NCBI GenBank assembly: GCA_937884605.1
Contig: CALGDM010000030.1
Location: 1-64,000 of the forward strand
Source of the DNA: an uncultured Spiribacter sp.
GTDB taxonomy: Bacteria; Pseudomonadota; Gammaproteobacteria; Nitrococcales; Nitrococcaceae
Direction: 5' to 3'
Length of the DNA stretch: 64,000 nucleotides
The notes under the pieces were generated by a model. It did not search any database. It worked only from the letters and a program-made list of their open reading frames with translations, and was not told the origin of the DNA. The translations under genes were made by a program, and so were the position numbers. Positions 1-64,000 of the stretch are shown here, piece after piece. Within the stretch, counting starts at the first letter, position 1; each line of letters starts with the position of its first letter.

Positions 1-884
1 TTGTCAGCTAATCCCTCAATGGTGATATTTCCATCGCCATTAACTGGCTTACCAGATATCTGTGCTGCATCAGCTGTCAAGGTTTGCGATGGATTGGCAA
101 CATAGCCATCGACATTGTCCGCACCTGGATCAAACTGCGAATATTCATCGGTGTCGTCAAAGTCGTAGCGCGCATCAGCGATACGAAAGCTAAAGCCCGC
201 TTTTGTCCTGGCCGTCAGATCGACCGATCCCTTGGTGTTCAGCGATTTCCAACGCGTACCGTCCTTCTCACCACCGCTGCCGCTGAAATCGTAACCTTCG
301 TCATTCAGGTTGGAGAGAGATAGCGATAGCTTGCTGTTTTCAGTGCCGCGGGTGACATAAGCGCTCTGGCGATCACCTTCACCGAACTCGGCTGACGCGC
401 CAAAGCCAACCCCTTCGCCCGCCTCGCGCGTGATGATATTGACGACACCAGTTGCTGCATCCGTGCCATAAGGGACCGACTGCGGACCCCGCAGGATCTC
501 GATCCGCTCGATGTAACTGGTATCCAGCCCGCGCAGAACGAACTCGTTGTCACCGGAAGCGGCACGGACACCGTCGATCAGAACGAGGGTGTGATTGCCC
601 TCGCCGCCGCGGATCCGGATCTGCCGATCGTTCGGGCCGGTCCCATTGATCGAAACCCCCGGCTGCGCCTCAAGCGCCTGCTGGACGGTGGCGTAGCCGC
701 TGTCTTCGATATCGCGGCGGGTGATGATGGTGTTGGACCGGCCGAATTCATCGGCGGCGACCGGCGAGATACCGCCGGAGACGATGATGGGTTCAAGCTC
801 GGTGTTCTGGCTGGTTTGCGCGTACACGCTCGTTGACACACTCGCGGCGAGCGCCAGTGCGGTGAGGGGGGTGGATTTGTTCAT
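1..884 (-). CDS. TonB-dependent receptor, BtuB-like (N-terminal part, cut by window edge)
   Basis: The first 294 residues of an outer-membrane TonB-dependent receptor are visible; the gene continues beyond position 1. It starts with a signal peptide (MNKSTPLTALALAASVSTS, cleavage after VYA). A TonB-box-like stretch follows (EPIIVSGG, near residues 31-38). Next comes a complete plug domain with IRIRGGEGNHTLVLIDG near residues 88-104, IERIEILRGPQS, and YGTDAATGVVNIIT, all typical of the family, and then the first barrel strands. The ATG at 884 lies downstream of a cobalamin riboswitch on the same strand, so a corrinoid substrate is the best inference. Family assignment is sure; the substrate rests on the riboswitch. 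Confidence 0.9.
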   Translation of the reverse strand, partial: MNKSTPLTALALAASVSTSVYAQTSQNTELEPIIVSGGISPVAADEFGRSNTIITRRDIEDSGYATVQQALEAQPGVSINGTGPNDRQIRIRGGEGNHTLVLIDGVRAASGDNEFVLRGLDTSYIERIEILRGPQSVPYGTDAATGVVNIITREAGEGVGFGASAEFGEGDRQSAYVTRGTENSKLSLSLSNLNDEGYDFSGSGGEKDGTRWKSLNTKGSVDLTARTKAGFSFRIADARYDFDDTDEYSQFDPGADNVDGYVANPSQTLTADAAQISGKPVNGDGNITIEGLAD

Positions 885-1024
885 GCGATTGAGGCCTTTG
901 GTTTTCAGGCGGGTCGATCCCGCCGACAGACACACATGGTCTGCGAAGGCCCTCATCGGACAGCCCACCGCAGACCGGCGACTGTCACCGCTGCGGTAGT
1001 GCCGCTTCCCTGGCGCGCCCCGCA

Positions 1025-1205
1025 CCGGAAATGGGTGATCGCTCTGGCAGGTCTCCTGGCTCGCGGGTCAAGGCTTGGCCCCACCTTCCCATCGCCGCAG
1101 CGACAGTGGCATATCAGGGCTTCGCTCTCCGCTCACAGTTGCGGGGGCAGCCGCAGTCTTGCACTGCGTTCCCTTTTAATCGGATGCCGTGGCACCCAAA
1201 CCAAA
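1025..1205 (-). promoter_or_regulatory. Cobalamin riboswitch
   Basis: Read on the minus strand, the leader of the TonB-dependent receptor carries the conserved cobalamin-riboswitch landmarks in order. They are a 5' GGTGCC arm (about 1198-1193), a GGGAACGCAGTGCAAGACTG-type segment, the run CTGCCCCCGCAACTGTG, a GCCACTG segment and the B12 box AGCCAGGAGACCTGCC (about 1062-1047). A downstream GC-rich inverted segment near 975-1000 could form the expression platform that hides the ribosome site. The 884-1253 stretch holds no gene; this element explains it. The predicted effect is repression of the receptor when B12 is abundant. Confidence 0.9.
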
Positions 1206-1253
1206 GTGGCGACAAGTCTGCTACGAATGGATCAAGCCTTCAAGGCGGTCACC

Positions 1254-1730
1254 TCACAAGGGTTGTGCGCCCTCGTTGAGGATATCCAGATAGCGGCGAT
1301 AGACGTAGACACGATCCCGCTGACGGCCCGTGACCTCGTCGACAATCCCCATCTGTTCGAGGGCGTGAATCTGTTGCGCATCCTCCCGGAACAACGTCAC
1401 TAGCCGGTCCGCCGTATCGACAGCACCCGTGGCGGTGACCTGGACCCCTTCCAGGAAAAAATCCAGCCATGCCTCCCAGTTACCGTCATAACGTACGGCG
1501 TCGAGCAGCCTGTAATAGGTTGTCCGGTGCTGCTTGAGGTACAAGCTCAAATACAGAAGCGGCTCGCGGCGGATATACGCATAGAGAAACAAGTCAGGCT
1601 CCGGGAGGAGTTGAGTGATCGAGTCCAGGCGACCGCAAGCCAGTAGTGCCTGCTCATGGCGTCGTGCGCGGGACCCAGTCATCTCCGGTGCGGGATGCGG
1701 AGGCAGCGGCTGCGGTACGAACGCACTCAC
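1254..1730 (-). pseudogene. Internally deleted Fic-family gene
   Basis: This 158-codon frame (GTG start behind a GGAGGAGAGG ribosome site) joins pieces of a Fic AMP-transferase that is normally about 370 residues long. Residues 1-55 match the usual N-terminus (FVPQPLPPHP, then GRLDSITQLLPEPDLFLYAYIRRE). They run straight into the post-Fic segment (PLLYLSLYLKQHR, WEAWLDFFLEGV) and then into the last strand of the C-terminal winged helix (MGIVDEVTGRQRDRVYVYRR, YLDILNEG). The whole catalytic core, including the HPFxxGNGR motif, is missing, as is most of the helix-turn-helix. It cannot be an active Fic enzyme. Whether the short product is made is unknown. Confidence 0.75.
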
Positions 1731-1853
1731 CGCCTCTCCTCCGAGCCGCCTCGTGCTGTACTCTGATGTTTTCGTTAATAGTGCGTGCCGCTAATAACAC
1801 AGCCGTTAACAGCGACCCTCTCAGCGGTGCCTCAGCGGCGGGTCGCGATGATG

Positions 1854-2534
1854 CTACGCGGATTTCCGCAGGATAAGGTCGAACACCTCATGCCCCTTGC
1901 GTCGGCCGCGGCGCTCGAAGCGGGTTTCGGGGCGGTCACCGGGGTCGGGCGCATAGCCGCCATGCGGGTTCTCGAGACGCGGCTCGGCATCGCTCAGCGA
2001 GCGCATCCACTCGGCATAGTCCGCCCAGTCGGTGGCCATGTGCAGGAAGCCGCCGGGCTGCAGGCGATCCGCCACCCGCGCCAGCCAGTCGGCCTGGACG
2101 ATTCGGCGCTTGTGATGGCGCTTTTTGGTCCACGGGTCGGGAAAGAAAAGCTGCACCCCGGCGAGGGATTCCGGGGCCAGGCCGTCGCGCAGTAGCTCGC
2201 TGGCATCGGCGATCAGCACCTGCAGGTTGGCCAGACCTTCCGACTCGATACGGCGCAGCAGCCGACCGGTGCCGGTGCGATAGACCTCGACACCCAGATA
2301 GTTGCGATCGGGATGCGCCGCGGCAATCTCCGCCAGCGCGTCGCCATCGCCGAACCCGATGTCCAGCACCAGCGGCGCCGGTCGCTCAAAGCGTGCCGCC
2401 ATATCGATCCGGCCACCCGACCAGTCGACGCCGTAGCGCGGATACAGTTCATCGAGCGCCCGCTGCTGTCCGGCGGTCAGCCGACCTTCGCGCCGAACAT
2501 AACTGCGGATGGGCCGGTAGCCGGTCGTACTCAC
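1854..2534 (-). CDS. trmB: tRNA (guanine-N7-)-methyltransferase TrmB
   Basis: 226-residue SAM-dependent methyltransferase that makes m7G46 in the variable loop of tRNA. Visible motifs are the SAM site [15 protein letters not shown] near residue 57, [11 protein letters not shown], and the family hallmark [17 protein letters not shown]. The length is normal. The start is the GTG at 2534, which overlaps the thiG stop (GTGA); the frame stays open further upstream, but that stretch is only antisense-like translation of thiG. The thiS-thiG-trmB order is a standard gammaproteobacterial block, so translational coupling is likely. Confidence 0.95.
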
Positions 2535-3328
2535 TGGCGACCTTGCCAGAAGGTGCCCTCCAGCGGGGAGCTGGCCGAGGCATACCGGCGCATCGGCATG
2601 CGCCCGGCCAGATAGGCCTCGCGCCCCGCCTCGATCCCCTTGCGCATGGCCGAGGCCATCAGTACCGGGTCCTGCGCCGCGGCGACAGCGGTATTGAGCA
2701 GCACGCCATCGGCCCCCAGCTCCATGGCCACCGCCGCATCCGAGGCGGTGCCCACGCCGGCATCGACGATGATCGGCACCGAGGCGTTCTCGAGAATCGT
2801 CAGCAGGTTGTAGCGATTCTGGATACCCAGCCCCGAGCCGATTGGCGAGGCCAGCGGCATCACCGCCACACAACCCATTTCCTCGAGCCGCCGGGCGATG
2901 ATCGGGTCGTCACTGGTGTAAACCATCACCTTGAAGCCGTCGGCCACCAGGCGCTCGGCGGCTTCGAGCGTCGCGGGAATGTCGGGGTAGAGGGTTTTGG
3001 GATCGCCCAGCACCTCGAGCTTGACCAGGTCGTGCCCGTCCAGCAGCTCGCGGGCCAATCGGCAGACACGCACGGCGTCATCGGCGGTGTAGCAGCCCGC
3101 GGTGTTGGGGAGGATGGTGAACTCGCTGGGCGGAACCACATCGAGCAGGTTTTCCTCGTCGGCGTTCTGGCCGATGTTGGTACGCCGAATCGCGACGGTC
3201 ACGATTTCGGCGCCGCTGGCGCGAATGGCTTCGCCGGCCTGGGCCATGTCCCGGTACTTGCCGGTACCGATCAGCAGGCGCGACTGGTAGCTGCGCCCCG
3301 CGATGCTCAGTGGTTGCTGCTGCGTCAT
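2531..3328 (-). CDS. thiG: Thiazole synthase ThiG
   Basis: 265-residue (beta/alpha)8 enzyme that builds the thiazole phosphate ring of thiamine from deoxyxylulose phosphate, dehydroglycine and ThiS-thiocarboxylate. The Schiff-base lysine is in VKLEVLGDP, and the phosphate-binding loops ([26 protein letters not shown]) are intact. I chose the ATG at 3328 because AAGAGG precedes it. An ATG at 3349 that overlaps the thiS stop would add seven residues. It is co-transcribed with thiS upstream and trmB downstream. Confidence 0.95.
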
Positions 3329-3345
3329 GCTTGCCTCTTGGTCAT

Positions 3346-3567
3346 TCACCCGCCACCGATGGCGCGGATGATTTCAATTCGATCGTGGTCATTGAGCGGG
3401 CGGCTGGCGTGTTCGCTGCGGGGGATGACCTCGCCGTTCAGCTCGATGGCGATCCGCCGCTGGCCGAGATCGAGGGATTCCACCAGCTGCGCGACGGTCG
3501 AGTCCGCGGGCACCGATCGGGCCGTGCCGTTCACGTACAGGGTGATCTGAGGGTCGTTTGCGTTCAT
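3346..3567 (-). CDS. thiS: Sulfur carrier protein ThiS
   Basis: 73-residue ubiquitin-like sulfur carrier ending in the required diglycine tail (AIGGG). ThiF adenylates that tail and a thiocarboxylate is then formed on it to feed ThiG. It is slightly longer at the N-terminus than the usual 66 residues; the beta-grasp core ([25 protein letters not shown], cited in parts) is normal. It is the first gene of the thiS-thiG-trmB run, and its 5' end faces the tRNA-Gly gene 46 bases away, so the spacer probably holds divergent promoters. Confidence 0.93.
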
Positions 3568-3613
3568 GCGCCCATTGTACCGCAGCCATCCAGCGATATA
3601 ATGGATGCGCAGC

Positions 3614-3687
3614 GCGGCTGTAGCTCAATGGTAGAGCGCTGCCCTCCCAAGGCAGTGATGCCGGTTCGATCCCGGTCAGCCGCTCCA
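3614..3687 (+). tRNA. tRNA-Gly (CCC)
   Basis: 74-base cloverleaf. The acceptor stem GCGGCTG pairs with CAGCCGC, and the discriminator T is followed by an encoded CCA. The D arm is TAGCTCAATGGTA, the anticodon loop CTCCCAA (anticodon CCC) sits on a CTGCC/GGCAG stem, and the T arm is CCGGTTCGATCCCGG. The last 12 bases overlap the 3' end of the convergent ferredoxin-like gene. Confidence 0.97.
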
Positions 3688-3945
3688 GCCATCCGATGTG
3701 TCAATGCGATCGCCCGGTCTCGGGTAGGTCTGGCAGGCAATGGCCTCGTGACCATTCACCCGCACCCGACAACGCTGACACTGGCCAATGGCGCAGAACC
3801 AGTCTGGCTGCTGATCCCGGTCTGCCTGCAGCAGCAGGGCACCCAGCACACTCATGCCGCCCGGTATCTCGACCGACCGCCCATCAAGCTCAATGCTGAA
3901 GCCCTCGTCGGCGGCGCCCACGCACCGAAACCCCTGATCGGTCAT
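3676..3945 (-). CDS. Small 2Fe-2S subunit of the hydroxyproline/amino acid dehydrogenase (HcnA-like)
   Basis: 89-residue plant-ferredoxin-fold protein with the cysteine pattern FCAIGQCQRCRV followed by a fourth cysteine in AIACQTY, as in the small subunits (HcnA, SoxA-alpha type) of multi-subunit FAD amino acid dehydrogenases. It overlaps the FAD subunit gene by four bases (stop/start), so the two are made together. It should bind one 2Fe-2S cluster and pass electrons within the complex. Its stop codon lies inside the opposite-strand tRNA-Gly gene, an unusual but short overlap. Confidence 0.88.
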   Translation of the reverse strand: MTDQGFRCVGAADEGFSIELDGRSVEIPGGMSVLGALLLQADRDQQPDWFCAIGQCQRCRVRVNGHEAIACQTYPRPGDRIDTSDGWSG

Positions 3946-5084
3946 TGAAATCGCTCCGGATGCAGCCGGCCGTCGTAGGGATGGGTATCGCCATCGGCCA
4001 CGCAGGCGGCCACCAGATCACCGGTCACCGCCGCGAGTCCGTGGCCGGCCCCTTCATGGCCGGTCGCCACGATCAGTCGCTCGGCACCGGGCACTGGACC
4101 GATCATGGGATGACCGTCGGGCGAAAATGGCCGCAGGCCGGCATAGCCGCGGATCACCCGCAGGCGAGCCAGGTCCGGGACGATGCGCACACAGTCGGCT
4201 AGAAGCTGCTGGACGGTCTGCATGTTCACCGCCATGTCGAAACCGGCGAATTCCCGCGAACTGCCGCACAGGATGGTACCGCTGCGCGTGGCCTCGATGA
4301 TGGCGGCGGTCTGCACCGCGGTTTCATCCACCTCGGTGCTCTCGGCGGCGGCCTGATAGCCAAAATCAGCGATCTTCGAGTTGACCACCACATCACCGCG
4401 CTCGAGCACAGCGATATGGCCCTTGCGCGGCTGCACCGGCACGGACAGGCCCAGCGGCCCAAGGATCTGCGGCGTCCAGACCCCGGTGCACAAGGCGACA
4501 TGGCCGGCCTCGATCCGATCGCCGCCATCCAGGGTCACGGTCACGCCATCGTCGCGCGGCTCAAGCCCCTCGATGCCCTCATAAAAGTGATAACTCACGC
4601 CCTTCTCGCGCAGGATCCGCGCGATCTGATAGCAGGCCAGCATGGGCTGCACCTGGGCATCGTTCGGCCAGTGCCCGACGGCCACGGTGTCGGGCCCCAG
4701 GTGCGGCTCGAGGGCGTGCCAGCCGCTTTCAAGAAACCGGCAGTCGATGCCAAGGGACTGATGCTCGGCCACCAGCGCACTCAGGCCCCGGGCCTCTGCC
4801 GGCGAGCGCGCCACCACCGTGGCGCCCTTGGGATCAAACTCGCAGTCATTGCCATAGCGCTCGGCAAAGCGGTGCCAGGCATCCAGGCTGCGGCGGGACA
4901 GATCCAGCATCAGCCCGGGCGACTTGTCCGAGCACAGCAGGTTGCCATCACTGCTGCGCGACGTCCCCGGGGCCAGTCCCCCGCGGTCGACCACCATCAC
5001 CTCGAGGCCCCGCTCGCGCAATGCCAGGGCGACAAAGCTGCCGATAATCCCGCTGCCCACCACCAGGGCATCAACCCGTTTCAT
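3942..5084 (-). CDS. FAD-dependent D-hydroxyproline dehydrogenase catalytic subunit (DAO family)
   Basis: 380-residue DadA/glycine-oxidase-type flavoprotein. The Rossmann FAD site is at the N-terminus (ALVVGSGIIGSFVALALRER), and the C-terminal FAD strand is IRGYAGLRPFSPDGHPMIGP followed by TGHEGAGHGL. With the two neighbouring iron-sulfur/FAD subunits it matches heterotrimeric D-hydroxyproline or proline dehydrogenases. In this locus it should oxidise cis-4-hydroxy-D-proline, made by the epimerase at 13.8 kb, to pyrroline-4-hydroxy-2-carboxylate. The family is clear. The substrate is inferred from gene context; D-amino acids or opines are alternatives. Confidence 0.82.
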   Translation of the reverse strand: MKRVDALVVGSGIIGSFVALALRERGLEVMVVDRGGLAPGTSRSSDGNLLCSDKSPGLMLDLSRRSLDAWHRFAERYGNDCEFDPKGATVVARSPAEARGLSALVAEHQSLGIDCRFLESGWHALEPHLGPDTVAVGHWPNDAQVQPMLACYQIARILREKGVSYHFYEGIEGLEPRDDGVTVTLDGGDRIEAGHVALCTGVWTPQILGPLGLSVPVQPRKGHIAVLERGDVVVNSKIADFGYQAAAESTEVDETAVQTAAIIEATRSGTILCGSSREFAGFDMAVNMQTVQQLLADCVRIVPDLARLRVIRGYAGLRPFSPDGHPMIGPVPGAERLIVATGHEGAGHGLAAVTGDLVAACVADGDTHPYDGRLHPERFQ

Positions 5085-6345
5085 CGATCACCTCACCGAC
5101 ACGGACCGGTCGCGAGAAGGCGCGTTGATTAAGCGCTCCCCGGGGAGTGGCACCGGCGGCACGGATACGCGCCGTTACCTGCGGCTCGCAGTAGCGGCCC
5201 TGGCAAGGGCCCATGCCGCAACGCGTGACCACTTTAATAGACGACAGATCGGCCAGACCCAACGCGACGGCCTCGTCGACGGCGCCGACCCGAGTCCCCT
5301 CGCAGGGGCAGATGACGGCTTCGGCCGGCGGTCGACTGGCGGCCCGCTGCGACTGCCGGCGTTCGAGCGCGCGGCCAAAGCCGATCAGAAAGCGCCGACG
5401 CAGGCCGTTGTCGCGGGCCTTGAGGGGGTAACCCGCCAGATCCGCGGCTACCGCCGGGGCCACCCGCTCACCCGACAGTTGGGCATGCCGCCAGCCGCGC
5501 ACGCCCTGCCCCTCGCCAATCACGTAAATCCCCGGACGATCGGTGCGCCCGCGGGCGTCGGTGACCACCCGCCAGTAGCCCCCCACGGGATCGTGCTCAA
5601 GACCGCAACCGGCCGTCCGCGCCAGCTGGGTCTGAGGGATGAAGCGCTCGGTCAGGCCCAGATGATCAAAGTCGATGGTCTCGCCCTGATCGGTGGTCAG
5701 CTGGTTGTCGGCCACGGCGGTCACGGCCACGCCGTGCCGCACCGCAACCCCGGCCCGGGCCAGCTGCCAGCGGGTCTGCAAAAACTCCAGGCTATTGCCG
5801 GGGAGACCGGCCCCCCAGGGCGCCAGGCGCAGGTAGTCACTCAGGCGCAGCCGATCCACCACCTGCGTGACCGGGGCGCCGGCGCGTACCAGCCCGGCGG
5901 CGACCACACTCAGAAAGGGGCCGCTACCGGCGATGACCACCCGACCCGCCGGGACCAGGCCCTGACCCTTTAGCAGCGCCTGCAGGGCGCCAGCGCTGCT
6001 GACCCCGCGCGCGGGCAATCCGGGAATGGGGTCATGGACATCATAGGCGCCGCAGGCGAGGACAATGGCCTCAAAGTCCAGCGCCTCGGCGCCATCACCG
6101 GCATCAAACCAGACGCGTCCACCCGCTTCGGTGGACAACACCCGGGTGGCCGTGCGCAGCTCTACCTGGCTTGAGGCGCGCGCCAGGGTTTCCAGAGGGG
6201 TGGCGGCGCCCATGGCCCGAACCCGGCTGATGTTGCCACCGCTGCGGGGCTGCTCATCAAATAGCGTGACCGCCACGCCGCGGGCGATCAGTCCGCGGGC
6301 CGCGGCCGCGCCGGCCGGGCCGGTGCCCACGATCGCGACCCGCAT
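5071..6345 (-). CDS. FAD/NAD-binding dehydrogenase subunit with C-terminal 2Fe-2S domain (HcnB-like)
   Basis: 424 residues. The N-terminal pyridine-nucleotide-disulfide-reductase fold has FAD site VAIVGTGPAGAAAARGL and a second Rossmann loop (VVIAGSGPFLSVVAAGL). A BFD-like [2Fe-2S] domain lies at about 340-395, with cysteines in VICPCEGTRVG and TRCGMGPCQGRYC. This is the large partner in HcnBC/opine-oxidase and hydroxyproline-dehydrogenase complexes. Its ATG overlaps the stop of the importer ATPase gene upstream, and its 3' end overlaps the catalytic FAD subunit by 14 bases. Importer and dehydrogenase are therefore one transcription unit. Confidence 0.85.
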   Translation of the reverse strand: MRVAIVGTGPAGAAAARGLIARGVAVTLFDEQPRSGGNISRVRAMGAATPLETLARASSQVELRTATRVLSTEAGGRVWFDAGDGAEALDFEAIVLACGAYDVHDPIPGLPARGVSSAGALQALLKGQGLVPAGRVVIAGSGPFLSVVAAGLVRAGAPVTQVVDRLRLSDYLRLAPWGAGLPGNSLEFLQTRWQLARAGVAVRHGVAVTAVADNQLTTDQGETIDFDHLGLTERFIPQTQLARTAGCGLEHDPVGGYWRVVTDARGRTDRPGIYVIGEGQGVRGWRHAQLSGERVAPAVAADLAGYPLKARDNGLRRRFLIGFGRALERRQSQRAASRPPAEAVICPCEGTRVGAVDEAVALGLADLSSIKVVTRCGMGPCQGRYCEPQVTARIRAAGATPRGALNQRAFSRPVRVGEVIDETG

Positions 6346-7061
6346 CAGGCCCCCAGATAGGCCTGGACGATGCTCTCGTCCTCGGCAAGCGCCGAGGCCT
6401 TCCCCTGATTGTGGATTTCGCCGTTCTCGAGGACATAGGCATAGTGCGCGATCTTGAGCGCCAGGCGCACGTTCTGCTCGACCAGGAGGATGGTGGTGCC
6501 CGCCTCGTTGAGCTGCTTGACGATGCGCATGGTCTGGGTGACCAGCTTGGGTGCAAGGCCCATCGATGGTTCATCAAGCAGCAGCACCCGCGGGCCATGC
6601 ATCAGCGCCCGCCCCAGGGCCAGCATCTGCTGCTCGCCGCCGGAGAGCAGTGAGCCATCCTGATGGCGCCGCTCGGAGAGGATCGGGAAGCGCTCGAACA
6701 CATCGGCCATGCGCTCGCGCCGCACCGCCGGATCGCGCACGGTAAAACTGCCCAGCTCGAGGTTTTCCTGCACGCTCAGCCCTTTGAGGATGTGCCGCCC
6801 TTCGGGCACGTGCACCACGCCCTTGCGGGCGATCTCGTGCGGGGGCAGGCGGGTGATGTCCTCGCCATCAAAGTGGATCCGGCCGACCTGCGCGCGCACC
6901 AGCCCCGAGATGGTCTTGAGCGTCGTGGTCTTGCCGGCGCCGTTGCTGCCCAGAACGGCAATGATCTGGCCGGGGGCCACCTCGATATCGACGCCGCGGA
7001 GCGCCTGGATCTTGCCGTAGAACGACTCGACCTGCTCCACGCGAAGGACCGGCTCAGTCAC
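6345..7061 (-). CDS. Branched-chain-type amino acid ABC importer ATPase, LivF-like
   Basis: 238-residue ABC ATPase of the LivF group. It has Walker A GSNGAGKTT, signature LLSGGEQQMLALGRAL, Walker B VLLLDEPSMGLAP, and an H-loop position typical of this group (ILLVEQNVRLAL). It forms the cytoplasmic motor with the LivG-like ATPase. It overlaps that gene by four bases and the dehydrogenase subunit by one base. The genetic link suggests the cargo is hydroxyproline or a betaine of it rather than leucine; this is inference. Confidence 0.92.
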   Translation of the reverse strand: MTEPVLRVEQVESFYGKIQALRGVDIEVAPGQIIAVLGSNGAGKTTTLKTISGLVRAQVGRIHFDGEDITRLPPHEIARKGVVHVPEGRHILKGLSVQENLELGSFTVRDPAVRRERMADVFERFPILSERRHQDGSLLSGGEQQMLALGRALMHGPRVLLLDEPSMGLAPKLVTQTMRIVKQLNEAGTTILLVEQNVRLALKIAHYAYVLENGEIHNQGKASALAEDESIVQAYLGA

Positions 7062-7834
7062 AGCACCATCTCCTCGTCTTCCTGCCCCAGATAGGCCTCG
7101 ATGACCCGGGGGTTGTTCTTGATCTCCTCGGCGTTGCCGTCGGCGATGATGCGGCCGTAATCGAGCACATTGATGCGCTCCGAGACCTGCATCACCAGCC
7201 CCATGTCATGCTCGATGAGCAGCACCGCGATGCCCCGCTCGTCGCGGATGCGCCGGATCAGCTCGATCAACGCGGCCTTCTCGGTGGCGTTCAGGCCGGC
7301 CGCGGGTTCGTCGAGCAGAATCAGTCGCGGCTGGGTGGCCAGCGCCCGGGCGATTTCCACCAGGCGCTGGTAGCCATAGGCCAGGTTGGTGGCCAGGCGG
7401 TCGGCATACTCATCGACGCCCACAAAGCGCATGCAGTCGTGGGCCACTTCGGCGATATAGCGCTCCTCGGCGCGCTGGCCGGGAGTGCGCAACACCGCGC
7501 CAAAGGCCCCCGCCCGGGTACGGCAATGCATGCCGGCCATCACGTTTTCCATGACCGACATCTCGCGAAACAGACGCACATTCTGAAAGGTCCGGGCAAT
7601 GCCGAGCTGGGTGACCTTGTGGGGCTTGCGCCGCAGCACGCGCTCGCCATCGAACTCGATACGGCCCTCCTGCGGGCGATAGAAACCGGTGATCGAGTTG
7701 AACAGCGAGGTCTTGCCCGCGCCATTGGGCCCGATCAGGCTGGCCAGGGTATTGGCCTCGACCCCGAAGTTGACCTTGTCGAGCACGGTGTTGCCGGCAA
7801 AGCGCAGCGTGACTTGTTCAAGATTGAGCAGCAT
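7058..7834 (-). CDS. Branched-chain-type amino acid ABC importer ATPase, LivG-like
   Basis: 258-residue LivG-type ATPase with Walker A GPNGAGKTS, the family-specific GIARTFQNVRLF stretch, a degenerate signature (NLAYGYQRLVEIARAL, Tyr in place of the first Gly, usual for LivG), Walker B LILLDEPAAGLN and H-loop LLIEHDM. It pairs with the LivF-like ATPase downstream. Confidence 0.92.
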   Translation of the reverse strand: MLLNLEQVTLRFAGNTVLDKVNFGVEANTLASLIGPNGAGKTSLFNSITGFYRPQEGRIEFDGERVLRRKPHKVTQLGIARTFQNVRLFREMSVMENVMAGMHCRTRAGAFGAVLRTPGQRAEERYIAEVAHDCMRFVGVDEYADRLATNLAYGYQRLVEIARALATQPRLILLDEPAAGLNATEKAALIELIRRIRDERGIAVLLIEHDMGLVMQVSERINVLDYGRIIADGNAEEIKNNPRVIEAYLGQEDEEMVL

Positions 7835-7850
7835 CCGTCACTCCTTCGCT

Positions 7851-8822
7851 TTAATGACGCCGTTCCGGCCAGATGCCACTGGGCCGCAGCAGCATGATCA
7901 GCAGCATGACCACCGCGAACAGCAATAGCCGCAGCTCGCCGAGTTCGCGCAGAAGCTCGGGGCCGAGAATGATGATGAACGCGCCCAGTATTACCCCGGG
8001 GATCTTGCCCATGCCGCCCAGGATCACCGCCATGAGAATCAGCACCGACTGCTCGAAACTGAAGCTCTCCGGCGAAATCGCCCCCAGGTTGACCGAAAAG
8101 AAGATCCCGCCGATGGCCCCAAACACCGAGCCGGTGACATAGGCGGCCAGCTTGACCCGCACCCGGTTGATGCCCATGGCCTCGGCGGCATCCTCGTCGT
8201 GGCGAACGTACAGCCACGCCCGGCCGAGGCGCGAGTGATAGAGCCGGTGGCTGGCGATGACCGCCATGACGGCGAGGAGCAGGAACACGTAGTAGAAGTC
8301 GACGTAACTGTTGATGACATAGCCGAAAAAACTCGGCTCGGGGATATTCGACAGCCCACTGGCGCGCCCGGTGATCTCGAGATTGCGGGCGCTGAAGCGC
8401 ACGATCTCGCCAAACCCCAGGGTCACGATGGCCAGATAGTCGCTGCGCAGTCGCAGCGTTGGCCCGCCGATAATCACCCCGGCCAGACAGGCGGCGACCA
8501 GTGCCGGCGGGATGGCCAGCCAGAAATTCCAGTCGAACTGCACGGTGAGGATGCCGATGCTGTAGGCCCCTACCGCAAAGAACGCGGCATAGCCGAGATC
8601 CAGCAGACCGGCGTAGCCCACCACAATGTTGAGCCCCAGCGCGAGCACCACATACAGCAGCGCATTGGTCATGATGGTGGTTGCGTAGCGCCCCATCACC
8701 AGTGGCAGCACGGCCATCACCACCACGATGGCCACCATCAGCAGCATTTGCCGCCGGGGGCTGTCGAAGGTGGCGTAGAGTCGGTCGACCAGGCCGGCAG
8801 TTCTGCCCGTTGCGGTACTCAT
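7851..8822 (-). CDS. Branched-chain-type amino acid ABC importer permease, LivM-like
   Basis: 323-residue permease with about nine membrane segments and the LivM signature GLNIVVGYAGLLDLGYAAFFAVGAY (cited for position, about residue 66; key residues G-L-N, G-Y-A-G, G). It starts at the ATG at 8822, three bases after the LivH-like stop. The longer open frame upstream overlaps the LivH-like gene and is not protein-like. It forms the inner-membrane channel with the LivH-like subunit. Confidence 0.9.
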   Translation of the reverse strand: MSTATGRTAGLVDRLYATFDSPRRQMLLMVAIVVVMAVLPLVMGRYATTIMTNALLYVVLALGLNIVVGYAGLLDLGYAAFFAVGAYSIGILTVQFDWNFWLAIPPALVAACLAGVIIGGPTLRLRSDYLAIVTLGFGEIVRFSARNLEITGRASGLSNIPEPSFFGYVINSYVDFYYVFLLLAVMAVIASHRLYHSRLGRAWLYVRHDEDAAEAMGINRVRVKLAAYVTGSVFGAIGGIFFSVNLGAISPESFSFEQSVLILMAVILGGMGKIPGVILGAFIIILGPELLRELGELRLLLFAVVMLLIMLLRPSGIWPERRH

Positions 8823-8824
8823 CG

Positions 8825-9739
8825 CTACATCCGCTCCACTTCTGATTTGCCCAGCAGGCCCGTGGGTTTGAACACCAGCACGAGAATGAGGATCGAGAAG
8901 GTAAACACGTCCTTCCACTCACTGCCGATAAACGGCACGAGGGTCCCGAACGACTCCAGAAGGCCGAGGATAAGGCCACCCAGCATGGCCCCGGTTATGC
9001 TGCCAATCCCGCCGATCACCGCGGCGGTGAACGCCTTGAGACCGATCAGAAAGCCCATGAAATACCAGATGCTGCCGTAGTAGGCGCCGGCCATGGTGCC
9101 GGCGGCGGCCGCCAGTCCCGAGCCGATCAAAAAGGTGATGGCGACGACCCGCGAGACATTGATACCCAGCAGCCGACACATGTCCTTGTCGATGGACACC
9201 GCGCGCATGGCTCGGCCGTACATTGTCCGACTCACGAACAATTCGAGGGCAATCATCAGCAGCCCGGCAATGGCCACCAGCACGACCGCCTGATGGCTGA
9301 TGAAAAGGCGTCCAAACTCGAACCCGCCAAAGCCGAGATCGGTGCGGAACGCCGTGTACTTGCCGTCGGTCAGGCTCAGGGCACTGTTCTGGAGCACCAG
9401 CGAGACCGCCAGCGCGGTAATGAGGATCGAGAGCCGCGGCGCCGAGAGCATCGGCTGATAGGCGACCCGCTGAATGATCACGCCCAGACAGCCGACCGCG
9501 ATCATCGAAACCAGAATGGCGATACCAAGGCCGAACCAGCCGGCCCCGACCACGCCCGAGATCAGCGAGAGCACGCCGAAGCCGACGAACGCTCCCACCA
9601 TGTAGACGTCGCCATGGGCGAAGTTAAGGAGCTTGATCACACCAAAAATCATGGTGTAGCCAAGCGCAATGAGCGCGTAAAAGGACCCCAGCACCAGACC
9701 ATTGACGATGGCCTGGAGGAATGTCTCAAAGGCCGGCAT
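8825..9739 (-). CDS. Branched-chain-type amino acid ABC importer permease, LivH-like
   Basis: 304-residue LivH-type permease with about eight membrane segments. The diagnostic N-terminal region is NGLVLGSFYALIALGYTMIFG, followed by LNFAHGDVYMVGAF; a cytoplasmic coupling region LLGINVSRVVAITFLIGSGL is also seen (key residues G-I-N, R-V). It follows the binding-protein gene after a 74-base gap that contains a very strong hairpin. Confidence 0.9.
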   Translation of the reverse strand: MPAFETFLQAIVNGLVLGSFYALIALGYTMIFGVIKLLNFAHGDVYMVGAFVGFGVLSLISGVVGAGWFGLGIAILVSMIAVGCLGVIIQRVAYQPMLSAPRLSILITALAVSLVLQNSALSLTDGKYTAFRTDLGFGGFEFGRLFISHQAVVLVAIAGLLMIALELFVSRTMYGRAMRAVSIDKDMCRLLGINVSRVVAITFLIGSGLAAAAGTMAGAYYGSIWYFMGFLIGLKAFTAAVIGGIGSITGAMLGGLILGLLESFGTLVPFIGSEWKDVFTFSILILVLVFKPTGLLGKSEVERM

Positions 9740-9768
9740 GCCAAGCCCCCCGTTGACTCTGCTTAAAT

Positions 9769-9805
9769 GCCGCGGCGCGGGCCCGCGCCGGACCCGCGCC
9801 GCGGC
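9769..9805 (-). terminator. 13-bp GC hairpin between binding protein and permease genes
   Basis: GCCGCGGCGCGGG (9769-9781) pairs perfectly with CCCGCGCCGCGGC (9793-9805) around an 11-base loop. It lies just after the stop of the periplasmic binding-protein gene. There is no long U-run, so partial read-through or protection of the upstream mRNA 3' end is more likely than full termination. That would give the usual excess of binding protein over membrane subunits. Confidence 0.7.
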
Positions 9806-9813
9806 TCAGCCCA

Positions 9814-10932
9814 TTAGTTGTCGAAGAAAGTCCAGGCGCCGTCTTCGCCCTCGAGGATGATGAAGTTGCTGCGGGCCAGCGTGTTCTCATCGGTAAAGCG
9901 AATCGGCCCGGTCAGCCAGGACTGTCCGTCCGTTGACTCGAGCACGTCGACCACGGCCGCCGAATCCGTCGTCCCGGCGGTCTCCATTGCCCAGGCCAGC
10001 AGCTTGAGGCCATCGTAGTTGAGCGGGGCGTAGGGACCCGGGCTCTGGCCGTACTCGGCCTGATAGTCGTCGATGAAGTCCGCGGCGGCGGGCAGGAACT
10101 CGGCCGTGGGGTTGGAGAAGGCGAACACGCCCTCAGCGGCGCCGCCGGCGATCTCGAAGAGCTGCGGCGAGTTCGAGCCATCACCCACGGCGATGGTGCC
10201 GCGGAAGCCGCCCTGGCGCAGCTGACGGATCATCAGGCCGCCATCGGCATAGTAGGCCGTCCAGAACACCGCCTCGGCACCGCTCGAGCGAACGTTGCTG
10301 ACCACGGCCGAGAAGTCCTGCTCGCCCTTGTTGACCGTCTCGCGGGTCACCACCTCGTGGCCCATCGACTCCCAGCGCTCGACGGTCAGATCCGCCAGAT
10401 CCTGCGAGTACGAATCACCCTGGTCGATCACCGCCAGGCGCTCGATGCCCTGCGACTCAAAGAACTCCGCCGCCTTTTTGGACTGATCCGCGCCGGTGGA
10501 GTTGATCATGAAGGCGTTGCCGGGGTTGGCGGGGATGAGCTGGGTGGAATTCGAGGCCGTGATCACGAACGGCAGCCCCTCATCACCATAGGTCTTGAGG
10601 GTGGGCATGGTGGCGCCCGAGCAGTAGCCACCGACAATGCCGACAACATCCCGCGAGACCAGGTTGCCGGCAGCGTTGACGGACTGCTGCGGATCACAGG
10701 CCGAGTCACCGTTGATGAGCTCGATCTGACGGCCGAGCAGGCCGCCGTCGGCGTTGATCTCGGCGGCCGCCAGTTCAGCGGCGTTGTACATGTCCTGCCC
10801 GTAGGTTGCCTCGGAGCCCGTGGTGGGCACCTGCACGCCGATGACAATGGCATCGTCCTGGGCCTGAGCGGCCCCGCCCAGACCCACGCCCAGGGCGACG
10901 GTCGTGGCGATTGCGGTGATTGTGGTTTTCAT
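9814..10932 (-). CDS. Branched-chain-type amino acid ABC importer periplasmic binding protein
   Basis: 372-residue LivJ/LivK-type (Peripla_BP_6) protein. A signal peptide (KTTITAIATTVALGVGLGG, cleavage after AQA) is followed by the mature start DDAIVIGVQVPTTGSEATYG. Two alpha/beta lobes contain GLLGRQIELINGDSACDPQQ and GIVGGYCSGATMPTL (key residues cited). The ATG at 10932 is preceded by GGAGG; an upstream in-frame ATG at 10947 is less likely. It delivers the substrate to the permease/ATPase genes downstream. A TTGTATACA element about 20 bases upstream is the likely regulator site. Confidence 0.92.
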   Translation of the reverse strand: MKTTITAIATTVALGVGLGGAAQAQDDAIVIGVQVPTTGSEATYGQDMYNAAELAAAEINADGGLLGRQIELINGDSACDPQQSVNAAGNLVSRDVVGIVGGYCSGATMPTLKTYGDEGLPFVITASNSTQLIPANPGNAFMINSTGADQSKKAAEFFESQGIERLAVIDQGDSYSQDLADLTVERWESMGHEVVTRETVNKGEQDFSAVVSNVRSSGAEAVFWTAYYADGGLMIRQLRQGGFRGTIAVGDGSNSPQLFEIAGGAAEGVFAFSNPTAEFLPAAADFIDDYQAEYGQSPGPYAPLNYDGLKLLAWAMETAGTTDSAAVVDVLESTDGQSWLTGPIRFTDENTLARSNFIILEGEDGAWTFFDN

Positions 10933-10951
10933 CGGATGAGCCTCCAAAAAA

Positions 10952-10960
10952 TTGTATACA
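10952..10960. promoter_or_regulatory. Candidate GntR operator upstream of the importer
   Basis: TTGTATACA lies about 20 bases before the binding-protein start and shares the TTGTATA core with two copies in the regulator/deaminase spacer at 12841-12856. This is the sort of short AT-rich palindrome used by FCD-type GntR repressors. Confidence 0.5.
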
Positions 10961-11002
10961 GTTTACGGTTTAGACGATCGTGACGCTTCGCGCAAGCATT
11001 AC

Positions 11003-12109
11003 CTACGCTGCGGTGCGCCATATCGGCGCACCGAGCACGGCGTAATCCAGGCTCACGCCCAATCCCGGGGCAGTTGATGCGGCCATCTCGCCGCCGTGGC
11101 GCTGCGGGGCGCCGGGTGCGAACGCCCGGGTGACATAGCTGTTGAAGTCGGTCACCGAAAAGCGCGCGGCCTCGGGGGTGGAGTGAGCCAGATGGGCAAT
11201 GGCCGCGGTGGCCACATCGCCACCCCAGGTATCCTCGAGCGTCATCACGATCCCCGATTCCATGCACACATCGCGCATGCGATGCGCCCGGGTAAGACCG
11301 CCGACCTTGGCGATCTTGATGTTGACCACGTCCATTGCTCCATCGCCGATGGCTTGCAATAACCACGCCATTCCGTCCACCGACTCATCCAGCACGAACG
11401 GCCGGGCCGTGGCGCGCCGCACCTGCAGACAGCCCGCATAGTCGGCGCAGGGCTGCTCGATGGCGACATCGAGATCGGCCACCGCCGCGGCCACACGCAG
11501 CGCGGCGTATTGACTCCAGCCGGTATTGGCATCGGCCACCAGCGTGTCACCCCGACGCATGACCGCCGCACAGGCGTGGATGCGCTCGATATCGGTATCC
11601 GGGTCGCCGCCCACCTTGAGCTGAAAACGGCGATAACCCTGGGCCTGATACTCGCGGCAGCGTTCGGCCATCTGCTCGGGACTTTCCTGGGAAATGGCGC
11701 GGTAGAGACCGATGGTCTCGCCGTATCGGCCGCCCAGCAGATGGCAGACCGGCTGACCGGTGGCCTTGCCCATCAGGTCCCAGCAGGCCACGTCGATGGG
11801 CGATTTCACGTAGGGGTGCCCGCGCAGGGCGCGGTCCAGATGATGGCTGATCTGCATCGGGCGGGTCGGGTCCATGCCCAGCAGCCCGGGCGCCAGCTGC
11901 TGGATCCCCGCTCGGGCGCCGGCGGCGTAGGCCGGCAGATACGCCGGGCCCAGGGGACAGACTTCGCCGACGCCGGTCAGACCGGCATCGGTCTCGATCT
12001 CGACCACGGTGCTGTCGAACACGTCCACGCTGTTGCCGCCGGACCAGGCATAGCGGCCTTCATGCAGCGGCAGATCAATCTGATAGACATTGATCGCGGT
12101 TATTTTCAT
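11003..12109 (-). CDS. Enolase-superfamily enzyme: probable cis-3-hydroxyproline dehydratase or proline-betaine-type epimerase
   Basis: 368-residue mandelate racemase/muconate-lactonising-enzyme family protein. The KxK-type base is in FQLKVGG, metal ligands are in [13 protein letters not shown] and VLDESVD, the second lysine is in [10 protein letters not shown], and EDTWGGD sits where hydroxyproline-betaine epimerases carry DDAWGGD. Members next to hydroxyproline genes are known either as cis-3-hydroxy-L-proline dehydratases or as (hydroxy)proline-betaine 2-epimerases; sequence alone does not decide. It is cotranscribed between the GntR regulator and the importer. A cis-3-hydroxyproline role fits the trans-3-hydroxyproline dehydratase in the opposite arm. 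Confidence 0.75.
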
Positions 12110-12126
12110 CGCATCCCCCCTCCCTT

Positions 12127-12807
12127 TCAGTCGTTGGCCCGGCGTGCCGACAGAAACTCGAGCAGATCATCGCGTGCGGCAAGGATGTGCTCGTTCAGCA
12201 GGCGGCTGGCCTCGGCGTTATCGCGCTCCTCGCAGAGCATGACCAGACGGTCGTGCTCCTCGCGGGCGCGGGCATTGTTGTGATCCGAGAGGTTGAGCTG
12301 CAGGCGCAGGTAGCGGTCGGCGTTGCGGTGCAGCTTGCGCAGGATATCGAGGCTGCGGTGGCGGCCCGCCGGCGCGCAGAGGGTGGCATGCAGGCGCCAG
12401 TTGAAGTGGCCCCACTGACGCTCCGCCGAGGGCGCCGCCAGGTTCTCGTCGAACTGCGCGAGCACCTGCCGCGCCTCAGCGATGACCTCCGAGGTGATAT
12501 GCGGCAGCGCGCGCTGGAGCAGGTCCACCTCAATCAGCGCGCGCAGATCGAATATCTCGCGGATCTCCTCGAGCGACAGCACGCTGACCGCGTAGCCCTT
12601 GTGCGCGGTCTGCGTGACCAACCCCTCGCCTTCGAGCTGCAGAAGCGCCTCGCGCAGCGGAATGCGGCTGACCCCGAACTCGGCGGCAAGCGTGTCCTGG
12701 CGCAGCGGTACGCCTTCGGGAAACTCAAGCGTCAGGATGCGCTCGCGCATCTCGCTGACCAGCATTCCGGCCACCGTCTGCCGGCCGCCACTACTCTGCA
12801 GATTCAT
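12127..12807 (-). CDS. GntR-family (FCD) transcriptional regulator of the hydroxyproline locus
   Basis: 226 residues. The N-terminal winged helix-turn-helix contains [21 protein letters not shown] (key residues LA-EFGVSR-PLREAL) and is followed by an all-helical FCD effector domain with metal/ligand residues in WRLHATL and EEHDRLVM. It sits at the head of the minus arm and faces the deaminase gene across a 92-base spacer with TTGTATA repeats. It is therefore likely to control both arms, with a hydroxyproline-derived ligand as inducer (inference). Confidence 0.88.
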
Positions 12808-12840
12808 TTTCGTTGACCATCCCTATCCCGAAGGATAACT

Positions 12841-12856
12841 TTATACAATATACAAC
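12841..12856. promoter_or_regulatory. Candidate GntR operator in the divergent promoter
   Basis: The stretch TTATACAATATACAAC contains, on the minus strand, two direct TTGTATA units. It lies midway between the divergent GntR-regulator and deaminase starts. The same core appears before the importer binding protein at 10952. Confidence 0.5.
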
Positions 12857-12899
12857 GGCCGGCGGAAAGGCGGTCATCACCCACAGGAGGAGCAAACCC

Positions 12900-13796
12900 A
12901 TGATCCCCGATTGGCGCGGCATCTACCCAGCAGTCACCACGCAGTTCCATTCCGACCACAGCCTCGATGTCGAGGCGACGGAGCGAGTGGTCGACAACCT
13001 CATCAACGATGGTGTGCATGGCCTGGTCATGCTGGGCACCTGTGGCGAGAACACCTCCCTGTCCGATGGGGAAAAACGCGAAGTCATCCGGGCAGCCTGC
13101 CGGGTGAGCGCCGGCCGCGTGCCGGTGATCTGCGGCGTGGCCGAGTTCACCACCGAGGCGGCCTGCGGCTATGCGCGCGATGTCGAGGCGATCGGTGCCG
13201 ATGGCATCATGATCCTGCCGGCGATGGTGTACAAGGCGGACCGGCGCGAGATCGTGCACCATATCAGCACGGTGTCCGAGGCCTGTTCGCTGCCGGCGAT
13301 GATCTACAACAATCCGGCTTCGTATGGCATCGACATCGATCCCGACACCCTGGTCGAGCTGGCCCGGACACCGCGCATCGTCGCCGTCAAGGAGTCCTCG
13401 GAGGACCCGCGCCGCATCAACGACCTCATCAACCTGGCGCCGGATGCCCTCGCGATCATGGCCGGCGTCGACGATGTCGCGCTGGAGTGCATGGTGGTGG
13501 GGGCCATTGGCTGGGTGTCGGGCTTTGCCAACGTCTACCCGCGCGAGAGCGTGGCGATCTACGACCATCTGCAGGCCGGACGCATCGAGCCGGCCGTGCA
13601 TCTGTACCGCTGGATGATGGACTCGCTGCACATGGACACCGACCCCAAGCTGGTGCAGATGATCAAGCTCGCCGAGCAGATCGCCGGCCGCGGCAGCGAA
13701 ACGGTGCGTCTGCCGCGTCTGCCGCTCGCCGGCGACGAGCGCCAGCGGGTGACGACGATCATCGAACGGGCCCTGGCGACCCGGCCGTCCGTCTGA
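12900..13796 (+). CDS. DapA-family lyase, probable pyrroline-4-hydroxy-2-carboxylate deaminase
   Basis: 298-residue class I aldolase-fold enzyme. The Schiff-base lysine is in VAVKESSED, the tyrosine that assists catalysis is in MIYNNPASYG, and the substrate carboxylate loop is GTCGENTSLS. The ATG at 12900 follows a clear AGGAGG, so an open frame reaching back to 12813 is not needed. In hydroxyproline pathways this family converts pyrroline-4-hydroxy-2-carboxylate, the product of the dehydrogenase, to 2-oxoglutarate semialdehyde with release of ammonia. It is the first gene of a five-gene plus-strand operon that continues with the epimerase. Confidence 0.85.
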   Translation: MIPDWRGIYPAVTTQFHSDHSLDVEATERVVDNLINDGVHGLVMLGTCGENTSLSDGEKREVIRAACRVSAGRVPVICGVAEFTTEAACGYARDVEAIGADGIMILPAMVYKADRREIVHHISTVSEACSLPAMIYNNPASYGIDIDPDTLVELARTPRIVAVKESSEDPRRINDLINLAPDALAIMAGVDDVALECMVVGAIGWVSGFANVYPRESVAIYDHLQAGRIEPAVHLYRWMMDSLHMDTDPKLVQMIKLAEQIAGRGSETVRLPRLPLAGDERQRVTTIIERALATRPSV

Positions 13797-13799
13797 GCC

Positions 13800-14801
13800 A
13801 TGGCACGGCATACGTTTTTCTGCATTGACGGCCACACCTGCGGCAACCCCGTGCGGGTGGTGGCCGGCGGCGGCCCGAGGCTGCGCGGTGACAGCCTGAG
13901 CGAATACCGCCAGGACTTTCTGCGCCACCACGACTGGATCCGTCAGGGGCTGATGTTCGAGCCCCGCGGCCACGACATGATGTCGGGCTCGATCCTCTAC
14001 GCGCCCACCCGACCCGACTGTGACCTGGGCGTGCTGTTTATCGAAACCTCGGGCTGTCTGCCGATGTGCGGTCACGGCACCATCGGCACGGTCACCACCG
14101 CCATCGAGGAAGGCCTGGTCACGCCCACCGCGGCCGGACGGCTGGCGCTGGAGACGCCCGCCGGCAAGGTCGAGGTCAGCTACGAGCAGCCGGGACGGTT
14201 TGTCGAGTCGGTGAGTCTGCGCAACGTGCCGGCCTGGCTTGAAGCGCGCGATGTCGAAGTGGATGTCCCCGATCTGGGGCGGCTGCGTTGCGATATCGCC
14301 TACGGCGGCAACTTCTACGCCATCTTCGATCCGCAACCGGGCTTCGAGGGCCTCGATCAGCTGAGCGTGGACGATATCCTGCGCCTGTCGCCGCCGGTGC
14401 GCGGACGCCTCAACGACCTGATCGACCCGGTTCATCCGGACGATCCGACGATTCGCGGCGTCTCGCATGTCATGTGGACCGGGCCGGCGCGCGATCCCGC
14501 GGCCGATGCCCGCAATGCGGTGTTCTATGGCGACCGCGCCATCGATCGCTCGCCCTGCGGCACCGGCACCTCGGCGCGCATGGCGCAACTCCACGGCCGC
14601 CAGCGCCTGGCCGTGGGCGAGCGGTTTGTCCACGAAAGCCTGATCGGCAGCCTGTTCACCGGCCAGGTCCTGGACACCGAGACCATCGGCCCGCACACCG
14701 GCATTCGCCCGCAGATCACCGGCTGGGCCCGCGTCACCGGCTACAACACGATCTTCATTGATGATCGCGACCCCTTTGCCCTCGGCTTTTCGGTGAACTG
14801 A
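13800..14801 (+). CDS. 4-hydroxyproline 2-epimerase (proline racemase family)
   Basis: 333 residues. Both catalytic cysteines are present, in LPMCGHGTIG (near residue 88) and RSPCGTGTSA (near residue 252), as required for two-base racemisation/epimerisation. GHDMMSGS is the short hydroxyproline-epimerase form of the substrate loop. It should interconvert trans-4-hydroxy-L-proline and cis-4-hydroxy-D-proline, feeding the FAD dehydrogenase encoded on the other strand. It starts three bases after the deaminase stop. Confidence 0.9.
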   Translation: MARHTFFCIDGHTCGNPVRVVAGGGPRLRGDSLSEYRQDFLRHHDWIRQGLMFEPRGHDMMSGSILYAPTRPDCDLGVLFIETSGCLPMCGHGTIGTVTTAIEEGLVTPTAAGRLALETPAGKVEVSYEQPGRFVESVSLRNVPAWLEARDVEVDVPDLGRLRCDIAYGGNFYAIFDPQPGFEGLDQLSVDDILRLSPPVRGRLNDLIDPVHPDDPTIRGVSHVMWTGPARDPAADARNAVFYGDRAIDRSPCGTGTSARMAQLHGRQRLAVGERFVHESLIGSLFTGQVLDTETIGPHTGIRPQITGWARVTGYNTIFIDDRDPFALGFSVN

Positions 14802-14803
14802 CC

Positions 14804-15751
14804 ATGCGCACCCTCGACCGCCAGCAGACCCTCGAGCGACTCGACTATCCGGCCCTCGCCGATGCCTGTGCACGGGTGCTGGCCAGTGCCCGGGCCGGCC
14901 ACACCGAGTGCCCCGCCCGGGGCGCCATGGGCCTTGCCGAGGGCGGCACGCTGCTGCTCATGCCCGCCACCGATGGCCGCATCGCGATCACCAAGCTGGT
15001 GACCGTCCACCCGCAGAACAGCCGCCATGACCGACCAACCATTCAGGGCGAGATGGTCGTAATGGACGCCGCCACCGGCGAGCGCCAATTGCTGGTGGAC
15101 GGGGGCGCCGTCTCGGCCCGACGGACGGCAGCGGTGTCCCTGCTTGCCGCCCGGCAACTGGCACCGCGCACCGATACGCCGATGCTGGTCTACGGGGCCG
15201 GCACCCAGGCCCGCACCCATCTCGAGGCGTTCCGCGACGGCCTGGGCATACGCGAGGCCTATCTGTACTCGCGCACCCGCTCTCGAGCCGAGGCGCTCGC
15301 CGCCGAAATGAATCAGGCCGGCATGCGCGTTGGGGTTGTGGATGACCCGGCAACGGTTCTGGACGAGGTTCGCCTCATCGTGACAGCGACCACCGCCACG
15401 CAGCCGATCCTGCCGACATCGCTCCCCGCGGACACCTTTGTCGCCGCGGTGGGCGCCTTTCGTGCCCACATGGCAGAAGTGCCGCCTCCGCTACTGGCCA
15501 AGAGCCGGGTGGTCATCGACACGGCCGAGGGCGCCCGCGACGAGGCCGGCGATCTGATCCAGGCCAGTGAGTCGGGGCATTTCGACTGGCAGCAGGCCAC
15601 CCCCCTCGAGGCGGTGGTGCTGGACCAGGCCCGGCCGACGGGCAGCGGCCCGATCATTTTCAAAAGCGTCGGCCAGTCCCTCTGGGACCTTGCCGCCGGT
15701 CAGGTCCTCGCGGACGCGCCGGACCGACACCACACTTCATCGACGCAGTAG
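14804..15751 (+). CDS. Ornithine cyclodeaminase/mu-crystallin family reductase, probable pyrroline-2-carboxylate reductase
   Basis: 315 residues with an NAD(P) site VYGAGTQARTHLEAF near residue 128 and the family stretch TECPARGAMGLAEGG near the N-terminus. In hydroxyproline clusters this family reduces delta1-pyrroline-2-carboxylate, the product of 3-hydroxyproline dehydratases, to L-proline; true ornithine cyclodeaminase activity is less likely here. It begins two bases after the epimerase stop. The proline formed could enter the PutA pathway at 31.8 kb. Confidence 0.8.
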   Translation: MRTLDRQQTLERLDYPALADACARVLASARAGHTECPARGAMGLAEGGTLLLMPATDGRIAITKLVTVHPQNSRHDRPTIQGEMVVMDAATGERQLLVDGGAVSARRTAAVSLLAARQLAPRTDTPMLVYGAGTQARTHLEAFRDGLGIREAYLYSRTRSRAEALAAEMNQAGMRVGVVDDPATVLDEVRLIVTATTATQPILPTSLPADTFVAAVGAFRAHMAEVPPPLLAKSRVVIDTAEGARDEAGDLIQASESGHFDWQQATPLEAVVLDQARPTGSGPIIFKSVGQSLWDLAAGQVLADAPDRHHTSSTQ

Positions 15752-15757
15752 GGCTTT

Positions 15758-17317
15758 ATGACGATCACAGCCGATCAATTCATTGCCGGGACGCACACCG
15801 CCGCCGGCCACACCCCGTTCAACGCCCGCGATGCCGCCAGCGGCAAAGCGCTGGCGCCCGCTTTCGCCGAAGCCACGCCGCAGGAGGTCGATCGGGCCTG
15901 CCAGGCGGCGGCCGAGGCGGCCGATGCACTGGCAGCCGCCGCGCTCGAGGTACGCGCGGCGTTGCTGGAGTCGATTGCTGACCGACTCGAGGAACGGGCC
16001 GACGCCTTCGTCGAGCGCGCCGGCGCCGAGACCGGACTACCCGAGGCACGCATCCGCGGCGAGCTGGCCCGCACCACCGGGCAGCTGCGGCTGTTTGCCG
16101 GCGTTGTCCGCGAGGGCACTTTCCTGGGCGTGCGCATCGAGCATGGCGACTTCGACCTGCGCCAGCGCAATATCCCGCTGGGACCGGTGGCCATCTTTGG
16201 CGCCAGCAACTTCCCGCTCGCCTTTTCGGTGTGTGGCGGCGATACCGCATCGGCCCTGGCGGCCGGCTGCCCGGTCGTGGTCAAGGCCCATCCCGCGCAC
16301 CCGGGCACCTCGGCCCTCGCCGCCGAATCGCTCGAGGCGGCGGTCGCCGAACAGGGGCTGCCGGGCGGCGTATTCTCGATGCTCCAGGGCGCCGAGCATG
16401 CCCTGGGTGCCGCCCTGGTACAGCATTCGGCCATTCAAGCGGTGGGCTTTACCGGCTCGCAACGCGGCGGTCTGGCCCTGCAGCGCCTCGCCGCCGAGCG
16501 CGATCGACCGATCCCGGTGTACGCCGAAATGGGCAGCGTGAACCCGTTGTTCATCCTGCCCGGGGCCCTCGCCCAGCGCGGTGAGGCGATTGCCACGGGG
16601 CTCGCCGGCTCGGTGGCCCTGGGCTGCGGGCAGTTCTGCACCAAACCCGGCGTGGTATTTGTGCGCCGTGACGAGGGGTTCGAGGCGTTTCGTGAACAAC
16701 TCGCCGGCGCCATCGCCGCCATCCCGCCGGCGGTGATGCTGCATGACGGGATTCTATCGGCCTACCAAGCTGGCTGCGCACGACTCGACGCCGCCGACGG
16801 CGTGAGCCGCCTGGCGATCGGCGAGGAGGCCGATCAGCGCGCCCGGGCCATGGCATTCATCACCGACTTCGAGCGCCTCAGACAGCAGCCGGACCTGGCC
16901 GACGAGGTGTTCGGGCCGGCGGTGCTGATTGTGGTGGTGGACGCGGCCACGTCCCTCACCACCGTGGCCGCCGGTCTCGAGGGCCAGCTCACCGCCGGCA
17001 TCCATGCCAGCGATGCCGAACTGGGCGAACATGCCGGGCTGGTCCGCCAGCTTGAACAACGCGCCGGGCGCGTCCTCTTCAACGGCTTTCCCACCGGCGT
17101 GCAGGTCGGCGAGGCCATGGTCCATGGCGGCCCCTATCCGGCCACCACTGACAGTCGCACCACCTCGGTGGGCACTCGGGCCATGGAGCGGTTCCTGCGT
17201 CCGGTCGCGCTGCAGGACATGCCTGCCGCAGCGCTGCCCGCGGCGCTGCAGGATGACAACCCGCTGGGCCTGCCGCGGCGGGTGGACGGCGTCGAACAAC
17301 CGGGCGCGCGGCAATGA
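15758..17317 (+). CDS. Aldehyde dehydrogenase, 2-oxoglutarate-semialdehyde type
   Basis: 519-residue NAD(P)-dependent aldehyde dehydrogenase. The general-base glutamate is in VYAEMGSVNP, the nucleophilic cysteine in GCGQFCTKPG and the cofactor-binding stretch in IFGASNFPLAF and GFTGSQRGG. The FCTKPG form of the active site is typical of 2-oxoglutarate-semialdehyde dehydrogenases of sugar-acid and hydroxyproline pathways. It would complete 4-hydroxyproline breakdown by making 2-oxoglutarate. It overlaps the next gene by four bases. Confidence 0.87.
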   Translation: MTITADQFIAGTHTAAGHTPFNARDAASGKALAPAFAEATPQEVDRACQAAAEAADALAAAALEVRAALLESIADRLEERADAFVERAGAETGLPEARIRGELARTTGQLRLFAGVVREGTFLGVRIEHGDFDLRQRNIPLGPVAIFGASNFPLAFSVCGGDTASALAAGCPVVVKAHPAHPGTSALAAESLEAAVAEQGLPGGVFSMLQGAEHALGAALVQHSAIQAVGFTGSQRGGLALQRLAAERDRPIPVYAEMGSVNPLFILPGALAQRGEAIATGLAGSVALGCGQFCTKPGVVFVRRDEGFEAFREQLAGAIAAIPPAVMLHDGILSAYQAGCARLDAADGVSRLAIGEEADQRARAMAFITDFERLRQQPDLADEVFGPAVLIVVVDAATSLTTVAAGLEGQLTAGIHASDAELGEHAGLVRQLEQRAGRVLFNGFPTGVQVGEAMVHGGPYPATTDSRTTSVGTRAMERFLRPVALQDMPAAALPAALQDDNPLGLPRRVDGVEQPGARQ

Positions 17318-18345
17318 CGGGGGCGGCTCGCCACTACCGCTACACCGATCTGCACGCCGCCGGCGAGCCGGTGCGCATTGTCACCGACGGGGCCCCGGAC
17401 CTCGCGGGTGCCACCCTGCTCGAGAAACGGCGCGACGCGATGACCCGGCACGACATCGTGCGCCGACATCTAATGCTTGAGCCGCGCGGCCACGCCGATA
17501 TGTACGGCGTCTGGCCGACGCCGGCCGATCATCCCGACTGTGCACTGGCGGTGCTGTTTATGCACAACGAGGGCTACAGCACCATGTGCGGCCACGCCAC
17601 CATTGCCCTGGGGCGCTGGATGATCGACACCGGCATCGTCACGCCGACGCCCCCGGTCACGCATTTCAACCTGCAGTGCCCCTGTGGCCCCGTGGCCGTA
17701 CGCGTGGACACACCGGCCACCGGCCCGATCGGCGCGGTCAGCTTTGACAGTGTGCCGGTGTTTGCCGGCCCGCTGGCGCAGACGCTGACGCTGCCCGGCC
17801 ATGGCGTGGTCAGCGTCGATATCGCCTATGGCGGCGCCTACTACGCGATCGTGCCGGCCCGTCGGCTGGGCCTTGATCTGGCCACCACCCCCACGGAATC
17901 GCTGGTGCAGGCGGGACGCGACATCATTCGGGCGGGGCGCGAGCAGCTGGTGATCCGACACCCCGATGCCGCGGATCTGGGCTTTCTGTATGGCTGCATC
18001 GTCACCGACGACCGGTTGCCCGGCGAATCGTCTGCCACGCGCAACCTGTGCATCTTCGGCGGTGGTCAGGTCGATCGCAGTGCCACTGGATCGGGGATTG
18101 CCGCGCGTCTGGCGCTTGCCCATCAGCAGGGGCTGATCGGCCCGGGGCAGGCCTGCGACGTGGCGGGGCTGAGCGGGATCGCATTTCGCGGCGTGATCCG
18201 CGACGTGGATGGCGATGGACGACTCATCGTGACGGTGACCGGGACCGGTCACTACAGCGGCCATGGCAGCTTCGAGGTCGAGACCGACGACCCCCTGCAC
18301 GACGGCTTCGAGGTGCCGGCGCGGCTCGCCGATCCTGCCAGCTAG
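17314..18345 (+). CDS. trans-3-hydroxy-L-proline dehydratase (proline racemase family, Cys/Thr type)
   Basis: 343 residues. The first catalytic cysteine is kept (STMCGHATIA), but at the second site DRSATGSG carries threonine where the epimerase upstream has cysteine. Cys/Thr pairs mark trans-3-hydroxy-L-proline dehydratases, which eliminate water to give pyrroline-2-carboxylate, the substrate of the OCD-family reductase two genes upstream. The paralogous pair in one operon therefore splits into epimerase and dehydratase by an active-site residue that can be read directly. Confidence 0.85.
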   Translation: MTGAARHYRYTDLHAAGEPVRIVTDGAPDLAGATLLEKRRDAMTRHDIVRRHLMLEPRGHADMYGVWPTPADHPDCALAVLFMHNEGYSTMCGHATIALGRWMIDTGIVTPTPPVTHFNLQCPCGPVAVRVDTPATGPIGAVSFDSVPVFAGPLAQTLTLPGHGVVSVDIAYGGAYYAIVPARRLGLDLATTPTESLVQAGRDIIRAGREQLVIRHPDAADLGFLYGCIVTDDRLPGESSATRNLCIFGGGQVDRSATGSGIAARLALAHQQGLIGPGQACDVAGLSGIAFRGVIRDVDGDGRLIVTVTGTGHYSGHGSFEVETDDPLHDGFEVPARLADPAS

Positions 18346-18609
18346 TCAGGCCGGCTTGAGGATGACCTGATCACTGCCCGAGCTGGCCAGCCGATAGGGC
18401 ACGGCGCTGCAGGCAAAGCGGCGGATGATGCGTTGCGCCTGGGCATGGGCCTCGCGCGAGGGGCCACTGATGACGATGTCACGACCGTGGTATTCAACGC
18501 GACAACTCCGCTCCGCAACGCCTGCCATGAAACCATCCCCGCGTGTTTTGATGCACTGCAAAGGCGCGGAGTCTGACGCTGGGGCAGGCGGGAGTAAAGG
18601 CTCCGTCAT
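18346..18609 (-). CDS. Small hypothetical protein downstream of modC
   Basis: 87-codon frame that I do not recognise. It begins with a proline/alanine-rich stretch and has a basic central part (HGRDIVISGPSREAHAQAQRII) but no signal peptide or membrane segment. It follows modC by nine bases on the same strand with AAAGGCGA before its ATG, so it may be the last gene of the mod operon. Its end abuts the opposing trans-3-hydroxyproline dehydratase gene. The phrase with GPS and IIRRF resembles a small KH- or ACT-like fold, but this is a guess. Confidence 0.5.
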   Translation of the reverse strand: MTEPLLPPAPASDSAPLQCIKTRGDGFMAGVAERSCRVEYHGRDIVISGPSREAHAQAQRIIRRFACSAVPYRLASSGSDQVILKPA

Positions 18610-18618
18610 TCGCCTTTA

Positions 18619-19698
18619 TCAATGATTGACGCCAAGTACCTCGGGTCGGATCAATGCATGCAGACGTCGGCCCGGCTCGAGCCGCAGGGCCGCTACTGAC
18701 TGGCGGGTCACATGGGTCCACAACGCGGCACGATGGCCCACGGCCAGACGCACGCGCACCACCCCCTCGCGCTCGGTCTCAAGGGTTTCGACCCGCACCG
18801 GCAGACTGTTGAGCATGCTGGTGGCCATGGGCGGTTCCAGACTCAGCACCACATCGCGGGCGCTGACCCGCAGCATCACCGGCGCCCCTGAACCGGCGCT
18901 GATACCGCTTACCCGAAGCCGCCCGGCATCGGTCGCCAGAGTGGTCAGCCCCCAGTCATTGTCCCGGGCCACCACCCGGCCCGGCCACAGAACGGCCGGT
19001 TCAGTCAGCCCCAGAAAGGGCCAGTAATCCGGCGCCGAGAACAGCTCGCTGACCGGGGCCTGGGTAATCAGCTGCCCGGCCTGCATGAGGATCATGCGAT
19101 TCGCCAGCGAGAGCACCTCGTGACAGGCGTGGGTGACCACCAGCAGCCGCACGCCGAAGCGCTCGGGAATGGCGCGCAGCAGCGGCATGATCTCGCTTTG
19201 TCGCGCGGCATCCAGCCCGCTCAGGGGCTCATCGAGCAACAGGATCCGCGGCCCGGCGAGCAGCGCCCGGCCCAGTGCCACGCGCTGCGACTCACCGCCG
19301 GAGAGCGCTGCGGGGCTCTGATCAAGCAGCGCTCGCAGGCCGAGACCGTCGATGACCTCGGCGCGACCGGGGCCGTCACCACGCCGCCGGCGCTCGGCAA
19401 AATCCAGGTTTTCGCGGGCACTGAGGTGGGGAAACAACCGCGTATCCTGAAACACCAGACCAACGGCACGGCGATGCGGAGGCAGCCGCCCCTCCGGACC
19501 CTGCCAGTGCTGATCGCCATGCCGGATGCGGCCCTGGCAAGCGGGCTCGAGCCCTGCCAGGCAGCGCAGCAGGGTTGTCTTGCCGCAGCCGGACGGACCA
19601 AACAGCGCGGTAATCCCCGACTCCAGCCGATCCGCCGCCCGCAGCCGAAACCCCGGACGCTCGAGGGTCAGATCAAACTCAAGCGGCGACGCAGTCAC
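18619..19698 (-). CDS. modC: Molybdate ABC importer ATPase ModC
   Basis: 359 residues. The ABC domain has Walker A GPSGCGKTT, Q-loop LVFQDTRLFPHLS, signature ALSGGESQRVALGRAL, Walker B ILLLDEPLSGLD and H-loop VVTHACHEV. From about residue 290 there is a C-terminal molybdate-binding (Mop/TOBE) domain with LRVSARDVVLSLEPP and SMLNSLPVRV. It overlaps modB by four bases. Confidence 0.95.
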   Translation of the reverse strand: MTASPLEFDLTLERPGFRLRAADRLESGITALFGPSGCGKTTLLRCLAGLEPACQGRIRHGDQHWQGPEGRLPPHRRAVGLVFQDTRLFPHLSARENLDFAERRRRGDGPGRAEVIDGLGLRALLDQSPAALSGGESQRVALGRALLAGPRILLLDEPLSGLDAARQSEIMPLLRAIPERFGVRLLVVTHACHEVLSLANRMILMQAGQLITQAPVSELFSAPDYWPFLGLTEPAVLWPGRVVARDNDWGLTTLATDAGRLRVSGISAGSGAPVMLRVSARDVVLSLEPPMATSMLNSLPVRVETLETEREGVVRVRLAVGHRAALWTHVTRQSVAALRLEPGRRLHALIRPEVLGVNH

Positions 19699-20366
19699 AG
19701 CCCGATCCCCGGACGCCGCCGGCCATTGAGCGTGTAGATGGCCAGCAGCGCCACAAACGAGAACACCAGCAGCCCGGCGGACAGGGCATGCGCCGCCGCG
19801 TAGTCGAGCGTCTCAACATGCTCGTAGATCGCGATGGCAACGGTGCGCGTCTCGCCCGGCAGACTGCCGCCCACCATCAGGATCGCGCCAAACTCCCCCA
19901 GTGTGTGGGCAAACCCGAGCACGATGGCAGTCACAAAACCGCGCCCCGCCAGCGGACAGGCCACCGTCAAAAACGCATCCAGGCGGTTTGCCCCCAGCAT
20001 GGCGGCGGTCTCCAGTGGCCGTGGGCCGATCCCGCGAAAGGCATCGCGCAGCGGTTGGACAACAAACGGCAGCGAATACAGCACCGAGGTAATCACCAGC
20101 CCGGCAAAGCTGAACGTGAGGGTTTCGCCAGTCACCGCCAGCCACGGCCCTCCCACTGGCCCCTGCGGGGCAAGCAGGATGAGCATGTAGAAGCCGAGCA
20201 CCGTTGGTGGCAGCACCAGTGGCAGGGCCACCACCGCATCCACCGCCACCCGCCAGCGACTGCGGCCCATGGCCAGCCACCAGGCCAGCGGGGTGCCCAG
20301 CACCAGCAACACCGCGACGGTCACGCTGGCAAGCTGGAGACTGATCCACACCGGGGTAAGGTTCAT
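19695..20366 (-). CDS. modB: Molybdate ABC importer permease ModB
   Basis: 223-residue inner-membrane permease with about five membrane segments. The EAA coupling loop is ETAAMLGANRLDAFLTVACPLAGRG (key residues E-A, G, P-L) and the ModB-type stretch is GFAHTLGEFGAILMVGGSLPG. It sits between modA and modC with four-base overlaps on both sides. Confidence 0.95.
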   Translation of the reverse strand: MNLTPVWISLQLASVTVAVLLVLGTPLAWWLAMGRSRWRVAVDAVVALPLVLPPTVLGFYMLILLAPQGPVGGPWLAVTGETLTFSFAGLVITSVLYSLPFVVQPLRDAFRGIGPRPLETAAMLGANRLDAFLTVACPLAGRGFVTAIVLGFAHTLGEFGAILMVGGSLPGETRTVAIAIYEHVETLDYAAAHALSAGLLVFSFVALLAIYTLNGRRRPGIGL

Positions 20367-21169
20367 GGCGAGGGCCCCGCGGCGCGATAACCAAACGCGG
20401 CCAGAACGTCGGCCGCCGCCGGCCCGCGCAGAAACGCGAGGAAGGCACGGGCCTGATCAGCGGATGCCGACCCCGCCAGAATGACGGCATCCTGACGGAT
20501 CGGGGCGTGCAGCCGGCCAGCCACGCGCTGATAGTCGCCGGCGGGACGATTCTCGAGGCGGGTGTAGGAGGCGGCAACCAGGGCATGGCTGACGTTGCCG
20601 GTGGCCAGATACTGCAGGGCCTGCCCGACGTTCTGCCCCTGAATGACCCGATCACTCAACGCCGACCACTGCCCGGTTGCCTGCAACGCCTCGCGGGCGG
20701 CCCGACCGTACGGAGCCAGTGCCGGATTGGCGATGGCGAGCCGCGTCACTGACGGCCGCTGCAGGCCGGCCAGTCCATCGGCGGGCAGTTCGATACCGGG
20801 CCGGGCCCACAACACGAGCCGACCGCGGGCGTAGGTCATGCGCGAGCCGGTAAGCGCCGTGCCCTCGCTCACCAGCCGCTGCGGCCGGGCCTGATCAGCG
20901 GCCAGAAAGACATCGTAGGGGGCGCCCTGAGTGATCTGGGCGTAGAGCTGGCCGGTGGCGCCCGCGCTGATCTGCAGCGCGGGGCCGCCCTGCTGGCGAT
21001 AGACCTCGGCCAGCGCCTCGAGAGGGGCCAGAAAGTTCGAGGCGACCGCCACTTTCAGCGGCGCGGCGGCGGCGGGCGAGACAATCACCAGCAACAGGCC
21101 GGCGAGCAGCCACTGCCGCAGTGCTGAACCACGCCTCGCGCCGAGCGCCGATGCGGCCTGATCGCTCAT
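20363..21169 (-). CDS. modA: Periplasmic molybdate-binding protein ModA
   Basis: 268 residues. An N-terminal signal segment (WLLAGLLLVIVSPAAA) precedes the mature start PLKVAVASNFLAPLEAL, the usual ModA opening, and SAGATGQLYAQITQGAPYDVFLAAD lines the oxyanion site (key residues S-G-T, P-D-V-F, D). It is the first gene of modABC. The 54-base spacer to the divergent asmA must hold both promoters; I saw no clear ModE box in it. Confidence 0.93.
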   Translation of the reverse strand: MSDQAASALGARRGSALRQWLLAGLLLVIVSPAAAAPLKVAVASNFLAPLEALAEVYRQQGGPALQISAGATGQLYAQITQGAPYDVFLAADQARPQRLVSEGTALTGSRMTYARGRLVLWARPGIELPADGLAGLQRPSVTRLAIANPALAPYGRAAREALQATGQWSALSDRVIQGQNVGQALQYLATGNVSHALVAASYTRLENRPAGDYQRVAGRLHAPIRQDAVILAGSASADQARAFLAFLRGPAAADVLAAFGYRAAGPSP

Positions 21170-21223
21170 GTTTCCCTTTCGGCGTTATGATCCCAGTTGA
21201 CATCGTAACAAGAGAGCCATCGC

Positions 21224-22708
21224 ATGAGGGTGCTGTTCATTGTGCTCGGCGGAATCACCGCGCTGATTGTGACGGGCATTGGCGCGCTGTTGCTGCTGTT
21301 CGATCCGAACGACTACCGCGACTCGCTGACCACCGCGGTCGAGGACCAGCTCGGCCGCTCGTTTGTCATCGAGGACGAAATCGGCTGGAGCCTGTTCCCG
21401 CGGCTCAGCCTTGAGCTGGGCGGCATTCGTCTGGGCAGCGGCGATGGATTTGGCGATACCCCGCTGCTCAGCGCCGAGGGCGTGAGCGCGGGCATGGCCG
21501 TCATGCCGCTGCTCTCGGGCCAGATCCAGCTGGAAACCCTCAACATTGATCAGCCGACCGTGCGGCTCATTCGCAACCAATCCGGACAAGCCAACTGGCA
21601 GATCGGCACCGCTGGTGCCGAGGCCGGTGAGAGCGGCGGCGCCGGCAGCACGACCAGCGGACTGCCCGACTGGCTGGCCGGGCTGAGCCTGGGCGGGATC
21701 GATCTGTCCGACGGGCAACTGTTCTACACCGATCAGACCACTGGCGAGCGCCTCGCTGCCGATCCGGTCAACCTGGATCTGGGGGCCATCGCCCTGGGCC
21801 AGACCGCGCCGATCACCTTTGAAGCGGCGATCGAGCGCGATGGCGAGCAGTGGCAGACGCGCATTGATGGCGATCTGATCGTGCGCCGCGATCACACCCT
21901 GTCACTACGCGACACCGCAGTCAGCGCCAACGACCTGACGCTGACCGAGCTCAACGCGGATGTCGTCCAGACCGCCGAGGGCTGGCGTATTCATCCGCTG
22001 GCCGCACAGTTCTACGAGGGCGAGTATAGCGGGGACATTCGCCTGGGCAGCCAGCAGAGCCGCATGCCGATCGCCTTTGACGAAGGGCTCAACGGCGTCG
22101 CCATGGGGCCGCTGCTCGAGGCGCTGACCGGCATCAAGCGCCTGACCGGTACCGCCGGCATCAACGCCGACGGGGACATGGCCCTTTCGAGCGGTGCCGA
22201 GCCCCTGGGCACCCTTAACGCCCGCGGCGATTTCAGCATCCGTGATGGTGCCATTCAGGGCGTCAACATCGCCCGGCTGATCCGCGAAGCGCTGGCCCGC
22301 CTCAATGGCGAGACCCCACCCGCCGCCGATGCCAACCCGAGCACCGACTTCACCAGCCTGACCGGCAGCGTAGTAGTGCGCGATGGCGTGGCCCGCAGCG
22401 ATGATATCGCCATGGACTCGCCGGTTCTGCGCCTGCGCGGCGAGGGCCAGACCGACCTGGCCGCGCAGACCCTGGACTTCTCGCTGGATGTCAGCGTGGT
22501 GGGCAGCCTGCAGGGGCAGGGTGGCGAACCCCCCGAGGCGCTGCGGGGTGTGTCGATCCCGCTGCAGATCGAGGGCGCCTGGAGCGAGCCGTCGGTGCGC
22601 CTCAACATCGCCCGGGTGCTGCAGCAAAGCCAGGGCACGCAGATCCGCGAGCGGGTCGAAGAAGAGGTCGACAACCTCCGCGACCGACTGGAGGGACTCC
22701 TCAATTGA
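21224..22708 (+). CDS. AsmA-family protein
   Basis: 494 residues. An N-terminal membrane anchor ([22 protein letters not shown]) is followed by [22 protein letters not shown], the AsmA opening, and a large beta-rich periplasmic part. The C-terminal AsmA domain contains [17 protein letters not shown] and [16 protein letters not shown]. The family is linked to lipid transport and envelope assembly between inner and outer membrane. Its stop overlaps the mutY start (TGATG). The asmA-mutY-yggX order is common in gammaproteobacteria. Confidence 0.88.
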
Positions 22709-23733
22709 TGGCGGTGGCGGTGCTCGAGTGGTTCGAGCGCGAGGGCCGTCATGATCTGCCCTGGCAGCATCCGGCGACGCCCTATCGGGTGTGGATCTCG
22801 GAGGTAATGCTGCAACAGACTCAGGTCACCACCGTGATCGGCTACTTTGAGCGTTTCATGGCCCGGTTTCCCGACGTCGAGACACTGGCGGCGGCGAGTC
22901 TCGACGAGGTGCTCAGGTATTGGGCGGGACTGGGTTACTACGCCCGCGCCCGCAACCTGCATCGCTGCGCACAGCGACTGGTGGACGAGCACTCGGGCGT
23001 CTTTCCGGATGACCTCGATGCGGTGGCCGATCTGCCCGGGATTGGCCGCTCCACCGCCGCCGCCATCCTGTCGCTGTCGCGCGGCGCACCGGAGGCGATC
23101 CTCGATGGCAACGTCAAACGGGTACTGGCGCGCTACTTTGCCGTGCCCGGCTGGCCCGGGCGCAGCGCCGTCGCCCGCGAGCTGTGGGCATGCAGCGAGG
23201 CGGTAACGCCCAACCAGCGAACCGGTGACTTCAACCAGGCCATGATGGACCTGGGCGCAACGGTCTGTACCCGGCAGCCCCAGTGTCCGCGCTGCCCGCT
23301 GCAGTCGGGCTGCCAGGCGTTCGCGCAGGGCAACCCGGGCGCCTATCCCGGCCGCAAGCCGAAGCGCGAGAAACCGCTGCGAACCACCACCATGATGATC
23401 ATCCACAGCCCCGAAGGGATATTGCTCGAGCGCCGGCCGCCCACGGGGATCTGGGCCGGACTCTGGTCGCTGCCCGAGGCGACAGCGCCGGCCGAGGACT
23501 GGGCACGGGACGAGCGCCGGCTGGAGATTCAGCTGATGGATGATGCCCTGTCGCCGCTGCGCCACGAATTCACGCATTACAGCCTGATGATCCAACCGGT
23601 TCGCGCAAGGTTGCTGGCCGATCACGGCATCGATGACGCCGACCGGCTCTGGTATAAACCGCACGCAGACAACGCACCCGGGCTGCCGGCCCCGGTGCAA
23701 CGCCTACTCCAGCAAGAGGAGCCCCAGTTATGA
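22708..23733 (+). CDS. mutY: A/G-specific adenine DNA glycosylase MutY
   Basis: 341 residues. A helix-hairpin-helix glycosylase domain has the catalytic glutamate in [11 protein letters not shown], the HhH in [14 protein letters not shown] and the catalytic aspartate in [13 protein letters not shown]. The four-cysteine 4Fe-4S cluster follows (C-x6-C-x2-C-x5-C). The C-terminal NUDIX-like domain recognises 8-oxoG. It removes adenine opposite 8-oxoguanine and complements the MutM at 59 kb. The ATG at 22708 overlaps the asmA stop. Confidence 0.96.
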
Positions 23734-24002
23734 GCGATGAGACCATCCACTGCATCAAACTCGGCCGCGAAGGCCAGAAGATGAAACGCCAGCCCTACCC
23801 CGGTGAACTGGGCGAACGGATCATGGCGAACGTCAGCCAGGAAGGCTGGAAGATGTGGCTGGGCCACCAGACGATGCTGATCAACGAGTATCGACTCTCG
23901 CCCATGGACCCAAAGGCGCGGACTTTTCTGGAGCAGGAGATGGAGAAGTTCTTTTTTGGCGAGGGTTCCGCACCGCCGCCGGATTTTCAGCCCGAGGACT
24001 GA
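23730..24002 (+). CDS. yggX: Oxidative damage protection protein YggX
   Basis: 90-residue small iron-trafficking protein of normal length. It has the conserved [13 protein letters not shown] opening with its single cysteine, [10 protein letters not shown] and [17 protein letters not shown]. It protects Fe-S enzymes against superoxide and limits Fenton chemistry. It overlaps mutY by four bases, so two oxidative-damage functions are translationally coupled. Confidence 0.95.
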
Positions 24003-24027
24003 CCCGGGACGGCGGCACCGCCCCGGG
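24003..24027. terminator. Hairpin between convergent yggX and the NCS1 carrier gene
   Basis: CCCGGG and GGCGG on the left pair with CCGCC and CCCGGG on the right, with a two-base bulge, in the 37-base spacer between convergent genes. There is no U-run. A factor-assisted or bidirectional terminator is possible. Confidence 0.35.
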
Positions 24028-24039
24028 CCGTCGTCAATC

Positions 24040-25464
24040 TCAGCGCTTGACGATCACATAGTAGATCGAGGCACCCAGCAACGCACCGATCACCCAGGAG
24101 AACCCGGACAGGCTCTCGAGTGCCGGCACCCAGACCGTGCAGATAGAGAAAACCCCAGCAATGGCGAAGGCCATCATTGCGCGGCGGTTCCAGCCATTGT
24201 CGTAGAAGTACTGCCCGGTCTCATCGCTCGAGAACAGTGCATTGAGATCAATGCTCTGCGATTTCACCAGATAGTAATCGGCGATCATGATGCCGTAGAC
24301 CGGCGCGAGAATGGCGCCGAGGGTATTCACGAAGCCGAAGATGCCGATCTGCGAAATCGTCGAGACCCATAGCCCGCCGATGATGAAACCGCATACCGAG
24401 GTGATGGCACCACCGACCCTGAAATCGATCCTGGATGGGGCGAGGTTGGCCAGGTCATAGGCCGGCGGAATGAAGTTGGCCACCAGATTGATGCCGACGG
24501 TGGCGGCGAAGAACATCAGCGCCGCGATGATCGTGAGCGGCAGCGAATCGACACGCTCGACCATTTCAGTGGGATTGGTGACGGTCTCACCGAACACCAC
24601 CGCCGTACCGGCGGTCACGATCAAGGCAATGAGCGAGAAGAACGCGATATTGAGCGGCAGGCCGTAGAAATTGCCCCTTTTCATCTGCCGCTCGCTCGCG
24701 ACGAAGCGCGAGAAGTCGCCATAGTTGATCACGACAGCCGCAAAGTAGGCGATCATCGTGCCCACAACGGCGAAGAACGCCGCCACGGAGCTGCCCTCGT
24801 AATCGCCCATGCCCTGGAAGATCGTGCCGAGCTGCGGGAGCAGATCGGAACCCGCCTCGAGCCAGATCAGCCCGGCCAGAATCAGCATGACGATATAGAC
24901 GAATGGGCCGGCAAAATTGAGAAAACGGCTGATCCAGTCGATCCCCCGCCAGAACAGCACCACCTGAAAGCTCCAGACAATGATGAAGGCGATCCAGGAC
25001 AGGGTGTTCATGCCCAGCAGCATTCCGCCGCTGTCCGCCGAACCGCCAAACAGCGAGAACAGAAGCATCGCCACGGCCGTCGAGGCAAAGTAGGTCTGGG
25101 CGCCGTACCAGAAGATCGCCACGATGCCGCGCACCATCGCCGGAAAATTGGCGCCGCGCACGCCCATGCTGACCCGCGCCATCACCGGAAAGGGGATGCC
25201 ATGCTCAACGCTCGGCCGCCCCATGAGATTGACCAGCCACATGACGAAAAAGCCGGCGATCAGGATCGCCAGAAACACGCTCCAGCCGTTGAGGCCATAG
25301 CTGATGAACAGCGACGCGGCCAGGGTGTAGCCAAACAACGACTGTACGTCGTTCGCCCAGACGTTGAAGATCTCGAAGGCGCCCCATTTTCGGGCAGACT
25401 TTGGAATCGGTGCCAGATCCTCGTTATAGAGCGACGGATCGCGGTTTTCGAGGCGGTCAGTCAT
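24040..25464 (-). CDS. NCS1-family nucleobase/allantoin/hydantoin cation symporter
   Basis: 474 residues with about 12 membrane segments. Family stretches are NEDLAPIPKSARKWGAFEIFNVW near the N-terminus, GRPSVEHGIPFPVMARVSMGVRGANFP (key residues G-F-P, R-G-A-N) and YGDFSRFVASERQMKRGNF. The start at 25464 follows GGGAGT; an upstream ATG at 25500 is less likely. It stands divergent from a GntR regulator followed by allantoin/ureidoglycolate genes, so a ureide or purine is the likely cargo. Confidence 0.9.
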   Translation of the reverse strand: MTDRLENRDPSLYNEDLAPIPKSARKWGAFEIFNVWANDVQSLFGYTLAASLFISYGLNGWSVFLAILIAGFFVMWLVNLMGRPSVEHGIPFPVMARVSMGVRGANFPAMVRGIVAIFWYGAQTYFASTAVAMLLFSLFGGSADSGGMLLGMNTLSWIAFIIVWSFQVVLFWRGIDWISRFLNFAGPFVYIVMLILAGLIWLEAGSDLLPQLGTIFQGMGDYEGSSVAAFFAVVGTMIAYFAAVVINYGDFSRFVASERQMKRGNFYGLPLNIAFFSLIALIVTAGTAVVFGETVTNPTEMVERVDSLPLTIIAALMFFAATVGINLVANFIPPAYDLANLAPSRIDFRVGGAITSVCGFIIGGLWVSTISQIGIFGFVNTLGAILAPVYGIMIADYYLVKSQSIDLNALFSSDETGQYFYDNGWNRRAMMAFAIAGVFSICTVWVPALESLSGFSWVIGALLGASIYYVIVKR

Positions 25465-25549
25465 CACGGGACTCCCTGCGTTTGCACCTGCATGGTGCAT
25501 TTTTGTTTAAAATCAGACGGTTAACGCAACACGAGCCTGCAATCATTAC

Positions 25550-25568
25550 GCATACGGATTTCGTATGC
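25550..25568. promoter_or_regulatory. Inverted repeat operator candidate before the GntR regulator
   Basis: GCATACG and CGTATGC form a perfect 7-base inverted repeat around a 5-base centre, in the spacer between the divergent NCS1 carrier and the GntR regulator. A second near-palindrome, TTGTGTACAA, lies near 25594-25604. Either could be the autoregulatory site. Confidence 0.5.
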
Positions 25569-25621
25569 AATCCGTTGGTCTGTTGGATACGATGTTGTGT
25601 ACAAAAATGGAGGCGAGAGAC

Positions 25622-26320
25622 TTGAGCGAGCAACGGGGCAAAACGAGCGATGAAGCGATCTATCAGGCTGTGCGCACGGCGATCGTTGACCACCGGCTGA
25701 GGCCCGGCGACCGTCTGCCGGAAGACACCCTGGGGCAGACCTTCGGCGTGAGCCGGACCAGTATCCGCAAAGTCCTGCAGCGGCTGTCCATCGATCGCCT
25801 GGTGGTGCAGCGACCGCGGCGCGGCGCCGAGGTCAATCGGCCCACCGCCAAGCAGGCGGCGGATGTATTCGCCAACCGGCGCCTCATCGAATGCGGCAGC
25901 ATCGCCGCGGTGGCCGAGCGCTTCACCGCCGAACACCGCGACGCGCTGCATGCACTGGTCGATCGCGAGCAGGCCGCCCGACGCGCCGGAGATCGAAGCG
26001 CGGCCATCAAGCACTCGGCGGATTTCCATACCCAACTGATGGCCGTCACCGATAATGAACTGACCCGGGCATTTGTCGAACAGCTGAGCTGTCTGTCATC
26101 GCTGATCATCGCGGTCTATGGCACGCAGCAAAGCATCGGCTGCGATTGCGGCGAGCACGATGAACTGCTGCGGCTACTCGAGGCCGGCGAGGTCGAGCGC
26201 GCTGCGCAATGGATGGATCACCATCTGCGAGCGATCGAAGCAAGCCTCGAGTTTGCTGATGACGCTCGTGATGCCCCCGACTTTTCCACGCTTTTCAACG
26301 ACTCGGAAATCGCTTCATGA
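25622..26320 (+). CDS. GntR-family (FCD) regulator of the purine/ureide module
   Basis: 232 residues with an N-terminal winged helix (LPEDTLGQTFGVSRTSIRKVL; key residues L-FGVSR-IRK) and an FCD domain with metal-site histidines in HSADFHTQLM and in the last helices. I chose the TTG at 25622 because GGAGG sits eight bases before it; ATGs at 25607 and 25565 are in frame, and the latter lies inside the inverted repeat. It overlaps the allantoinase gene by four bases and probably controls both that operon and the divergent carrier. Confidence 0.82.
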   Translation: MSEQRGKTSDEAIYQAVRTAIVDHRLRPGDRLPEDTLGQTFGVSRTSIRKVLQRLSIDRLVVQRPRRGAEVNRPTAKQAADVFANRRLIECGSIAAVAERFTAEHRDALHALVDREQAARRAGDRSAAIKHSADFHTQLMAVTDNELTRAFVEQLSCLSSLIIAVYGTQQSIGCDCGEHDELLRLLEAGEVERAAQWMDHHLRAIEASLEFADDARDAPDFSTLFNDSEIAS

Positions 26321-27252
26321 CGCACCCCAACCCCCGCGACTTGATTGGCTACGGCCGCTTCCGCCCTGATCCGCAATGGCCCGGTGGTGCCCGCGTTGCT
26401 GTGCAGTTCGTGCTCAACTTCGAAGAAGGCGGCGAACGCTGCGTCCTCGAGGGAGACGCCCACGCCGAGACGTTTCTCTCAGAGATCATCAACGCGCCGG
26501 CCGTCGCCGATCGCCACATGAGCATGGAGTCGATCTATGAATACGGCAGTCGGGTGGGCGTCTGGCGGGTACTCCGCGAGTTTCAGCGGCGCGGCCTGCC
26601 ACTGACCGTATTCGGCGTTGCCCGGGCCCTGCAGCTCAACCCCGAGGTGACCGCAGCGCTGTGCGAGGCGGATCACGAAATCGCCTGCCACGGCTATCGC
26701 TGGCTCGACTACCAAGGGATCGACGAGGCCACTGAGCGCCGACACATGCAGACCGCCATCGAACACTTCCGGGCGCTGACGGGGCAGCTGCCCGAGGGCT
26801 GGTATACAGGTCGGGACAGCCCCCGGACCCGGCGCCTGGTGGTTGACCAGGGGAATTTCGTGTACGACTCGGACTACTATGGCGACGAACTGCCTTTCTG
26901 GATGCCAGTCGAGGACACTCATGGCGAGACTCATCACCAGCTCGTGGTGCCTTACACGCTGGATTGCAACGATATGCGCTTCGCCACGCCACAGGGCTTC
27001 AACAGTGGTGACCAGTTTTTTGCCTATCTGCGCGACAGCTTTGACGTCCTCTACGCGGAAGGCGGCGACCAACCGGGCATGATGTCAGTGGGACTCCATC
27101 CACGGCTGATCGGGCGCCCGGGCCGGTTCCGCGCCCTGCAGCGGTTTCTCGACCATCTCGAAAGCCATGCGGACGTCTGGGTGACCCGCCGCATCGACAT
27201 CGCCCGGCACTGGCAGCGGGTCCATCCTGCCCCCGAGGTCACCCCCGCATGA
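26317..27252 (+). CDS. puuE: Allantoinase, polysaccharide-deacetylase-fold (PuuE type)
   Basis: 311 residues. The opening YGRFRPDPQWPGGARVAVQFVLNFEEG (key residues W-P-A-V, N-E-E-G) and the central HGYRWLDYQ are the PuuE signature, as is WYTGRDSPRTRRLV. PuuE is a metal-independent allantoinase unrelated to the amidohydrolase AllB; it opens allantoin to allantoate. It heads the run puuE-allA-ureidoglycine aminohydrolase, whose genes overlap by four bases each. Confidence 0.88.
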   Translation: MTHPNPRDLIGYGRFRPDPQWPGGARVAVQFVLNFEEGGERCVLEGDAHAETFLSEIINAPAVADRHMSMESIYEYGSRVGVWRVLREFQRRGLPLTVFGVARALQLNPEVTAALCEADHEIACHGYRWLDYQGIDEATERRHMQTAIEHFRALTGQLPEGWYTGRDSPRTRRLVVDQGNFVYDSDYYGDELPFWMPVEDTHGETHHQLVVPYTLDCNDMRFATPQGFNSGDQFFAYLRDSFDVLYAEGGDQPGMMSVGLHPRLIGRPGRFRALQRFLDHLESHADVWVTRRIDIARHWQRVHPAPEVTPA

Positions 27253-27785
27253 CCATCACCCTGACCGCCGAACCCCTCACCGCCGAGCGCTTTGCGGCCT
27301 TCGGGTCGGTCATTGAAACCCGGACCGCCGAGCACTTTCCGATCAACAACGGCCTGACCGAGCGCTACCACCGCCTGGCCGTCGCGACGGCCGAGGCGGA
27401 CCCGGAACCCACCGCCGGTGAGCGTCAGGCCGAGACCATCATCAGCATCTTTCTGGGCCAGCCGTATTCACTGCCCGCGGAACTGTGGATGCTCGAACGG
27501 CACCCGCTGGGCAGTCAGGCCTTCATGCCCCTCGATCACCGCCCCTGGCTGGTGGTGGTCGCGCCCGCCGGCGGGCCCCCGTCACCCACCGCACTGCGCG
27601 CATTCATCGCCCGCGGCGACCAGGGCGTCAACTATGCCGCCGGCGTCTGGCATCACCCGCTCATCGCCCTGCAGGCTGCTTCGCACTTTCTGGTGGTGGA
27701 TCGCGATGGTCCCGGCAACAACTGCGACGAAGCTCCGCTCGGGGAAGAAATTGTCGTGACAACCAGGGAGCTGTCCGGATCATGA
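27249..27785 (+). CDS. allA: Ureidoglycolate lyase AllA
   Basis: 178-residue cupin-fold protein with the AllA opening LTAEPLTAERFAAFGSVIE and the conserved C-terminal motif NYAAGVWHHPLIAL. It splits ureidoglycolate to glyoxylate and urea, the last ureide step. It overlaps puuE and the next gene by four bases each. No urease or allantoate amidohydrolase gene is visible in the window, so those steps must be encoded elsewhere. Confidence 0.9.
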   Translation: MTITLTAEPLTAERFAAFGSVIETRTAEHFPINNGLTERYHRLAVATAEADPEPTAGERQAETIISIFLGQPYSLPAELWMLERHPLGSQAFMPLDHRPWLVVVAPAGGPPSPTALRAFIARGDQGVNYAAGVWHHPLIALQAASHFLVVDRDGPGNNCDEAPLGEEIVVTTRELSGS

Positions 27786-28609
27786 CCGCCAAGCACTACG
27801 CCCTACCCCCCGGTGGCGTCCCGGATCAGGCGGGGCACATCAGTGGCCGCGCAGTCTTCAAGACCGCCTACGCGGTTATCCCCAACAGCGTACTGCGGGA
27901 TATCGTCACCAGCCGCCTCCCGCACTGGTCGCTGACCCGGGCATGGATCCTGGCCCGGCCGCTATCGGGATTCGCCGAAACCTTTTTTCAGGCCATCCTC
28001 GAAGTGCAGCCGGGCGGAGGCAGCACACGCCCCGAGCCGGACCCCGACGGCGAAGGGGCCTACTTTGTACTGGCCGGTACGCTTGAAATCGCCTACGCCG
28101 ACCGCACCGAACGGCTCGGCCCCGGCGGATTCGCCTGGATGGCGCCCGGCGAACGTTACCGCATCACCAACACCAGCGACGAGCCGGCGGTCTTTCACTG
28201 GATTCGCAAGGCCTACCAGCCGGTGGCAGATATCGCCACACCGAGCAGCTTTACCGTGGATGCCGACAGCGTCGCACCCGTAGCCATGGCCAACGCCAAC
28301 GGCCGCTGGCGGACCACGCGCCTGATCGATCCCGATGACATCGGTCACGACATGCACGTTAACGTGGTCAGCCTCGACCCCGGCGCCCTGATCCCGTTTG
28401 CTGAAACCCATGTCATGGAGCACGGCTTGTATGTGCTCGAAGGCAAGGCCGTCTACCGCCTCAACGAGGACTGGGTCGAGGTCGAGGCGGGTGACTTCAT
28501 GTGGCTGCGCGCATTCTGCCCTCAGGCCTGCTATGCCGGGGGAACGGGGCCTTTCAGCTACCTTCTGTACAAGGATGTGAATCGCCACCCGGACTTGCGG
28601 CTGCGCTGA
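27782..28609 (+). CDS. allE: (S)-ureidoglycine aminohydrolase
   Basis: 275-residue bicupin. The N-terminal half has EGAYFVLAGTLEIAY and the C-terminal half ETHVMEHGLYVLEGKAVYRL, which supplies the Mn-binding Glu/His set. It converts (S)-ureidoglycine to (S)-ureidoglycolate with release of ammonia, directly feeding AllA. The ATG at 27782 overlaps the allA stop. The last 56 bases overlap the convergent glycosyltransferase gene. Confidence 0.88.
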   Translation: MTAKHYALPPGGVPDQAGHISGRAVFKTAYAVIPNSVLRDIVTSRLPHWSLTRAWILARPLSGFAETFFQAILEVQPGGGSTRPEPDPDGEGAYFVLAGTLEIAYADRTERLGPGGFAWMAPGERYRITNTSDEPAVFHWIRKAYQPVADIATPSSFTVDADSVAPVAMANANGRWRTTRLIDPDDIGHDMHVNVVSLDPGALIPFAETHVMEHGLYVLEGKAVYRLNEDWVEVEAGDFMWLRAFCPQACYAGGTGPFSYLLYKDVNRHPDLRLR

Positions 28610-29663
28610 TCGCACCACTGAGGGTCTGCCGCCAGCGCGGCTGCAGAGACGTCTCGTACCACCCCGATACATCCGGGGCAGCCGGCCGACTGTCGTCACT
28701 CAACCACCCCGCCAACCGCCGCGCCAGTGCATCGGCATCGCCAGCGGGATAGCGACACTCGGCGGGATACTGCTCGGGATAGACCAGCGCGTCGGGCACC
28801 AGCGGGGTGGCGCCGGCGGCCGTTGCCTCCAGCATCCCCAGGCCCTGAAACTCGTGGATGGCGGTACTCACCACCACTCCGGCGCGCTGCAGCAGAGCGT
28901 CGTATTCATGGCGCGGGAGGCGGTCGTTGGCGACAATGCGATCGCCCAGCCCATTCACAAGACGCGACAGCGCTGGTGGCGGCGGATGGGGCCGGGGCCC
29001 CAGCAGCGCCAGCCGAAACGCATGCCCGGCCTCGGCCAGCCGGATAAGAGCATCGGCAAACACGGCCGGCGCCTTGTCGTACTCCCAGCGATGATTCCAC
29101 AGGATCAATCGCGCGTCCCGAGGCGTACTGCCCGGCGCGGGTGGGACGATTGGCACGGGCACAACGGCGGTTTTCGGCGTGAGGCGCTCGACAATGCCTG
29201 TCGGCACCGCATCGGGCATGCGCCGAAGTAATGCCCCCACACCGTCGAGGAAACTGCGGCGGTTCCACTCGGAATTGAATAGCAGCCGATCGGCCGCGAG
29301 TGCGCCATAGAGTTGCACAATCTGCGGCTCCAGCGAGGGTCGCTGCTCGGGCCCGACCGGATAGGCAAACTGATTCTCGTGAAAGTAGTAATCGGTGGGT
29401 AGCGCCGCGAGGGCCGGATGCAGCCCGCGCAGCGTTGCCAGATCCACCATCGAGGTGGCCAGCACCCGATCGACGCCTTCGCTGGCCGCGGCGATCTGGT
29501 CGATCCACGACAGCGGATTGCCGCGAATGCGCCATTTGAAGTGCCGGCCGGGGAGCGTCAGGCGCCGCCAGTCGATGTCGGCAAAGCGCTGCTCGAGCCA
29601 TTGCGTCCACCAGGCGTGGCTGTCCGCCTGGTAGGCCGACAGCAGGAGAATGCGTTGTTTCAT
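28554..29663 (-). CDS. DUF3524-family glycosyltransferase, tRNA-queuosine mannosyltransferase-like
   Basis: 369 residues. The N-terminal DUF3524 domain has ILLLSAYQADSHAWW, LTLPGRHFKWRIRG, DYYFHENQFAYP and LLFNSEWNRRSFL. A GT-B C-terminal half follows, with ILWNHRWEYDK and the nucleotide-sugar loop STAIHEFQGLGMLEATAAG (key residues E-F-G-E). This family includes the eukaryotic enzyme that mannosylates queuosine-tRNA-Asp. Whether bacterial members do the same is not settled by sequence. The start at 29663 is preferred over the longer frame from 29705. A tRNA-Phe gene starts 67 bases upstream on the other strand. Confidence 0.8.
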   Translation of the reverse strand: MKQRILLLSAYQADSHAWWTQWLEQRFADIDWRRLTLPGRHFKWRIRGNPLSWIDQIAAASEGVDRVLATSMVDLATLRGLHPALAALPTDYYFHENQFAYPVGPEQRPSLEPQIVQLYGALAADRLLFNSEWNRRSFLDGVGALLRRMPDAVPTGIVERLTPKTAVVPVPIVPPAPGSTPRDARLILWNHRWEYDKAPAVFADALIRLAEAGHAFRLALLGPRPHPPPPALSRLVNGLGDRIVANDRLPRHEYDALLQRAGVVVSTAIHEFQGLGMLEATAAGATPLVPDALVYPEQYPAECRYPAGDADALARRLAGWLSDDSRPAAPDVSGWYETSLQPRWRQTLSGAISAAASPGGDSHPCTEGS

Positions 29664-29729
29664 CCCGCCATTATAGGCCCTGCGCCTTGACCCGTCCCGG
29701 CGCATCGGTTTGAATATAGCGGTTCCGGC

Positions 29730-29805
29730 GGCCAGGTAGCTCAGTCGGTAGAGCAGACGACTGAAAATCGTCGTGTCGGGAGTTCGATTCTCTCCCTGGC
29801 CACCA
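29730..29805 (+). tRNA. tRNA-Phe (GAA)
   Basis: 76-base cloverleaf. Acceptor GGCCAGG pairs with CCTGGCC, discriminator A is followed by an encoded CCA, the D arm is TAGCTCAGTCGGTAGA, the anticodon loop CTGAAAA (anticodon GAA) and the T arm GGGAGTTCGATTCTCTC. Confidence 0.98.
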
Positions 29806-29914
29806 TCTCCCTCCTCCCCTCCGGCGTGACATCAGTGCCCCCCTACCTGAGGGATTGCACGGCCGGCTTCCTCCCCAATACGCTCTCGACTTTTCGGATC
29901 GAGAGGAGAATGCG

Positions 29915-30544
29915 ATGCGCTTCTGGAAAGAAAGCCTGCTTGCATCCTGCATGATGATTCCAAGTGTTGCCGCTGCGGCAGACAGCATCAGCGGTGGCTA
30001 TGTCGGGATCAGCGGCGCCCTCGGGGACAGTTTCATCTCGGAATATGAAGAGCCCAATGCACTCAGTGTGAGCGCTTCGGGGATGGACACTTTCTCGTCG
30101 GCGGACATTGCGCTCGGCTATAACCTGGTGACTGACGACGACATACTCCTCGGTGCCGAGGCCTTCTACACCACAGGCGGGCCAGAGGACGACCTGCTGT
30201 CGACCGATGATTTGTCAATACAGGTCAGCAAAGACAACGGCTTCGGTCTGAAGGGGAAAATCGGCTACGCAATCAATGACTCCAGCGCCTTCTACGGAGT
30301 GCTTGGATATACACAGGTCGAGGGCAAGCTCACGGCTAAAACGAACAACAATGAGTTCGACTTCACCGATGATTTTGGTGGCACCGTCTTCGGCGTCGGC
30401 GGTGTGTTCAGTGTCGCGGACAACCTGCTGGTCACCACCGAAGGCACCTATTCCGACTTAAGCGATGAAAGCTACAACGGATACAGCTTTGATTCGAAAG
30501 AGACTCGGGTAACGGTTGGAGTTGCCTATCGGTTCGACATGTAA
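29915..30544 (+). CDS. Small outer-membrane beta-barrel protein (OmpA/OmpW-like porin fold)
   Basis: 209 residues. The signal peptide RFWKESLLASCMMIPSVAAA is followed by a very acidic mature protein with alternating amphipathic strands (GGYVGISGALGDSFI; FGLKGKIGYAIND; FGVGGVFSVADN; TRVTVGVAYRFDM at the end). This is an eight-stranded barrel pattern of the OMP_b-brl type. The ATG at 29915 follows GAGAGGAG. Codon use is visibly less GC-rich than in neighbours, which may mean recent acquisition or surface-protein composition. Its function is unknown. Confidence 0.75.
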   Translation: MRFWKESLLASCMMIPSVAAAADSISGGYVGISGALGDSFISEYEEPNALSVSASGMDTFSSADIALGYNLVTDDDILLGAEAFYTTGGPEDDLLSTDDLSIQVSKDNGFGLKGKIGYAINDSSAFYGVLGYTQVEGKLTAKTNNNEFDFTDDFGGTVFGVGGVFSVADNLLVTTEGTYSDLSDESYNGYSFDSKETRVTVGVAYRFDM

Positions 30545-30630
30545 CCGGCTACGGCTGAGCGGCTGCAGACTGTGGCATACTGCCGGGTCAACAATCTTTA
30601 GCCATCCCGCAACCCGTCCTCGTTCCGCCC

Positions 30631-31266
30631 ATGATGCAGTCGCTTTTCCCTATTCTCGGCATCTTTGCCGTGTTCTCGCCGGCACTGATGCTGCCGGGCC
30701 CCGACTTTGTGGCAGTGGTGCGCAACACCGTGGCCCGCGGGACGCGGGTGGGTGTGCTCACGGCCGTGGGGGTCAGCATCGGGATCACCTTCTATGCGGC
30801 ACTGAGTGCGTTGGGCCTGGCGGCGCTCACCAGCCGCATTGAGTGGTTCGAGGTCGTGGTGCGGGCGGGGGGTTCGCTGTTTCTGGGGTATCTCGGCATC
30901 CGCCTGCTGCTGACCCGCTCACCCGTGCGCCACATTGAAGAGGAAACCCCGCGGGTCCCGGCTGGCCCCCGCAACCCGGTCCTCCTGGGCCTGCTGATCA
31001 ATCTGACCAACCCCAAGGCGATCGTTTTTTTTGCCAGCATCTTTGGCACCGCCATCAAACCCGGCACGCCGACGCCGGTCATCGGGCTGCTCATCGCGGT
31101 CATCGGCGTCTGCGCCATGATCTGGTTTTCGGCGGTGAGCCTGCTCACGGCCTCCACCGGCATGCTGGTCAGACTCGAAGACCACCAGCACTGGATCGAG
31201 CGACTGGCGGGACTGGCCTTTCTGGGGTTTTCCGCCAAGATTATCTACGACCTGCTGCTGGCCTAG
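30631..31266 (+). CDS. LysE/RhtB-family amino acid exporter
   Basis: 211 residues and six predicted membrane segments. The LysE hallmarks LMLPGPDFVAVVRNTVARGTRVG (key residues P-G-P-D, G-R-G) and INLTNPKAIVFFASIF are present. It is convergent with the Lrp-family regulator at its 3' side (6-base gap). The substrate is not evident; homoserine, threonine or other amino acids are typical. Confidence 0.9.
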   Translation: MMQSLFPILGIFAVFSPALMLPGPDFVAVVRNTVARGTRVGVLTAVGVSIGITFYAALSALGLAALTSRIEWFEVVVRAGGSLFLGYLGIRLLLTRSPVRHIEEETPRVPAGPRNPVLLGLLINLTNPKAIVFFASIFGTAIKPGTPTPVIGLLIAVIGVCAMIWFSAVSLLTASTGMLVRLEDHQHWIERLAGLAFLGFSAKIIYDLLLA

Positions 31267-31272
31267 AACCGG

Positions 31273-31761
31273 TCAGGGGCCCAGCTCCTTGACCGCTTCC
31301 ATGGCCACATAGGTGCTGGTTGAAGCCACATACGGCAGGCTCGAAATGGACTCGGCCAGCACCCGGCGGTAGCTCGAAATTCCGGGCGTCCGCACCTTGA
31401 GCAGGTAGTCGAACCCGCCGGCGATCAGATGGCACTCCTCGATCTCGGGGATGTCGCGGGCGGCTGCATTGAAATCACGCAGGGCAGCCTCCCGGGTGTC
31501 CGACAGCCTCACCTCGACAAAGGCCACATGGGCGGCACCGATGCCGATGGGGTCGAGGATGGCCCGATAGCCACGAATGATCTGGCTTTTCTCGAGACGC
31601 TGCAGGCGCGCCTGAGTGGGCGTCTTGGAGCGGCCGATGCGGCGAGCCAGCTCGGCCACGCTGATACGGCCGTTCACGGACAGCACGCGGAGGATGGCGC
31701 GGTCCAGACGATCGAGGGAAGGGGATTTTTCCGGTTCGTCCGTCACTGAGAGAGCCTCCAA
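31273..31761 (-). CDS. Lrp/AsnC-family regulator, probable activator of putA (PutR-like)
   Basis: 162 residues with an N-terminal helix-turn-helix (ILRVLSVNGRISVAELARRI; KTPTQARLQRLEKSQII) and a RAM effector domain (HLIAGGFDYLLKVRTPG). It is divergent from putA with a 73-base spacer, the arrangement of proline-responsive PutR regulators that replace the missing DNA-binding domain of PutA. Confidence 0.88.
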   Translation of the reverse strand: MEALSVTDEPEKSPSLDRLDRAILRVLSVNGRISVAELARRIGRSKTPTQARLQRLEKSQIIRGYRAILDPIGIGAAHVAFVEVRLSDTREAALRDFNAAARDIPEIEECHLIAGGFDYLLKVRTPGISSYRRVLAESISSLPYVASTSTYVAMEAVKELGP

Positions 31762-31834
31762 AAGAAATCGTTTGACCTTCTTATTGGGCGTTTTCAGGCC
31801 AACCTACCATTTTTTCTCGTTTATCGTGTTTTCC

Positions 31835-34800
31835 ATGGATATTCGAATCAGTGCCCTCGATAGTGATCGTCCCGTCGGACTGCCGGCGGCCCTTACCCAT
31901 GGCATGCGGCGCTCGGAGATTGGCACGCTGCAGCGGCTTGTCGATCGGGCAGCACTATCCCCCGAGCAGCGCCAGGCCATCGTGGCCGACGCCGCCGGTC
32001 TGGTGCGTGAAATCCGCCAGAGTGCCCGACCCGGGCTGATGGAGGTCTTTCTCGCCGAGTATGGTCTGTCCACCGACGAGGGCATTGCGCTCATGTGTCT
32101 GGCCGAGGCGCTGCTGCGGGTGCCGGATGCGCCCAGCATTGATGCCCTGATTGAAGACAAGATCCGCCCGTCGGACTGGGGCCAGCACATGGGGCATTCC
32201 AGCTCCAGTCTGGTCAATGCGTCGACCTGGGCATTGATGTTGACCGGCCGGATCCTTGATGAGCCCGGCAAGGGTGTCACCCGCAATCTGCGCAGTGCCG
32301 TCAAACGCCTCGGCGAGCCGGTGATCCGCACCGCCGTGGGGCGCGCCATGCGTGAGATGGGCCGGCAGTTTGTGCTGGGCGAGTCCATCGAAGCGGCCCT
32401 CAAGCGGGCCCGCGGTCAGGAGAAAAAAGGGTTCACCTACTCCTACGACATGCTGGGCGAGGCCGCCCGCACCGCGGCGGACGCCGAGCATTATTTTGAG
32501 GCCTATCGCGACGCCATCCTGCGCATCAGCGCCGCCGCGCGCCATGACAGCGCCCGCGACAACCCCGGCATCTCGGTCAAGCTCTCGGCCCTGCACCCGC
32601 GCTACGAACTGGCCCAGCGCGACCGCGTGCTCAGCGAGCTGGTGCCGCGGGTCACGGCCCTTGCCCGGCTCGCCGCCGACAAGGGGCTCGGGTTCAATAT
32701 CGATGCCGAGGAGTCGGATCGACTCAACCTCTCGCTCGAGGTGGCCGAGGCCGTGCTGCAGGACCCGGGCACCGCCCACTGGGACGGCTTTGGCATGGTC
32801 ATCCAGGCCTACGGTCAGCGTGCCGCCGACACCGTGGACTGGCTCTATGCACTGGCGGGGCGGCTCGACCGGCGGATGACGCTGCGTCTGGTCAAGGGCG
32901 CCTACTGGGATACCGAAATCAAGCGGGCCCAGGCGCTGGGCGTGGACGGCTTTCCGGTGTTTACCCGCAAAGCCGGTAGCGACGTCAGCTATCTGGCGGT
33001 CTCGCGCCAGTTGCTAGGCATGACCGACCGGCTCTACCCACAGTTCGCCACCCACAACGCCCACTCGGTCGCAGCGATCCTGGCGATGGCCCGGGAGCAC
33101 GCCGTGGCCACCGAGGCCTTCGAGTTTCAGCGCCTGCACGGCATGGGCGAGCGGCTGCACGATATTGTGATGCATCGCCATGACACCCGATGCCGCATCT
33201 ACGCGCCGGTGGGCGAGCATCGCGACCTGCTGGCCTACCTGGTGCGGCGGTTGCTGGAAAACGGCGCGAATTCGTCGTTTGTCAATCAGATCGTGGATGA
33301 AAACGTGCCGCCGGAGACCGTGGTCGCCTGTCCGTTCGAAGCGCTCGACGATGTCGTCCATCCGGTCAACCCCAAGCTTGCCAACGGCCCCGAACTGTTT
33401 CAGCCGGTGCGCCGCAATGCCCGGGGGTTCGACCTGGGGGACATCGCCGATCTGGACTGCATTGAAGGGGCCCGACGGCCGTACCACGCTCGGCGTTTTG
33501 AAGCTCGGCCACTGCTCGCCGATGCGGCGGCCACCAAAGGCGCCCACGGGTACGATCATCCCAACCCCGCCGATCCCGCCGATATTGTCGGCACGGTGTA
33601 CGACGCCCGCCCCGCCGATGTCAGCCACGCCATCGCCGCGGCCCGGCCCTGGGCGGCCTCGGCGCGCGAACGCGGCAACATCCTCGAGCGCGCGGCCGAG
33701 CTCTATGAGCGGGATTTTGGCGAAATCCTGGCCATCGTTGCCCGCGAGGCCGGCAAGAATCTGCTCGACGCCGTCGGCGAGCTGCGCGAGGCCATCGACT
33801 TCCTCTACTACTATGCCCGCCAGTCGCGGCAACTCAATCCCGAGCCCCGGGGCCGGTTTGCCTGCATCTCGCCATGGAACTTCCCGTTGGCGATTTTTAC
33901 CGGCCAGATCGCGGGCGCCCTGGCCGCCGGCAACGCGGTGCTCGCCAAGCCCGCCGAGCAGTCGCCGCTGACCGCGGCCAAGGGCGTCGCCCTGATGCAC
34001 GAAGCGGGCGTCCCGATCACCGCGCTCCAGTTCCTCCCGGGTGACGGCTCAACGGTGGGAGCCGCGCTCACGAGTGACCCACGTATCGATGGTGTGGCCT
34101 TTACCGGCGGGACCGAAACGGCCCAGGCCATTCACCGCAGCATGCACGGCACGCTTGACCCGGGGGCACCGCTGATCGCCGAGACCGGCGGGCTGAATGC
34201 CATGATCATCGACTCCACCGCCCTCCACGAACAGGCCGTGCGCGATGTCGTTGCCAGCGCCTTCCAGTCGGCCGGCCAGCGCTGCTCGGCGCTGCGCTGC
34301 CTGTATGTACAGGCGGATGTGCGCGACGACTTCATGCGCATGCTGCTCGGCGCGATGGATGAACTGCGGCTGGGCGATCCGTGGCAGCTTTCCACCGACG
34401 TGGGGCCGGTGATTGACGCCGAAGCGGCCACCGCCATCAATGACTATGTCGCGGCCGCCCGCCACCAGGGGCGCCTGATCAAGCAGGTCGAGACACCCAA
34501 CAACGGCCATTTCGTCGGCCCGGCGGTCATCGAAGTCGATGGTATCGACGACCTCGAGCGCGAGGTCTTTGGGCCCGTGCTGCATGTCGCGAGCTACCGC
34601 GCGGAAAACCTCGACGCGGTCATCGATGCCATCAACGCCCGCGGCTACGGGCTGACCTTCGGGGTGCACACCCGCATCGAGGACCGCGTTCAGCACATTG
34701 TCGATCGCGTCCATGCCGGCAACCTGTACGTCAATCGCAACCAGATCGGCGCGATTGTTGCCAGCCAGCCCTTCGGCGGCGAGGGGTTATCAGGGACCGG

Positions 34801-35332
34801 ACCCAAAGCCGGTGGCCCCGACTATGTGACCCGGTTTGCCCGCGGGACGCCGCCGCCGGCGACTGGCCGGCCAGGTACCGAGCCGGCGGATCCCGCCGCG
34901 GTCCAGCACGCACTCGACGCCAGCGCGAGCGCGCCGATGCCCGCCCAGGGCATGGACATGCCAGGCCCGACCGGCGAGTCCAACCGCCTCTATCACGTGC
35001 CCCGGGCACCGTTGCTGTGCCTGGGGCCCGGCGTCGATGCCGCCGCCGAGCAGCGTCGCCAGGTGGAAGCGCTGGGCGGCGTGGCCATCGAAGTGCCCGG
35101 TCCACTGCCGGCCACCGCGCTGGAGACGCTGACCGGCTTTTCGGCCGCGATCTGGTGGGGTGATGCCGCCACCGGGCAGTCGTATGCCCACGCCCTCGCC
35201 CGGCGCGATGGGGTCATTCTGGCGCTGGTCACCGGCTGCCCGGATCGTGCCCATGTCAATCACGAGCGCCACGTCTGCGTGGACATCACCGCCTCGGGCG
35301 GCAACGCGCAGCTACTCGCCAAGGTGCAGTAA
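31835..35332 (+). CDS. putA: Bifunctional proline dehydrogenase / glutamate-semialdehyde dehydrogenase PutA
   Basis: 1165 residues. A proline dehydrogenase barrel comes first, with GFTYSYDMLGEAARTAADAEHYF (key residues Y-D-M-L-G-E), ISVKLSALHPRY and LVKGAYWDTEIKRAQ. The aldehyde dehydrogenase domain follows, with ISPWNFPLAIFTGQIA, the base Glu in IAETGGLNAM and the nucleophile near Cys817 in GQRCSALRC, and then a C-terminal extension. There is no N-terminal ribbon-helix-helix, so it cannot act as its own repressor; the divergent Lrp-type gene fits. It oxidises proline to glutamate and would consume proline from the 3-hydroxyproline pathway at 11-18 kb. Confidence 0.95.
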   Translation: MDIRISALDSDRPVGLPAALTHGMRRSEIGTLQRLVDRAALSPEQRQAIVADAAGLVREIRQSARPGLMEVFLAEYGLSTDEGIALMCLAEALLRVPDAPSIDALIEDKIRPSDWGQHMGHSSSSLVNASTWALMLTGRILDEPGKGVTRNLRSAVKRLGEPVIRTAVGRAMREMGRQFVLGESIEAALKRARGQEKKGFTYSYDMLGEAARTAADAEHYFEAYRDAILRISAAARHDSARDNPGISVKLSALHPRYELAQRDRVLSELVPRVTALARLAADKGLGFNIDAEESDRLNLSLEVAEAVLQDPGTAHWDGFGMVIQAYGQRAADTVDWLYALAGRLDRRMTLRLVKGAYWDTEIKRAQALGVDGFPVFTRKAGSDVSYLAVSRQLLGMTDRLYPQFATHNAHSVAAILAMAREHAVATEAFEFQRLHGMGERLHDIVMHRHDTRCRIYAPVGEHRDLLAYLVRRLLENGANSSFVNQIVDENVPPETVVACPFEALDDVVHPVNPKLANGPELFQPVRRNARGFDLGDIADLDCIEGARRPYHARRFEARPLLADAAATKGAHGYDHPNPADPADIVGTVYDARPADVSHAIAAARPWAASARERGNILERAAELYERDFGEILAIVAREAGKNLLDAVGELREAIDFLYYYARQSRQLNPEPRGRFACISPWNFPLAIFTGQIAGALAAGNAVLAKPAEQSPLTAAKGVALMHEAGVPITALQFLPGDGSTVGAALTSDPRIDGVAFTGGTETAQAIHRSMHGTLDPGAPLIAETGGLNAMIIDSTALHEQAVRDVVASAFQSAGQRCSALRCLYVQADVRDDFMRMLLGAMDELRLGDPWQLSTDVGPVIDAEAATAINDYVAAARHQGRLIKQVETPNNGHFVGPAVIEVDGIDDLEREVFGPVLHVASYRAENLDAVIDAINARGYGLTFGVHTRIEDRVQHIVDRVHAGNLYVNRNQIGAIVASQPFGGEGLSGTGPKAGGPDYVTRFARGTPPPATGRPGTEPADPAAVQHALDASASAPMPAQGMDMPGPTGESNRLYHVPRAPLLCLGPGVDAAAEQRRQVEALGGVAIEVPGPLPATALETLTGFSAAIWWGDAATGQSYAHALARRDGVILALVTGCPDRAHVNHERHVCVDITASGGNAQLLAKVQ

Positions 35333-35418
35333 CCCGCGGGGGAACTGCACCGCGCTTTACTTCGCGGTATCCGGCTCCCAGAATACGGCGCTTTTTACGC
35401 ATGGGGGGATCAGCGCCA

Positions 35419-36981
35419 ATGGCCAAAAAGCCGGATCACTACGGGACAGGCACAAACCACGAACAAACCTTTGGTGATCCGTGGGTGCTGGGGATCAGCG
35501 CCGGGTTTATCCTGCTGTTCATCGGCCTCTCGGTCCTCGATGTCAATCTGGTCTCGCAGCTGGTGGGCGACGGCTTCGCCTGGACGGCCAAGTATCTGGG
35601 CTCGTACTTCCAGCTGTTGCTGCTGTTGACCTTTGTCATCGCCATCGCGGTGGCCATCTCGCCGGCCGGGGGCGCGGTCATGGGCGATCTGGAGACCCCC
35701 GAGATGAGCACCTTCCGCTGGGTGGCCATCATCATGTGCACCCTGCTGGCGGGCGGCGGTGTGTTCTTTGCCGCCGGCGAGCCGGTGTACCACTTCATCG
35801 CCCAGACGCCGCCGGCGTTTGATACCGAGACTGGCACGGTCGAGGCCATTCGTGGCGCCCTCGCCCAGTCGTTCATGCACTGGGGCTTTCTGGCCTGGGC
35901 CGTCCTGGGCGGACTGACCAGCCTGGTGCTGGTGCACGCGCACTACGTCAACGGCCAACCCCTGCAGCCCCGGACCCTGCTCTATCCGGTGTTCGGCGAC
36001 CGGGTCATGCGCGGCGCCTTCGGCGGCATCGTCGATGCCGTGTGCGTGATCTCGGTAGTGGCGGGCACCGTCGGCCCCATCGGCTTTCTGGCCACTCAGG
36101 TCGCCTTTGGCGGCAGCGTGCTGTTCGGTCTGCCCGATGGCTACGGCACACAGCTCGCGGTACTGGTGGTACTCGGCGGCATCTACGTGACCTCGGCGAT
36201 CACCGGTATCCATCGCGGCATCCAGATGCTCAGCCGCTTCAACGTCTACCTGGCCCTCGGCATTGGCGGGGTCATCCTGGTGTTCGGGCCCACGCTGTTC
36301 CTGGTCGACGCCTATACCCAGGGCATGGGCGCGTATCTGGGCAACTTCCTGTCCATGGCCACCATGACCACCCAGACCGCACCGGACTGGTGGATGAAGT
36401 GGTGGACGGTGTTCTTCTTTGCCTGGTTCATCGGCTACGGGCCGCTGATGGCGCTGTTCGTGGCGCGCATCTCGCGCGGCCGCACGGTGCGCGAAATGAT
36501 CCTGGCGGTCTGCGTGGCCGCGCCGATCGCCACCACGGTCTGGTTCACCCTGCTGGGCGGCTCGGGAATTTTCTATCAGCTCAACGGCGAGATCGAGCTG
36601 GCCGAGGCGCTGACCAGCTTCCAGTTTGATGTGGCCACCCTGACCGTGGCGCAGGCCCTGCCGCTGGGCTCGGTCATGGCGGCGGCGATTCTACTGCTGA
36701 CAACCGTCTTCGTGGCCACCACCGGCGACTCGATGAGCTACACCATCTCGATGGTCGCCACCGGCCACGACCGTCCCCGGACCAGCGTGCGGGCGTTCTG
36801 GGGCATCGCACTGGCAGTGATGGCCGCGATCCTGCTCTACATGGGCGCGGGCCAGATCTCGGCGCTGCAGCAGTTCATCGTGGTCACCGCGATTCCAGTG
36901 TCCCTGGTATTGCTGCCCTCGCTGTGGACCGGGCCCAAGGCGGCCTACGCCATGGCGCGCGCTCAGGGCCTGGTGCGCTAA
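35419..36981 (+). CDS. BCCT-family betaine/carnitine/choline transporter
   Basis: 520 residues and about 12 membrane segments. The BCCT signature is WTVFFFAWFIGYGPLMALFVARISRGRTVRE (about residues 328-358; key residues W-F-W, G-P, G-R-T-R). The N-terminal tail, before the first membrane segment, carries the in-frame peptide YGTGTNHEQ encoded by an exact copy of the GGGACAGGCAC repeat. The ATG at 35419 is favoured over 35401. A betaine osmolyte or proline-betaine cargo is likely, given the halophile-like background and the hydroxyproline locus. Confidence 0.9.
   Translation: MAKKPDHYGTGTNHEQTFGDPWVLGISAGFILLFIGLSVLDVNLVSQLVGDGFAWTAKYLGSYFQLLLLLTFVIAIAVAISPAGGAVMGDLETPEMSTFRWVAIIMCTLLAGGGVFFAAGEPVYHFIAQTPPAFDTETGTVEAIRGALAQSFMHWGFLAWAVLGGLTSLVLVHAHYVNGQPLQPRTLLYPVFGDRVMRGAFGGIVDAVCVISVVAGTVGPIGFLATQVAFGGSVLFGLPDGYGTQLAVLVVLGGIYVTSAITGIHRGIQMLSRFNVYLALGIGGVILVFGPTLFLVDAYTQGMGAYLGNFLSMATMTTQTAPDWWMKWWTVFFFAWFIGYGPLMALFVARISRGRTVREMILAVCVAAPIATTVWFTLLGGSGIFYQLNGEIELAEALTSFQFDVATLTVAQALPLGSVMAAAILLLTTVFVATTGDSMSYTISMVATGHDRPRTSVRAFWGIALAVMAAILLYMGAGQISALQQFIVVTAIPVSLVLLPSLWTGPKAAYAMARAQGLVR
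35443..35453 (+). repeat. GGGACAGGCAC repeat, copy 1 (inside BCCT gene)
   Basis: Exact 11-mer, read in frame as G-T-G-T in the cytoplasmic N-terminal tail of the carrier. It is the only copy outside the 48.6-63.9 kb cluster. Confidence 0.85.
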
Positions 36982-37003
36982 CACCCGGCCCAGGGCACAG
37001 CCA

Positions 37004-37687
37004 TCAGGACTCGACAGGCTCGAGCAATGCCGGGTCGTCTTCGCTGGGCCGGTTCACGCGGGTGGACACCGGCCACGCATCCAGCGCCTCGGGATCGAGT
37101 CGCTGGACGGCCCGGCGGATATCGGCCCGAGCGGTCAGGTCGGGATCAAGCCAGGCCGCCCAGCAGGTCGGGTCCAGTACCAGGGGCATGCGCGGGTGAA
37201 TCGATTGGGCAACACCCCGCGCCGGCTCGGTGATGATGGCGCAGGCGCCGCGTCCGTCGGTACCGTCCGCCGAGGCCTCGGTCCAGATCCCCGCATAGGC
37301 GATCAGCGAGGCATCCGCTGCGGTGAAGTACCAGGGTTGCTTGCCGGCATCGCTGGCCTGCCACTCGAACCAGCCGTTCGCGGGGATCAGGCAGCGCCGA
37401 TGGGCGAACGCGTCGCGAAAATACCCTGAGGTGGCCACCGTCTCGGCTCGGGCGTTGATCGGGGATGGCGCGTCAGCGCCCGCCCAATGCGGGTGAAAGC
37501 CCCAGTGATCGAGCGCCAGCCGGGGCATCGCCGCGGCGGGGTCGGCATGGACGGTCAGGATCGGCCGGCCGGGGGTAATATTGTACCCGCCGGCCGACGC
37601 TGCATCGGGTTCGTCAGGCTCATGCCCGATACCCATGGCCCGGGCCACGGCATCAGTACCGACATGGCGGTCAAAGCGTCCGCACAT
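37004..37687 (-). CDS. SOS-response-associated peptidase (SRAP/YedK-HMCES family)
   Basis: 227 residues starting MCGRF, so that Cys2 becomes the N-terminal nucleophile that forms a thiazolidine crosslink with abasic sites in single-stranded DNA. Conserved NARAETVATSGYFRDAFAHRRCLIPANGWFEW (key residues N-A-R-E, C-L-I-P-A-G-E-W) and the histidine in IHPRMPLVL are present. It protects replication-associated abasic sites. Confidence 0.92.
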   Translation of the reverse strand: MCGRFDRHVGTDAVARAMGIGHEPDEPDAASAGGYNITPGRPILTVHADPAAAMPRLALDHWGFHPHWAGADAPSPINARAETVATSGYFRDAFAHRRCLIPANGWFEWQASDAGKQPWYFTAADASLIAYAGIWTEASADGTDGRGACAIITEPARGVAQSIHPRMPLVLDPTCWAAWLDPDLTARADIRRAVQRLDPEALDAWPVSTRVNRPSEDDPALLEPVES

Positions 37688-37710
37688 GGCCCGGGCCGCT
37701 GCTGCGATGG

Positions 37711-38727
37711 CTAGATGTCGATGCAGATCTTGCCAAAGTGGGCACCGCTTTCCTCGTGCTGGAAGGCCTCGACCAGCTGGTCCAGCGGAAAATGCCGGTC
37801 AATGACCGGCCGGATACCGGTGGCTTCCATCGCCTCAACCAGATCCTGCTGATCGCGACGGCTGCCGACGAGCACGGCCTGCAGACGCTGCTGACGCAAA
37901 AGCGCCTGAATCAGCGGAAAGTCGCCATTGACGCCGGTGAGCACGCCGATCAGCGAGATATGCCCGCCCACGGCGGCCGCTTTCATCGACTGCTGCAGCG
38001 TGCCCGGGCCGCCCACCTCGATGACATGGTCAACCCCCTGCCCACCGGTCAGTGCACGTACCTCGTCACCCCACTCAGGCGTTTCACGATAGTTGATCAC
38101 TGCCTCGGCACCCAGCGCCCGTAGCCTTTCAAGCTTGGCGTTGCTCGAGGAGGTGGCGATCACCCGGGCGCCCGCCGCCACGGCCATCTGCAGGGCAAAA
38201 ATCGACACCCCGCCCGTTCCCAGCGTCAGCACGGTCTGCCCCGGCTTGAGGTTGCCGTGGACGAACAGCGCCCGCCAGGCGGTGACCCCTGCCGTGGTCA
38301 GCGTGGCCGCCTCGGCATGACTCCAACCGGCCGGGATGCGGGTAAAGGCAGTGGCCGGGCGGGTCACGGATTCCCGCGCATAGCCATCAATGCCATCCCC
38401 CGGCGTGCCGCCAAAGCCCTCATCGGTGGCGTCGCCGTCCACCCAGTCCGGGAAGAATGTGCTGACCACGGCATCACCCACGGCGAAGTCTTCGACGCCC
38501 TCGCCGACGGCCGTCACATCACCGGCGCCGTCAGACAGCGGGATACGCGACTCGTGTCTGGGTGCCATCGGCCCCTTCACGACCCCATAGTCATGGAAGT
38601 TGAGCGAACTGGCGCGCAGTCGGACAGTGATTTCGCCGGCGGCCGGTGCCGGCGGATCGGCACGGTTGTCGAGGCTGACCTGGTCGAAACCGCCACCTGC
38701 GGCGATTGTCAGTGTCCGATTGCCCAT
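37711..38727 (-). CDS. Zinc-type alcohol dehydrogenase/quinone reductase-like NAD(P)-dependent oxidoreductase
   Basis: 338-residue medium-chain dehydrogenase/reductase. The cofactor loop is VLTLGTGGVSIFALQMA and the N-terminal domain has RASSLNFHDYGVVKG, the quinone-reductase form lacking the usual zinc cysteines. Its substrate is unknown. A MarR-like regulator precedes it on the same strand with a 93-base gap. Confidence 0.85.
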   Translation of the reverse strand: MGNRTLTIAAGGGFDQVSLDNRADPPAPAAGEITVRLRASSLNFHDYGVVKGPMAPRHESRIPLSDGAGDVTAVGEGVEDFAVGDAVVSTFFPDWVDGDATDEGFGGTPGDGIDGYARESVTRPATAFTRIPAGWSHAEAATLTTAGVTAWRALFVHGNLKPGQTVLTLGTGGVSIFALQMAVAAGARVIATSSSNAKLERLRALGAEAVINYRETPEWGDEVRALTGGQGVDHVIEVGGPGTLQQSMKAAAVGGHISLIGVLTGVNGDFPLIQALLRQQRLQAVLVGSRRDQQDLVEAMEATGIRPVIDRHFPLDQLVEAFQHEESGAHFGKICIDI

Positions 38728-38820
38728 GGATATCTCCTCAGCGCCAATAAATGCTTTATTTGAGCCTCCATGCTGATGACGCTTGCGGATCGACGCAACC
38801 GTCGCCGCGTGCCGGCCGCG

Positions 38821-39177
38821 CTATTCCGGCGGCGTGTGCAGGTGGGCCTCGCATTCACGGCGCACCTGGGCGAACGCCTCGGCGACCCGATCGGTGGGAA
38901 ACAGCCGCACCAGACGCCGGTCATCGGCACGGCGCGACTTGACGAGCCAGCCATCCGCCACGAGCTGTGTCAGGTTGTAGCGAATGCCCGTCACCGAATA
39001 GGGCAGCGTTGCGAGCAGCTGCTTGACACTCAATGGGGTCTTGCCACTGCTGGCGCGGGTCACGGCGATCAGGATGTCCAGTGCGATGAGGGATGCACCG
39101 TAGGGAAGTGCCGGCGAGATCGACTCCCTGAGCTTTGCGGTCAAATCTGCGTCGGCAAGCATTGTCTGCCGTTCCAT
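38821..39177 (-). CDS. MarR-like winged-helix regulator
   Basis: 118 residues with one winged helix (SVKQLLATLPYSVTGIRYNLTQLVADGWLVKSR; key residues S-V-T-G-I, L-DGWL) and a wing RRADDRRLVRLFPT. It likely regulates itself and the dehydrogenase downstream. ATGs at 39177 and 39162 are both possible starts. Confidence 0.72.
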   Translation of the reverse strand: MERQTMLADADLTAKLRESISPALPYGASLIALDILIAVTRASSGKTPLSVKQLLATLPYSVTGIRYNLTQLVADGWLVKSRRADDRRLVRLFPTDRVAEAFAQVRRECEAHLHTPPE

Positions 39178-39263
39178 GGCAATCCCCGGTTTCCCCGAAC
39201 GCTGTTGAAGCTAGTCAGGCCATTCGCCCGTCGCAATCAAATTCGACTACTAAATTAAACGCC

Positions 39264-39893
39264 CTATTCGATCTGGCCCCTGGCCACCGACAGAATGTGC
39301 ACCTGCATCAGATCACCGGCGCTTTCACCCTCGCCATTCGCCAGCGCATCGACAATGCGGGCATGCTCGTCGATGGCATTGGCCATCACCGGATGACTCA
39401 GCCCATAGGTACTGCGCGCGGAAATGGCGCCGTGCATCACCGTCTCGAGCGAGCGCTGCAGCCGGCGGCTGCCCGCCGCGGCCATGATGGTTTGATGGAA
39501 CTCGAGATTGAGATCACTCAGCCAGTCATGGGGCGTCGAGGCGCGCTGCAGCAGGGCGGACTCCTGCTCGACAATGGCGCGCAGGCGGGTCAGTTGCGTC
39601 GCGCGAATGCGAACCGCCGCGCGCCGGGCGGCATACGCTTCAAGCAGGGCCCTGATCTCAAAGATTTCATGACTGTCCTCGCGGGTCCACTCGATCACCC
39701 GCGCGCCCCGGTAGGGGATATTCTCCACCCAGCCGTCGGCGGCGAGTCGCGAAAAGGCGGCCTGCACCGGGGCCGGCGAGGCACCCAGTTCGTCGGCAAT
39801 CATCTGCTTTTTGAGAAACTCCCCGCCGCGAAAGCCGCCCTCGAGGATGCGCTGGCGGATGGCAAGGCAGATCTGATCGGTCACCGTGTCCAT
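39264..39893 (-). CDS. GntR-family (FCD) transcriptional regulator
   Basis: 209 residues with a winged helix-turn-helix (MIADELGASPAPVQAAFSRLAADGWVE; key residues L-A-P-V-A-L-DGW) and an FCD domain. It is the third FCD-type GntR protein in the window. It lies 17 bases after the hydrolase gene on the same strand; its target is unclear. Confidence 0.85.
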   Translation of the reverse strand: MDTVTDQICLAIRQRILEGGFRGGEFLKKQMIADELGASPAPVQAAFSRLAADGWVENIPYRGARVIEWTREDSHEIFEIRALLEAYAARRAAVRIRATQLTRLRAIVEQESALLQRASTPHDWLSDLNLEFHQTIMAAAGSRRLQRSLETVMHGAISARSTYGLSHPVMANAIDEHARIVDALANGEGESAGDLMQVHILSVARGQIE

Positions 39894-39910
39894 GATGTCC
39901 TGATGTCAGC

Positions 39911-40828
39911 TCAACGATGAGAATCAGTTGGATATTGCGCCGAGGGCGAGCGCGTTGCAATGCCGGCGGTATCCGCCCGGACCTGCTCAAGAAACCCCGC
40001 CAGCCGTGGCCACTGCTCGGCGAGCTCGTCGCTGAGATCATGCCCACCGTCCAGCCATACCTGCCAGGTGGTGGCCGGCGGACCCGCCCGCGCCAGCGCC
40101 TCGGCGTCCGCCGGCGGAATCACCGTATCCTGCCGGCCGTGGGCAATCAGTACCGGGATACTCAGGTCACGAATGACTGTGACCGGTGCGATGGCGTCAA
40201 AGCGATGACCAATCACCGCCTCGATATAACGCAGCACCAGCCAGCCCAGCGGCACATACGGGATATGCCGGGCGGCCAGCCAGCGCTGCATCATCCGGGC
40301 GGGGTGGACAAAGCCGGACAGGCTGATCACCGCATCAATGTCATCGCTCCACGAGGCCGCCAGCAGCGTCGCTGCCGCTCCCACTGAATGCCCGGCCACC
40401 ACCAGCGGACCCTCATCGCCGGTGTCATTGCGCCGCAGCCAGGCCACCGCCGCGACGATATCCTCGGCAAAGCGCGGCATCGACGAGAAGCTATCGTCAT
40501 CGCTGTTGCCGTGATTGCGCACATCAAAGACCAGTACCTGCCAGCCCGCCTGCTGCAGCGGTCGGGCAAGGGCCAGCATGAACACCCGGTTGACGCCCCA
40601 GCCATGACAGATCACCACGCGCCCGATGCGCGGATCCCCCGCCAGCAACCAGCCCGACAGCCAGCGCCCGCGCTGCGTGGGGATCTGCACGCTCTGCGCC
40701 GCGACGCCATAGTCCGCCGGCGTGCCCCTGACCGGTCGGCGGGGCGCCGCGAGGTTGCGCCGCAGCCAGGCCGCGCCGCCCACCAGCAGTCCGGTAGCCA
40801 CCGCCACGATCAGGCCCACAGTCATCAT
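39911..40828 (-). CDS. Alpha/beta hydrolase with N-terminal membrane anchor
   Basis: 305 residues. A hydrophobic N-terminus (VGLIVAVATGLLVGGAAWL) is followed by the hydrolase fold with nucleophile elbow VAGHSVGAA, the acid in IAHGRQDTVI and the histidine in DGGHDLSD. It is similar to BEM46/YtpA-like hydrolases. It overlaps the LysR gene upstream by four bases, so the two are coupled. Confidence 0.8.
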   Translation of the reverse strand: MMTVGLIVAVATGLLVGGAAWLRRNLAAPRRPVRGTPADYGVAAQSVQIPTQRGRWLSGWLLAGDPRIGRVVICHGWGVNRVFMLALARPLQQAGWQVLVFDVRNHGNSDDDSFSSMPRFAEDIVAAVAWLRRNDTGDEGPLVVAGHSVGAAATLLAASWSDDIDAVISLSGFVHPARMMQRWLAARHIPYVPLGWLVLRYIEAVIGHRFDAIAPVTVIRDLSIPVLIAHGRQDTVIPPADAEALARAGPPATTWQVWLDGGHDLSDELAEQWPRLAGFLEQVRADTAGIATRSPSAQYPTDSHR

Positions 40829-41694
40829 CCCGGCAGCACCTCGCGCAGCAAGGGGTTGGGAAACCGGCGCTCGGTGGTCACCGCATAGAATGTCTCGCTC
40901 ATCGCCGGCAGACGATCCGCCTCCCGCAATTCGCCGGCGTCCAGTTCATCGCGCACCACGATGGGCGGGATGACCGCCAGTCCCACACCCTCGCGGGTCA
41001 GCAACCGCAGCATAGCCATGTCATCGATCTCGGCGGCGATCTGGGGACGGACCTCGTACTGCGCCAGCACGGCCTCAAACGAGGTCCGCAGCCCGCTCGA
41101 ACGGGTTGGCAGCAGCAGCGGCGCGCCGGCCAGCCGATCCCTCAGGGACATCCCCGAGTCCACCAGCGCTGGCACCCCGATCAGGCTCACCGGCTGCTCG
41201 GCCAATCGGTGGGTAATAAACGGCTGCAGCGCATCGGTGCGGGGCGGTGCGTTGGTGAGGACCACATCCAGCTGCAGGGCGCTCAGTGCATCGAACAGCT
41301 CGCCCGCGCCACCCGCGCGCAGAACCACCTCGACGTCGGCGCGATTGAGGACCGGGCGCAGAAAGGTCAGCTGAAAATTCCGTGACAGCGTGGCCAGTGC
41401 CCCCACCCGCAGCGCCTGACGGCTATGCCCGGCCTGCTGCAGCGTAGCCAGCAGCTCCTCGCCGGCATTGAAGATGGTGTCGGCATGATCGAGGGCGATC
41501 CGGCCGGCCTCGGTCAGATGCAGGGCCCGACCGCGGCGATCGAACAGCGGCTGGCCCAGACGATCCTCGAGCTGACGGATCTGCGAGGACAGCGCCGATT
41601 GTGAAATCCGTAGACGCCGGGCCGCCCGGGTCAGATGACCCTCGTGGGCAACCACCTGAAAGTAGTAGAGATGGTGATAGTTGAACTGCGCCAT
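40825..41694 (-). CDS. LysR-family regulator of the DAB inorganic-carbon genes
   Basis: 289 residues with a LysR helix-turn-helix (FNYHHLYYFQVVAHEGHLTRAARRLRISQSALSSQI; key residues HLYYF, G-TRAA, SQSALS) and a periplasmic-binding-like effector domain. Its NhaR-like opening is typical. It is divergent from dabB with a 98-base AT-rich spacer containing repeated ATTAACGAAC, so control of dabBA by carbon supply is likely (inference). Confidence 0.87.
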   Translation of the reverse strand: MAQFNYHHLYYFQVVAHEGHLTRAARRLRISQSALSSQIRQLEDRLGQPLFDRRGRALHLTEAGRIALDHADTIFNAGEELLATLQQAGHSRQALRVGALATLSRNFQLTFLRPVLNRADVEVVLRAGGAGELFDALSALQLDVVLTNAPPRTDALQPFITHRLAEQPVSLIGVPALVDSGMSLRDRLAGAPLLLPTRSSGLRTSFEAVLAQYEVRPQIAAEIDDMAMLRLLTREGVGLAVIPPIVVRDELDAGELREADRLPAMSETFYAVTTERRFPNPLLREVLPG

Positions 41695-41704
41695 ACCGTT
41701 CTAT

Positions 41705-41750
41705 ATTAACGAACAAATAACCAATATATCAGTATTTTTAATTAACGAAC
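41705..41750. promoter_or_regulatory. Direct repeats in the LysR/dabB intergenic region
   Basis: ATTAACGAAC occurs at 41705-41714 and again at 41741-41750, with an AATATATCAGTATT near-palindrome (T-N11-A type) between. The spacer is strikingly AT-rich compared with its surroundings. It is the natural place for LysR binding. Confidence 0.5.
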
Positions 41751-41792
41751 TCTGACCGTAGGATAGCGCCGATCGAATCATCGGGAGGATCA

Positions 41793-43352
41793 ATGGGCAT
41801 CTCTCTTCTACCTCTCGCCGGGGTCGGCCTGCTGGCGGGGGTGGCGCTGACCGCGCTGCGCACCCCCGGGCAACGGCCACGATCGTTTCTGCTGGCCGCC
41901 GAGGCCGCGACCCTCGGGGCGCTGGGCATTGCGGTTGTCACCGCGGCACTGTTCGCCCTGCGCGGGCCGGGCAGCAGCCCGCTGCTGGGCATCGGCGAGG
42001 TCGGGTTCAGCGTTCGGGTGGACAGCGTGAGTGTGCCGATGATGCTGCTGGTGGGGCTGATTGGCTGGGTCGTGGTGCGCTACGCCCGGGTCTATCTGGA
42101 TGGCGAGAGGCGCCAGGGCGTTTTCATGGGTTGGCTGCTCGCGGCGCTGGCTGCAGTGCTGCTGTTAGTCCAGTCCGGCAACCTGGTCCAGCTGGCGCTT
42201 GCCTGGGTTGTCACCGGGCGCTGTCTCCAGCAACTGCTGTGCTTTTATGCCGAGCGACCCCGGGCAGTGCGCGCCGCCCGCAACCGGCTGGTGTTCGTGC
42301 GGGTGGGTGATCTGGCCCTGATCGGTGCCGTCGGGCTGCTGGTCGGGCAGTTCGGCACCACCGACATCGCTGCCATCCTGCAGGCTGCACCGTCCATGAC
42401 CGGCACGCCTTTCCTGCAGACGGCGGTGGCACTGCTTGCCGTGGCGGCGCTGCTCAAATCCGCCCAGTTCCCCACCCACGGCTGGCTGACCACGGTCATG
42501 GAGGCCCCCACGCCGGTCTCGGCGCTGCTTCATGCCGGCGTGGTTAACGCCGGAGGCTTTCTGCTGATCCGGCTCGCCGACGTCACCCTGCTGAGCCCCG
42601 GGGTGCTGGCGGTACTGGTGGTGATCGGCGGCTTTACCGGCCTGTTTGGCGCCCTGGTCATGCTCACCCAATCGGCGGTCAAGACCTCGCTGGCCTGGTC
42701 CACCATTGCCCAGATGGGGTTCATGATCATGCAGTGCGGTCTGGCCTTGTTCCCGCTGGCACTGCTGCATATCGTCGCCCACTCGCTGTACAAGGCCCAC
42801 GCGTTCCTCTTTTCGGGGGCGGCGATCGAGGGCGTCGCCAATATCCGCCGCCCCGGGCCCGTGGCCACGCCCAACCCGCGGGCGGTAGGCCGCGCCTTCT
42901 TGCTGGCGCTGGCCATCTACGCGGCCATCGGGTTTGCCTTTGGCCTGCATGACAAACCGCCTCAGGCGATTGCCCTGGGCGCGATGCTGATCTTTGGCGT
43001 GGCCTATCTGATTGCCCAGGGGCTGGCGGACGCCGCTCCGCGGACGCTGACCCGCCGTACCGCGGTCTACTCGGTGGGGGCGTCGATCAGCTATTTCACG
43101 CTGCAGATCGGCGCCGACGCCTTTACCCATCAGGCCCTGCCGGTGGCACCCGCCCCGGGTCCCCTCGAGTGGGCGCTGCTGATCCTGACCGTGGTCAGCT
43201 TCGGACTGGTCGCCCTCGCTCAGGCGCTGTTCCCGCTGTGGGCCTACCACCCGGCGGCCAGTGGCCTGCGCGTGCACCTTGCCAATGGCCTGTACATCCA
43301 TGTCCTTGTCGAGCGGCTGCTCGGCCACTACGGAGACCGCCATGTCCGCTGA
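41793..43352 (+). CDS. dabB: DAB complex membrane subunit DabB (NuoL-like)
   Basis: 519-residue proton-channel-type membrane protein of the NADH-quinone oxidoreductase L family, with about 13 segments. The key charged helices are LLKSAQFPTHGWLTTVMEAPTPVSALLHAGVVNAGGFLL (about residues 222-260; key residues K, H-W-L, E-P-T-S-A-L-H) and HIVAHSLYKAHAFL. It is not part of a nuo operon but is paired with dabA, so it is the cation-driven half of the energy-coupled CO2-hydrating pump. The ATG follows GGGAGGATCA. Confidence 0.92.
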   Translation: MGISLLPLAGVGLLAGVALTALRTPGQRPRSFLLAAEAATLGALGIAVVTAALFALRGPGSSPLLGIGEVGFSVRVDSVSVPMMLLVGLIGWVVVRYARVYLDGERRQGVFMGWLLAALAAVLLLVQSGNLVQLALAWVVTGRCLQQLLCFYAERPRAVRAARNRLVFVRVGDLALIGAVGLLVGQFGTTDIAAILQAAPSMTGTPFLQTAVALLAVAALLKSAQFPTHGWLTTVMEAPTPVSALLHAGVVNAGGFLLIRLADVTLLSPGVLAVLVVIGGFTGLFGALVMLTQSAVKTSLAWSTIAQMGFMIMQCGLALFPLALLHIVAHSLYKAHAFLFSGAAIEGVANIRRPGPVATPNPRAVGRAFLLALAIYAAIGFAFGLHDKPPQAIALGAMLIFGVAYLIAQGLADAAPRTLTRRTAVYSVGASISYFTLQIGADAFTHQALPVAPAPGPLEWALLILTVVSFGLVALAQALFPLWAYHPAASGLRVHLANGLYIHVLVERLLGHYGDRHVR

Positions 43353-45783
43353 TCCGATGCCGCAGGCCGACCAGGTCGGCCGCCAGGTCCCGCCCCTGTG
43401 GCCACTCTCCGCATCGGTTGCAGTCAACCCCTTCATGGGTCAGGCCGGGCAGACGCTGGCCCACACCCACGCCGAGCTGCGGCGGCTGGCGGGGCTGGAC
43501 GCCATCGCGCCGCGGCACTGGCACCTCGAGCAGATCGATGCCGGCGAGATCACCCGGGACGACCTCGCGGCGGCCCTGGTCGCCTCGCCGCATCCCGGCC
43601 GGCCCGCCGATGTCGATGCACTGCTCACCGCGGCTCGGCGCCCGCGCCCCGAGGCCACGCCAATCCCCAGCGTGGCGGAACTGGCCCGATCCGTCGCCGG
43701 GACCGACTGGCCAGCGATCATCGAGGAGCGCATCGGCCACTGGGCCGGCGGCTACTTCGACCAGGGACAGGCGCTATGGGCCGCTCCACATCGCGGTGAT
43801 GCCTGGTCAGCCTTTCGCAGCCACGCGGTGCACGACCTGACCCCCGAGATCCTGGGCCTGAAGGGGTTTGCCCGCTTTGTTGCCGAGGCACCCGATCGCC
43901 CGGGCGTCTATCTTCAGCGTGCCATCGACCGGTTGGGCCTGGACGCCGCTGTGCGCCCCGGCTACTGGCATGCGCTGCTCCTTGGTCTGGGCGGCTGGGC
44001 ACAATACGCCCGCTACCTGCAGTGGCAGGCCGAACTGGCAGGCGGCAGCGACTCGACGCTGAGCGAACTGCTGGCCATCCGCCTGCTGTGGGACGAGGCA
44101 TTGTTTGCCCACTATGGCGATGCCCTGGCCGATGCCTGGGCGCAAACCCGCGCCCGGCATGCCGAGCCCGTTCAAGTGTCTTTTGACGATGGCGTCGACG
44201 AGATCCTCCAGGAGGCGAGCGAGCGGGCAGGACAGCGCCAGCTTGCGCAGCGGCTTGCGAGCGCCTCGACCCGAGCTGCCGCGACGGCCACGGCCGCCTC
44301 GACGCGCCCGGCGCTGCAGGCCGCATTCTGCATTGATGTGCGCTCCGAGGTGTTGCGGCGCGCCCTCGAACAAGTCGCCCCCGACGCGCAGACGCTGGGT
44401 TTTGCCGGGTTCTTCGGCCTGCCTGTCAGCCACCAGGGATTGGCCTCGGACGTTCAGGAGGCCAGGCTGCCAGCGCTGATCAGCCCCGGACTGCACTCCG
44501 TGGCGGGCGGCGCCGACGTCCAGGCCGCGGATACCGCCAAACGCCACAGTGCCCGGGCCAAGCGGGCCTGGGGCCGATTCAAGCTGGCGGCCGTGTCATC
44601 GTTTGCCTTTGTCGAGGCGATGGGGCCGGTGTATATCAACCGGCTGGTGCGCGAAGCCCTGGGCCTTGCCGACAAGCCCCTGCCTGACGAGCCGACACCG
44701 CGGTTCGCGCCGGTGCCCGATGCCGAGAGTCGCATCGACACCGCCGAGACCATCCTGCGCGCGATGTCCCTTACCGAGGGTTTCGCGCCCCTGGTGCTGC
44801 TGGTGGGCCACAGCGCGAGCGTTACCAACAACCCTCACGCCAGTGCCCTGCAATGCGGCGCCTGCGGGGGCTATGCCGGCGATGTCAACGCCCGGCTGCT
44901 GGCGGGCCTGCTCAATGACACCGCGGTGCGTACCGGACTGTCGGCGCGCGGCATCAAGATCCCCGACGACACCGGCTTCGTGGCGGGTCTGCACGACACC
45001 ACCCGCGACCAGGTCCGACTGTATGAAGCGGACCCTGAACGGTCGGTGGATGCCGAGGCGCTGGCGCAGGCGCGGACCTGGCTGGCGGATGCCGGCGAGC
45101 TGGCGCGGATCGAGCGTGGCCGTACGCTGCCCCGGGCGGATCAGGGCCGTGGCATCGACCGGCGTGCCCGTGACTGGTCCGAAGTGCGACCCGAGTGGGG
45201 ACTGGCCGGCTGCCAGATGCTGATTGCCGCGCCGCGGGCGTCGACCCGCGGGCTGGATCTGGGCGGACGGGCCTTCCTCCACGATTACGACTGGCGGGCG
45301 GATGCCGACAATGACTATCCGGTCCTCGACCTGATCCTGACCGCACCGGTGGTCGTCGCCAGCTGGATCAGCCTGCAGTACTACGGCTCGGCGGTATCCC
45401 CCGAGCTTTTCGGCGCCGGCAACAAGCTCATTCACAACATCGTGGGCGGCATCGGAGTGCTCGAGGGCAATGGCGGCATACTGCGCACGGGACTGCCCTG
45501 GCAGTCGGTCCACGATGGCGAGTCGCGGCGGCACGCGCCGCTGCGCCTGAGCGTGGCGATTCAGGCCCCGCGCACCGCCATCAGCGAGGCGCTGGCCCGG
45601 CATCCCACGGTGCAGGCGCTGTTCGACAATCGCTGGCTGCATCTTCTGGCGCTGGACAATCACGGCCAGGTGGCCTCGCGCTACACCGGCGACGGGCAAT
45701 GGGCGGCCGTCGCCGAAACGGGGAACCCAACGGCTGCGACGCCGGACGCCGCAGCGGTGCGCTATAATGAATCGGTTGAATGA
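43342..45783 (+). CDS. dabA: DAB complex carbonic-anhydrase-like subunit DabA (DUF2309)
   Basis: 813 residues. The zinc/active-site set characterised for this family can be read: Cys330 and Asp332 in FCIDVRSE, His490 in VGHSASVTNN and Cys505 in LQCGACGG, with the same 15-residue spacing between the last two as in known DabA. It hydrates CO2 in the cytoplasm vectorially, with DabB providing energy coupling. The start overlaps dabB by 11 bases. No RuBisCO is seen here; DAB pumps also occur in heterotrophs needing bicarbonate. Confidence 0.93.
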   Translation: MSADPMPQADQVGRQVPPLWPLSASVAVNPFMGQAGQTLAHTHAELRRLAGLDAIAPRHWHLEQIDAGEITRDDLAAALVASPHPGRPADVDALLTAARRPRPEATPIPSVAELARSVAGTDWPAIIEERIGHWAGGYFDQGQALWAAPHRGDAWSAFRSHAVHDLTPEILGLKGFARFVAEAPDRPGVYLQRAIDRLGLDAAVRPGYWHALLLGLGGWAQYARYLQWQAELAGGSDSTLSELLAIRLLWDEALFAHYGDALADAWAQTRARHAEPVQVSFDDGVDEILQEASERAGQRQLAQRLASASTRAAATATAASTRPALQAAFCIDVRSEVLRRALEQVAPDAQTLGFAGFFGLPVSHQGLASDVQEARLPALISPGLHSVAGGADVQAADTAKRHSARAKRAWGRFKLAAVSSFAFVEAMGPVYINRLVREALGLADKPLPDEPTPRFAPVPDAESRIDTAETILRAMSLTEGFAPLVLLVGHSASVTNNPHASALQCGACGGYAGDVNARLLAGLLNDTAVRTGLSARGIKIPDDTGFVAGLHDTTRDQVRLYEADPERSVDAEALAQARTWLADAGELARIERGRTLPRADQGRGIDRRARDWSEVRPEWGLAGCQMLIAAPRASTRGLDLGGRAFLHDYDWRADADNDYPVLDLILTAPVVVASWISLQYYGSAVSPELFGAGNKLIHNIVGGIGVLEGNGGILRTGLPWQSVHDGESRRHAPLRLSVAIQAPRTAISEALARHPTVQALFDNRWLHLLALDNHGQVASRYTGDGQWAAVAETGNPTAATPDAAAVRYNESVE

Positions 45784-45834
45784 TCAGACTGCTTGCAGGG
45801 TCTGACGATCGAAACACAACGGCGGAGCAAGCTC

Positions 45835-46521
45835 ATGTTGATATCACGGCGTTTTCTGACCCTCGGGTTGCTCATTACCCTGGCCGCGCTGGTAGCGGGC
45901 TGCGCGTCCGTGAGCGGCAGTGGCGAGTACAACCGCAGCTACGACTTCACCAGTCTCGAGCGTACGGCGGTGATTTCGGTGGACGGCATCGGCGGCCAGG
46001 CCGCCCGCGACCAGGTGGCCAGCATGTTCAATCAGGCCCTGCTGGGCCGCGGCTACAGCCCCATCGAGCGCAGCCAGATCAAGGAGGTGCTGAGCGAGCA
46101 GGACTTTTCGCGCTCGGCGGTTACCAGCGCTTCCGGCGCCGCGCGGGCGGGTGAGATCCTCAACGTCGACAGCGTGGTGCTGGTCAATGTGCCCGAGTTC
46201 GGCGACGACATGAGCATGAGCGCCCAGATGATCGACGTGCAAGACGGCACCATCCTGTGGTCGGCGTCCGGCAGCGCTCGGACCGGCGCCGACATGACGC
46301 GTCGCGCCGGCCAGATCCTGGGGGCCATTGGTGGCGGAATCATTGGCGCCGAAGTGGGCAGCGACGGTGGTACAGGCGCGATTGTCGGCGGCGTGGGTGG
46401 CGCCGTGGGCGGTGGCATCGCCGGTGACGCCCTGTCCAAGCAGCGCCAGGAACAGACCGCGGTGCTGGTCGATCAGCTGACTCAGAGCCTGCCCGAGACC
46501 AATCAGGGAGCGACGCAATGA
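45835..46521 (+). CDS. Predicted lipoprotein, CsgG/LpoB-like fold with glycine-zipper segment
   Basis: 228 residues. Lipobox LAALVAGC gives an acylated cysteine near residue 20. The middle resembles CsgG/LpoB-type anticodon-binding-like domains (VISVDGIGGQAARDQVASMFNQAL; AARAGEILNVDSVVLVNV; key residues only). A glycine-zipper region (IGGGIIGAEVGSDGGTGAIVGG) follows, able to associate with membranes. It starts 51 bases after dabA. Its function is unknown; envelope stress or secretion roles are typical. Confidence 0.75.
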   Translation: MLISRRFLTLGLLITLAALVAGCASVSGSGEYNRSYDFTSLERTAVISVDGIGGQAARDQVASMFNQALLGRGYSPIERSQIKEVLSEQDFSRSAVTSASGAARAGEILNVDSVVLVNVPEFGDDMSMSAQMIDVQDGTILWSASGSARTGADMTRRAGQILGAIGGGIIGAEVGSDGGTGAIVGGVGGAVGGGIAGDALSKQRQEQTAVLVDQLTQSLPETNQGATQ

Positions 46522-46838
46522 CGGATGAACTGCCTCCGGCGGCCAACCGCATCGCCAACGACCACCCGGCGGTCTGGGCCGCCTACAGCGAGCTGGGACG
46601 AACGGTGGCCGAGAACGGTCCTCTCGATGAACAATCGCGGCGACTCGTCAAGCTGGCCCTGGCAATCGCCACCGGCAGTGAAGGCGCCACCCACTCGCAT
46701 GCCCGACGGGCATTGGCCGAAGGCATCGACCCCGAGGCCCTGCGCCACGTGGCACTGCTGGCAATCCCCACCGCTGGTTTTCCTGCTGCCGTGGCGGGCC
46801 TGACCTGGGTCGAGGACATGCTGGAGCCGCGTGAATAG
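46518..46838 (+). CDS. Carboxymuconolactone decarboxylase-like protein
   Basis: 106-residue all-helical CMD/AhpD-family protein (RRLVKLALAIATGSEGATHSHARRAL; key residues E-G-H-S-H). The redox CxxC of AhpD is absent, so this is the gamma-CMD-like subgroup without peroxidase-type cysteines. It overlaps the lipoprotein gene by four bases; the function is not assigned. Confidence 0.8.
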   Translation: MTDELPPAANRIANDHPAVWAAYSELGRTVAENGPLDEQSRRLVKLALAIATGSEGATHSHARRALAEGIDPEALRHVALLAIPTAGFPAAVAGLTWVEDMLEPRE

Positions 46839-46933
46839 ACATTGCCTATCGGTTGGGCCGGAGCGTTGCATTTTCCCCCACGCGCGTTCCGGCCTATCAT
46901 TGACGCTTCAGTTCTAAAGCAGGGTCGATCGAC

Positions 46934-48052
46934 ATGCCGATGTACAGTTCCAAGCCCAACGCCCGCCATGATGATGTCCCGCGCCTGGGCGTTCTGGTCA
47001 CCAATCTGGGTACGCCGGATGCCCCTACCACGCCGGCGTTGCGTCGTTATCTGGCGGAATTCCTGGGCGACCCGCGGGTGGTGGAGATCAACCGGGTGCT
47101 CTGGTGGCTGCTGTTGCATGGCGTGATCCTGCGCACCCGTCCGAAAAAATCGGCGGCCGCCTACGCCGAGGTCTGGGAAGAAGGCGGCTCACCGCTGCTG
47201 ACCATCGGCAAGGACCAGGTCGCAGGCATTGACGAGCGCCTGCAGGAGCGTCTGGACGGTCCCGTATCGGTCAAACTGGCCATGCGCTATGGCAATCCCT
47301 CGATCCGCGAGGGCCTGCAGGCTCTGCGCGACGAGGGTGCAGAGCGAATCCTGGTGCTGCCGCTCTACCCGCAGTATTCGGCGACAACGGTGGGCTCGAC
47401 CTACGACGCCGTATTTGACGAGCTGAAAAAGTGGCGGCGCATCCCCGAGCTGCGACTGATCGGCCAGTATCATGACGATCCCGGCTACATTGATGCGCTC
47501 GCCAACACCATCCGGGAGCATCGCGAAGCCAACGGCAAGCCCGAGAAGATGCTCTTCTCGTTCCACGGCATGCCGCGGCGTTACCTGCTCAACGGTGACA
47601 ACTACCACTGCCAGTGCCAGAAAACGGCCCGACTGGTCGCCGAAAAGCTGGAACTGGCCGACGACGAGTGGCAGGTGACATTCCAGTCGCTGTTTGGTCG
47701 CGAGGTCTGGCTCCAGCCCTACACCGATGAGACCGTGAAGTCGCTGGCGGAATCGGGCATGAAAACACTGGATGTGATCTGCCCGGGTTTTTCGGCGGAC
47801 TGCCTGGAGACCCTCGAGGAAATCGAAGGCGAGAACGCCGAAATCTTCGAGGACAACGGCGGCGAAAATCTGCGCTACATCCGCGCGCTCAACGCCCGCG
47901 AAGACCACCTGAACATGCTCACCGACCTGGTGGTGGACCATCTGCAGGGCTGGCCCGAGGCCGATCCGGCGGTCAAACGCAGCCGCCGTGACCCGCAGGC
48001 AACCCTCGAGCGGGCGCGGGCGATGGGCAGCAGTCAGTGGATGGATGAATAG
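46934..48052 (+). CDS. hemH: Ferrochelatase HemH
   Basis: 372 residues. Family marks are LGVLVTNLGTPDAPTTPALRRYLAEFLGDPRVVE (key residues N-L-G-P, F-L-D), the active-site His in FSFHGMPRRYL and the Glu-rich helix CLETLEEIEGEN. It inserts ferrous iron into protoporphyrin IX as the last step of haem synthesis, which the nearby haem-containing bd oxidase needs. The 95-base upstream spacer should hold its promoter. Confidence 0.95.
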   Translation: MPMYSSKPNARHDDVPRLGVLVTNLGTPDAPTTPALRRYLAEFLGDPRVVEINRVLWWLLLHGVILRTRPKKSAAAYAEVWEEGGSPLLTIGKDQVAGIDERLQERLDGPVSVKLAMRYGNPSIREGLQALRDEGAERILVLPLYPQYSATTVGSTYDAVFDELKKWRRIPELRLIGQYHDDPGYIDALANTIREHREANGKPEKMLFSFHGMPRRYLLNGDNYHCQCQKTARLVAEKLELADDEWQVTFQSLFGREVWLQPYTDETVKSLAESGMKTLDVICPGFSADCLETLEEIEGENAEIFEDNGGENLRYIRALNAREDHLNMLTDLVVDHLQGWPEADPAVKRSRRDPQATLERARAMGSSQWMDE

Positions 48053-48084
48053 CGCTGATCACGGCCTTTGGTACCGGTCTGGCG

Positions 48085-48678
48085 GTGGGCCTCGGGCTCA
48101 TCGTCGCGATCGGGGCGCAGAACGCGTTCGTTCTCAGACAGGGCCTGTTGGGGCGGCATGTGTTTGCCGTCTGCCTGACCTGTGCCGCCTCCGACGCCTT
48201 CCTGATCACCGCCGGCGTCAGCAGTTTTGGCCAGGTCACTGCCTGGCTGCCCTGGCTCGAGCCCGCTATGCGAGGGGCCGGCGCGCTCTTTCTGCTGGTC
48301 TACGGCGCCCGCAGCCTGCTGGCAGCGCTCCGCGCCAAGGGTGGCCTTCAGCCTGAAGCCAGCGCGGCCAACGGCGACGGCAACGCCTCCACACTGGGCG
48401 CCACCCTGCTTGCCTGCCTGGCCATCACCTGGCTCAACCCCCATGTGTATCTGGATACGGTGGTCATGCTGGGCACCGTGGCGTCACAGTACGACGACGG
48501 CCGATGGGCCTTCGCCGGCGGTGCGGTGTTGGGTTCTTTCCTGTTCTTTTTTGCGCTCGGCTATGGCGCACGCCGCCTGCAGCCCCTATTCGCCCAACCC
48601 TACGCCTGGCGCCTCATGGAAGCCGCCATCGGCCTGATGATGTGGCTGATCGCGGCACAACTGGTGTTGCGGGGGTAG
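48085..48678 (+). CDS. LysE/ArgO-type amino acid exporter with unusual start
   Basis: 197 residues from the GTG at 48085, about five to six membrane segments, with the ArgO/LysE hallmark VAIGAQNAFVLRQGLLGRH and TWLNPHVYLDTVVMLG. Homologous proteins begin about ten residues earlier (LITAFGTGLAVGLG is readable upstream), but that part has only ATA (48049) or CTG (48055) as possible starts, right against the hemH stop. Either a non-standard start is used or the first helix is shortened. Two copies of the GGGACAGGCAC repeat follow the stop. Confidence 0.82.
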   Translation: MGLGLIVAIGAQNAFVLRQGLLGRHVFAVCLTCAASDAFLITAGVSSFGQVTAWLPWLEPAMRGAGALFLLVYGARSLLAALRAKGGLQPEASAANGDGNASTLGATLLACLAITWLNPHVYLDTVVMLGTVASQYDDGRWAFAGGAVLGSFLFFFALGYGARRLQPLFAQPYAWRLMEAAIGLMMWLIAAQLVLRG

Positions 48679-48685
48679 GTGGTTT

Positions 48686-48731
48686 GGGACAGGCACGAAA
48701 TGGGCGGTTCGAAAAACTTCGGGACAGGCAC
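48686..48731 (+). repeat. GGGACAGGCAC repeat, copies 2 and 3 (direct pair)
   Basis: Exact copies at 48686-48696 and 48721-48731, 35 bases apart, between the exporter and the convergent rhodanese gene. The first is in the context GGTTTGGGACAGGCACGAA and follows a GTAG by seven bases. The second is one arm of a hairpin. Confidence 0.9.
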
Positions 48732-48746
48732 GAAGCCTGCCCCGAA
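48718..48746. terminator. Hairpin built on repeat copy 3
   Basis: TTCGGGACAGGC (48718-48729) pairs with GCCTGCCCCGAA (48735-48746), 11 of 12 pairs, around ACGAA. Read on the minus strand it is followed by GTTTTT, so it could terminate the rhodanese operon. It is the only copy of the repeat with a full inverted partner. Confidence 0.65.
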
Positions 48747-48755
48747 AATCAGCGC

Positions 48756-49709
48756 TTACTCGCCGATGACCAGCGAGCGGTTGCCGTCCAGGGTCCACTC
48801 GTGGAGTGAGCCGTCGTAAAGCGCCACATCGGGGCGATCCGCAATTTCCGAGACACCAAACCATGCCAGCGAAGAGACATGGCCGGAGTTGCAGTAGTTG
48901 ATGATCGACCCGTCGACCCCCGGCAGCATCGAGGCGACAACCTCCCGGGCGGCCTCCGGCGAGCGCCAGTAGACAATCCCGTCGCGCGGCGCAACGAACA
49001 TTGTGAACGGAAGCGGGCGCGCCCCGGGCAGATGACCGCTGCCATCGACGTAGTCCTTGCTCATCTGACCGGTGAACTGCACCAGTGGCCGGTTATCCAC
49101 CAGTTGCGCCGACGACTCGCCATCGATCACCGCCGAGACCTCCTGGGTGCTTGCCAGCAGATCCTCGCGCGGGGTTCCGGCGGTGTAATTACCATTGGCG
49201 GCCGATCCCGGCGACTCTGCCACTTCGCCCCCGGCGGCATCCCAGGCCGCAGCGCCGCCATCAAGGATCGCGACATTGTCATGACCGAAATACTTAAGCT
49301 GCCAGTAAAATCGCGAGGCCACGGTGGCATCGCCGTATACGGTATCGCCGGCCGGGGCGATGATAACGGTGTCGTCGTTATCCACACCCAGGCCCTGCAT
49401 GACCGTCTCGAACGTCTCGGCAGAGGGCGCCAGATAGCGGATAGTGTCCTTCATCCCCGGTCGCTCCGAGAGAAACTCCGACATTCCGACGAACGGCGCA
49501 CCGTCCACGAACCCGGTGGCATCGTAGTTGGACGGACGCCGCGAGACATTGATCAGCGTGACCTCATCCTGATGGGCCAGCGCCCAGTCCGCATCGACCA
49601 CCGGCCCCGGCAGATTCACCGACCCGGTATCCTGCGCCACAACGGCAGCAGGCAGGGCAACGGCAACGCCAAGCGCCGCTGCATGGAGTGATTGACGGAT
49701 TGTCATCAT
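48756..49709 (-). CDS. Periplasmic two-domain rhodanese sulfurtransferase
   Basis: 317 residues. A signal peptide (LHAAALGVAVALPAAVVA) is followed by two rhodanese domains. The first, inactive one contains TLINVSRRPSNYDATGFVDGA; the second has the persulfide cysteine in INYCNSGHVSSLAW and LPGARPLPFTMF. It transfers sulfane sulfur in the periplasm, for instance from thiosulfate or to cyanide. The ATG at 49709 follows GAGG; ATG 49706 and GTG 49715 are alternatives. It is the last gene of the DUF2892-DsrE-rhodanese run. Confidence 0.9.
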   Translation of the reverse strand: MMTIRQSLHAAALGVAVALPAAVVAQDTGSVNLPGPVVDADWALAHQDEVTLINVSRRPSNYDATGFVDGAPFVGMSEFLSERPGMKDTIRYLAPSAETFETVMQGLGVDNDDTVIIAPAGDTVYGDATVASRFYWQLKYFGHDNVAILDGGAAAWDAAGGEVAESPGSAANGNYTAGTPREDLLASTQEVSAVIDGESSAQLVDNRPLVQFTGQMSKDYVDGSGHLPGARPLPFTMFVAPRDGIVYWRSPEAAREVVASMLPGVDGSIINYCNSGHVSSLAWFGVSEIADRPDVALYDGSLHEWTLDGNRSLVIGE

Positions 49710-49726
49710 CGTCACCTCATCAATCG

Positions 49727-50161
49727 CTAAAACGTGAATTCGCGAACCGCGGGATCTGCCACCAGCGCACCGATCGCCGGCGGCTGAGCGACGCCTACGC
49801 CGTCAATCAGATCGGCCTCGGTGTACTCGCGATTGGGCAGATAGATCGCACAGACATCCACCTGAACGCCGTTATTCACCAGCCGCTGGATCATCTGCGC
49901 CGGGCTGGCGTCGGGACCGCGGAGGATCTCCGAGTCATCCGCTTCGGAGCCGACGGCCAGATCACCGGCATCATCACAGAGCAGCACCTGCGGGGACGCG
50001 CCGTTTTTCTGCGCCTGCATGGTCAGAATCAGCGCCATGGCCTGAGTCTCGTCGTCATCGCTGGTGAGGATGGACAGCATGTCCGGCCCGCTCTGAGCAA
50101 GCGCCGCGGCCGAAAAAACCGTCAGCACCAGGCCGGCGAGCAGTTGTCGAATTGTGTGCAT
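49727..50161 (-). CDS. Periplasmic DsrE-family protein
   Basis: 144 residues. The signal peptide HTIRQLLAGLVLTVFSAAA (cleavage after LAQ) precedes a DsrE/DsrF-like fold with a nucleotide-free sulfur-relay pattern (MLSILTSDDDETQAMALILTMQ; VLLCDDAGDLAV; MIQRLVNNGVQVDVCAIYL; key residues only). The cysteine in VDVCAIY is at the position that carries persulfide in related proteins. It lies 17 bases upstream of the rhodanese, suggesting a sulfur-relay partnership. Confidence 0.82.
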   Translation of the reverse strand: MHTIRQLLAGLVLTVFSAAALAQSGPDMLSILTSDDDETQAMALILTMQAQKNGASPQVLLCDDAGDLAVGSEADDSEILRGPDASPAQMIQRLVNNGVQVDVCAIYLPNREYTEADLIDGVGVAQPPAIGALVADPAVREFTF

Positions 50162-50190
50162 GGGATCGCTCCTTTCTGGAAAGGGTTGGT

Positions 50191-50385
50191 TTACGCCTTG
50201 CGCGCGCAGGTGTTGAGGCCCAGCAGGCTGTACGCCGGGCAAGTGCTGAATACGGCGGTTGCGAGCGGGACCAGACCGATCCACCCCCAGGCCATGCCCG
50301 TGTTGAAAACCGCCAACGCGATCAGCGCGAGGCCGACAATGGCGCGCAGGGCACGGTCAACCGTCCCGACGTTCTGTTTCAGCAT
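50191..50385 (-). CDS. DUF2892 inner-membrane protein (YgaP-C-terminal-like)
   Basis: 64 residues with two membrane helices (RAIVGLALIALAVFN; WGWIGLVPLATAVFSTCPAYSLLG). It matches the DUF2892 family that is fused to rhodanese in YgaP and is often near sulfur genes. The CPAY cysteine and the C-terminal NTC are conserved features. AAGGAG precedes the ATG at 50385; the longer frame from 50460 runs into the promoter region. Confidence 0.85.
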   Translation of the reverse strand: MLKQNVGTVDRALRAIVGLALIALAVFNTGMAWGWIGLVPLATAVFSTCPAYSLLGLNTCARKA

Positions 50386-50462
50386 TGCGTTTCTCCTTAC
50401 AGTATTGGACTGCATCAGGTTTAATGACATCGACAGTAGGCGCCTCGGGGCGGCCTGCAATC

Positions 50463-50477
50463 AGTGATCAAGTCACA
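50463..50477. promoter_or_regulatory. Candidate Crp/Fnr-type operator
   Basis: AGTGATCAAGTCACA is a near-palindrome (GTGA and TCAC around five bases) that lies 20 bases before the Crp-family regulator and 78 bases before the divergent DUF2892-DsrE-rhodanese operon. It is a plausible site for the regulator encoded next to it. Confidence 0.45.
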
Positions 50478-50497
50478 AAGCACAGGCGGGCAATGCA

Positions 50498-51184
50498 GTG
50501 AAAGACCGCGACGAGACCGCGATCGCCGACAATCGACTGTTCGATGCGCTGGATGAGAGCACCTGGAAGCGGGTGATCGAAGGGGGCAAGCGCCTGACGA
50601 TGCCCGCGGGCACGCCGGTCTTTGCCCCGGGCGACGAATGCCAGGGCCTGCCGCTGGTCATCGAGGGTGAGATCCGGGTGCAGATGATCGGCGCGTCAGG
50701 GAACGAAATCGTGCTCTACCGCATCCAAGGGGGCGAGATGTGTCCGCTTTCACTGGGCTGTCTCTTGTCCCGGAACAGTCACCAGTCCGAAGCGGTCGTG
50801 GAAAAGGATAGCGAAGTGTTGGTTCTGCCGCCGGCGCTGACGACACAGCTGATGGACGAGGCGGTGAGCTTCCGCCAAGCGATACTCGAGAGTTATGGCC
50901 AGAGACTGCAGTCGCTGATGCTGGTGATCGAGGAAGTCGCCTTCCGGCGGCTCGACGAGCGACTTGCTGAAAAGCTTGTCGAACGTCAATCTAACGGGCA
51001 ATTATCCGTCACTCATCAGGATCTTGCGGTAGAATTAGGGTCGGCTCGCGAAGTCGTCAGTCGACTCCTTAAAGAGTTCGAACGTCGCGGGTTTGTTCAT
51101 CTCGAGCGCGGCTGCATCACGATCAGCGACCGCAAGGCGCTTGATCGGGTTCGCGGTGCCACCGCGCGTGAGACGACCGCATGA
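50498..51184 (+). CDS. Crp/Fnr-family regulator, likely for sulfur/bd oxidase genes
   Basis: 228 residues. A cyclic-nucleotide-binding fold (LPLVIEGEIRVQMIGASGNEIVLYRI; key residues G-E-I-R, G-E) is followed by the helix-turn-helix DLAVELGSAREVVSRLLKEFERRG. A pair of cysteines in MCPLSLGC lies just after the beta roll, the form seen in Crp-family proteins adjacent to rhodanese/DUF2892 genes; persulfide or redox sensing is a reasonable guess. The start is the GTG at 50498. It faces the sulfur operon and precedes cydABDC by 50 bases. Confidence 0.83.
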   Translation: MKDRDETAIADNRLFDALDESTWKRVIEGGKRLTMPAGTPVFAPGDECQGLPLVIEGEIRVQMIGASGNEIVLYRIQGGEMCPLSLGCLLSRNSHQSEAVVEKDSEVLVLPPALTTQLMDEAVSFRQAILESYGQRLQSLMLVIEEVAFRRLDERLAEKLVERQSNGQLSVTHQDLAVELGSAREVVSRLLKEFERRGFVHLERGCITISDRKALDRVRGATARETTA

Positions 51185-51234
51185 ATAAGACGCGGAGGGC
51201 CGCGTTTTAAGTTGGTAAGCCAGAGGCAAGCGTC

Positions 51235-52656
51235 ATGGAATTCGATCCCGTACTGATATCACGGCTACAGTTCGCCTTCGTGGTGTCATTTCACGCCATC
51301 TTCCCGGTGTTCACCATCGGTCTGGCGTCCTACATCGCGCTCCTCGAGGGGCTGCACTTCAAGACCGGTAATCCGGCCTGGGCACAACTCTCGCGGTTCT
51401 GGACCAAGGTCTTTGCCGTTGCATTCGGCATGGGCGTGGTCTCCGGGATCGTGATGTCGTTCCAGTTCGGAACCAACTGGAGCAACTTCTCCCAGGCGTC
51501 AGCGAACTTCCTTGGGCCGATTCTCAGTTACGAGGTGGTCACTGCATTCTTCCTGGAAGCCGCCTTTCTGGGTGTACTGCTGTTCGGCCGCGACAAGGTC
51601 CCGCGGGGCACCCATCTGTTCGCCGCCTGCATGGTGGCGCTGGGCACCTTTGTGTCGGCGTTCTGGATCCTGGTCGCCAACAGCTGGATGCATACGCCGG
51701 CGGGCGCCGAATTCCGTGACGGCATCCTCCATGTAACGAGCTGGACGGAAGCGATCTTCAACCCGTCCTTCCCGTATCGGTTCACACACATGGCCGTTGC
51801 CAGCTTCCTCACCGGCAGCTTCGTGGTGGCGGGTGTCAGCGCCTGGTATCTGCTCAAGGGTCATAAGGTCGAGGCCAACAAAAAGGCCCTGTCCATGTGT
51901 CTGTGGATGATCCTGTTCCTGGCACCGGCCCAGGCCGTGATCGGCGACTTCCACGGGCTCAACACGCTTGAATACCAGCCGACCAAGCTGGCAGCCATGG
52001 AAGGCAACTGGGAGACCCAGTCGAACGCGCCCCTGCTGCTGTTCGCGCTGCCCAGCAAGGACGCCCAGGGCAATCTGTTCGAGGTGGGCATCCCCAATCT
52101 GGCCAGCATCATTCTGACCCACCACGCCGATGGCGTTGTGCCGGGCATCAGCGAGGCGTCGGCGGCGGAGCAGCCACCCGTCTCCATCGTGTTCTGGTCA
52201 TTCCGCGCCATGGTGGGCATCGGCTTTCTGATGATCGCCTTTGGCATTTGGGGGCTGGTACTGCGTCTGCGGCGCCAGCTCTATGAGCCGGGACTGTTTC
52301 ATCGCACGCTGCCGTTCATGATTGCCGCGCCCTTCATTGCCGTGGTGGCCGGCTGGGTGACCACCGAGTCGGGCCGTGCGCCATGGCTTGTCTACGGCAT
52401 GGTCAGCTTTGCCGAGGGTGTCACGCCCTCGCTGACCGGCTGGATGGCAGTGGTCAGCCTGATTGGCTACATGGCGGTCTACGCCGTGGTCTATGCCGCG
52501 GGCGGTTACTACCTCTGGCAGGTGGTCAAGGGCGGAATGGATGAGTCCGAGCCCGGCAGCGACGAGGTCGGCGCCCATCCCAAGCGTCCGCTCTCCGGTG
52601 GCGGTCCCATCGGCGATGCGACGCCCGCGGCACCGCTGAAAGGGGACTGGACATGA
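51235..52656 (+). CDS. cydA: Cytochrome bd-type ubiquinol oxidase subunit I (cyanide-insensitive type)
   Basis: 473 residues with about nine membrane segments. The haem ligand histidines lie in VVSFHAIFPVFTIG near residue 19 and YRFTHMAVASFL. The quinol loop has LNTLEYQPTKLAAMEGNWET with its Lys and Glu but is short, which is the CioA form rather than the long-loop E. coli form. It reduces oxygen to water with quinol electrons, with high affinity and resistance to cyanide and sulfide. The next gene overlaps by four bases. Confidence 0.95.
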   Translation: MEFDPVLISRLQFAFVVSFHAIFPVFTIGLASYIALLEGLHFKTGNPAWAQLSRFWTKVFAVAFGMGVVSGIVMSFQFGTNWSNFSQASANFLGPILSYEVVTAFFLEAAFLGVLLFGRDKVPRGTHLFAACMVALGTFVSAFWILVANSWMHTPAGAEFRDGILHVTSWTEAIFNPSFPYRFTHMAVASFLTGSFVVAGVSAWYLLKGHKVEANKKALSMCLWMILFLAPAQAVIGDFHGLNTLEYQPTKLAAMEGNWETQSNAPLLLFALPSKDAQGNLFEVGIPNLASIILTHHADGVVPGISEASAAEQPPVSIVFWSFRAMVGIGFLMIAFGIWGLVLRLRRQLYEPGLFHRTLPFMIAAPFIAVVAGWVTTESGRAPWLVYGMVSFAEGVTPSLTGWMAVVSLIGYMAVYAVVYAAGGYYLWQVVKGGMDESEPGSDEVGAHPKRPLSGGGPIGDATPAAPLKGDWT

Positions 52657-53651
52657 TCGACTTTACAATGGTCTGGGCGGTCATCATCGCCTTTGGCGTG
52701 ATCATGTATGTGCTCATGGACGGCTTCGATCTGGGTGTGGGGATCCTCTATCCCCTCGCTCCAGACGAGGAATCGCGCGATATCATGATGAACACCGTCG
52801 CCCCGTTCTGGGACGGCAACGAAACCTGGCTGGTCCTTGGCGGCGCCGGGCTGCTGGGGGCTTTTCCACTGGTCTACTCGGTGTTGCTCCCGGCGCTGTA
52901 TCTGGGCGTGTTCCTGCTGCTTGCCGGATTGATTTTCCGCGGCGTGGCGTTCGAATTTCGATTCAAGGCCAGCCGTGAGCGCAAGCACTTCTGGAGCGTG
53001 GCCTTCGCGGGCGGTTCGGCCGTCGCTGCGCTGGCACAGGGCATCGTTGTGGGGTCCTACATCCAGGGCTACCAGACCGAGAACATGGTCTACACCGGCG
53101 GGGCCTTCGACTGGCTGACACCATTCACGCTGCTGACGGGTGTCGGGCTGCTGGTTGGTTATGCGCTGCTTGGCAGCACCTGGATCATCATGAAAACCGA
53201 GGGGCCCGTCCAGGACTGGGCCTATCGCATCGCCCCCAAGCTGCTCGCCGGTGTGCTGGGGATCTTTCTGATCATCAGCTTCTGGACGCCACTGGTCGAC
53301 GAGTTTGTCCGCGAGCGCTGGATGAACACCCTGTCGCTCATCTGGCTGCTGCCCGCGGGCGCGCTGGGCTGTGCCTACATGGTGCTACGGGCGGTACGGC
53401 GACGCGACGAAGGCATCCCGTTTGTCGCCACCATGGGGCTTTTCGTCTTCACCTATCTGGGCCTGCTCGCCAGTAAATGGCCCTATGTCGTGCCGCCGGA
53501 CTACACGCTCTATGACGCGGCCTCAGCGCCCGAGTCGCAGGCATTCCTGCTGGTGGGTGTGCTGTTTGTCATTCCGGTGGTGCTTGCCTACACCGCGTGG
53601 ACCTACTGGGTGTTTCGCGGCAAGGTCCGTGCCGGCGAGGGCTACCACTAG
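52653..53651 (+). CDS. cydB: Cytochrome bd-type ubiquinol oxidase subunit II
   Basis: 332 residues and about eight membrane segments. The CydB opening MVWAVIIAFGVIMYVLMDGFDLGVGIL (key residues D-G-F-D-L-G) is followed by NTVAPFWDGNETWLVLGG and FRGVAFEFRFK. It supports the haem-bearing subunit. The gene overlaps cydA by four bases. Confidence 0.95.
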   Translation: MIDFTMVWAVIIAFGVIMYVLMDGFDLGVGILYPLAPDEESRDIMMNTVAPFWDGNETWLVLGGAGLLGAFPLVYSVLLPALYLGVFLLLAGLIFRGVAFEFRFKASRERKHFWSVAFAGGSAVAALAQGIVVGSYIQGYQTENMVYTGGAFDWLTPFTLLTGVGLLVGYALLGSTWIIMKTEGPVQDWAYRIAPKLLAGVLGIFLIISFWTPLVDEFVRERWMNTLSLIWLLPAGALGCAYMVLRAVRRRDEGIPFVATMGLFVFTYLGLLASKWPYVVPPDYTLYDAASAPESQAFLLVGVLFVIPVVLAYTAWTYWVFRGKVRAGEGYH

Positions 53652-53654
53652 CGA

Positions 53655-55334
53655 ATGACACCCAGGGAATGGCTGGCCCGGCAACGCCGTGAGGTGTCCG
53701 GGCCACTCCGGTTGGCCGCGGTATACGGAATCGCCGAAGGGGGGTTGATTATCGCGCAGGCCGGGCTGATCGCCTGGCTGGTTCAACAGGTGGTCATTCA
53801 CCAACGCCCCCTTGTCGAGTTCATGATTGCCGGCTTGATGCTGGTCGGCGTTGTCGGTCTGCGGCCAGTCTTTGCTTCGCTACGGGCCGGGGCGGGTATC
53901 TCGGCCGCCGCGCAGGTGCGGGCGGCGGTTCGCCGGCGCCTGATCCACCACGTGGAATCCCTGGGTCCCGCCGGACTGGCGGACATCGGCAGCGGCGAGC
54001 TCAGCAGTCAACTGACCGATCAGGTGGACGCCCTCGAGGGCTATTTCGCGCGCTACGTCCCGCAAATGACCATTGCGGTGATCGTTCCGGCGGCCATCGT
54101 TGCAGCCGCCTATACCCAGGACTGGATCGCCGCGAGCTTTCTGCTGCTGTCGGCGCCGCTCATCCCGCTTTTCATGGCGCTGGTCGGCATGGGCGCCGAG
54201 CGTCTCAACCGGGATCAATTCCTCGCGCTCGGCCGTCTGTCAGGGCAATTTCTGGACCGCGTCCGGGGGCTGACTACGCTACGGTTGTTTGGTCGTACCG
54301 AGGATGCGGCCGCCGGCATCGTCTCGGGCTCGGACGAATACCGGCAACGCAGCATGCGCGTGCTGCGGGTCGCCTTCCTCTCATCCGCGGTGCTCGAATT
54401 CTTTGCCTCGGTGGCCATCGCCGTTGTCGCCATTTATATCGGCTTTGGACTGCTCGGCTATATCGAGTACGGCCCCTCCACACAGCTCACGCTTTTCAGC
54501 GGCCTGTTCATCCTCTTGCTCGCCCCGGAATTCTTCCAGCCCCTGCGAACGCTCGCCCAGCACTACCACGACCGCGCCACCGCCCTCGGCGCCGCCGAGC
54601 TTCTCAACGAACTCGAAGCCCGGCCGGTGGAGGGGGAAAAGTTTGGGACAGGCACGTTGCGAGGGGAGTCGACGGAGGTAGAAAAGTTTGGGACAGGCAC
54701 GTTGCGGATGACCGACCTGCGCCTGGATCGGGTTGGGCGCGGGACCATTCTGCGGGTCGATGCCTTTCGCGCGGATGCCGGCGCGCGGGTGCTGATCGAA
54801 GGCCCTTCGGGTACTGGCAAGACGTCACTGCTACTCGCCATCGCCGGCCTTCTGCCGGTGGCTGAAGGCACGATCGAGCGGCGGTTTTCGGACTCGCGGA
54901 TCGGTTGGCTTGGCTCGCCGCCTTTTCTGGCTAATGCCAGCATCCGCGCCAATATCCGCTTTGGTGATCCCGCCGCGGATGACTCGGCCATCCTCGACGC
55001 CGCCCGCCAGGCCGGGGTCATGGAATTCACCGGTCGTCTTGATCAGGGCCTGGATACGGTCGTTGGCGAGCGAGGGCTTTCGCTATCAGGGGGACAGGCA
55101 CAACGCGTTGCCCTGGCCCGCGCACTGATTTCACCGGCACCGATGATATTGCTCGATGAACCGACCAACGCGCTGGACGCGACAACGGAAGACTATGTCC
55201 TGAAGGCCATCAACACGCTCGCGGCCGAGGGCCGTGTGGTTGTGATCAGCAGCCATGATGCAGCACTGCGGGGAATCGCCGATCAGCGCTATCACATCAC
55301 CGATCAGCGGCTCGAGATGATTGGCAATGAATGA
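53655..55334 (+). CDS. cydD: ABC exporter subunit CydD, with repeat-encoded insert in the linker
   Basis: 559-residue ABC transporter half needed to mature bd oxidase (exports cysteine/glutathione or handles haem). The membrane domain spans about residues 1-310. The ATPase has Walker A EGPSGTGKTS, signature LSLSGGQAQRVALARAL, Walker B MILLDEPTNALD and H-loop ISSHDA. The linker at about 325-355 contains two peptides EKFGTGTLR, 15 residues apart, encoded by a tandem pair of the GGGACAGGCAC repeat. The signature codons GGA-CAG-GCA also spell the repeat. The gene overlaps cydC by eight bases. Confidence 0.93.
   Translation: MTPREWLARQRREVSGPLRLAAVYGIAEGGLIIAQAGLIAWLVQQVVIHQRPLVEFMIAGLMLVGVVGLRPVFASLRAGAGISAAAQVRAAVRRRLIHHVESLGPAGLADIGSGELSSQLTDQVDALEGYFARYVPQMTIAVIVPAAIVAAAYTQDWIAASFLLLSAPLIPLFMALVGMGAERLNRDQFLALGRLSGQFLDRVRGLTTLRLFGRTEDAAAGIVSGSDEYRQRSMRVLRVAFLSSAVLEFFASVAIAVVAIYIGFGLLGYIEYGPSTQLTLFSGLFILLLAPEFFQPLRTLAQHYHDRATALGAAELLNELEARPVEGEKFGTGTLRGESTEVEKFGTGTLRMTDLRLDRVGRGTILRVDAFRADAGARVLIEGPSGTGKTSLLLAIAGLLPVAEGTIERRFSDSRIGWLGSPPFLANASIRANIRFGDPAADDSAILDAARQAGVMEFTGRLDQGLDTVVGERGLSLSGGQAQRVALARALISPAPMILLDEPTNALDATTEDYVLKAINTLAAEGRVVVISSHDAALRGIADQRYHITDQRLEMIGNE
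54645..54700 (+). repeat. GGGACAGGCAC repeat, copies 4 and 5 (in-frame pair in cydD)
   Basis: Exact copies at 54645-54655 and 54690-54700 are 45 bases apart. Each lies in GAAAAGTTTGGGACAGGCAC followed by GTTGCG, so about 26 bases are duplicated. Both are read as FGTGTL. Confidence 0.9.
55091..55101 (+). repeat. GGGACAGGCAC, copy 6 (ABC signature codons of cydD)
   Basis: Exact 11-mer formed by the codons of the conserved SGGQAQ signature, so the peptide is native while the codon choice matches the repeat. Confidence 0.7.
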
Positions 55335-57075
55335 GCTAAAGCCTTATCTGAGGATGCTCAAACGCTACCGGGGTCGACTGATCCTTGGTGCGGTCCTGAT
55401 GTTCGTGACCAGTGCGTCGGGGATTGGGCTACTTGCTCTGTCTGGATGGTTCATCACGGCAACCGCCATCACCGGAGCGCTGATTGCAGCCGGTGTCGCG
55501 GCCACCCTCGAGATCTACATCCCCGGGGGCGGTATCCGGACTTTCGCGGTGTCCAGAACCGTTGCGCGCTATTTCGAGCGAATCTTTAACCATGACACGG
55601 TACTCCAGCTTTTGCGCGACCTGCGTGGGCGTGTCTTCACCCTGCTGAGTCGTCTCAATCCGGCCGAAATGGCGCGCCTGCGGAGCGGCGAACTGCTCAA
55701 CCGGCTGACCACCGATATTGATCGCCTCGATGGGCTTTACCTGCGCGGCCTTTCGCCACCGGTCGTCGCACTGCTGGCGATTCTGCTCGTCGGCGCTCTA
55801 CTTGCAATCGGCGCCCCCTGGCTTGGCGGACTGGTAATCGTGGTTTTAACGGCGATGGCGGGCGGTGCGCTGTGGATGGCATGGCATACCGGCCAGCAAC
55901 TCACGCAAGAGGTGGCGACATCCTCCGCTGCGCTTCGGGCGAGCGCCATGGATCACGTCACCGGACTCTCAGAGCTGACCGCCTTTGGCAGCCTCGAGTA
56001 TCATCGCCGGGCAGTCCTGGAGGCCGATGAACAGGCCCGTCAGCGGGATGAACGGATTGCCAAGCGCATGGCCTATGGCGAATCCATCCTCAATAGCGGT
56101 GTCCATTTGACCGCCGTACTGGTCTTGCTCACCGCCCTGCATCTTTTTCAGACGGATCAAACCAGCGGCCCGGTCGCCGTGATGATGCCCCTCGCCGTGC
56201 TGGCGTTGCTCGAACCGCTCGGCGTCCTCCCCGCCGCCGGCCTCCAGCTCGCCCGCGCCCGCGCTTCCGCGCAGCGGTTGAGCAATGGGACAGGCACAAT
56301 CGATGAGCCGTCGGCGAGCAATGGGACAGGCACAAACCAACCCTCCCGCGACGCCACCAGAGCCGTGGATCGACCCGCCGAAGTGGGCCAGCGTACCGAC
56401 GGCCTTAGGCACGCGCCAACTGTCGCCATCGATGCTGTGTCGCTGGTGCGCGGAGCGGGTGCCCGCGTCCTCGACAATCTGCGCCTGGATGTGTCGCCTG
56501 AAGAGACCGTCGGCATTATCGGTGTCTCAGGCTGTGGAAAGTCCAGCATCGCAGCCATGATTGCCGGCCAGATCGAAGCGGATAGCGGCACGATCGAGGT
56601 TGATGGAACACCGATCGGGGCATTCGATCTAGACGCTCTCTATCCGGATATCGCCTATCTCACCCAGCAGACCGACCTTTTCAGCGGCTCATTCGCCGGA
56701 AACCTCCGCATCGCCGACCCGGACGCCGATGAGCCCGCCATGTGGGCGGCATTGCAGAGCGTTCAGCTTGACGCATTCGTGGCGTCCACAGATCAAGGCT
56801 TGCACACCTGGGTGGGCGAGTCGGGCATGGAGCTATCAGCGGGACAGGCACGACGTCTTGCACTGGCGCGGCTTTTCATGCGCAATCCCAAACTTGTCAT
56901 CCTTGATGAGCCATTGACCGGTCTGGACGAGGAGACCGCCGAGGCTGTCTCGGCGAGCCTCTCCGAATGGCTGTCGGCGCGGACCGCGATCGTCCTCGGC
57001 CACGGACCGGAATCGCTGCCCCGCGTTGATCGGCGGCTACTGCTGCGCGCGGGCGCGCTGTCCGACGACGACTAG
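55327..57075 (+). CDS. cydC: ABC exporter subunit CydC, with repeat-encoded insert in the linker
   Basis: 582-residue partner of CydD. The membrane domain spans about 1-315. The ATPase has Walker A IGVSGCGKSS, Q-loop TQQTDLFSGS, signature ELSAGQARRLALARLF (Ala in place of the first Gly), Walker B LVILDEPLTGLD and H-loop position VLGHGPES. The linker carries ASNGTGT and SNGTGTNQ, encoded by two repeat copies 36 bases apart, and the AGQARR codons contain another exact copy. I chose the ATG at 55327; a TTG two codons earlier is possible. Confidence 0.93.
   Translation: MNELKPYLRMLKRYRGRLILGAVLMFVTSASGIGLLALSGWFITATAITGALIAAGVAATLEIYIPGGGIRTFAVSRTVARYFERIFNHDTVLQLLRDLRGRVFTLLSRLNPAEMARLRSGELLNRLTTDIDRLDGLYLRGLSPPVVALLAILLVGALLAIGAPWLGGLVIVVLTAMAGGALWMAWHTGQQLTQEVATSSAALRASAMDHVTGLSELTAFGSLEYHRRAVLEADEQARQRDERIAKRMAYGESILNSGVHLTAVLVLLTALHLFQTDQTSGPVAVMMPLAVLALLEPLGVLPAAGLQLARARASAQRLSNGTGTIDEPSASNGTGTNQPSRDATRAVDRPAEVGQRTDGLRHAPTVAIDAVSLVRGAGARVLDNLRLDVSPEETVGIIGVSGCGKSSIAAMIAGQIEADSGTIEVDGTPIGAFDLDALYPDIAYLTQQTDLFSGSFAGNLRIADPDADEPAMWAALQSVQLDAFVASTDQGLHTWVGESGMELSAGQARRLALARLFMRNPKLVILDEPLTGLDEETAEAVSASLSEWLSARTAIVLGHGPESLPRVDRRLLLRAGALSDDD
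56287..56333 (+). repeat. GGGACAGGCAC repeat, copies 7 and 8 (in-frame pair in cydC)
   Basis: Exact copies at 56287-56297 and 56323-56333, 36 bases apart, each in GAGCAATGGGACAGGCACAA and read as NGTGT in the linker between membrane and ATPase domains. Confidence 0.9.
56841..56851 (+). repeat. GGGACAGGCAC, copy 9 (ABC signature codons of cydC)
   Basis: Exact 11-mer within the codons for the signature SAGQAR, as in cydD. Confidence 0.7.
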
Positions 57076-57091
57076 ATAATAGAGGACTTCC

Positions 57092-58150
57092 ATGACCCAC
57101 CGCATCGCACTGATTCCTGGCGACGGGATTGGCGCCGAGGTAATGCCGAGCGCGCTGCGCTGTCTCCAGGCGCTCTCCCGCCGCCCCGGCCTGGACTTCG
57201 AATTCACCGACTTCCCCTACTCCTGCGAGTATTACGCGAAGCACGGCGTGATGATGCCAGCGGACGGGATCGAGCAGCTCCGGCCTCACGACGCGATTCT
57301 GCTGGGCGCGGTGGGCTATCCCGGCGTGCCCGACCATGTCTCGCTCTGGGGCCTGCTCCTACCCATCCGGCGCGAGTTCGGGCAGTACGTCAACCTGCGC
57401 CCGGTGCGACTACTTCGGGGGCTGACATCGGCTCTGCGTGATCGCGGCCCCGAAGACATCAACTATCTCGTGGTTCGCGAAAATAACGAGGGTGAGTACT
57501 CAGACATTGGGGGGCGAATGTACGACGGGCTCCCCGAGGCCATGGCCATCCAGGCCAATGTCATCACCCGCAAAGGCAGCGAACGGATCCTCGACTATGC
57601 CTTCCGGCTCGCCCAGTCGCGGGCGCGCCAAAAGCTCGCCTATGCCACCAAATCCAATGGCATCAAGCACAGCATGCCGTTCTGGGACGAGCAGGTCGCA
57701 GCGATGGCGCCAAACTACCCGGCAGTTGCCGTCGAGCAGTATCACGTCGACATCCTCGCCGCGAATCTAGTCACCCATCCGGACTGGTTCGATGTCATCG
57801 TCGGCACCAACCTGTTTGGGGACATCCTCTCGGACCTGGGCCCGGCGACGGCCGGCGGCATCGGCGTTGCACCCTCCGCAAACATCAACCCCGATCCCGG
57901 CGTGCCATCGATGTTCGAGCCTGTGCACGGCTCCGCGCCCGACATCGCCGGTCAGGACATCGCAAACCCGATCGCCATGATCTGGACCGTCGTCATGATG
58001 CTCGAGCACCTCAACGAGCACGACGCCGCGCACGACCTGATGGGTGCCCTGGAGACCGTCACCGGCGAAGGCAAAGTCATGACCCGCGACCTCGGCGGCA
58101 ACGCCGGCACGGTCGAGTTCACCGACCGTGTGTTGGCCGAGCTGGGGTGA
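57092..58150 (+). CDS. Tartrate / D-malate dehydrogenase-type beta-decarboxylating dehydrogenase
   Basis: 352 residues of the isocitrate/isopropylmalate dehydrogenase superfamily. The opening IALIPGDGIGAEV is followed by RENNEGEYSDIGGRMYDG (tartrate/D-malate form), the catalytic Tyr/Lys region and the metal-binding VGTNLFGDILSDLGPATAGGIGV (key residues N-F-G-D-I-S-D). It oxidises and decarboxylates D-malate, tartrate or isopropylmalate-like acids with NAD. It lies 16 bases after cydC; two repeat copies follow its stop. Confidence 0.88.
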   Translation: MTHRIALIPGDGIGAEVMPSALRCLQALSRRPGLDFEFTDFPYSCEYYAKHGVMMPADGIEQLRPHDAILLGAVGYPGVPDHVSLWGLLLPIRREFGQYVNLRPVRLLRGLTSALRDRGPEDINYLVVRENNEGEYSDIGGRMYDGLPEAMAIQANVITRKGSERILDYAFRLAQSRARQKLAYATKSNGIKHSMPFWDEQVAAMAPNYPAVAVEQYHVDILAANLVTHPDWFDVIVGTNLFGDILSDLGPATAGGIGVAPSANINPDPGVPSMFEPVHGSAPDIAGQDIANPIAMIWTVVMMLEHLNEHDAAHDLMGALETVTGEGKVMTRDLGGNAGTVEFTDRVLAELG

Positions 58151-58166
58151 GAGGTTTGAGAGGTTT

Positions 58167-58206
58167 GGGACAGGCACGTTGTCTTTGAGAGGTTTGGGAC
58201 AGGCAC
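58167..58206 (+). repeat. GGGACAGGCAC repeat, copies 10 and 11 (direct pair before the hydrolase)
   Basis: Exact copies at 58167-58177 and 58196-58206, 29 bases apart, each within GAGAGGTTTGGGACAGGCAC followed by GTTGTC. They fill most of the 87-base spacer between the dehydrogenase and the hydrolase, just upstream of the latter's ribosome site. Confidence 0.9.
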
Positions 58207-58237
58207 GTTGTCGGTCCTAAGCAAAAGGAGAAAAACC

Positions 58238-59008
58238 ATGCGTTACATCTTTCATTCGATGAGTGCGGCAGCTCTTCTGGCAATGACGCCCGCAATCGCT
58301 CAAGCAGAAATCGTGACTGAGACTGTTCGTTACAGCCACGGCGATCAGGCTTTCGAGGGCTATGCGGCTTACAACAGCGCCCTTGGCGAGGAGCAGCCGA
58401 CAGTCATCATCATCCATGACTGGGACGGTCTGGGGGATTATGAAAAAGCACGGGCCGAGATGCTCGCTCAGGCGGGTTACGCGGCTTTTGCGGTCGACTT
58501 GTTCGGCGAGGGCGTCCGCCCGGAGAGCATTGAGCGACGCCGTGAACTGACTAACGCTCTTTACGCCGACCGCGACCGCATGCGCGCACTCATGGAGGCA
58601 GGATTGGGCGCCGCCGGTGATCAATCAGCGATCGACATCGACACTGCGGTCGCCATCGGATACTGCTTCGGGGGCGCCGCAGCGCTCGAATGGGCCCGCG
58701 CTGGTTCGGATCTGGAAGGTTTCGTGTCCTTTCACGGCGGCCTGGGGACGCCCGATGGACAAAGCTATGAGCAAGTACAGGCTCCCTTGCTGGTTCTCCA
58801 TGGCAGCAATGACCAGATCGCTCCGATGAGCGCTGTCGCTGATCTCGCCACAAGGCTGGACGAGGACGGCGTCGACTATGACATGGAGATTTACGGTGGT
58901 GCGCGTCATGCCTTCACCGACTGGCACGCCAGCGAGCGATACGACGCCGACGCCGACCTTAAATCCTGGGCCGCGATGATGGATTTTTTGGGACAGGCAC
59001 TTAATTAG
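58238..59008 (+). CDS. Exported dienelactone hydrolase-family protein
   Basis: 256 residues. The signal peptide RYIFHSMSAAALLAMTPAI (cleavage after AQA) precedes an alpha/beta hydrolase of the DLH type with nucleophile cysteine IGYCFGGAA, aspartate in LHGSNDQIAP and histidine in GARHAFTD. AAAGGAG precedes the ATG at 58238. The C-terminus FLGQALN and the stop are encoded by a copy of the GGGACAGGCAC repeat, so the original end of the protein may have been replaced. Its substrate is unknown. Confidence 0.87.
   Translation: MRYIFHSMSAAALLAMTPAIAQAEIVTETVRYSHGDQAFEGYAAYNSALGEEQPTVIIIHDWDGLGDYEKARAEMLAQAGYAAFAVDLFGEGVRPESIERRRELTNALYADRDRMRALMEAGLGAAGDQSAIDIDTAVAIGYCFGGAAALEWARAGSDLEGFVSFHGGLGTPDGQSYEQVQAPLLVLHGSNDQIAPMSAVADLATRLDEDGVDYDMEIYGGARHAFTDWHASERYDADADLKSWAAMMDFLGQALN
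58990..59000 (+). repeat. GGGACAGGCAC repeat, copy 12 (hydrolase C-terminus)
   Basis: Exact copy in the last codons of the hydrolase gene, read as L-G-Q-A-L and followed two codons later by the stop. Confidence 0.88.
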
Positions 59009-59058
59009 GGGGCCTGACGACAACGGTACAGCCGACTGACCGCCGCCGGGGGCGACGT

Positions 59059-59877
59059 TCAGCGTTGGCAACCCGGGCAGTACACGGTGGCGCGCTGGCC
59101 AAGGCGGCTTGTGCGCAACGCCCGCCCGCAGCGCGTGCAGGGTTGTCCGCCTCGTCCGTAGGCATCCAGGGATTGCTTGAAGTAGCCCGGCTGGCCGTCA
59201 CTGCGGCTGAAGTCGCGAAGGGTCGTGCCTCCCGCTTCGATCGCCTCGCCAAGCACCGCCCGAATCGTGTCAGCGAGGTGCTCAAATCGCTTCCGGGACA
59301 CCCGGCCGGCAGCACGTGCCGGGTGGATGCCGGCACGAAACAAGGCTTCGGTCGCGTAGATGTTCCCGACACCAACGACAATGTGACTGTCCATGATGAA
59401 CGCTTTCACCGCCAACCGTCGGCTCCCGGCACGAGCATACAGATAAGCACCATCAAACCCAGCATCGAAAGGCTCCGGGCCCAGTGAGCGAAGCAGGGAG
59501 TGGGACTCGGCAGGCTCCTCGGTCAGGTGAATGCTTCCAAACCGCCTTGGGTCATGAAACCGCAGACAGCAATCCTCGCCCAGGATCAGGTCGACATGGT
59601 CATGCTTCAGGGGCGGGGTCTCTGGCGCGACCACTCTAATGTAGCCGGACATTCCCAGATGCAGCATCAGCGCGCTGTCTGAGTCGAGGCGCATGATCAG
59701 GTATTTGCCACGACGGTCGAGTTGCCATACTCGGCTCCCGACGACCGTCGTCGCCAATTCGGCGGGGACCGGCCAGCGTAGTCTCGACTCCCGAACAACG
59801 GCTCGATCGATGACCCGCCCAACGCAATAAGGCTCGAGCCCCCGGCGTGTAGTCTCGACTTCAGGTAGTTCGGGCAT
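59059..59877 (-). CDS. mutM: Formamidopyrimidine-DNA glycosylase MutM (Fpg)
   Basis: 272 residues. The PELPEVET N-terminus (Pro2 nucleophile, Glu3) is intact. The lysine in LDRRGKYLI, the H2TH stretch DSHIVVGVGNIYATEALF (key residues V-G-N-I-Y-A-E) and the four-cysteine zinc finger (CTRCGRALR, YCPGCQR) are all present. It excises 8-oxoguanine and formamidopyrimidines. It is convergent with the hydrolase gene and follows rpmB-rpmG on the same strand behind a terminator. Confidence 0.96.
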   Translation of the reverse strand: MPELPEVETTRRGLEPYCVGRVIDRAVVRESRLRWPVPAELATTVVGSRVWQLDRRGKYLIMRLDSDSALMLHLGMSGYIRVVAPETPPLKHDHVDLILGEDCCLRFHDPRRFGSIHLTEEPAESHSLLRSLGPEPFDAGFDGAYLYARAGSRRLAVKAFIMDSHIVVGVGNIYATEALFRAGIHPARAAGRVSRKRFEHLADTIRAVLGEAIEAGGTTLRDFSRSDGQPGYFKQSLDAYGRGGQPCTRCGRALRTSRLGQRATVYCPGCQR

Positions 59878-59908
59878 CAGGCCGCCCCCGCTCAGGGTCG
59901 ATCGGGCA

Positions 59909-59935
59909 TAAAAAAGCCCGCTCTCAGCGGGCTTT
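59909..59935 (-). terminator. Rho-independent terminator after rpmB-rpmG
   Basis: Read on the minus strand, AAAGCCCGC, loop TGAGA and GCGGGCTTT form a nine-pair hairpin ending in a run of Ts. It lies 22 bases after the rpmG stop. Confidence 0.9.
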
Positions 59936-59957
59936 GAGTCTGCGCATTGCGAGACCC

Positions 59958-60113
59958 TTATTTGATCTTGGCTTCCTTGTAGACCACGTGCTTGCGCACA
60001 ACCGGGTCGTACTTGCGGAATTCCAGTTTGTGGGGCGTATTCCGACGGTTTTTGTCCGTCGTGTAGAAGTGCCCCGTCCCGGCGGATGATACGAGTTTGA
60101 TCTTATCGCGCAT
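59958..60113 (-). CDS. rpmG: 50S ribosomal protein L33
   Basis: 51 residues of normal length ([21 protein letters not shown] opening and [17 protein letters not shown] end). It belongs to the cysteine-free, zinc-independent form. It follows rpmB by seven bases. Confidence 0.97.
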
Positions 60114-60120
60114 GACTACC

Positions 60121-60357
60121 TCAGACCTTTTCGCCGCGGCTGCGCAGATCCGATACAACCTGCTCAATGCCGAGTTTATCGATGAGCCGCATCCCTTTGC
60201 TGGAGATCCGCAGCCTTACCCAACGGCTCTCGCTCTCAAGCCAGAACCGATGATAGCGCAGGTTGGGCAGGAAGCGCCGGCGCGTCTTGTTGTTGGCATG
60301 TGAGACGTTGTTTCCGGTCATCGGGCGCTTGCCGGTGACCTGACAGACTTTGGCCAT
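60121..60357 (-). CDS. rpmB: 50S ribosomal protein L28
   Basis: 78 residues of normal length ([33 protein letters not shown]). It is the zinc-free form. GAGGG precedes the ATG at 60357. The promoter must lie in the 172-base spacer towards the divergent dnaJ-like gene. Confidence 0.97.
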
Positions 60358-60510
60358 TTGGCCCTCCCGAAATCCGTTACCGAGCTGATGCGCAACTGCG
60401 CTCACTGAGCCGTGTTTTATACCAGCATCGATGCGACGCTGCAATGCTGTGGACGCCTTACTCCTTGAATTTGCTCCGGGAAAACACAAGGTCTATGGGA
60501 TATCAGGTTT

Positions 60511-60521
60511 GGGACAGGCAC
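60511..60521 (+). repeat. GGGACAGGCAC repeat, copy 13 (immediately before the DnaJ-like start)
   Basis: Exact copy in GGTTTGGGACAGGCACAA, ending nine bases before the ATG, so it forms part of the translation-initiation region. Confidence 0.88.
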
Positions 60522-60529
60522 AAAAAGGC

Positions 60530-61504
60530 ATGGAGTATCAGGATTACTACAAAACCCTTGGCGTCAACCGGGATGCTTCGGCCGACGAGATCAAGAAGGC
60601 ATACCGCCGACTTGCGCGTCGCTACCACCCGGACGTAAGCGAGGAGCCGGATGCAGAAGCCCAGTTCAAGCGGATAGCCGAGGCGTACGAGGTCCTGAAA
60701 GACCCTGAAAAGCGCAAGCTATATGATCAGCTCGGCGAAAACTGGCAAGCGGGACAGGAGTACTCGCCACCGCCGGGCGGCCAACGCACTGGATCCAGGA
60801 CAGCCTCAGGCTTTAGCAGCAGCGGCGACTTTGGTGACTTCAGCGATTTCTTCGAAAGCATCTTTGGCCGTGGCGCAGCTGGTGGCTTCAGCGATCCCTT
60901 CAGCGGGTTCCGTCAACAACAGGGACCGGATTGGGACAGGCACCAAAACGCTCAGGGCCGCGACGTCAGCGCTGAGCTCGAGGTCGACCTGGAAGACGCC
61001 TACAAGGGCGCAACGAGGACGGTCAGCTTCAACGCAACAGGACAGGCACAATCTCGGCGCCGTGAACTCAAAGTCAAAATCCCGGCCGGCGTCACCGACG
61101 GCCAAAGGATACGGCTAAAGGGTCAGGGCGAGGCCTCGCCTGTTGGTGGGGAAAACGGGGATCTTTTGATCAGGATCCTGATCAAGCCCCACCGCCACTT
61201 CCAGCTGGACGGCAAGGACGTCCATCTGACGCTTCCGGTCGCTCCGTGGGAGGCGGCGCTGGGCGCAACAGTGGCAGTACCGACGCTCGGAGGAAAGGTT
61301 GAGCTGAACATCCCCGCCGAGAGCCAGAGCCAGAAGCGACTGCGGCTGAAGGGGCGAGGGATGCCCGGGAAACCCCCAGGTGATCAGTATGTAAACCTCG
61401 TGATCGTCAATCCGCCGGCCAAAACGCAGGAGGCAAAGGCGGCTTTCGAATCGTTCCGGGAGGCTTTTGATTTCGATCCACGAGCTAACCTACGCTCGCA
61501 TTGA
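60530..61504 (+). CDS. DnaJ/CbpA-type co-chaperone
   Basis: 324 residues. An N-terminal J domain with HPD in [11 protein letters not shown] is followed by a G/F-rich stretch (about 85-145) and the CTDI/II domains ([29 protein letters not shown]). There is no cysteine zinc finger, which is the CbpA form; it stimulates DnaK. The start sits just behind a repeat copy with only a weak AAAGG ribosome site. Inside the gene a repeat is read as DWDRHQ (60933), a one-mismatch copy as ATGQAQ (61039) and a partial copy as AGQE (60751). The gene overlaps the convergent transposase by 20 bases. Confidence 0.9.
60933..60943 (+). repeat. GGGACAGGCAC repeat, copy 14 (inside the DnaJ-like gene)
   Basis: Exact copy read in the third frame (W-D-R-H) between the G/F region and CTDI. 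The related sites 60751-60758 (first eight bases) and 61039-61049 (AGGACAGGCAC) lie in the same gene. Confidence 0.88.
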
Positions 61505-62498
61505 AGTCATCTCTCGTTTTAAGGAAAAGACCAGCGGCGCTGCGATAACCCCTGACGTAGCGTCGCCCGAACTGCCGCGCCAGTCCTGACAGACTGCCGG
61601 CATCGCCGAGCACGGCCTGGCGATAGTGCCTCTGCCCCGTCACGAATTCCACCAGCCCCCGAGCCGCGAGACCTAGCCGTTCAGCGATGGGCGGCATTTC
61701 CGCGGCAATCACCGCAGCACCAGGCTTGGCCATATGGCGTCCGGACCAGTCGAGTAGCTCCAGGTACTCGAACTTCTCACCGGGGAGAGCCCCCGCGCCC
61801 GCCTCGATGTCGGTCCCGGCGAACGGCATAATCATCGGCTCCGAGACCACGTCGGTCCCTGTGGCGACATTCTTGAATCGTTGAATGGCCGAGCAGTCAC
61901 GCCCCGCTTCCGGTCGGTCTACCATCCCGGCGCGCAGCGGGTTGAGATCGACATAGGTCATGGCGGCGAGCAGTGCGCCTTCATCCGCCAGCGCCTGAGA
62001 GCGATACCGACCCTGCCAGAAGTGGCCTGTAACACCATCCTCGTGATTGGCGCGACGAGCGATGGGCTCGTTCAGGCAGCGCATGAACCAGGGAATACTC
62101 ATCAGGCGTGAACGATATCCCTCAATCACCAGACGCATCGCCGGATGGGGCGTCGCGGATTCGCCCGCGTTCACGAACTCGTGCATCCATGCCGGGCCCC
62201 GAAAGACCCGTAACCAGCGCTTAATCACCTCTCGAGGCTGCAAGGCGCGAGCCTCACTCTCGTTAACGCGCACCACGAGATGATAGTGATTGGACAGGAC
62301 TGCGTAGGCACACAGGTCAATCGCGAACACATCAACAAGGTGGGCGAGCCGTGCTTTGATCCACTCGCGTCGATGCGAGTAGTCCTGACCGGTAAGCGAA
62401 TCTTTTCCGCATAGAAACTGCCGGCGCACGCACCGGGAAACGAGGTGATAGTACGGCGTCGCCTCGAGCGAGATCTGATTGCGTCGCGGTTGCCCCAT
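61485..62498 (-). mobile_element. IS200-like Y1 transposase, REP-associated type (TnpA-REP/RAYT)
   Basis: 337-residue HUH-type single-strand transposase. The N-terminal RNQISLEATPYYHLVSRCVRR is the Y1 opening, and the metal-binding HxH is in LSNHYHLVVRVN. The candidate catalytic tyrosine region is IEGYRSRLMSIPWFMRCLNEPI, with HFWQGRYRSQAL and YVDLNPLRAGMV after it. The long C-terminal part is normal for this subgroup. I start it at the ATG at 62498; the frame stays open to 62741, where a repeat copy supplies a GTG in antisense. No flanking inverted repeats or target duplications are seen. It is the likely partner of the GGGACAGGCAC repeats. Confidence 0.88.
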
Positions 62499-62730
62499 CC
62501 CTGGTCTGCTCCTCGACGGCCTGTGCAAGCGTTTTAGGAAAAAGGTGGAAACAGCCGCTGGCCGCGGTGCCTGGCGTCCTTTCCTCGACCGCGTCGCCAG
62601 CGACTGCCCACGACTGAAGTGTCTCCGAGAAACGCATTGATCGCCAGCCCGATCCGCCCCTGAGCGCCCGAACGGGAGCAACCGCCCGACGAGCGGCAAA
62701 ATCAACGGGCTCGGTGAGCAAGAGATTATT

Positions 62731-62741
62731 GGGACAGGCAC
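62731..62741 (+). repeat. GGGACAGGCAC repeat, copy 15 (upstream of the transposase)
   Basis: Exact copy in ATTATTGGGACAGGCACAAA, 233 bases before the chosen start of the minus-strand transposase gene. Confidence 0.88.
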
Positions 62742-62923
62742 AAACCCGGGCCGAAACGCACGTCGCTGTGACCTGACTGCGCCGGGTCGAAGCCTGGGGA
62801 AGAAAGAAAAAGGAGGAAAGGTGACCAGCCGCCAGTCCGGGGATAAATCAGCGTCCCTGCTGCCAAGTCCGTCGGCCCAGCGGCTGGTCGATTAAAAGTA
62901 TCCATGTAGACGGGAAGCATTGG

Positions 62924-62945
62924 TATCCCCCATATGAGGGGGGTA
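62924..62945. promoter_or_regulatory. CCCCC/GGGGG palindrome
   Basis: TATCCCCC and GGGGGGTA flank a central ATATGA, giving a near-perfect inverted repeat. Such TACCCC-type palindromes are used by LuxR-type response regulators; no such regulator is in the window, so this is only a candidate operator for the gene at 63093. Confidence 0.4.
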
Positions 62946-63001
62946 GCGCTAAACTTGTCGCATTCAAGCAAAGTCCTTAGGGTTTCAGTAGAATCAAGTT
63001 T

Positions 63002-63012
63002 GGGACAGGCAC
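63002..63012 (+). repeat. GGGACAGGCAC repeat, copy 16
   Basis: Exact copy in AAGTTTGGGACAGGCACGTT. A GTAG tetranucleotide ends ten bases before it. It lies 80 bases before the methyltransferase start. Confidence 0.88.
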
Positions 63013-63092
63013 GTTGGAAGAGCGCTCTTTACCGCCCATTGTCAGACGTCCCCTAAACCCCAGATCATGTCGATACTCATAGGTTTATCTCG

Positions 63093-63755
63093 ATGACCGA
63101 CGTCAACCTCGCAACGGCGCGAGACAACATGGTGGAGCAGCAGCTGCGCACGTGGGAGATCCTCAACGAGCGCGTGCTCGAGGTGATGCACAGAATGCCG
63201 CGCGACCGCTTCACGCCGAGTGCATTTGCCAATCTCGCGTATGCCGACATGCAGATACCGCTCGATCACGATCAGGTAATGCTTGAGCCCAAGGTAATCG
63301 GTCGTATGCTCCAGGCACTTGACCCGCAGCCGAATGAGCGTGCGCTGGAGATCGGCACCGGGACCGGTTATCTGACAGCTTGCCTCGGGGAGATGGCCGC
63401 GGATGTCACCAGTGTGGACCTATACCCGGAATTCACCGAGCTCGCGGGCTCCAACCTGAAAAAGCAGGCCATCGAGAACAATCGCCTCGAGACGGGGGAT
63501 GCAGCGATGGGGTGGGATGATGGCCGTCGCTACGATGTCATCGCGGTGACCGGCTCCTTGCCGGAACTCCATCAGGGATTTCACCGCAGCCTGACCCAGG
63601 GCGGCCGGCTATTTCTGATCGTCGGACAGCCCCCGATCATGGAAGCAGTTCTGATTACGCGAGTCAGCGACGATCAGTGGGCTCGCGAGAGCCTTTTCGA
63701 CACAAGTGCGCCGGCTCTCGTCGGAGCGCCCGTCACCCATAGCTTTGCGGTCTGA
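63093..63755 (+). CDS. Protein-L-isoaspartate O-methyltransferase family protein
   Basis: 220 residues. The PCMT opening ARDNMVEQQLRTWEILNERVLEVM (key residues R-M-V-Q-L) is followed by the SAM motif ALEIGTGTGYLTACLGEM, VTSVDLYPEF and YDVIAVTGSLPELH. True repair enzymes have the same fold; the divergent substrate loop (PLDHDQVMLEPKVIGRMLQAL) is typical of the subgroup found near tolC-like or rhodanese genes. It is followed after 19 bases by a rhodanese gene. Confidence 0.87.
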   Translation: MTDVNLATARDNMVEQQLRTWEILNERVLEVMHRMPRDRFTPSAFANLAYADMQIPLDHDQVMLEPKVIGRMLQALDPQPNERALEIGTGTGYLTACLGEMAADVTSVDLYPEFTELAGSNLKKQAIENNRLETGDAAMGWDDGRRYDVIAVTGSLPELHQGFHRSLTQGGRLFLIVGQPPIMEAVLITRVSDDQWARESLFDTSAPALVGAPVTHSFAV

Positions 63756-63774
63756 CCAAGACCACAGCGGATTG

Positions 63775-64000
63775 ATGCCTTGCTGACGATTACGCCGAGG
63801 GAATTGCACGAGCAGCTGACAATGGGACAGGCACGTTTCACCCTGCTCGACGTCCGCGAAGATTGGGAAACGCAGATCAACCATCTCGAAGGCAGTGTGT
63901 TCGAGCCCATGAGCCGCATTGACGCAAGCCTTGCTCAGCGAGTCCCTGTGGATCGGGACATTGTCGTTATCTGCCACCACGGCGTTCGAAGCGCTCAGGT
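63775..64000 (+). CDS. Rhodanese-like domain protein (5' part, cut by window edge)
   Basis: 75 codons are visible from the ATG at 63775. LTITPRELHEQL, then LLDVREDWETQINHLEGSV and the active-site loop VVICHHGVRSAQ identify a single-domain cytoplasmic rhodanese with its catalytic cysteine. Between the first helix and LLDVRE the peptide TMGQARF is encoded by an exact copy of the GGGACAGGCAC repeat. The gene runs past position 64000. Confidence 0.88.
63825..63835 (+). repeat. GGGACAGGCAC repeat, copy 17 (inside the last rhodanese gene)
   Basis: Exact copy read as M-G-Q-A-R, where related proteins usually have a short glutamate/glycine turn. Confidence 0.85.

Follow-up and report, generated by a model that had tools for sequence, protein, structure and literature searches.

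A gene-centred array of short DNA words in Spiribacter, predicted recognition sites of a TnpA_Y1-like HUH/tyrosine protein

Introduction

REPs are hairpins, mostly intergenic and dispersed (PMC6006769, PMC3733652). In its available portion, the survey of TnpA_Y1 proteins by Quentin et al. (2018, PMC6006769) lists no REP or other DNA partner for subclass 2.3. The TIRYTs and TIRtrons of Di Nocera et al. (2013, PMC3733652), as presented in the available part of that paper, are Y1 proteins encoded between terminal inverted repeats, some of them with GGGGWSAS; the accessible text of the survey places TIRYTs mostly in subclass 2.1 (PMC6006769). A further set of short words, the DUS dialects of Neisseriaceae, lies inside genes and follows both the phylogeny and the reader ComP, according to the available text of PMC3630211.

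Here we analyse a stretch of Spiribacter DNA (the window, 64,000 bases from the start of a contig of 78,075 bases) in which a first-pass annotation had described a strand-biased repeat family packed into 15 kb around a Y1 transposase gene, and had offered two readings, a transposase-linked repeat or a selected DNA signal. The own genome (1.80 Mb) is designated G000, and other G-numbers refer to comparison genomes. Among the 25 matches listed, of 1,934 in a search of the open-access literature, there was by title and abstract no earlier description of the words reported below, and the 11-mer GGGACAGGCAC was absent from all 25.

Results

The word is concentrated around one gene

All 17 exact copies of GGGACAGGCAC reported for the window were recovered, the last at 63824 rather than 63825 (Table 1). 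Dinucleotide shuffles gave an expectation of 0.08 copies and a maximum of 1 in 100 shuffles, in agreement with the earlier estimate of far less than one copy per 64 kb. The cluster is cut by the window end: the whole contig holds 36 copies, 35 of them within 48686-77080. Instead of an even genome-wide density, we found that 35 of the 39 copies in the own genome lie within 15 kb of the TnpA_Y1/RAYT-like gene and 4 lie outside the array; the word spelled backwards occurs twice. The clustering around the Y1 gene is thus real, but its extent was understated, as the array reaches past the window, and the copy at 35443 is an outlier. Array sites comprise 35 exact, 4 one-mismatch and 7 two-mismatch copies. 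By our own gene list, 27 of the 35 exact copies are inside genes, bearing out the statement that copies occur in genes as well as between them. Paired copies are spaced 29-47 bp apart.

The strand bias holds for the window (17 copies on the + strand, none on the minus strand) but not for the cluster. The 36 contig copies divide into 29 on the + and 7 on the minus strand. From 65.5 to 69.4 kb of the contig there are seven copies, six of them minus, and the one-strand appearance is an effect of the window, since minus copies follow past its end. Around the gene in other genomes, GGACANNCA is balanced: +23/-21 in G014, +19/-18 in G015, +38/-38 in G017, +30/-32 in G018 and +33/-33 in G013. A strand signal is therefore rejected. 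Relative to genes, sites at this locus (locus I) lean to the sense strand in G000 (23:7), while counts at the second locus described below (locus II) are 15:12, 9:7, 19:14 and 9:9, with little or no lean. An RNA-level signal is disfavoured both by the small sense bias at locus II and by the conservation of antisense copies in waaC (67112), kdkA (68161) and hldE (69478).

Table 1. Coordinates of the gene, the array and the exact word copies in the window
Feature	Position	Strand	Remarks
tnpA_Y1-like gene	61488..62498	-	337 aa; HUH H71/H73, tyrosine Y182 (YVDLNP)
array, window part	48686..64000	.	continues to 77080 of contig
word copy in BCCT-type gene	35443..35453	+	outlier, 26 kb from gene, may be chance
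site, intergenic, after lysE-like gene	48686..48696	+	paired with 48721; absent from G012
site, intergenic	48721..48731	+	common to 5/6 aligned genomes
site, cydD linker	54645..54655	+	also in G012, G009, G021
site, cydD linker	54690..54700	+	also in G012, G009, G021
site, cydD ABC signature (GGQAQ)	55091..55101	+	also in G012, G019
site, cydC linker	56287..56297	+	paired with 56323
site, cydC linker	56323..56333	+	
site, cydC ABC signature (AGQAR)	56841..56851	+	also in G012, G009, G021
site before dienelactone-hydrolase-like gene	58167..58177	+	paired with 58196
site before dienelactone-hydrolase-like gene	58196..58206	+	absent from G012
site, 3' end of dienelactone-hydrolase-like gene	58990..59000	+	also in G012, G021
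site before probable start of DnaJ-like gene	60511..60521	+	also in G012, G009, G021, G019
site, DnaJ-like gene	60933..60943	+	6/6 aligned genomes
site upstream of tnpA_Y1-like gene	62731..62741	+	
site upstream of PCMT-like gene	63002..63012	+	
site, rhodanese-like gene	63824..63834	+	

The central gene encodes a diverged, constrained Y1 protein

The Y1 transposase noted near the repeats is genuine, but diverged. The tnpA_Y1-like protein scored 18.6 bits against Pfam Y1_Tnp (cut-off 23) and 41 bits against NCBIfam REP_Tyr_transpos (cut-off 80), both below cut-off, and a Y1 profile search of the own genome returned no match to this gene. The reading frame is open further upstream, and M1 of the 337-aa protein corresponds to the start of the family. 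Residues H71, H73 and Y182 are invariant in 84 of 84 aligned homologues. An AF2 model (pLDDT 83.8, pTM 0.88) had a single PDB match at E <= 0.001, the REP-associated tyrosine transposase 4er8 (E 2.2e-4; TM 0.29 by query length and 0.55 by target length), and together the model and the match place the protein in the Y1/HUH fold. The gene is under purifying selection, with dN/dS of 0.08 to G012 (dS 0.74) and 0.14 between G010 and G019.

Arrays are present with the gene and absent without it

An array is found in each of the seven Spiribacter genomes that have the gene at locus I, and the copies are again local: G009 has 28 of its 37 copies no further than 15 kb from the gene, G012 29 of 36 and G010 21 of 25. 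Orthologous sites are conserved far above the expectation from a flank-matched control: exact sites shared with G000 number 16/17 in G009 (0.80 expected), 15/17 in G021 (0.87), 9/18 in G010 (0.27), 11/20 in G019 (0.39) and 15/19 in G012 (4.09). Site positions are kept between species at 55-68% flank identity, and G010 and G019 have 13 one-mismatch sites each. G013, where the word differs, shares none of 15 exact sites. G012 is closest throughout in gene neighbourhood identities, among which nothing that would suggest exchange of the segment between species stands out, except gt4 (G010 72%, G009 61%).

Five relatives without the gene at locus I have ordinary codons at the sites, usually without indels. 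The density of GGACANNCA is 1.43 per kb in the own array, and in the same genes of relatives without tnpA at this locus it is 0.16 in G011, 0.00 in G020, 0.15 in G014, 0.10 in G015, 0.47 in G017 and 0.20 in G018 (5 kb). The exact word is missing from these stretches in G011, G014, G015 and G020 and occurs once in G017; copies conserved in relatives without the locus gene were not found. The best tblastn match to tnpA in the array-less stretches had an E of 0.12, and no tnpA gene was found anywhere in G011, G016 and G020, genomes that are 84, 74 and 86% complete, so that it may have been missed. Both earlier readings thus hold in combination, the copies being linked to the transposase-like gene and behaving like a selected DNA signal, but mostly not like an inserted repeat; the earlier interpretation is partly supported.

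Most coding sites arose by base substitution. When 22 coding sites were aligned to an array-less relative, 17 were gap-free over the site and 15 also over five codons on each side, and an inserted REP-like repeat is rejected as the main origin on the latter count. G012, a close relative, has single copies in place of three pairs (48686, 56287 and 58196), and some extra copies in linkers and spacers probably arose by short duplication. The peptide is already near the word at the ABC signature, on which two copies lie.

A second locus carries other spellings

At locus II, G014, G015, G017 and G018 have arrays around a divergent gene copy (41-47% identity). Their words are GGACACCCA, GGACAGACA and GGACAGGCA, at positions that are partly shared. 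In G013 each locus has its gene, and the words of the two differ. Array lengths vary: 28 kb for the own genome, about 35 kb for G015, 46 kb for G014 and about 125 kb for G013; those of G015 and G014 are lopsided. In G018, where one gene was found (the genome is 86% complete), the array contains 22 GGACAGGCA and 15 GGACACCCA.

The spelling of the word covaries with the genome between species. Of 35 shared site positions at locus II, 22 have differing words, and at 13 of these 22 each genome has its own word throughout. The own word fills 53 of 88 cells, against a mean of 25 and a maximum of 38 in 10,000 permutations. On a protein tree, which was quick, had long branches flagged and served for this label count only, the word label changes 16 times, compared with at least 26 in 200 shuffles. 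The base rate of GGACACCCA, of which G015 has 40 copies, is itself raised, as each of the six Spiribacter genomes in which it was counted has more of it than of its reversed control (24-79 versus 5-22); G028, outside the genus, shows no excess (33 versus 33).

Outside the genus the words stand at the gene ends

Outside Spiribacter the same word family forms inverted copies at both ends of the gene. Within 250 bp upstream, 78 of 78 copies are in gene sense, and within 500 bp downstream 56 of 57 are inverted; the reversed word is found at no gene end. We take this arrangement to suggest that the HUH/Tyr protein may bind or nick the word. Of 79 loci outside the genus, 17 lack a GGACANNCA oriented as expected in the nearest 600 bp. 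A de novo search of 70 loci placed a GGACANNCA-like word among the eight most enriched at 19 of them and the reversed control at none, and most single loci therefore have little beyond the gene ends. Over 57 loci, 87 own-word sites lie more than 600 bp from the gene compared with 4.9 expected, and the reversed word gave 5 compared with 5.4.

Discussion

The locality of the array, its absence without the gene, the conservation of its sites, the dialects and the gene-end copies together make recognition sites the most likely identity of the copies, and we regard it as probable that the GGGACAGGCAC array is predicted correctly as the recognition sites of the HUH/Tyr protein encoded amid them. A single HUH/tyrosine protein would read a local array of 35 sites, at most 15 kb on either side of its gene; substitutions would write most coding sites into whatever genes adjoin, and purifying selection or biased conversion would keep the DNA word rather than the protein or the RNA. 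The word would drift in step with the protein, giving lineage "dialects".

A freely diffusing DNA-binding protein needs no nearby sites, so that linkage or cis action has to be assumed in addition to account for the locality of the array. Tentatively, the confinement to the gene's neighbourhood could mean that the array serves transmission of the gene-bearing segment, which would be selfish and have a transfer-like signal private to it. The protein would bind single strands that carry the sites, or become covalently attached to them, and would thereby give the surrounding stretch preference in being protected, transferred or integrated in neighbouring cells. An advantage would go just to sites in linkage with the gene. 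The array would be a private, local equivalent of a DNA uptake sequence, with a stationary reader whose word selection or drive would have written dozens of times into largely housekeeping neighbour genes, and diverging words might keep rival versions of the segment apart, as dialects do. All 14 Spiribacter genomes have comEC (13 above cut-off), which is compatible with transfer but no proof of it.

A domesticated protein might instead benefit the host in a chromosome-organising, partition-like or regulatory role, its sites forming a centromere- or operator-like cluster. Such a role would suit the fixed place and strong constraint of the gene and the maintenance of sites on either strand, inside genes as well as in intergenic DNA; we nevertheless consider it unlikely, as arrays of this kind occur at two different chromosomal places, the genes they cover differ in function, and the gene was not found in G011, G016 and G020, though it may have been missed there. 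Were the protein a nuclease acting in cis, nearby sites could be decoys that absorb nicks, or alternative element ends. The cis preference of transposases is known, the inverted copies at both gene ends in relatives resemble element ends, and own-word sites do scatter beyond 600 bp outside the genus. This explanation seems to us rather improbable, given that the Spiribacter gene stays at the same place across species, and so shows no sign of movement, that + copies rather than inverted ends lie on both sides of the gene in the window, and that the span of the G013 array is large for action in cis. A mobile REP-like repeat hopping locally from the transposase gene would follow the REP/RAYT precedent (available part of PMC6006769) and could explain the closely paired copies, including the three pairs that are single in G012, but it is disfavoured, and very improbable, in view of the mostly gap-free coding sites, the positions kept in diverged flanks and the words that differ by genome at shared positions. 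Explanations by chance, by codon usage or by a signal spread over the genome (uptake sequence, Chi) can be dismissed, even with a peptide already near the word at two ABC signatures, in view of the shuffle expectation, the four outside copies in 1.8 Mb, the two reversed copies and the ordinary codons found without the gene.

The predicted recognition sites offer a candidate DNA partner for a Y1 subclass that has none in the available text of the survey (PMC6006769). Probable targets of a protein derived from a transposase can sit in housekeeping genes, arising mostly via substitution and being long kept, yet local to the gene only. About a dozen array-bearing genes in one genus, with at least three spellings, constitute a natural series for reading specificity, and they raise the question of which selection acts on target sites solely when these are linked to the reader's gene.

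ParB binding sites (parS) are clustered near the ParB gene, some of them in genes, and are palindromic and tied to the origin region. The Spiribacter sites similarly cluster near the gene of their putative binding protein, some inside genes; unlike parS, the word is not a palindrome and its link is to the gene, at two places, and the central gene encodes a Y1 protein. With RAYT/REP and REPIN systems the locus shares a Y1 protein with a likely cognate short sequence, a model closest to 4er8 and, as a likeness to the REP foot, a 5' flank of GTAG (G017 array) or TAG (G015 array). Unlike REPs, the copies are local, mostly in genes and mostly substitution-derived; by reading, the word has no inverted repeat, no hairpin with a 5' GT[AG]G foot was seen, and the locus I consensus aggTTTGGGACAGGCAC contains no GTAG. 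The GGGGWSAS of some TIRYTs resembles GGGACAG and GGGACAC here, and the inverted repeats flanking a TIRYT gene have a counterpart in most relatives outside Spiribacter but not in the window, where both sides carry + copies; unlike here, the available TIRYT descriptions (PMC3733652) contain no local array in genes and no word differences at orthologous sites.

By its motifs, its length and its row in the survey's table, the protein fits TnpA_Y1 subclass 2.3, which, in the available text (PMC6006769), has NHYH, W[EQ] and YVDLNP, about 325 aa and extra domains and occurs in Gammaproteobacteria; the Spiribacter protein has NHYH and YVDLNP in 337 aa. What differs from the subclass as surveyed is a non-palindromic word, which other genera have at the ends of the gene and Spiribacter has in long local arrays. 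Unlike DUS, which, in the available account, number thousands per genome, the words are not over-represented genome-wide but form tens of sites near the gene of their predicted reader, an HUH protein. The closest parallel to the two words with one gene in G018 is a Neisseriaceae genome that, in the same account, has two dialects and one comP.

Distribution of the word in the window, contig and genome

The first-pass annotation had reported 17 copies of the 11-mer GGGACAGGCAC (the word) in the window, all on the plus strand, and this count was borne out (0.08 copies expected). The strand bias that it also claimed does not hold: 7 of the 36 copies on the contig are on the minus strand, and the copies in the window appear one-stranded because the window stops before minus-strand copies are reached. 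A strand-resolved count over the entire genome (1.80 Mb in 30 contigs, 91% complete), which the annotation had proposed as a check, revealed 39 copies, 36 of them on the window's contig, whose remainder up to its end at 78075 was included. Thirty-five are clustered at 48686-77080 around a tnpA_Y1-like gene; the cluster spans ~13 kb on one flank of this gene and 15 kb on its opposite flank. Besides these exact sites, the array contains four sites with one mismatch and seven with two.

Position of the gene at the centre of the array
Feature	Coordinates	Strand	Description
tnpA_Y1-like gene	61488-62498	-	337-aa product, centre of array

The central protein

The product is a weak match to Pfam Y1_Tnp (18.6 bits, cut-off 23) and is below the cut-off for NCBIfam REP_Tyr_transpos (41 versus 80). 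Its motifs NHYH, FWQG and YVDLNP and its length agree with TnpA_Y1 subclass 2.3 as tabulated in PMC6006769, a survey in which no REP-like partner was found for this subclass. All 84 homologues aligned share residues H71, H73 and Y182. An AlphaFold2 model (53 sequences; pLDDT 83.8, pTM 0.88) matched a single PDB entry at E up to 0.001, the REP-associated tyrosine transposase 4er8. The gene is under purifying selection, with a dN/dS of 0.08 against Spiribacter genome G012 (dS 0.74) and 0.14 for the G010-G019 pair (dS 0.66), dS being close to saturation in more distant pairs.

Conservation of the array at locus I

Thirteen other Spiribacter genomes were searched for GGGACAGGCAC. In six, the gene is located between cbpA or mutM and pcm, with unchanged gene order (locus I), and 20 to 37 copies are present; the remaining seven contain 0 to 4. 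Among the positions listed, copies at 60933, 70298, 71188, 71507 and 71606 are common to all six aligned genomes despite diverged flanks, while those at 67112 and 67622 are found in five of the six and are absent from G013, whose word differs. The count of exact copies at orthologous positions took in 32 of the 35 array sites; for ungapped sites, controls were matched by flank identity, and a site was counted only if at least 45 flank bases were aligned.

Copies of the word in the six genomes with the gene at locus I
Genome	Copies	Copies ≤15 kb from gene	Exact at orthologous positions	Random 11-mers kept exact	Exact among ungapped sites (expected)	One-mismatch sites
G009	37	28/37	23/29	5%	16/17 (0.80)	
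G010	25	21/25	13/32	3%	9/18 (0.27)	13
G012	36	29/36	23/32	23%	15/19 (4.09)	
G013	20		0/15	0.5%		
G019	22		15/32	3%	11/20 (0.39)	13
G021	35		21/27	5%	15/17 (0.87)	

Locus I in relatives without the gene

The comparison with relatives lacking the gene at locus I, also proposed by the annotation, used orthologous genes of G011, G014, G015, G017, G018 and G020 (lowest tblastn E-value of the gene against the stretches compared, 0.12). The density of GGACANNCA was 1.43 per kb in the array and 0.12 on the contig outside it, versus 0.00-0.47 in the relatives (G011, 0.16; G014, 0.15; G015, 0.10; G020, 0.00 in 17 kb; G017, 0.47 in 17 kb; G018, 0.20 in 5 kb that cover only part of the place). In G017, the 17-kb stretch (L130) has one exact word among its eight GGACANNCA sites, which are of mixed words, and GGGACAGCCAC nearby; it resembles a decaying remnant of an array.

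For 22 coding sites, an alignment to one or more of these relatives was available. The alignment is gap-free over the site in 17 of them, and in 15 also over five codons on either side. One site, the ABC signature GGQAQ of cydD, encodes the same peptide in a relative without the gene; the window's own genome (G000), G012 and G019 spell it with the word, and G011, G014, G015 and G020 with different synonymous codons. The word overlies the ABC signatures of both CydD (55091) and CydC (56841), where relatives lacking the gene use other codons. Some of the additional copies are duplications, since the paired-site partners 48686, 56287 and 58196 are missing in G012.

A diverged gene with other words at locus II

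A gene 41-47% identical is present in G014, G015, G017 and G018 at another place common to them (locus II), in each case surrounded by a local array. G014 contains 79 copies of GGACACCCA, 51 of them in the last 62 kb around the gene; G015 contains 41 copies of GGACAGACA, 34 within 35 kb; GGACAGGCA occurs 82 times in G017 and 54 times in G018. Words foreign to a genome are mostly low in number (GGACAGACA: 4 or 5 in G000, G014, G017 and G018, 11 in G013; GGACAGGCA: 10 in G014, 19 in G015). The base rate of GGACACCCA is raised everywhere: G014 apart, the five genomes counted have 24-40 copies, and 5-22 of the reversed word. In G013 both loci are occupied by a gene. One gene is surrounded by at least 75 of the 117 GGACAGGCA copies in this genome, on contig C12 between 31.7 and 157 kb, and the other by 15 of the 30 GGACACCCA copies, at 264-317 kb.

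Locus II alignments yielded 108 site groups, 35 of them common to at least two genomes. Different words were found in 22 of these 35, with every genome showing its own word in 13 of those 22. Own-word cells at shared sites numbered 53 of 88, versus a permutation mean of 25 and maximum of 38 (n=10,000).

The G018 array (L113-L114) combines 22 GGACAGGCA, 15 GGACACCCA and 16 AGACACCCA around the one gene found; the lineage may stand midway between words, or it may have had a second gene that was lost or that the assembly lacks. Apart from its main patch, G014 has another 19 GGACACCCA copies grouped at a distance of 19-39 kb from the gene (G014:C1:1677709-1697620). The 5' flank of the word is TTT in locus I, TAC in G014, GTAG in G017 and TAG in G015, the last two reminiscent of the REP foot.

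The word outside the genus

Among the best 80 of 558 relatives' loci, the single Spiribacter locus being left out, GGACASSCA was counted in the 250 bp upstream of the gene and the 500 bp downstream of it: the 78 upstream copies all run in the gene sense, and of the downstream copies 56 are inverted and one is in sense. The reversed word is found 0 times in these zones. In other Gammaproteobacteria, therefore, the word marks both gene ends, like terminal inverted repeats. More than 600 bp from the gene, 87 own-word sites were counted versus 4.9 expected in 57 loci (of the 79 loci, 17 lacked a word oriented as expected and five were too short), and the reversed word gave 5 versus 5.4. Neighbouring further copies of the element may add to these distant sites, as seems so in G023. 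Dense tandem GGACACCCA runs in both orientations at G023:C14:72312-80342 are possibly several neighbouring elements or remnants. In four of six genomes outside the genus, GGACACCCA numbered 49-84 versus 7-17 for the reversed word; the counts were 21 versus 12 in G025 and 33 versus 33 in G028. The word changes 16 times on the protein tree, and at least 26 times in each of 200 shuffles. The gene also has a relative on an 8-kb MAG contig labelled Klebsiella pneumoniae (L028), which contains two 11-mer copies and may be mis-binned.

Possible mechanism and relation to known systems

Very probably, the copies are sites that the local protein recognizes and that are preserved at the DNA level. That the array in addition arose mostly by substitution and drifts with this HUH/Tyr protein is, taken as a whole, a likely account, held somewhat less firmly. 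Locality is the key point, distant sites not being favoured. The protein would either act in cis, or sites would count only if inherited together with the gene; our preference for inheritance with the gene is tentative. Site-bearing strands handled by the protein would be better transferred or integrated, and the gene's own segment would spread. Array lengths of 28 to ~125 kb and the presence of comEC in 14 of 14 Spiribacter genomes are compatible with such transfer, and are no proof of it.

The window's array departed from REP, TIRYT and DUS in at least one defining test each, and therefore only the protein, not the array, is assigned to a known family. Among the known systems compared, the nearest are RAYT/REP and TIRYT (PMC3733652) in protein, and DUS dialects (PMC3630211) in behaviour.
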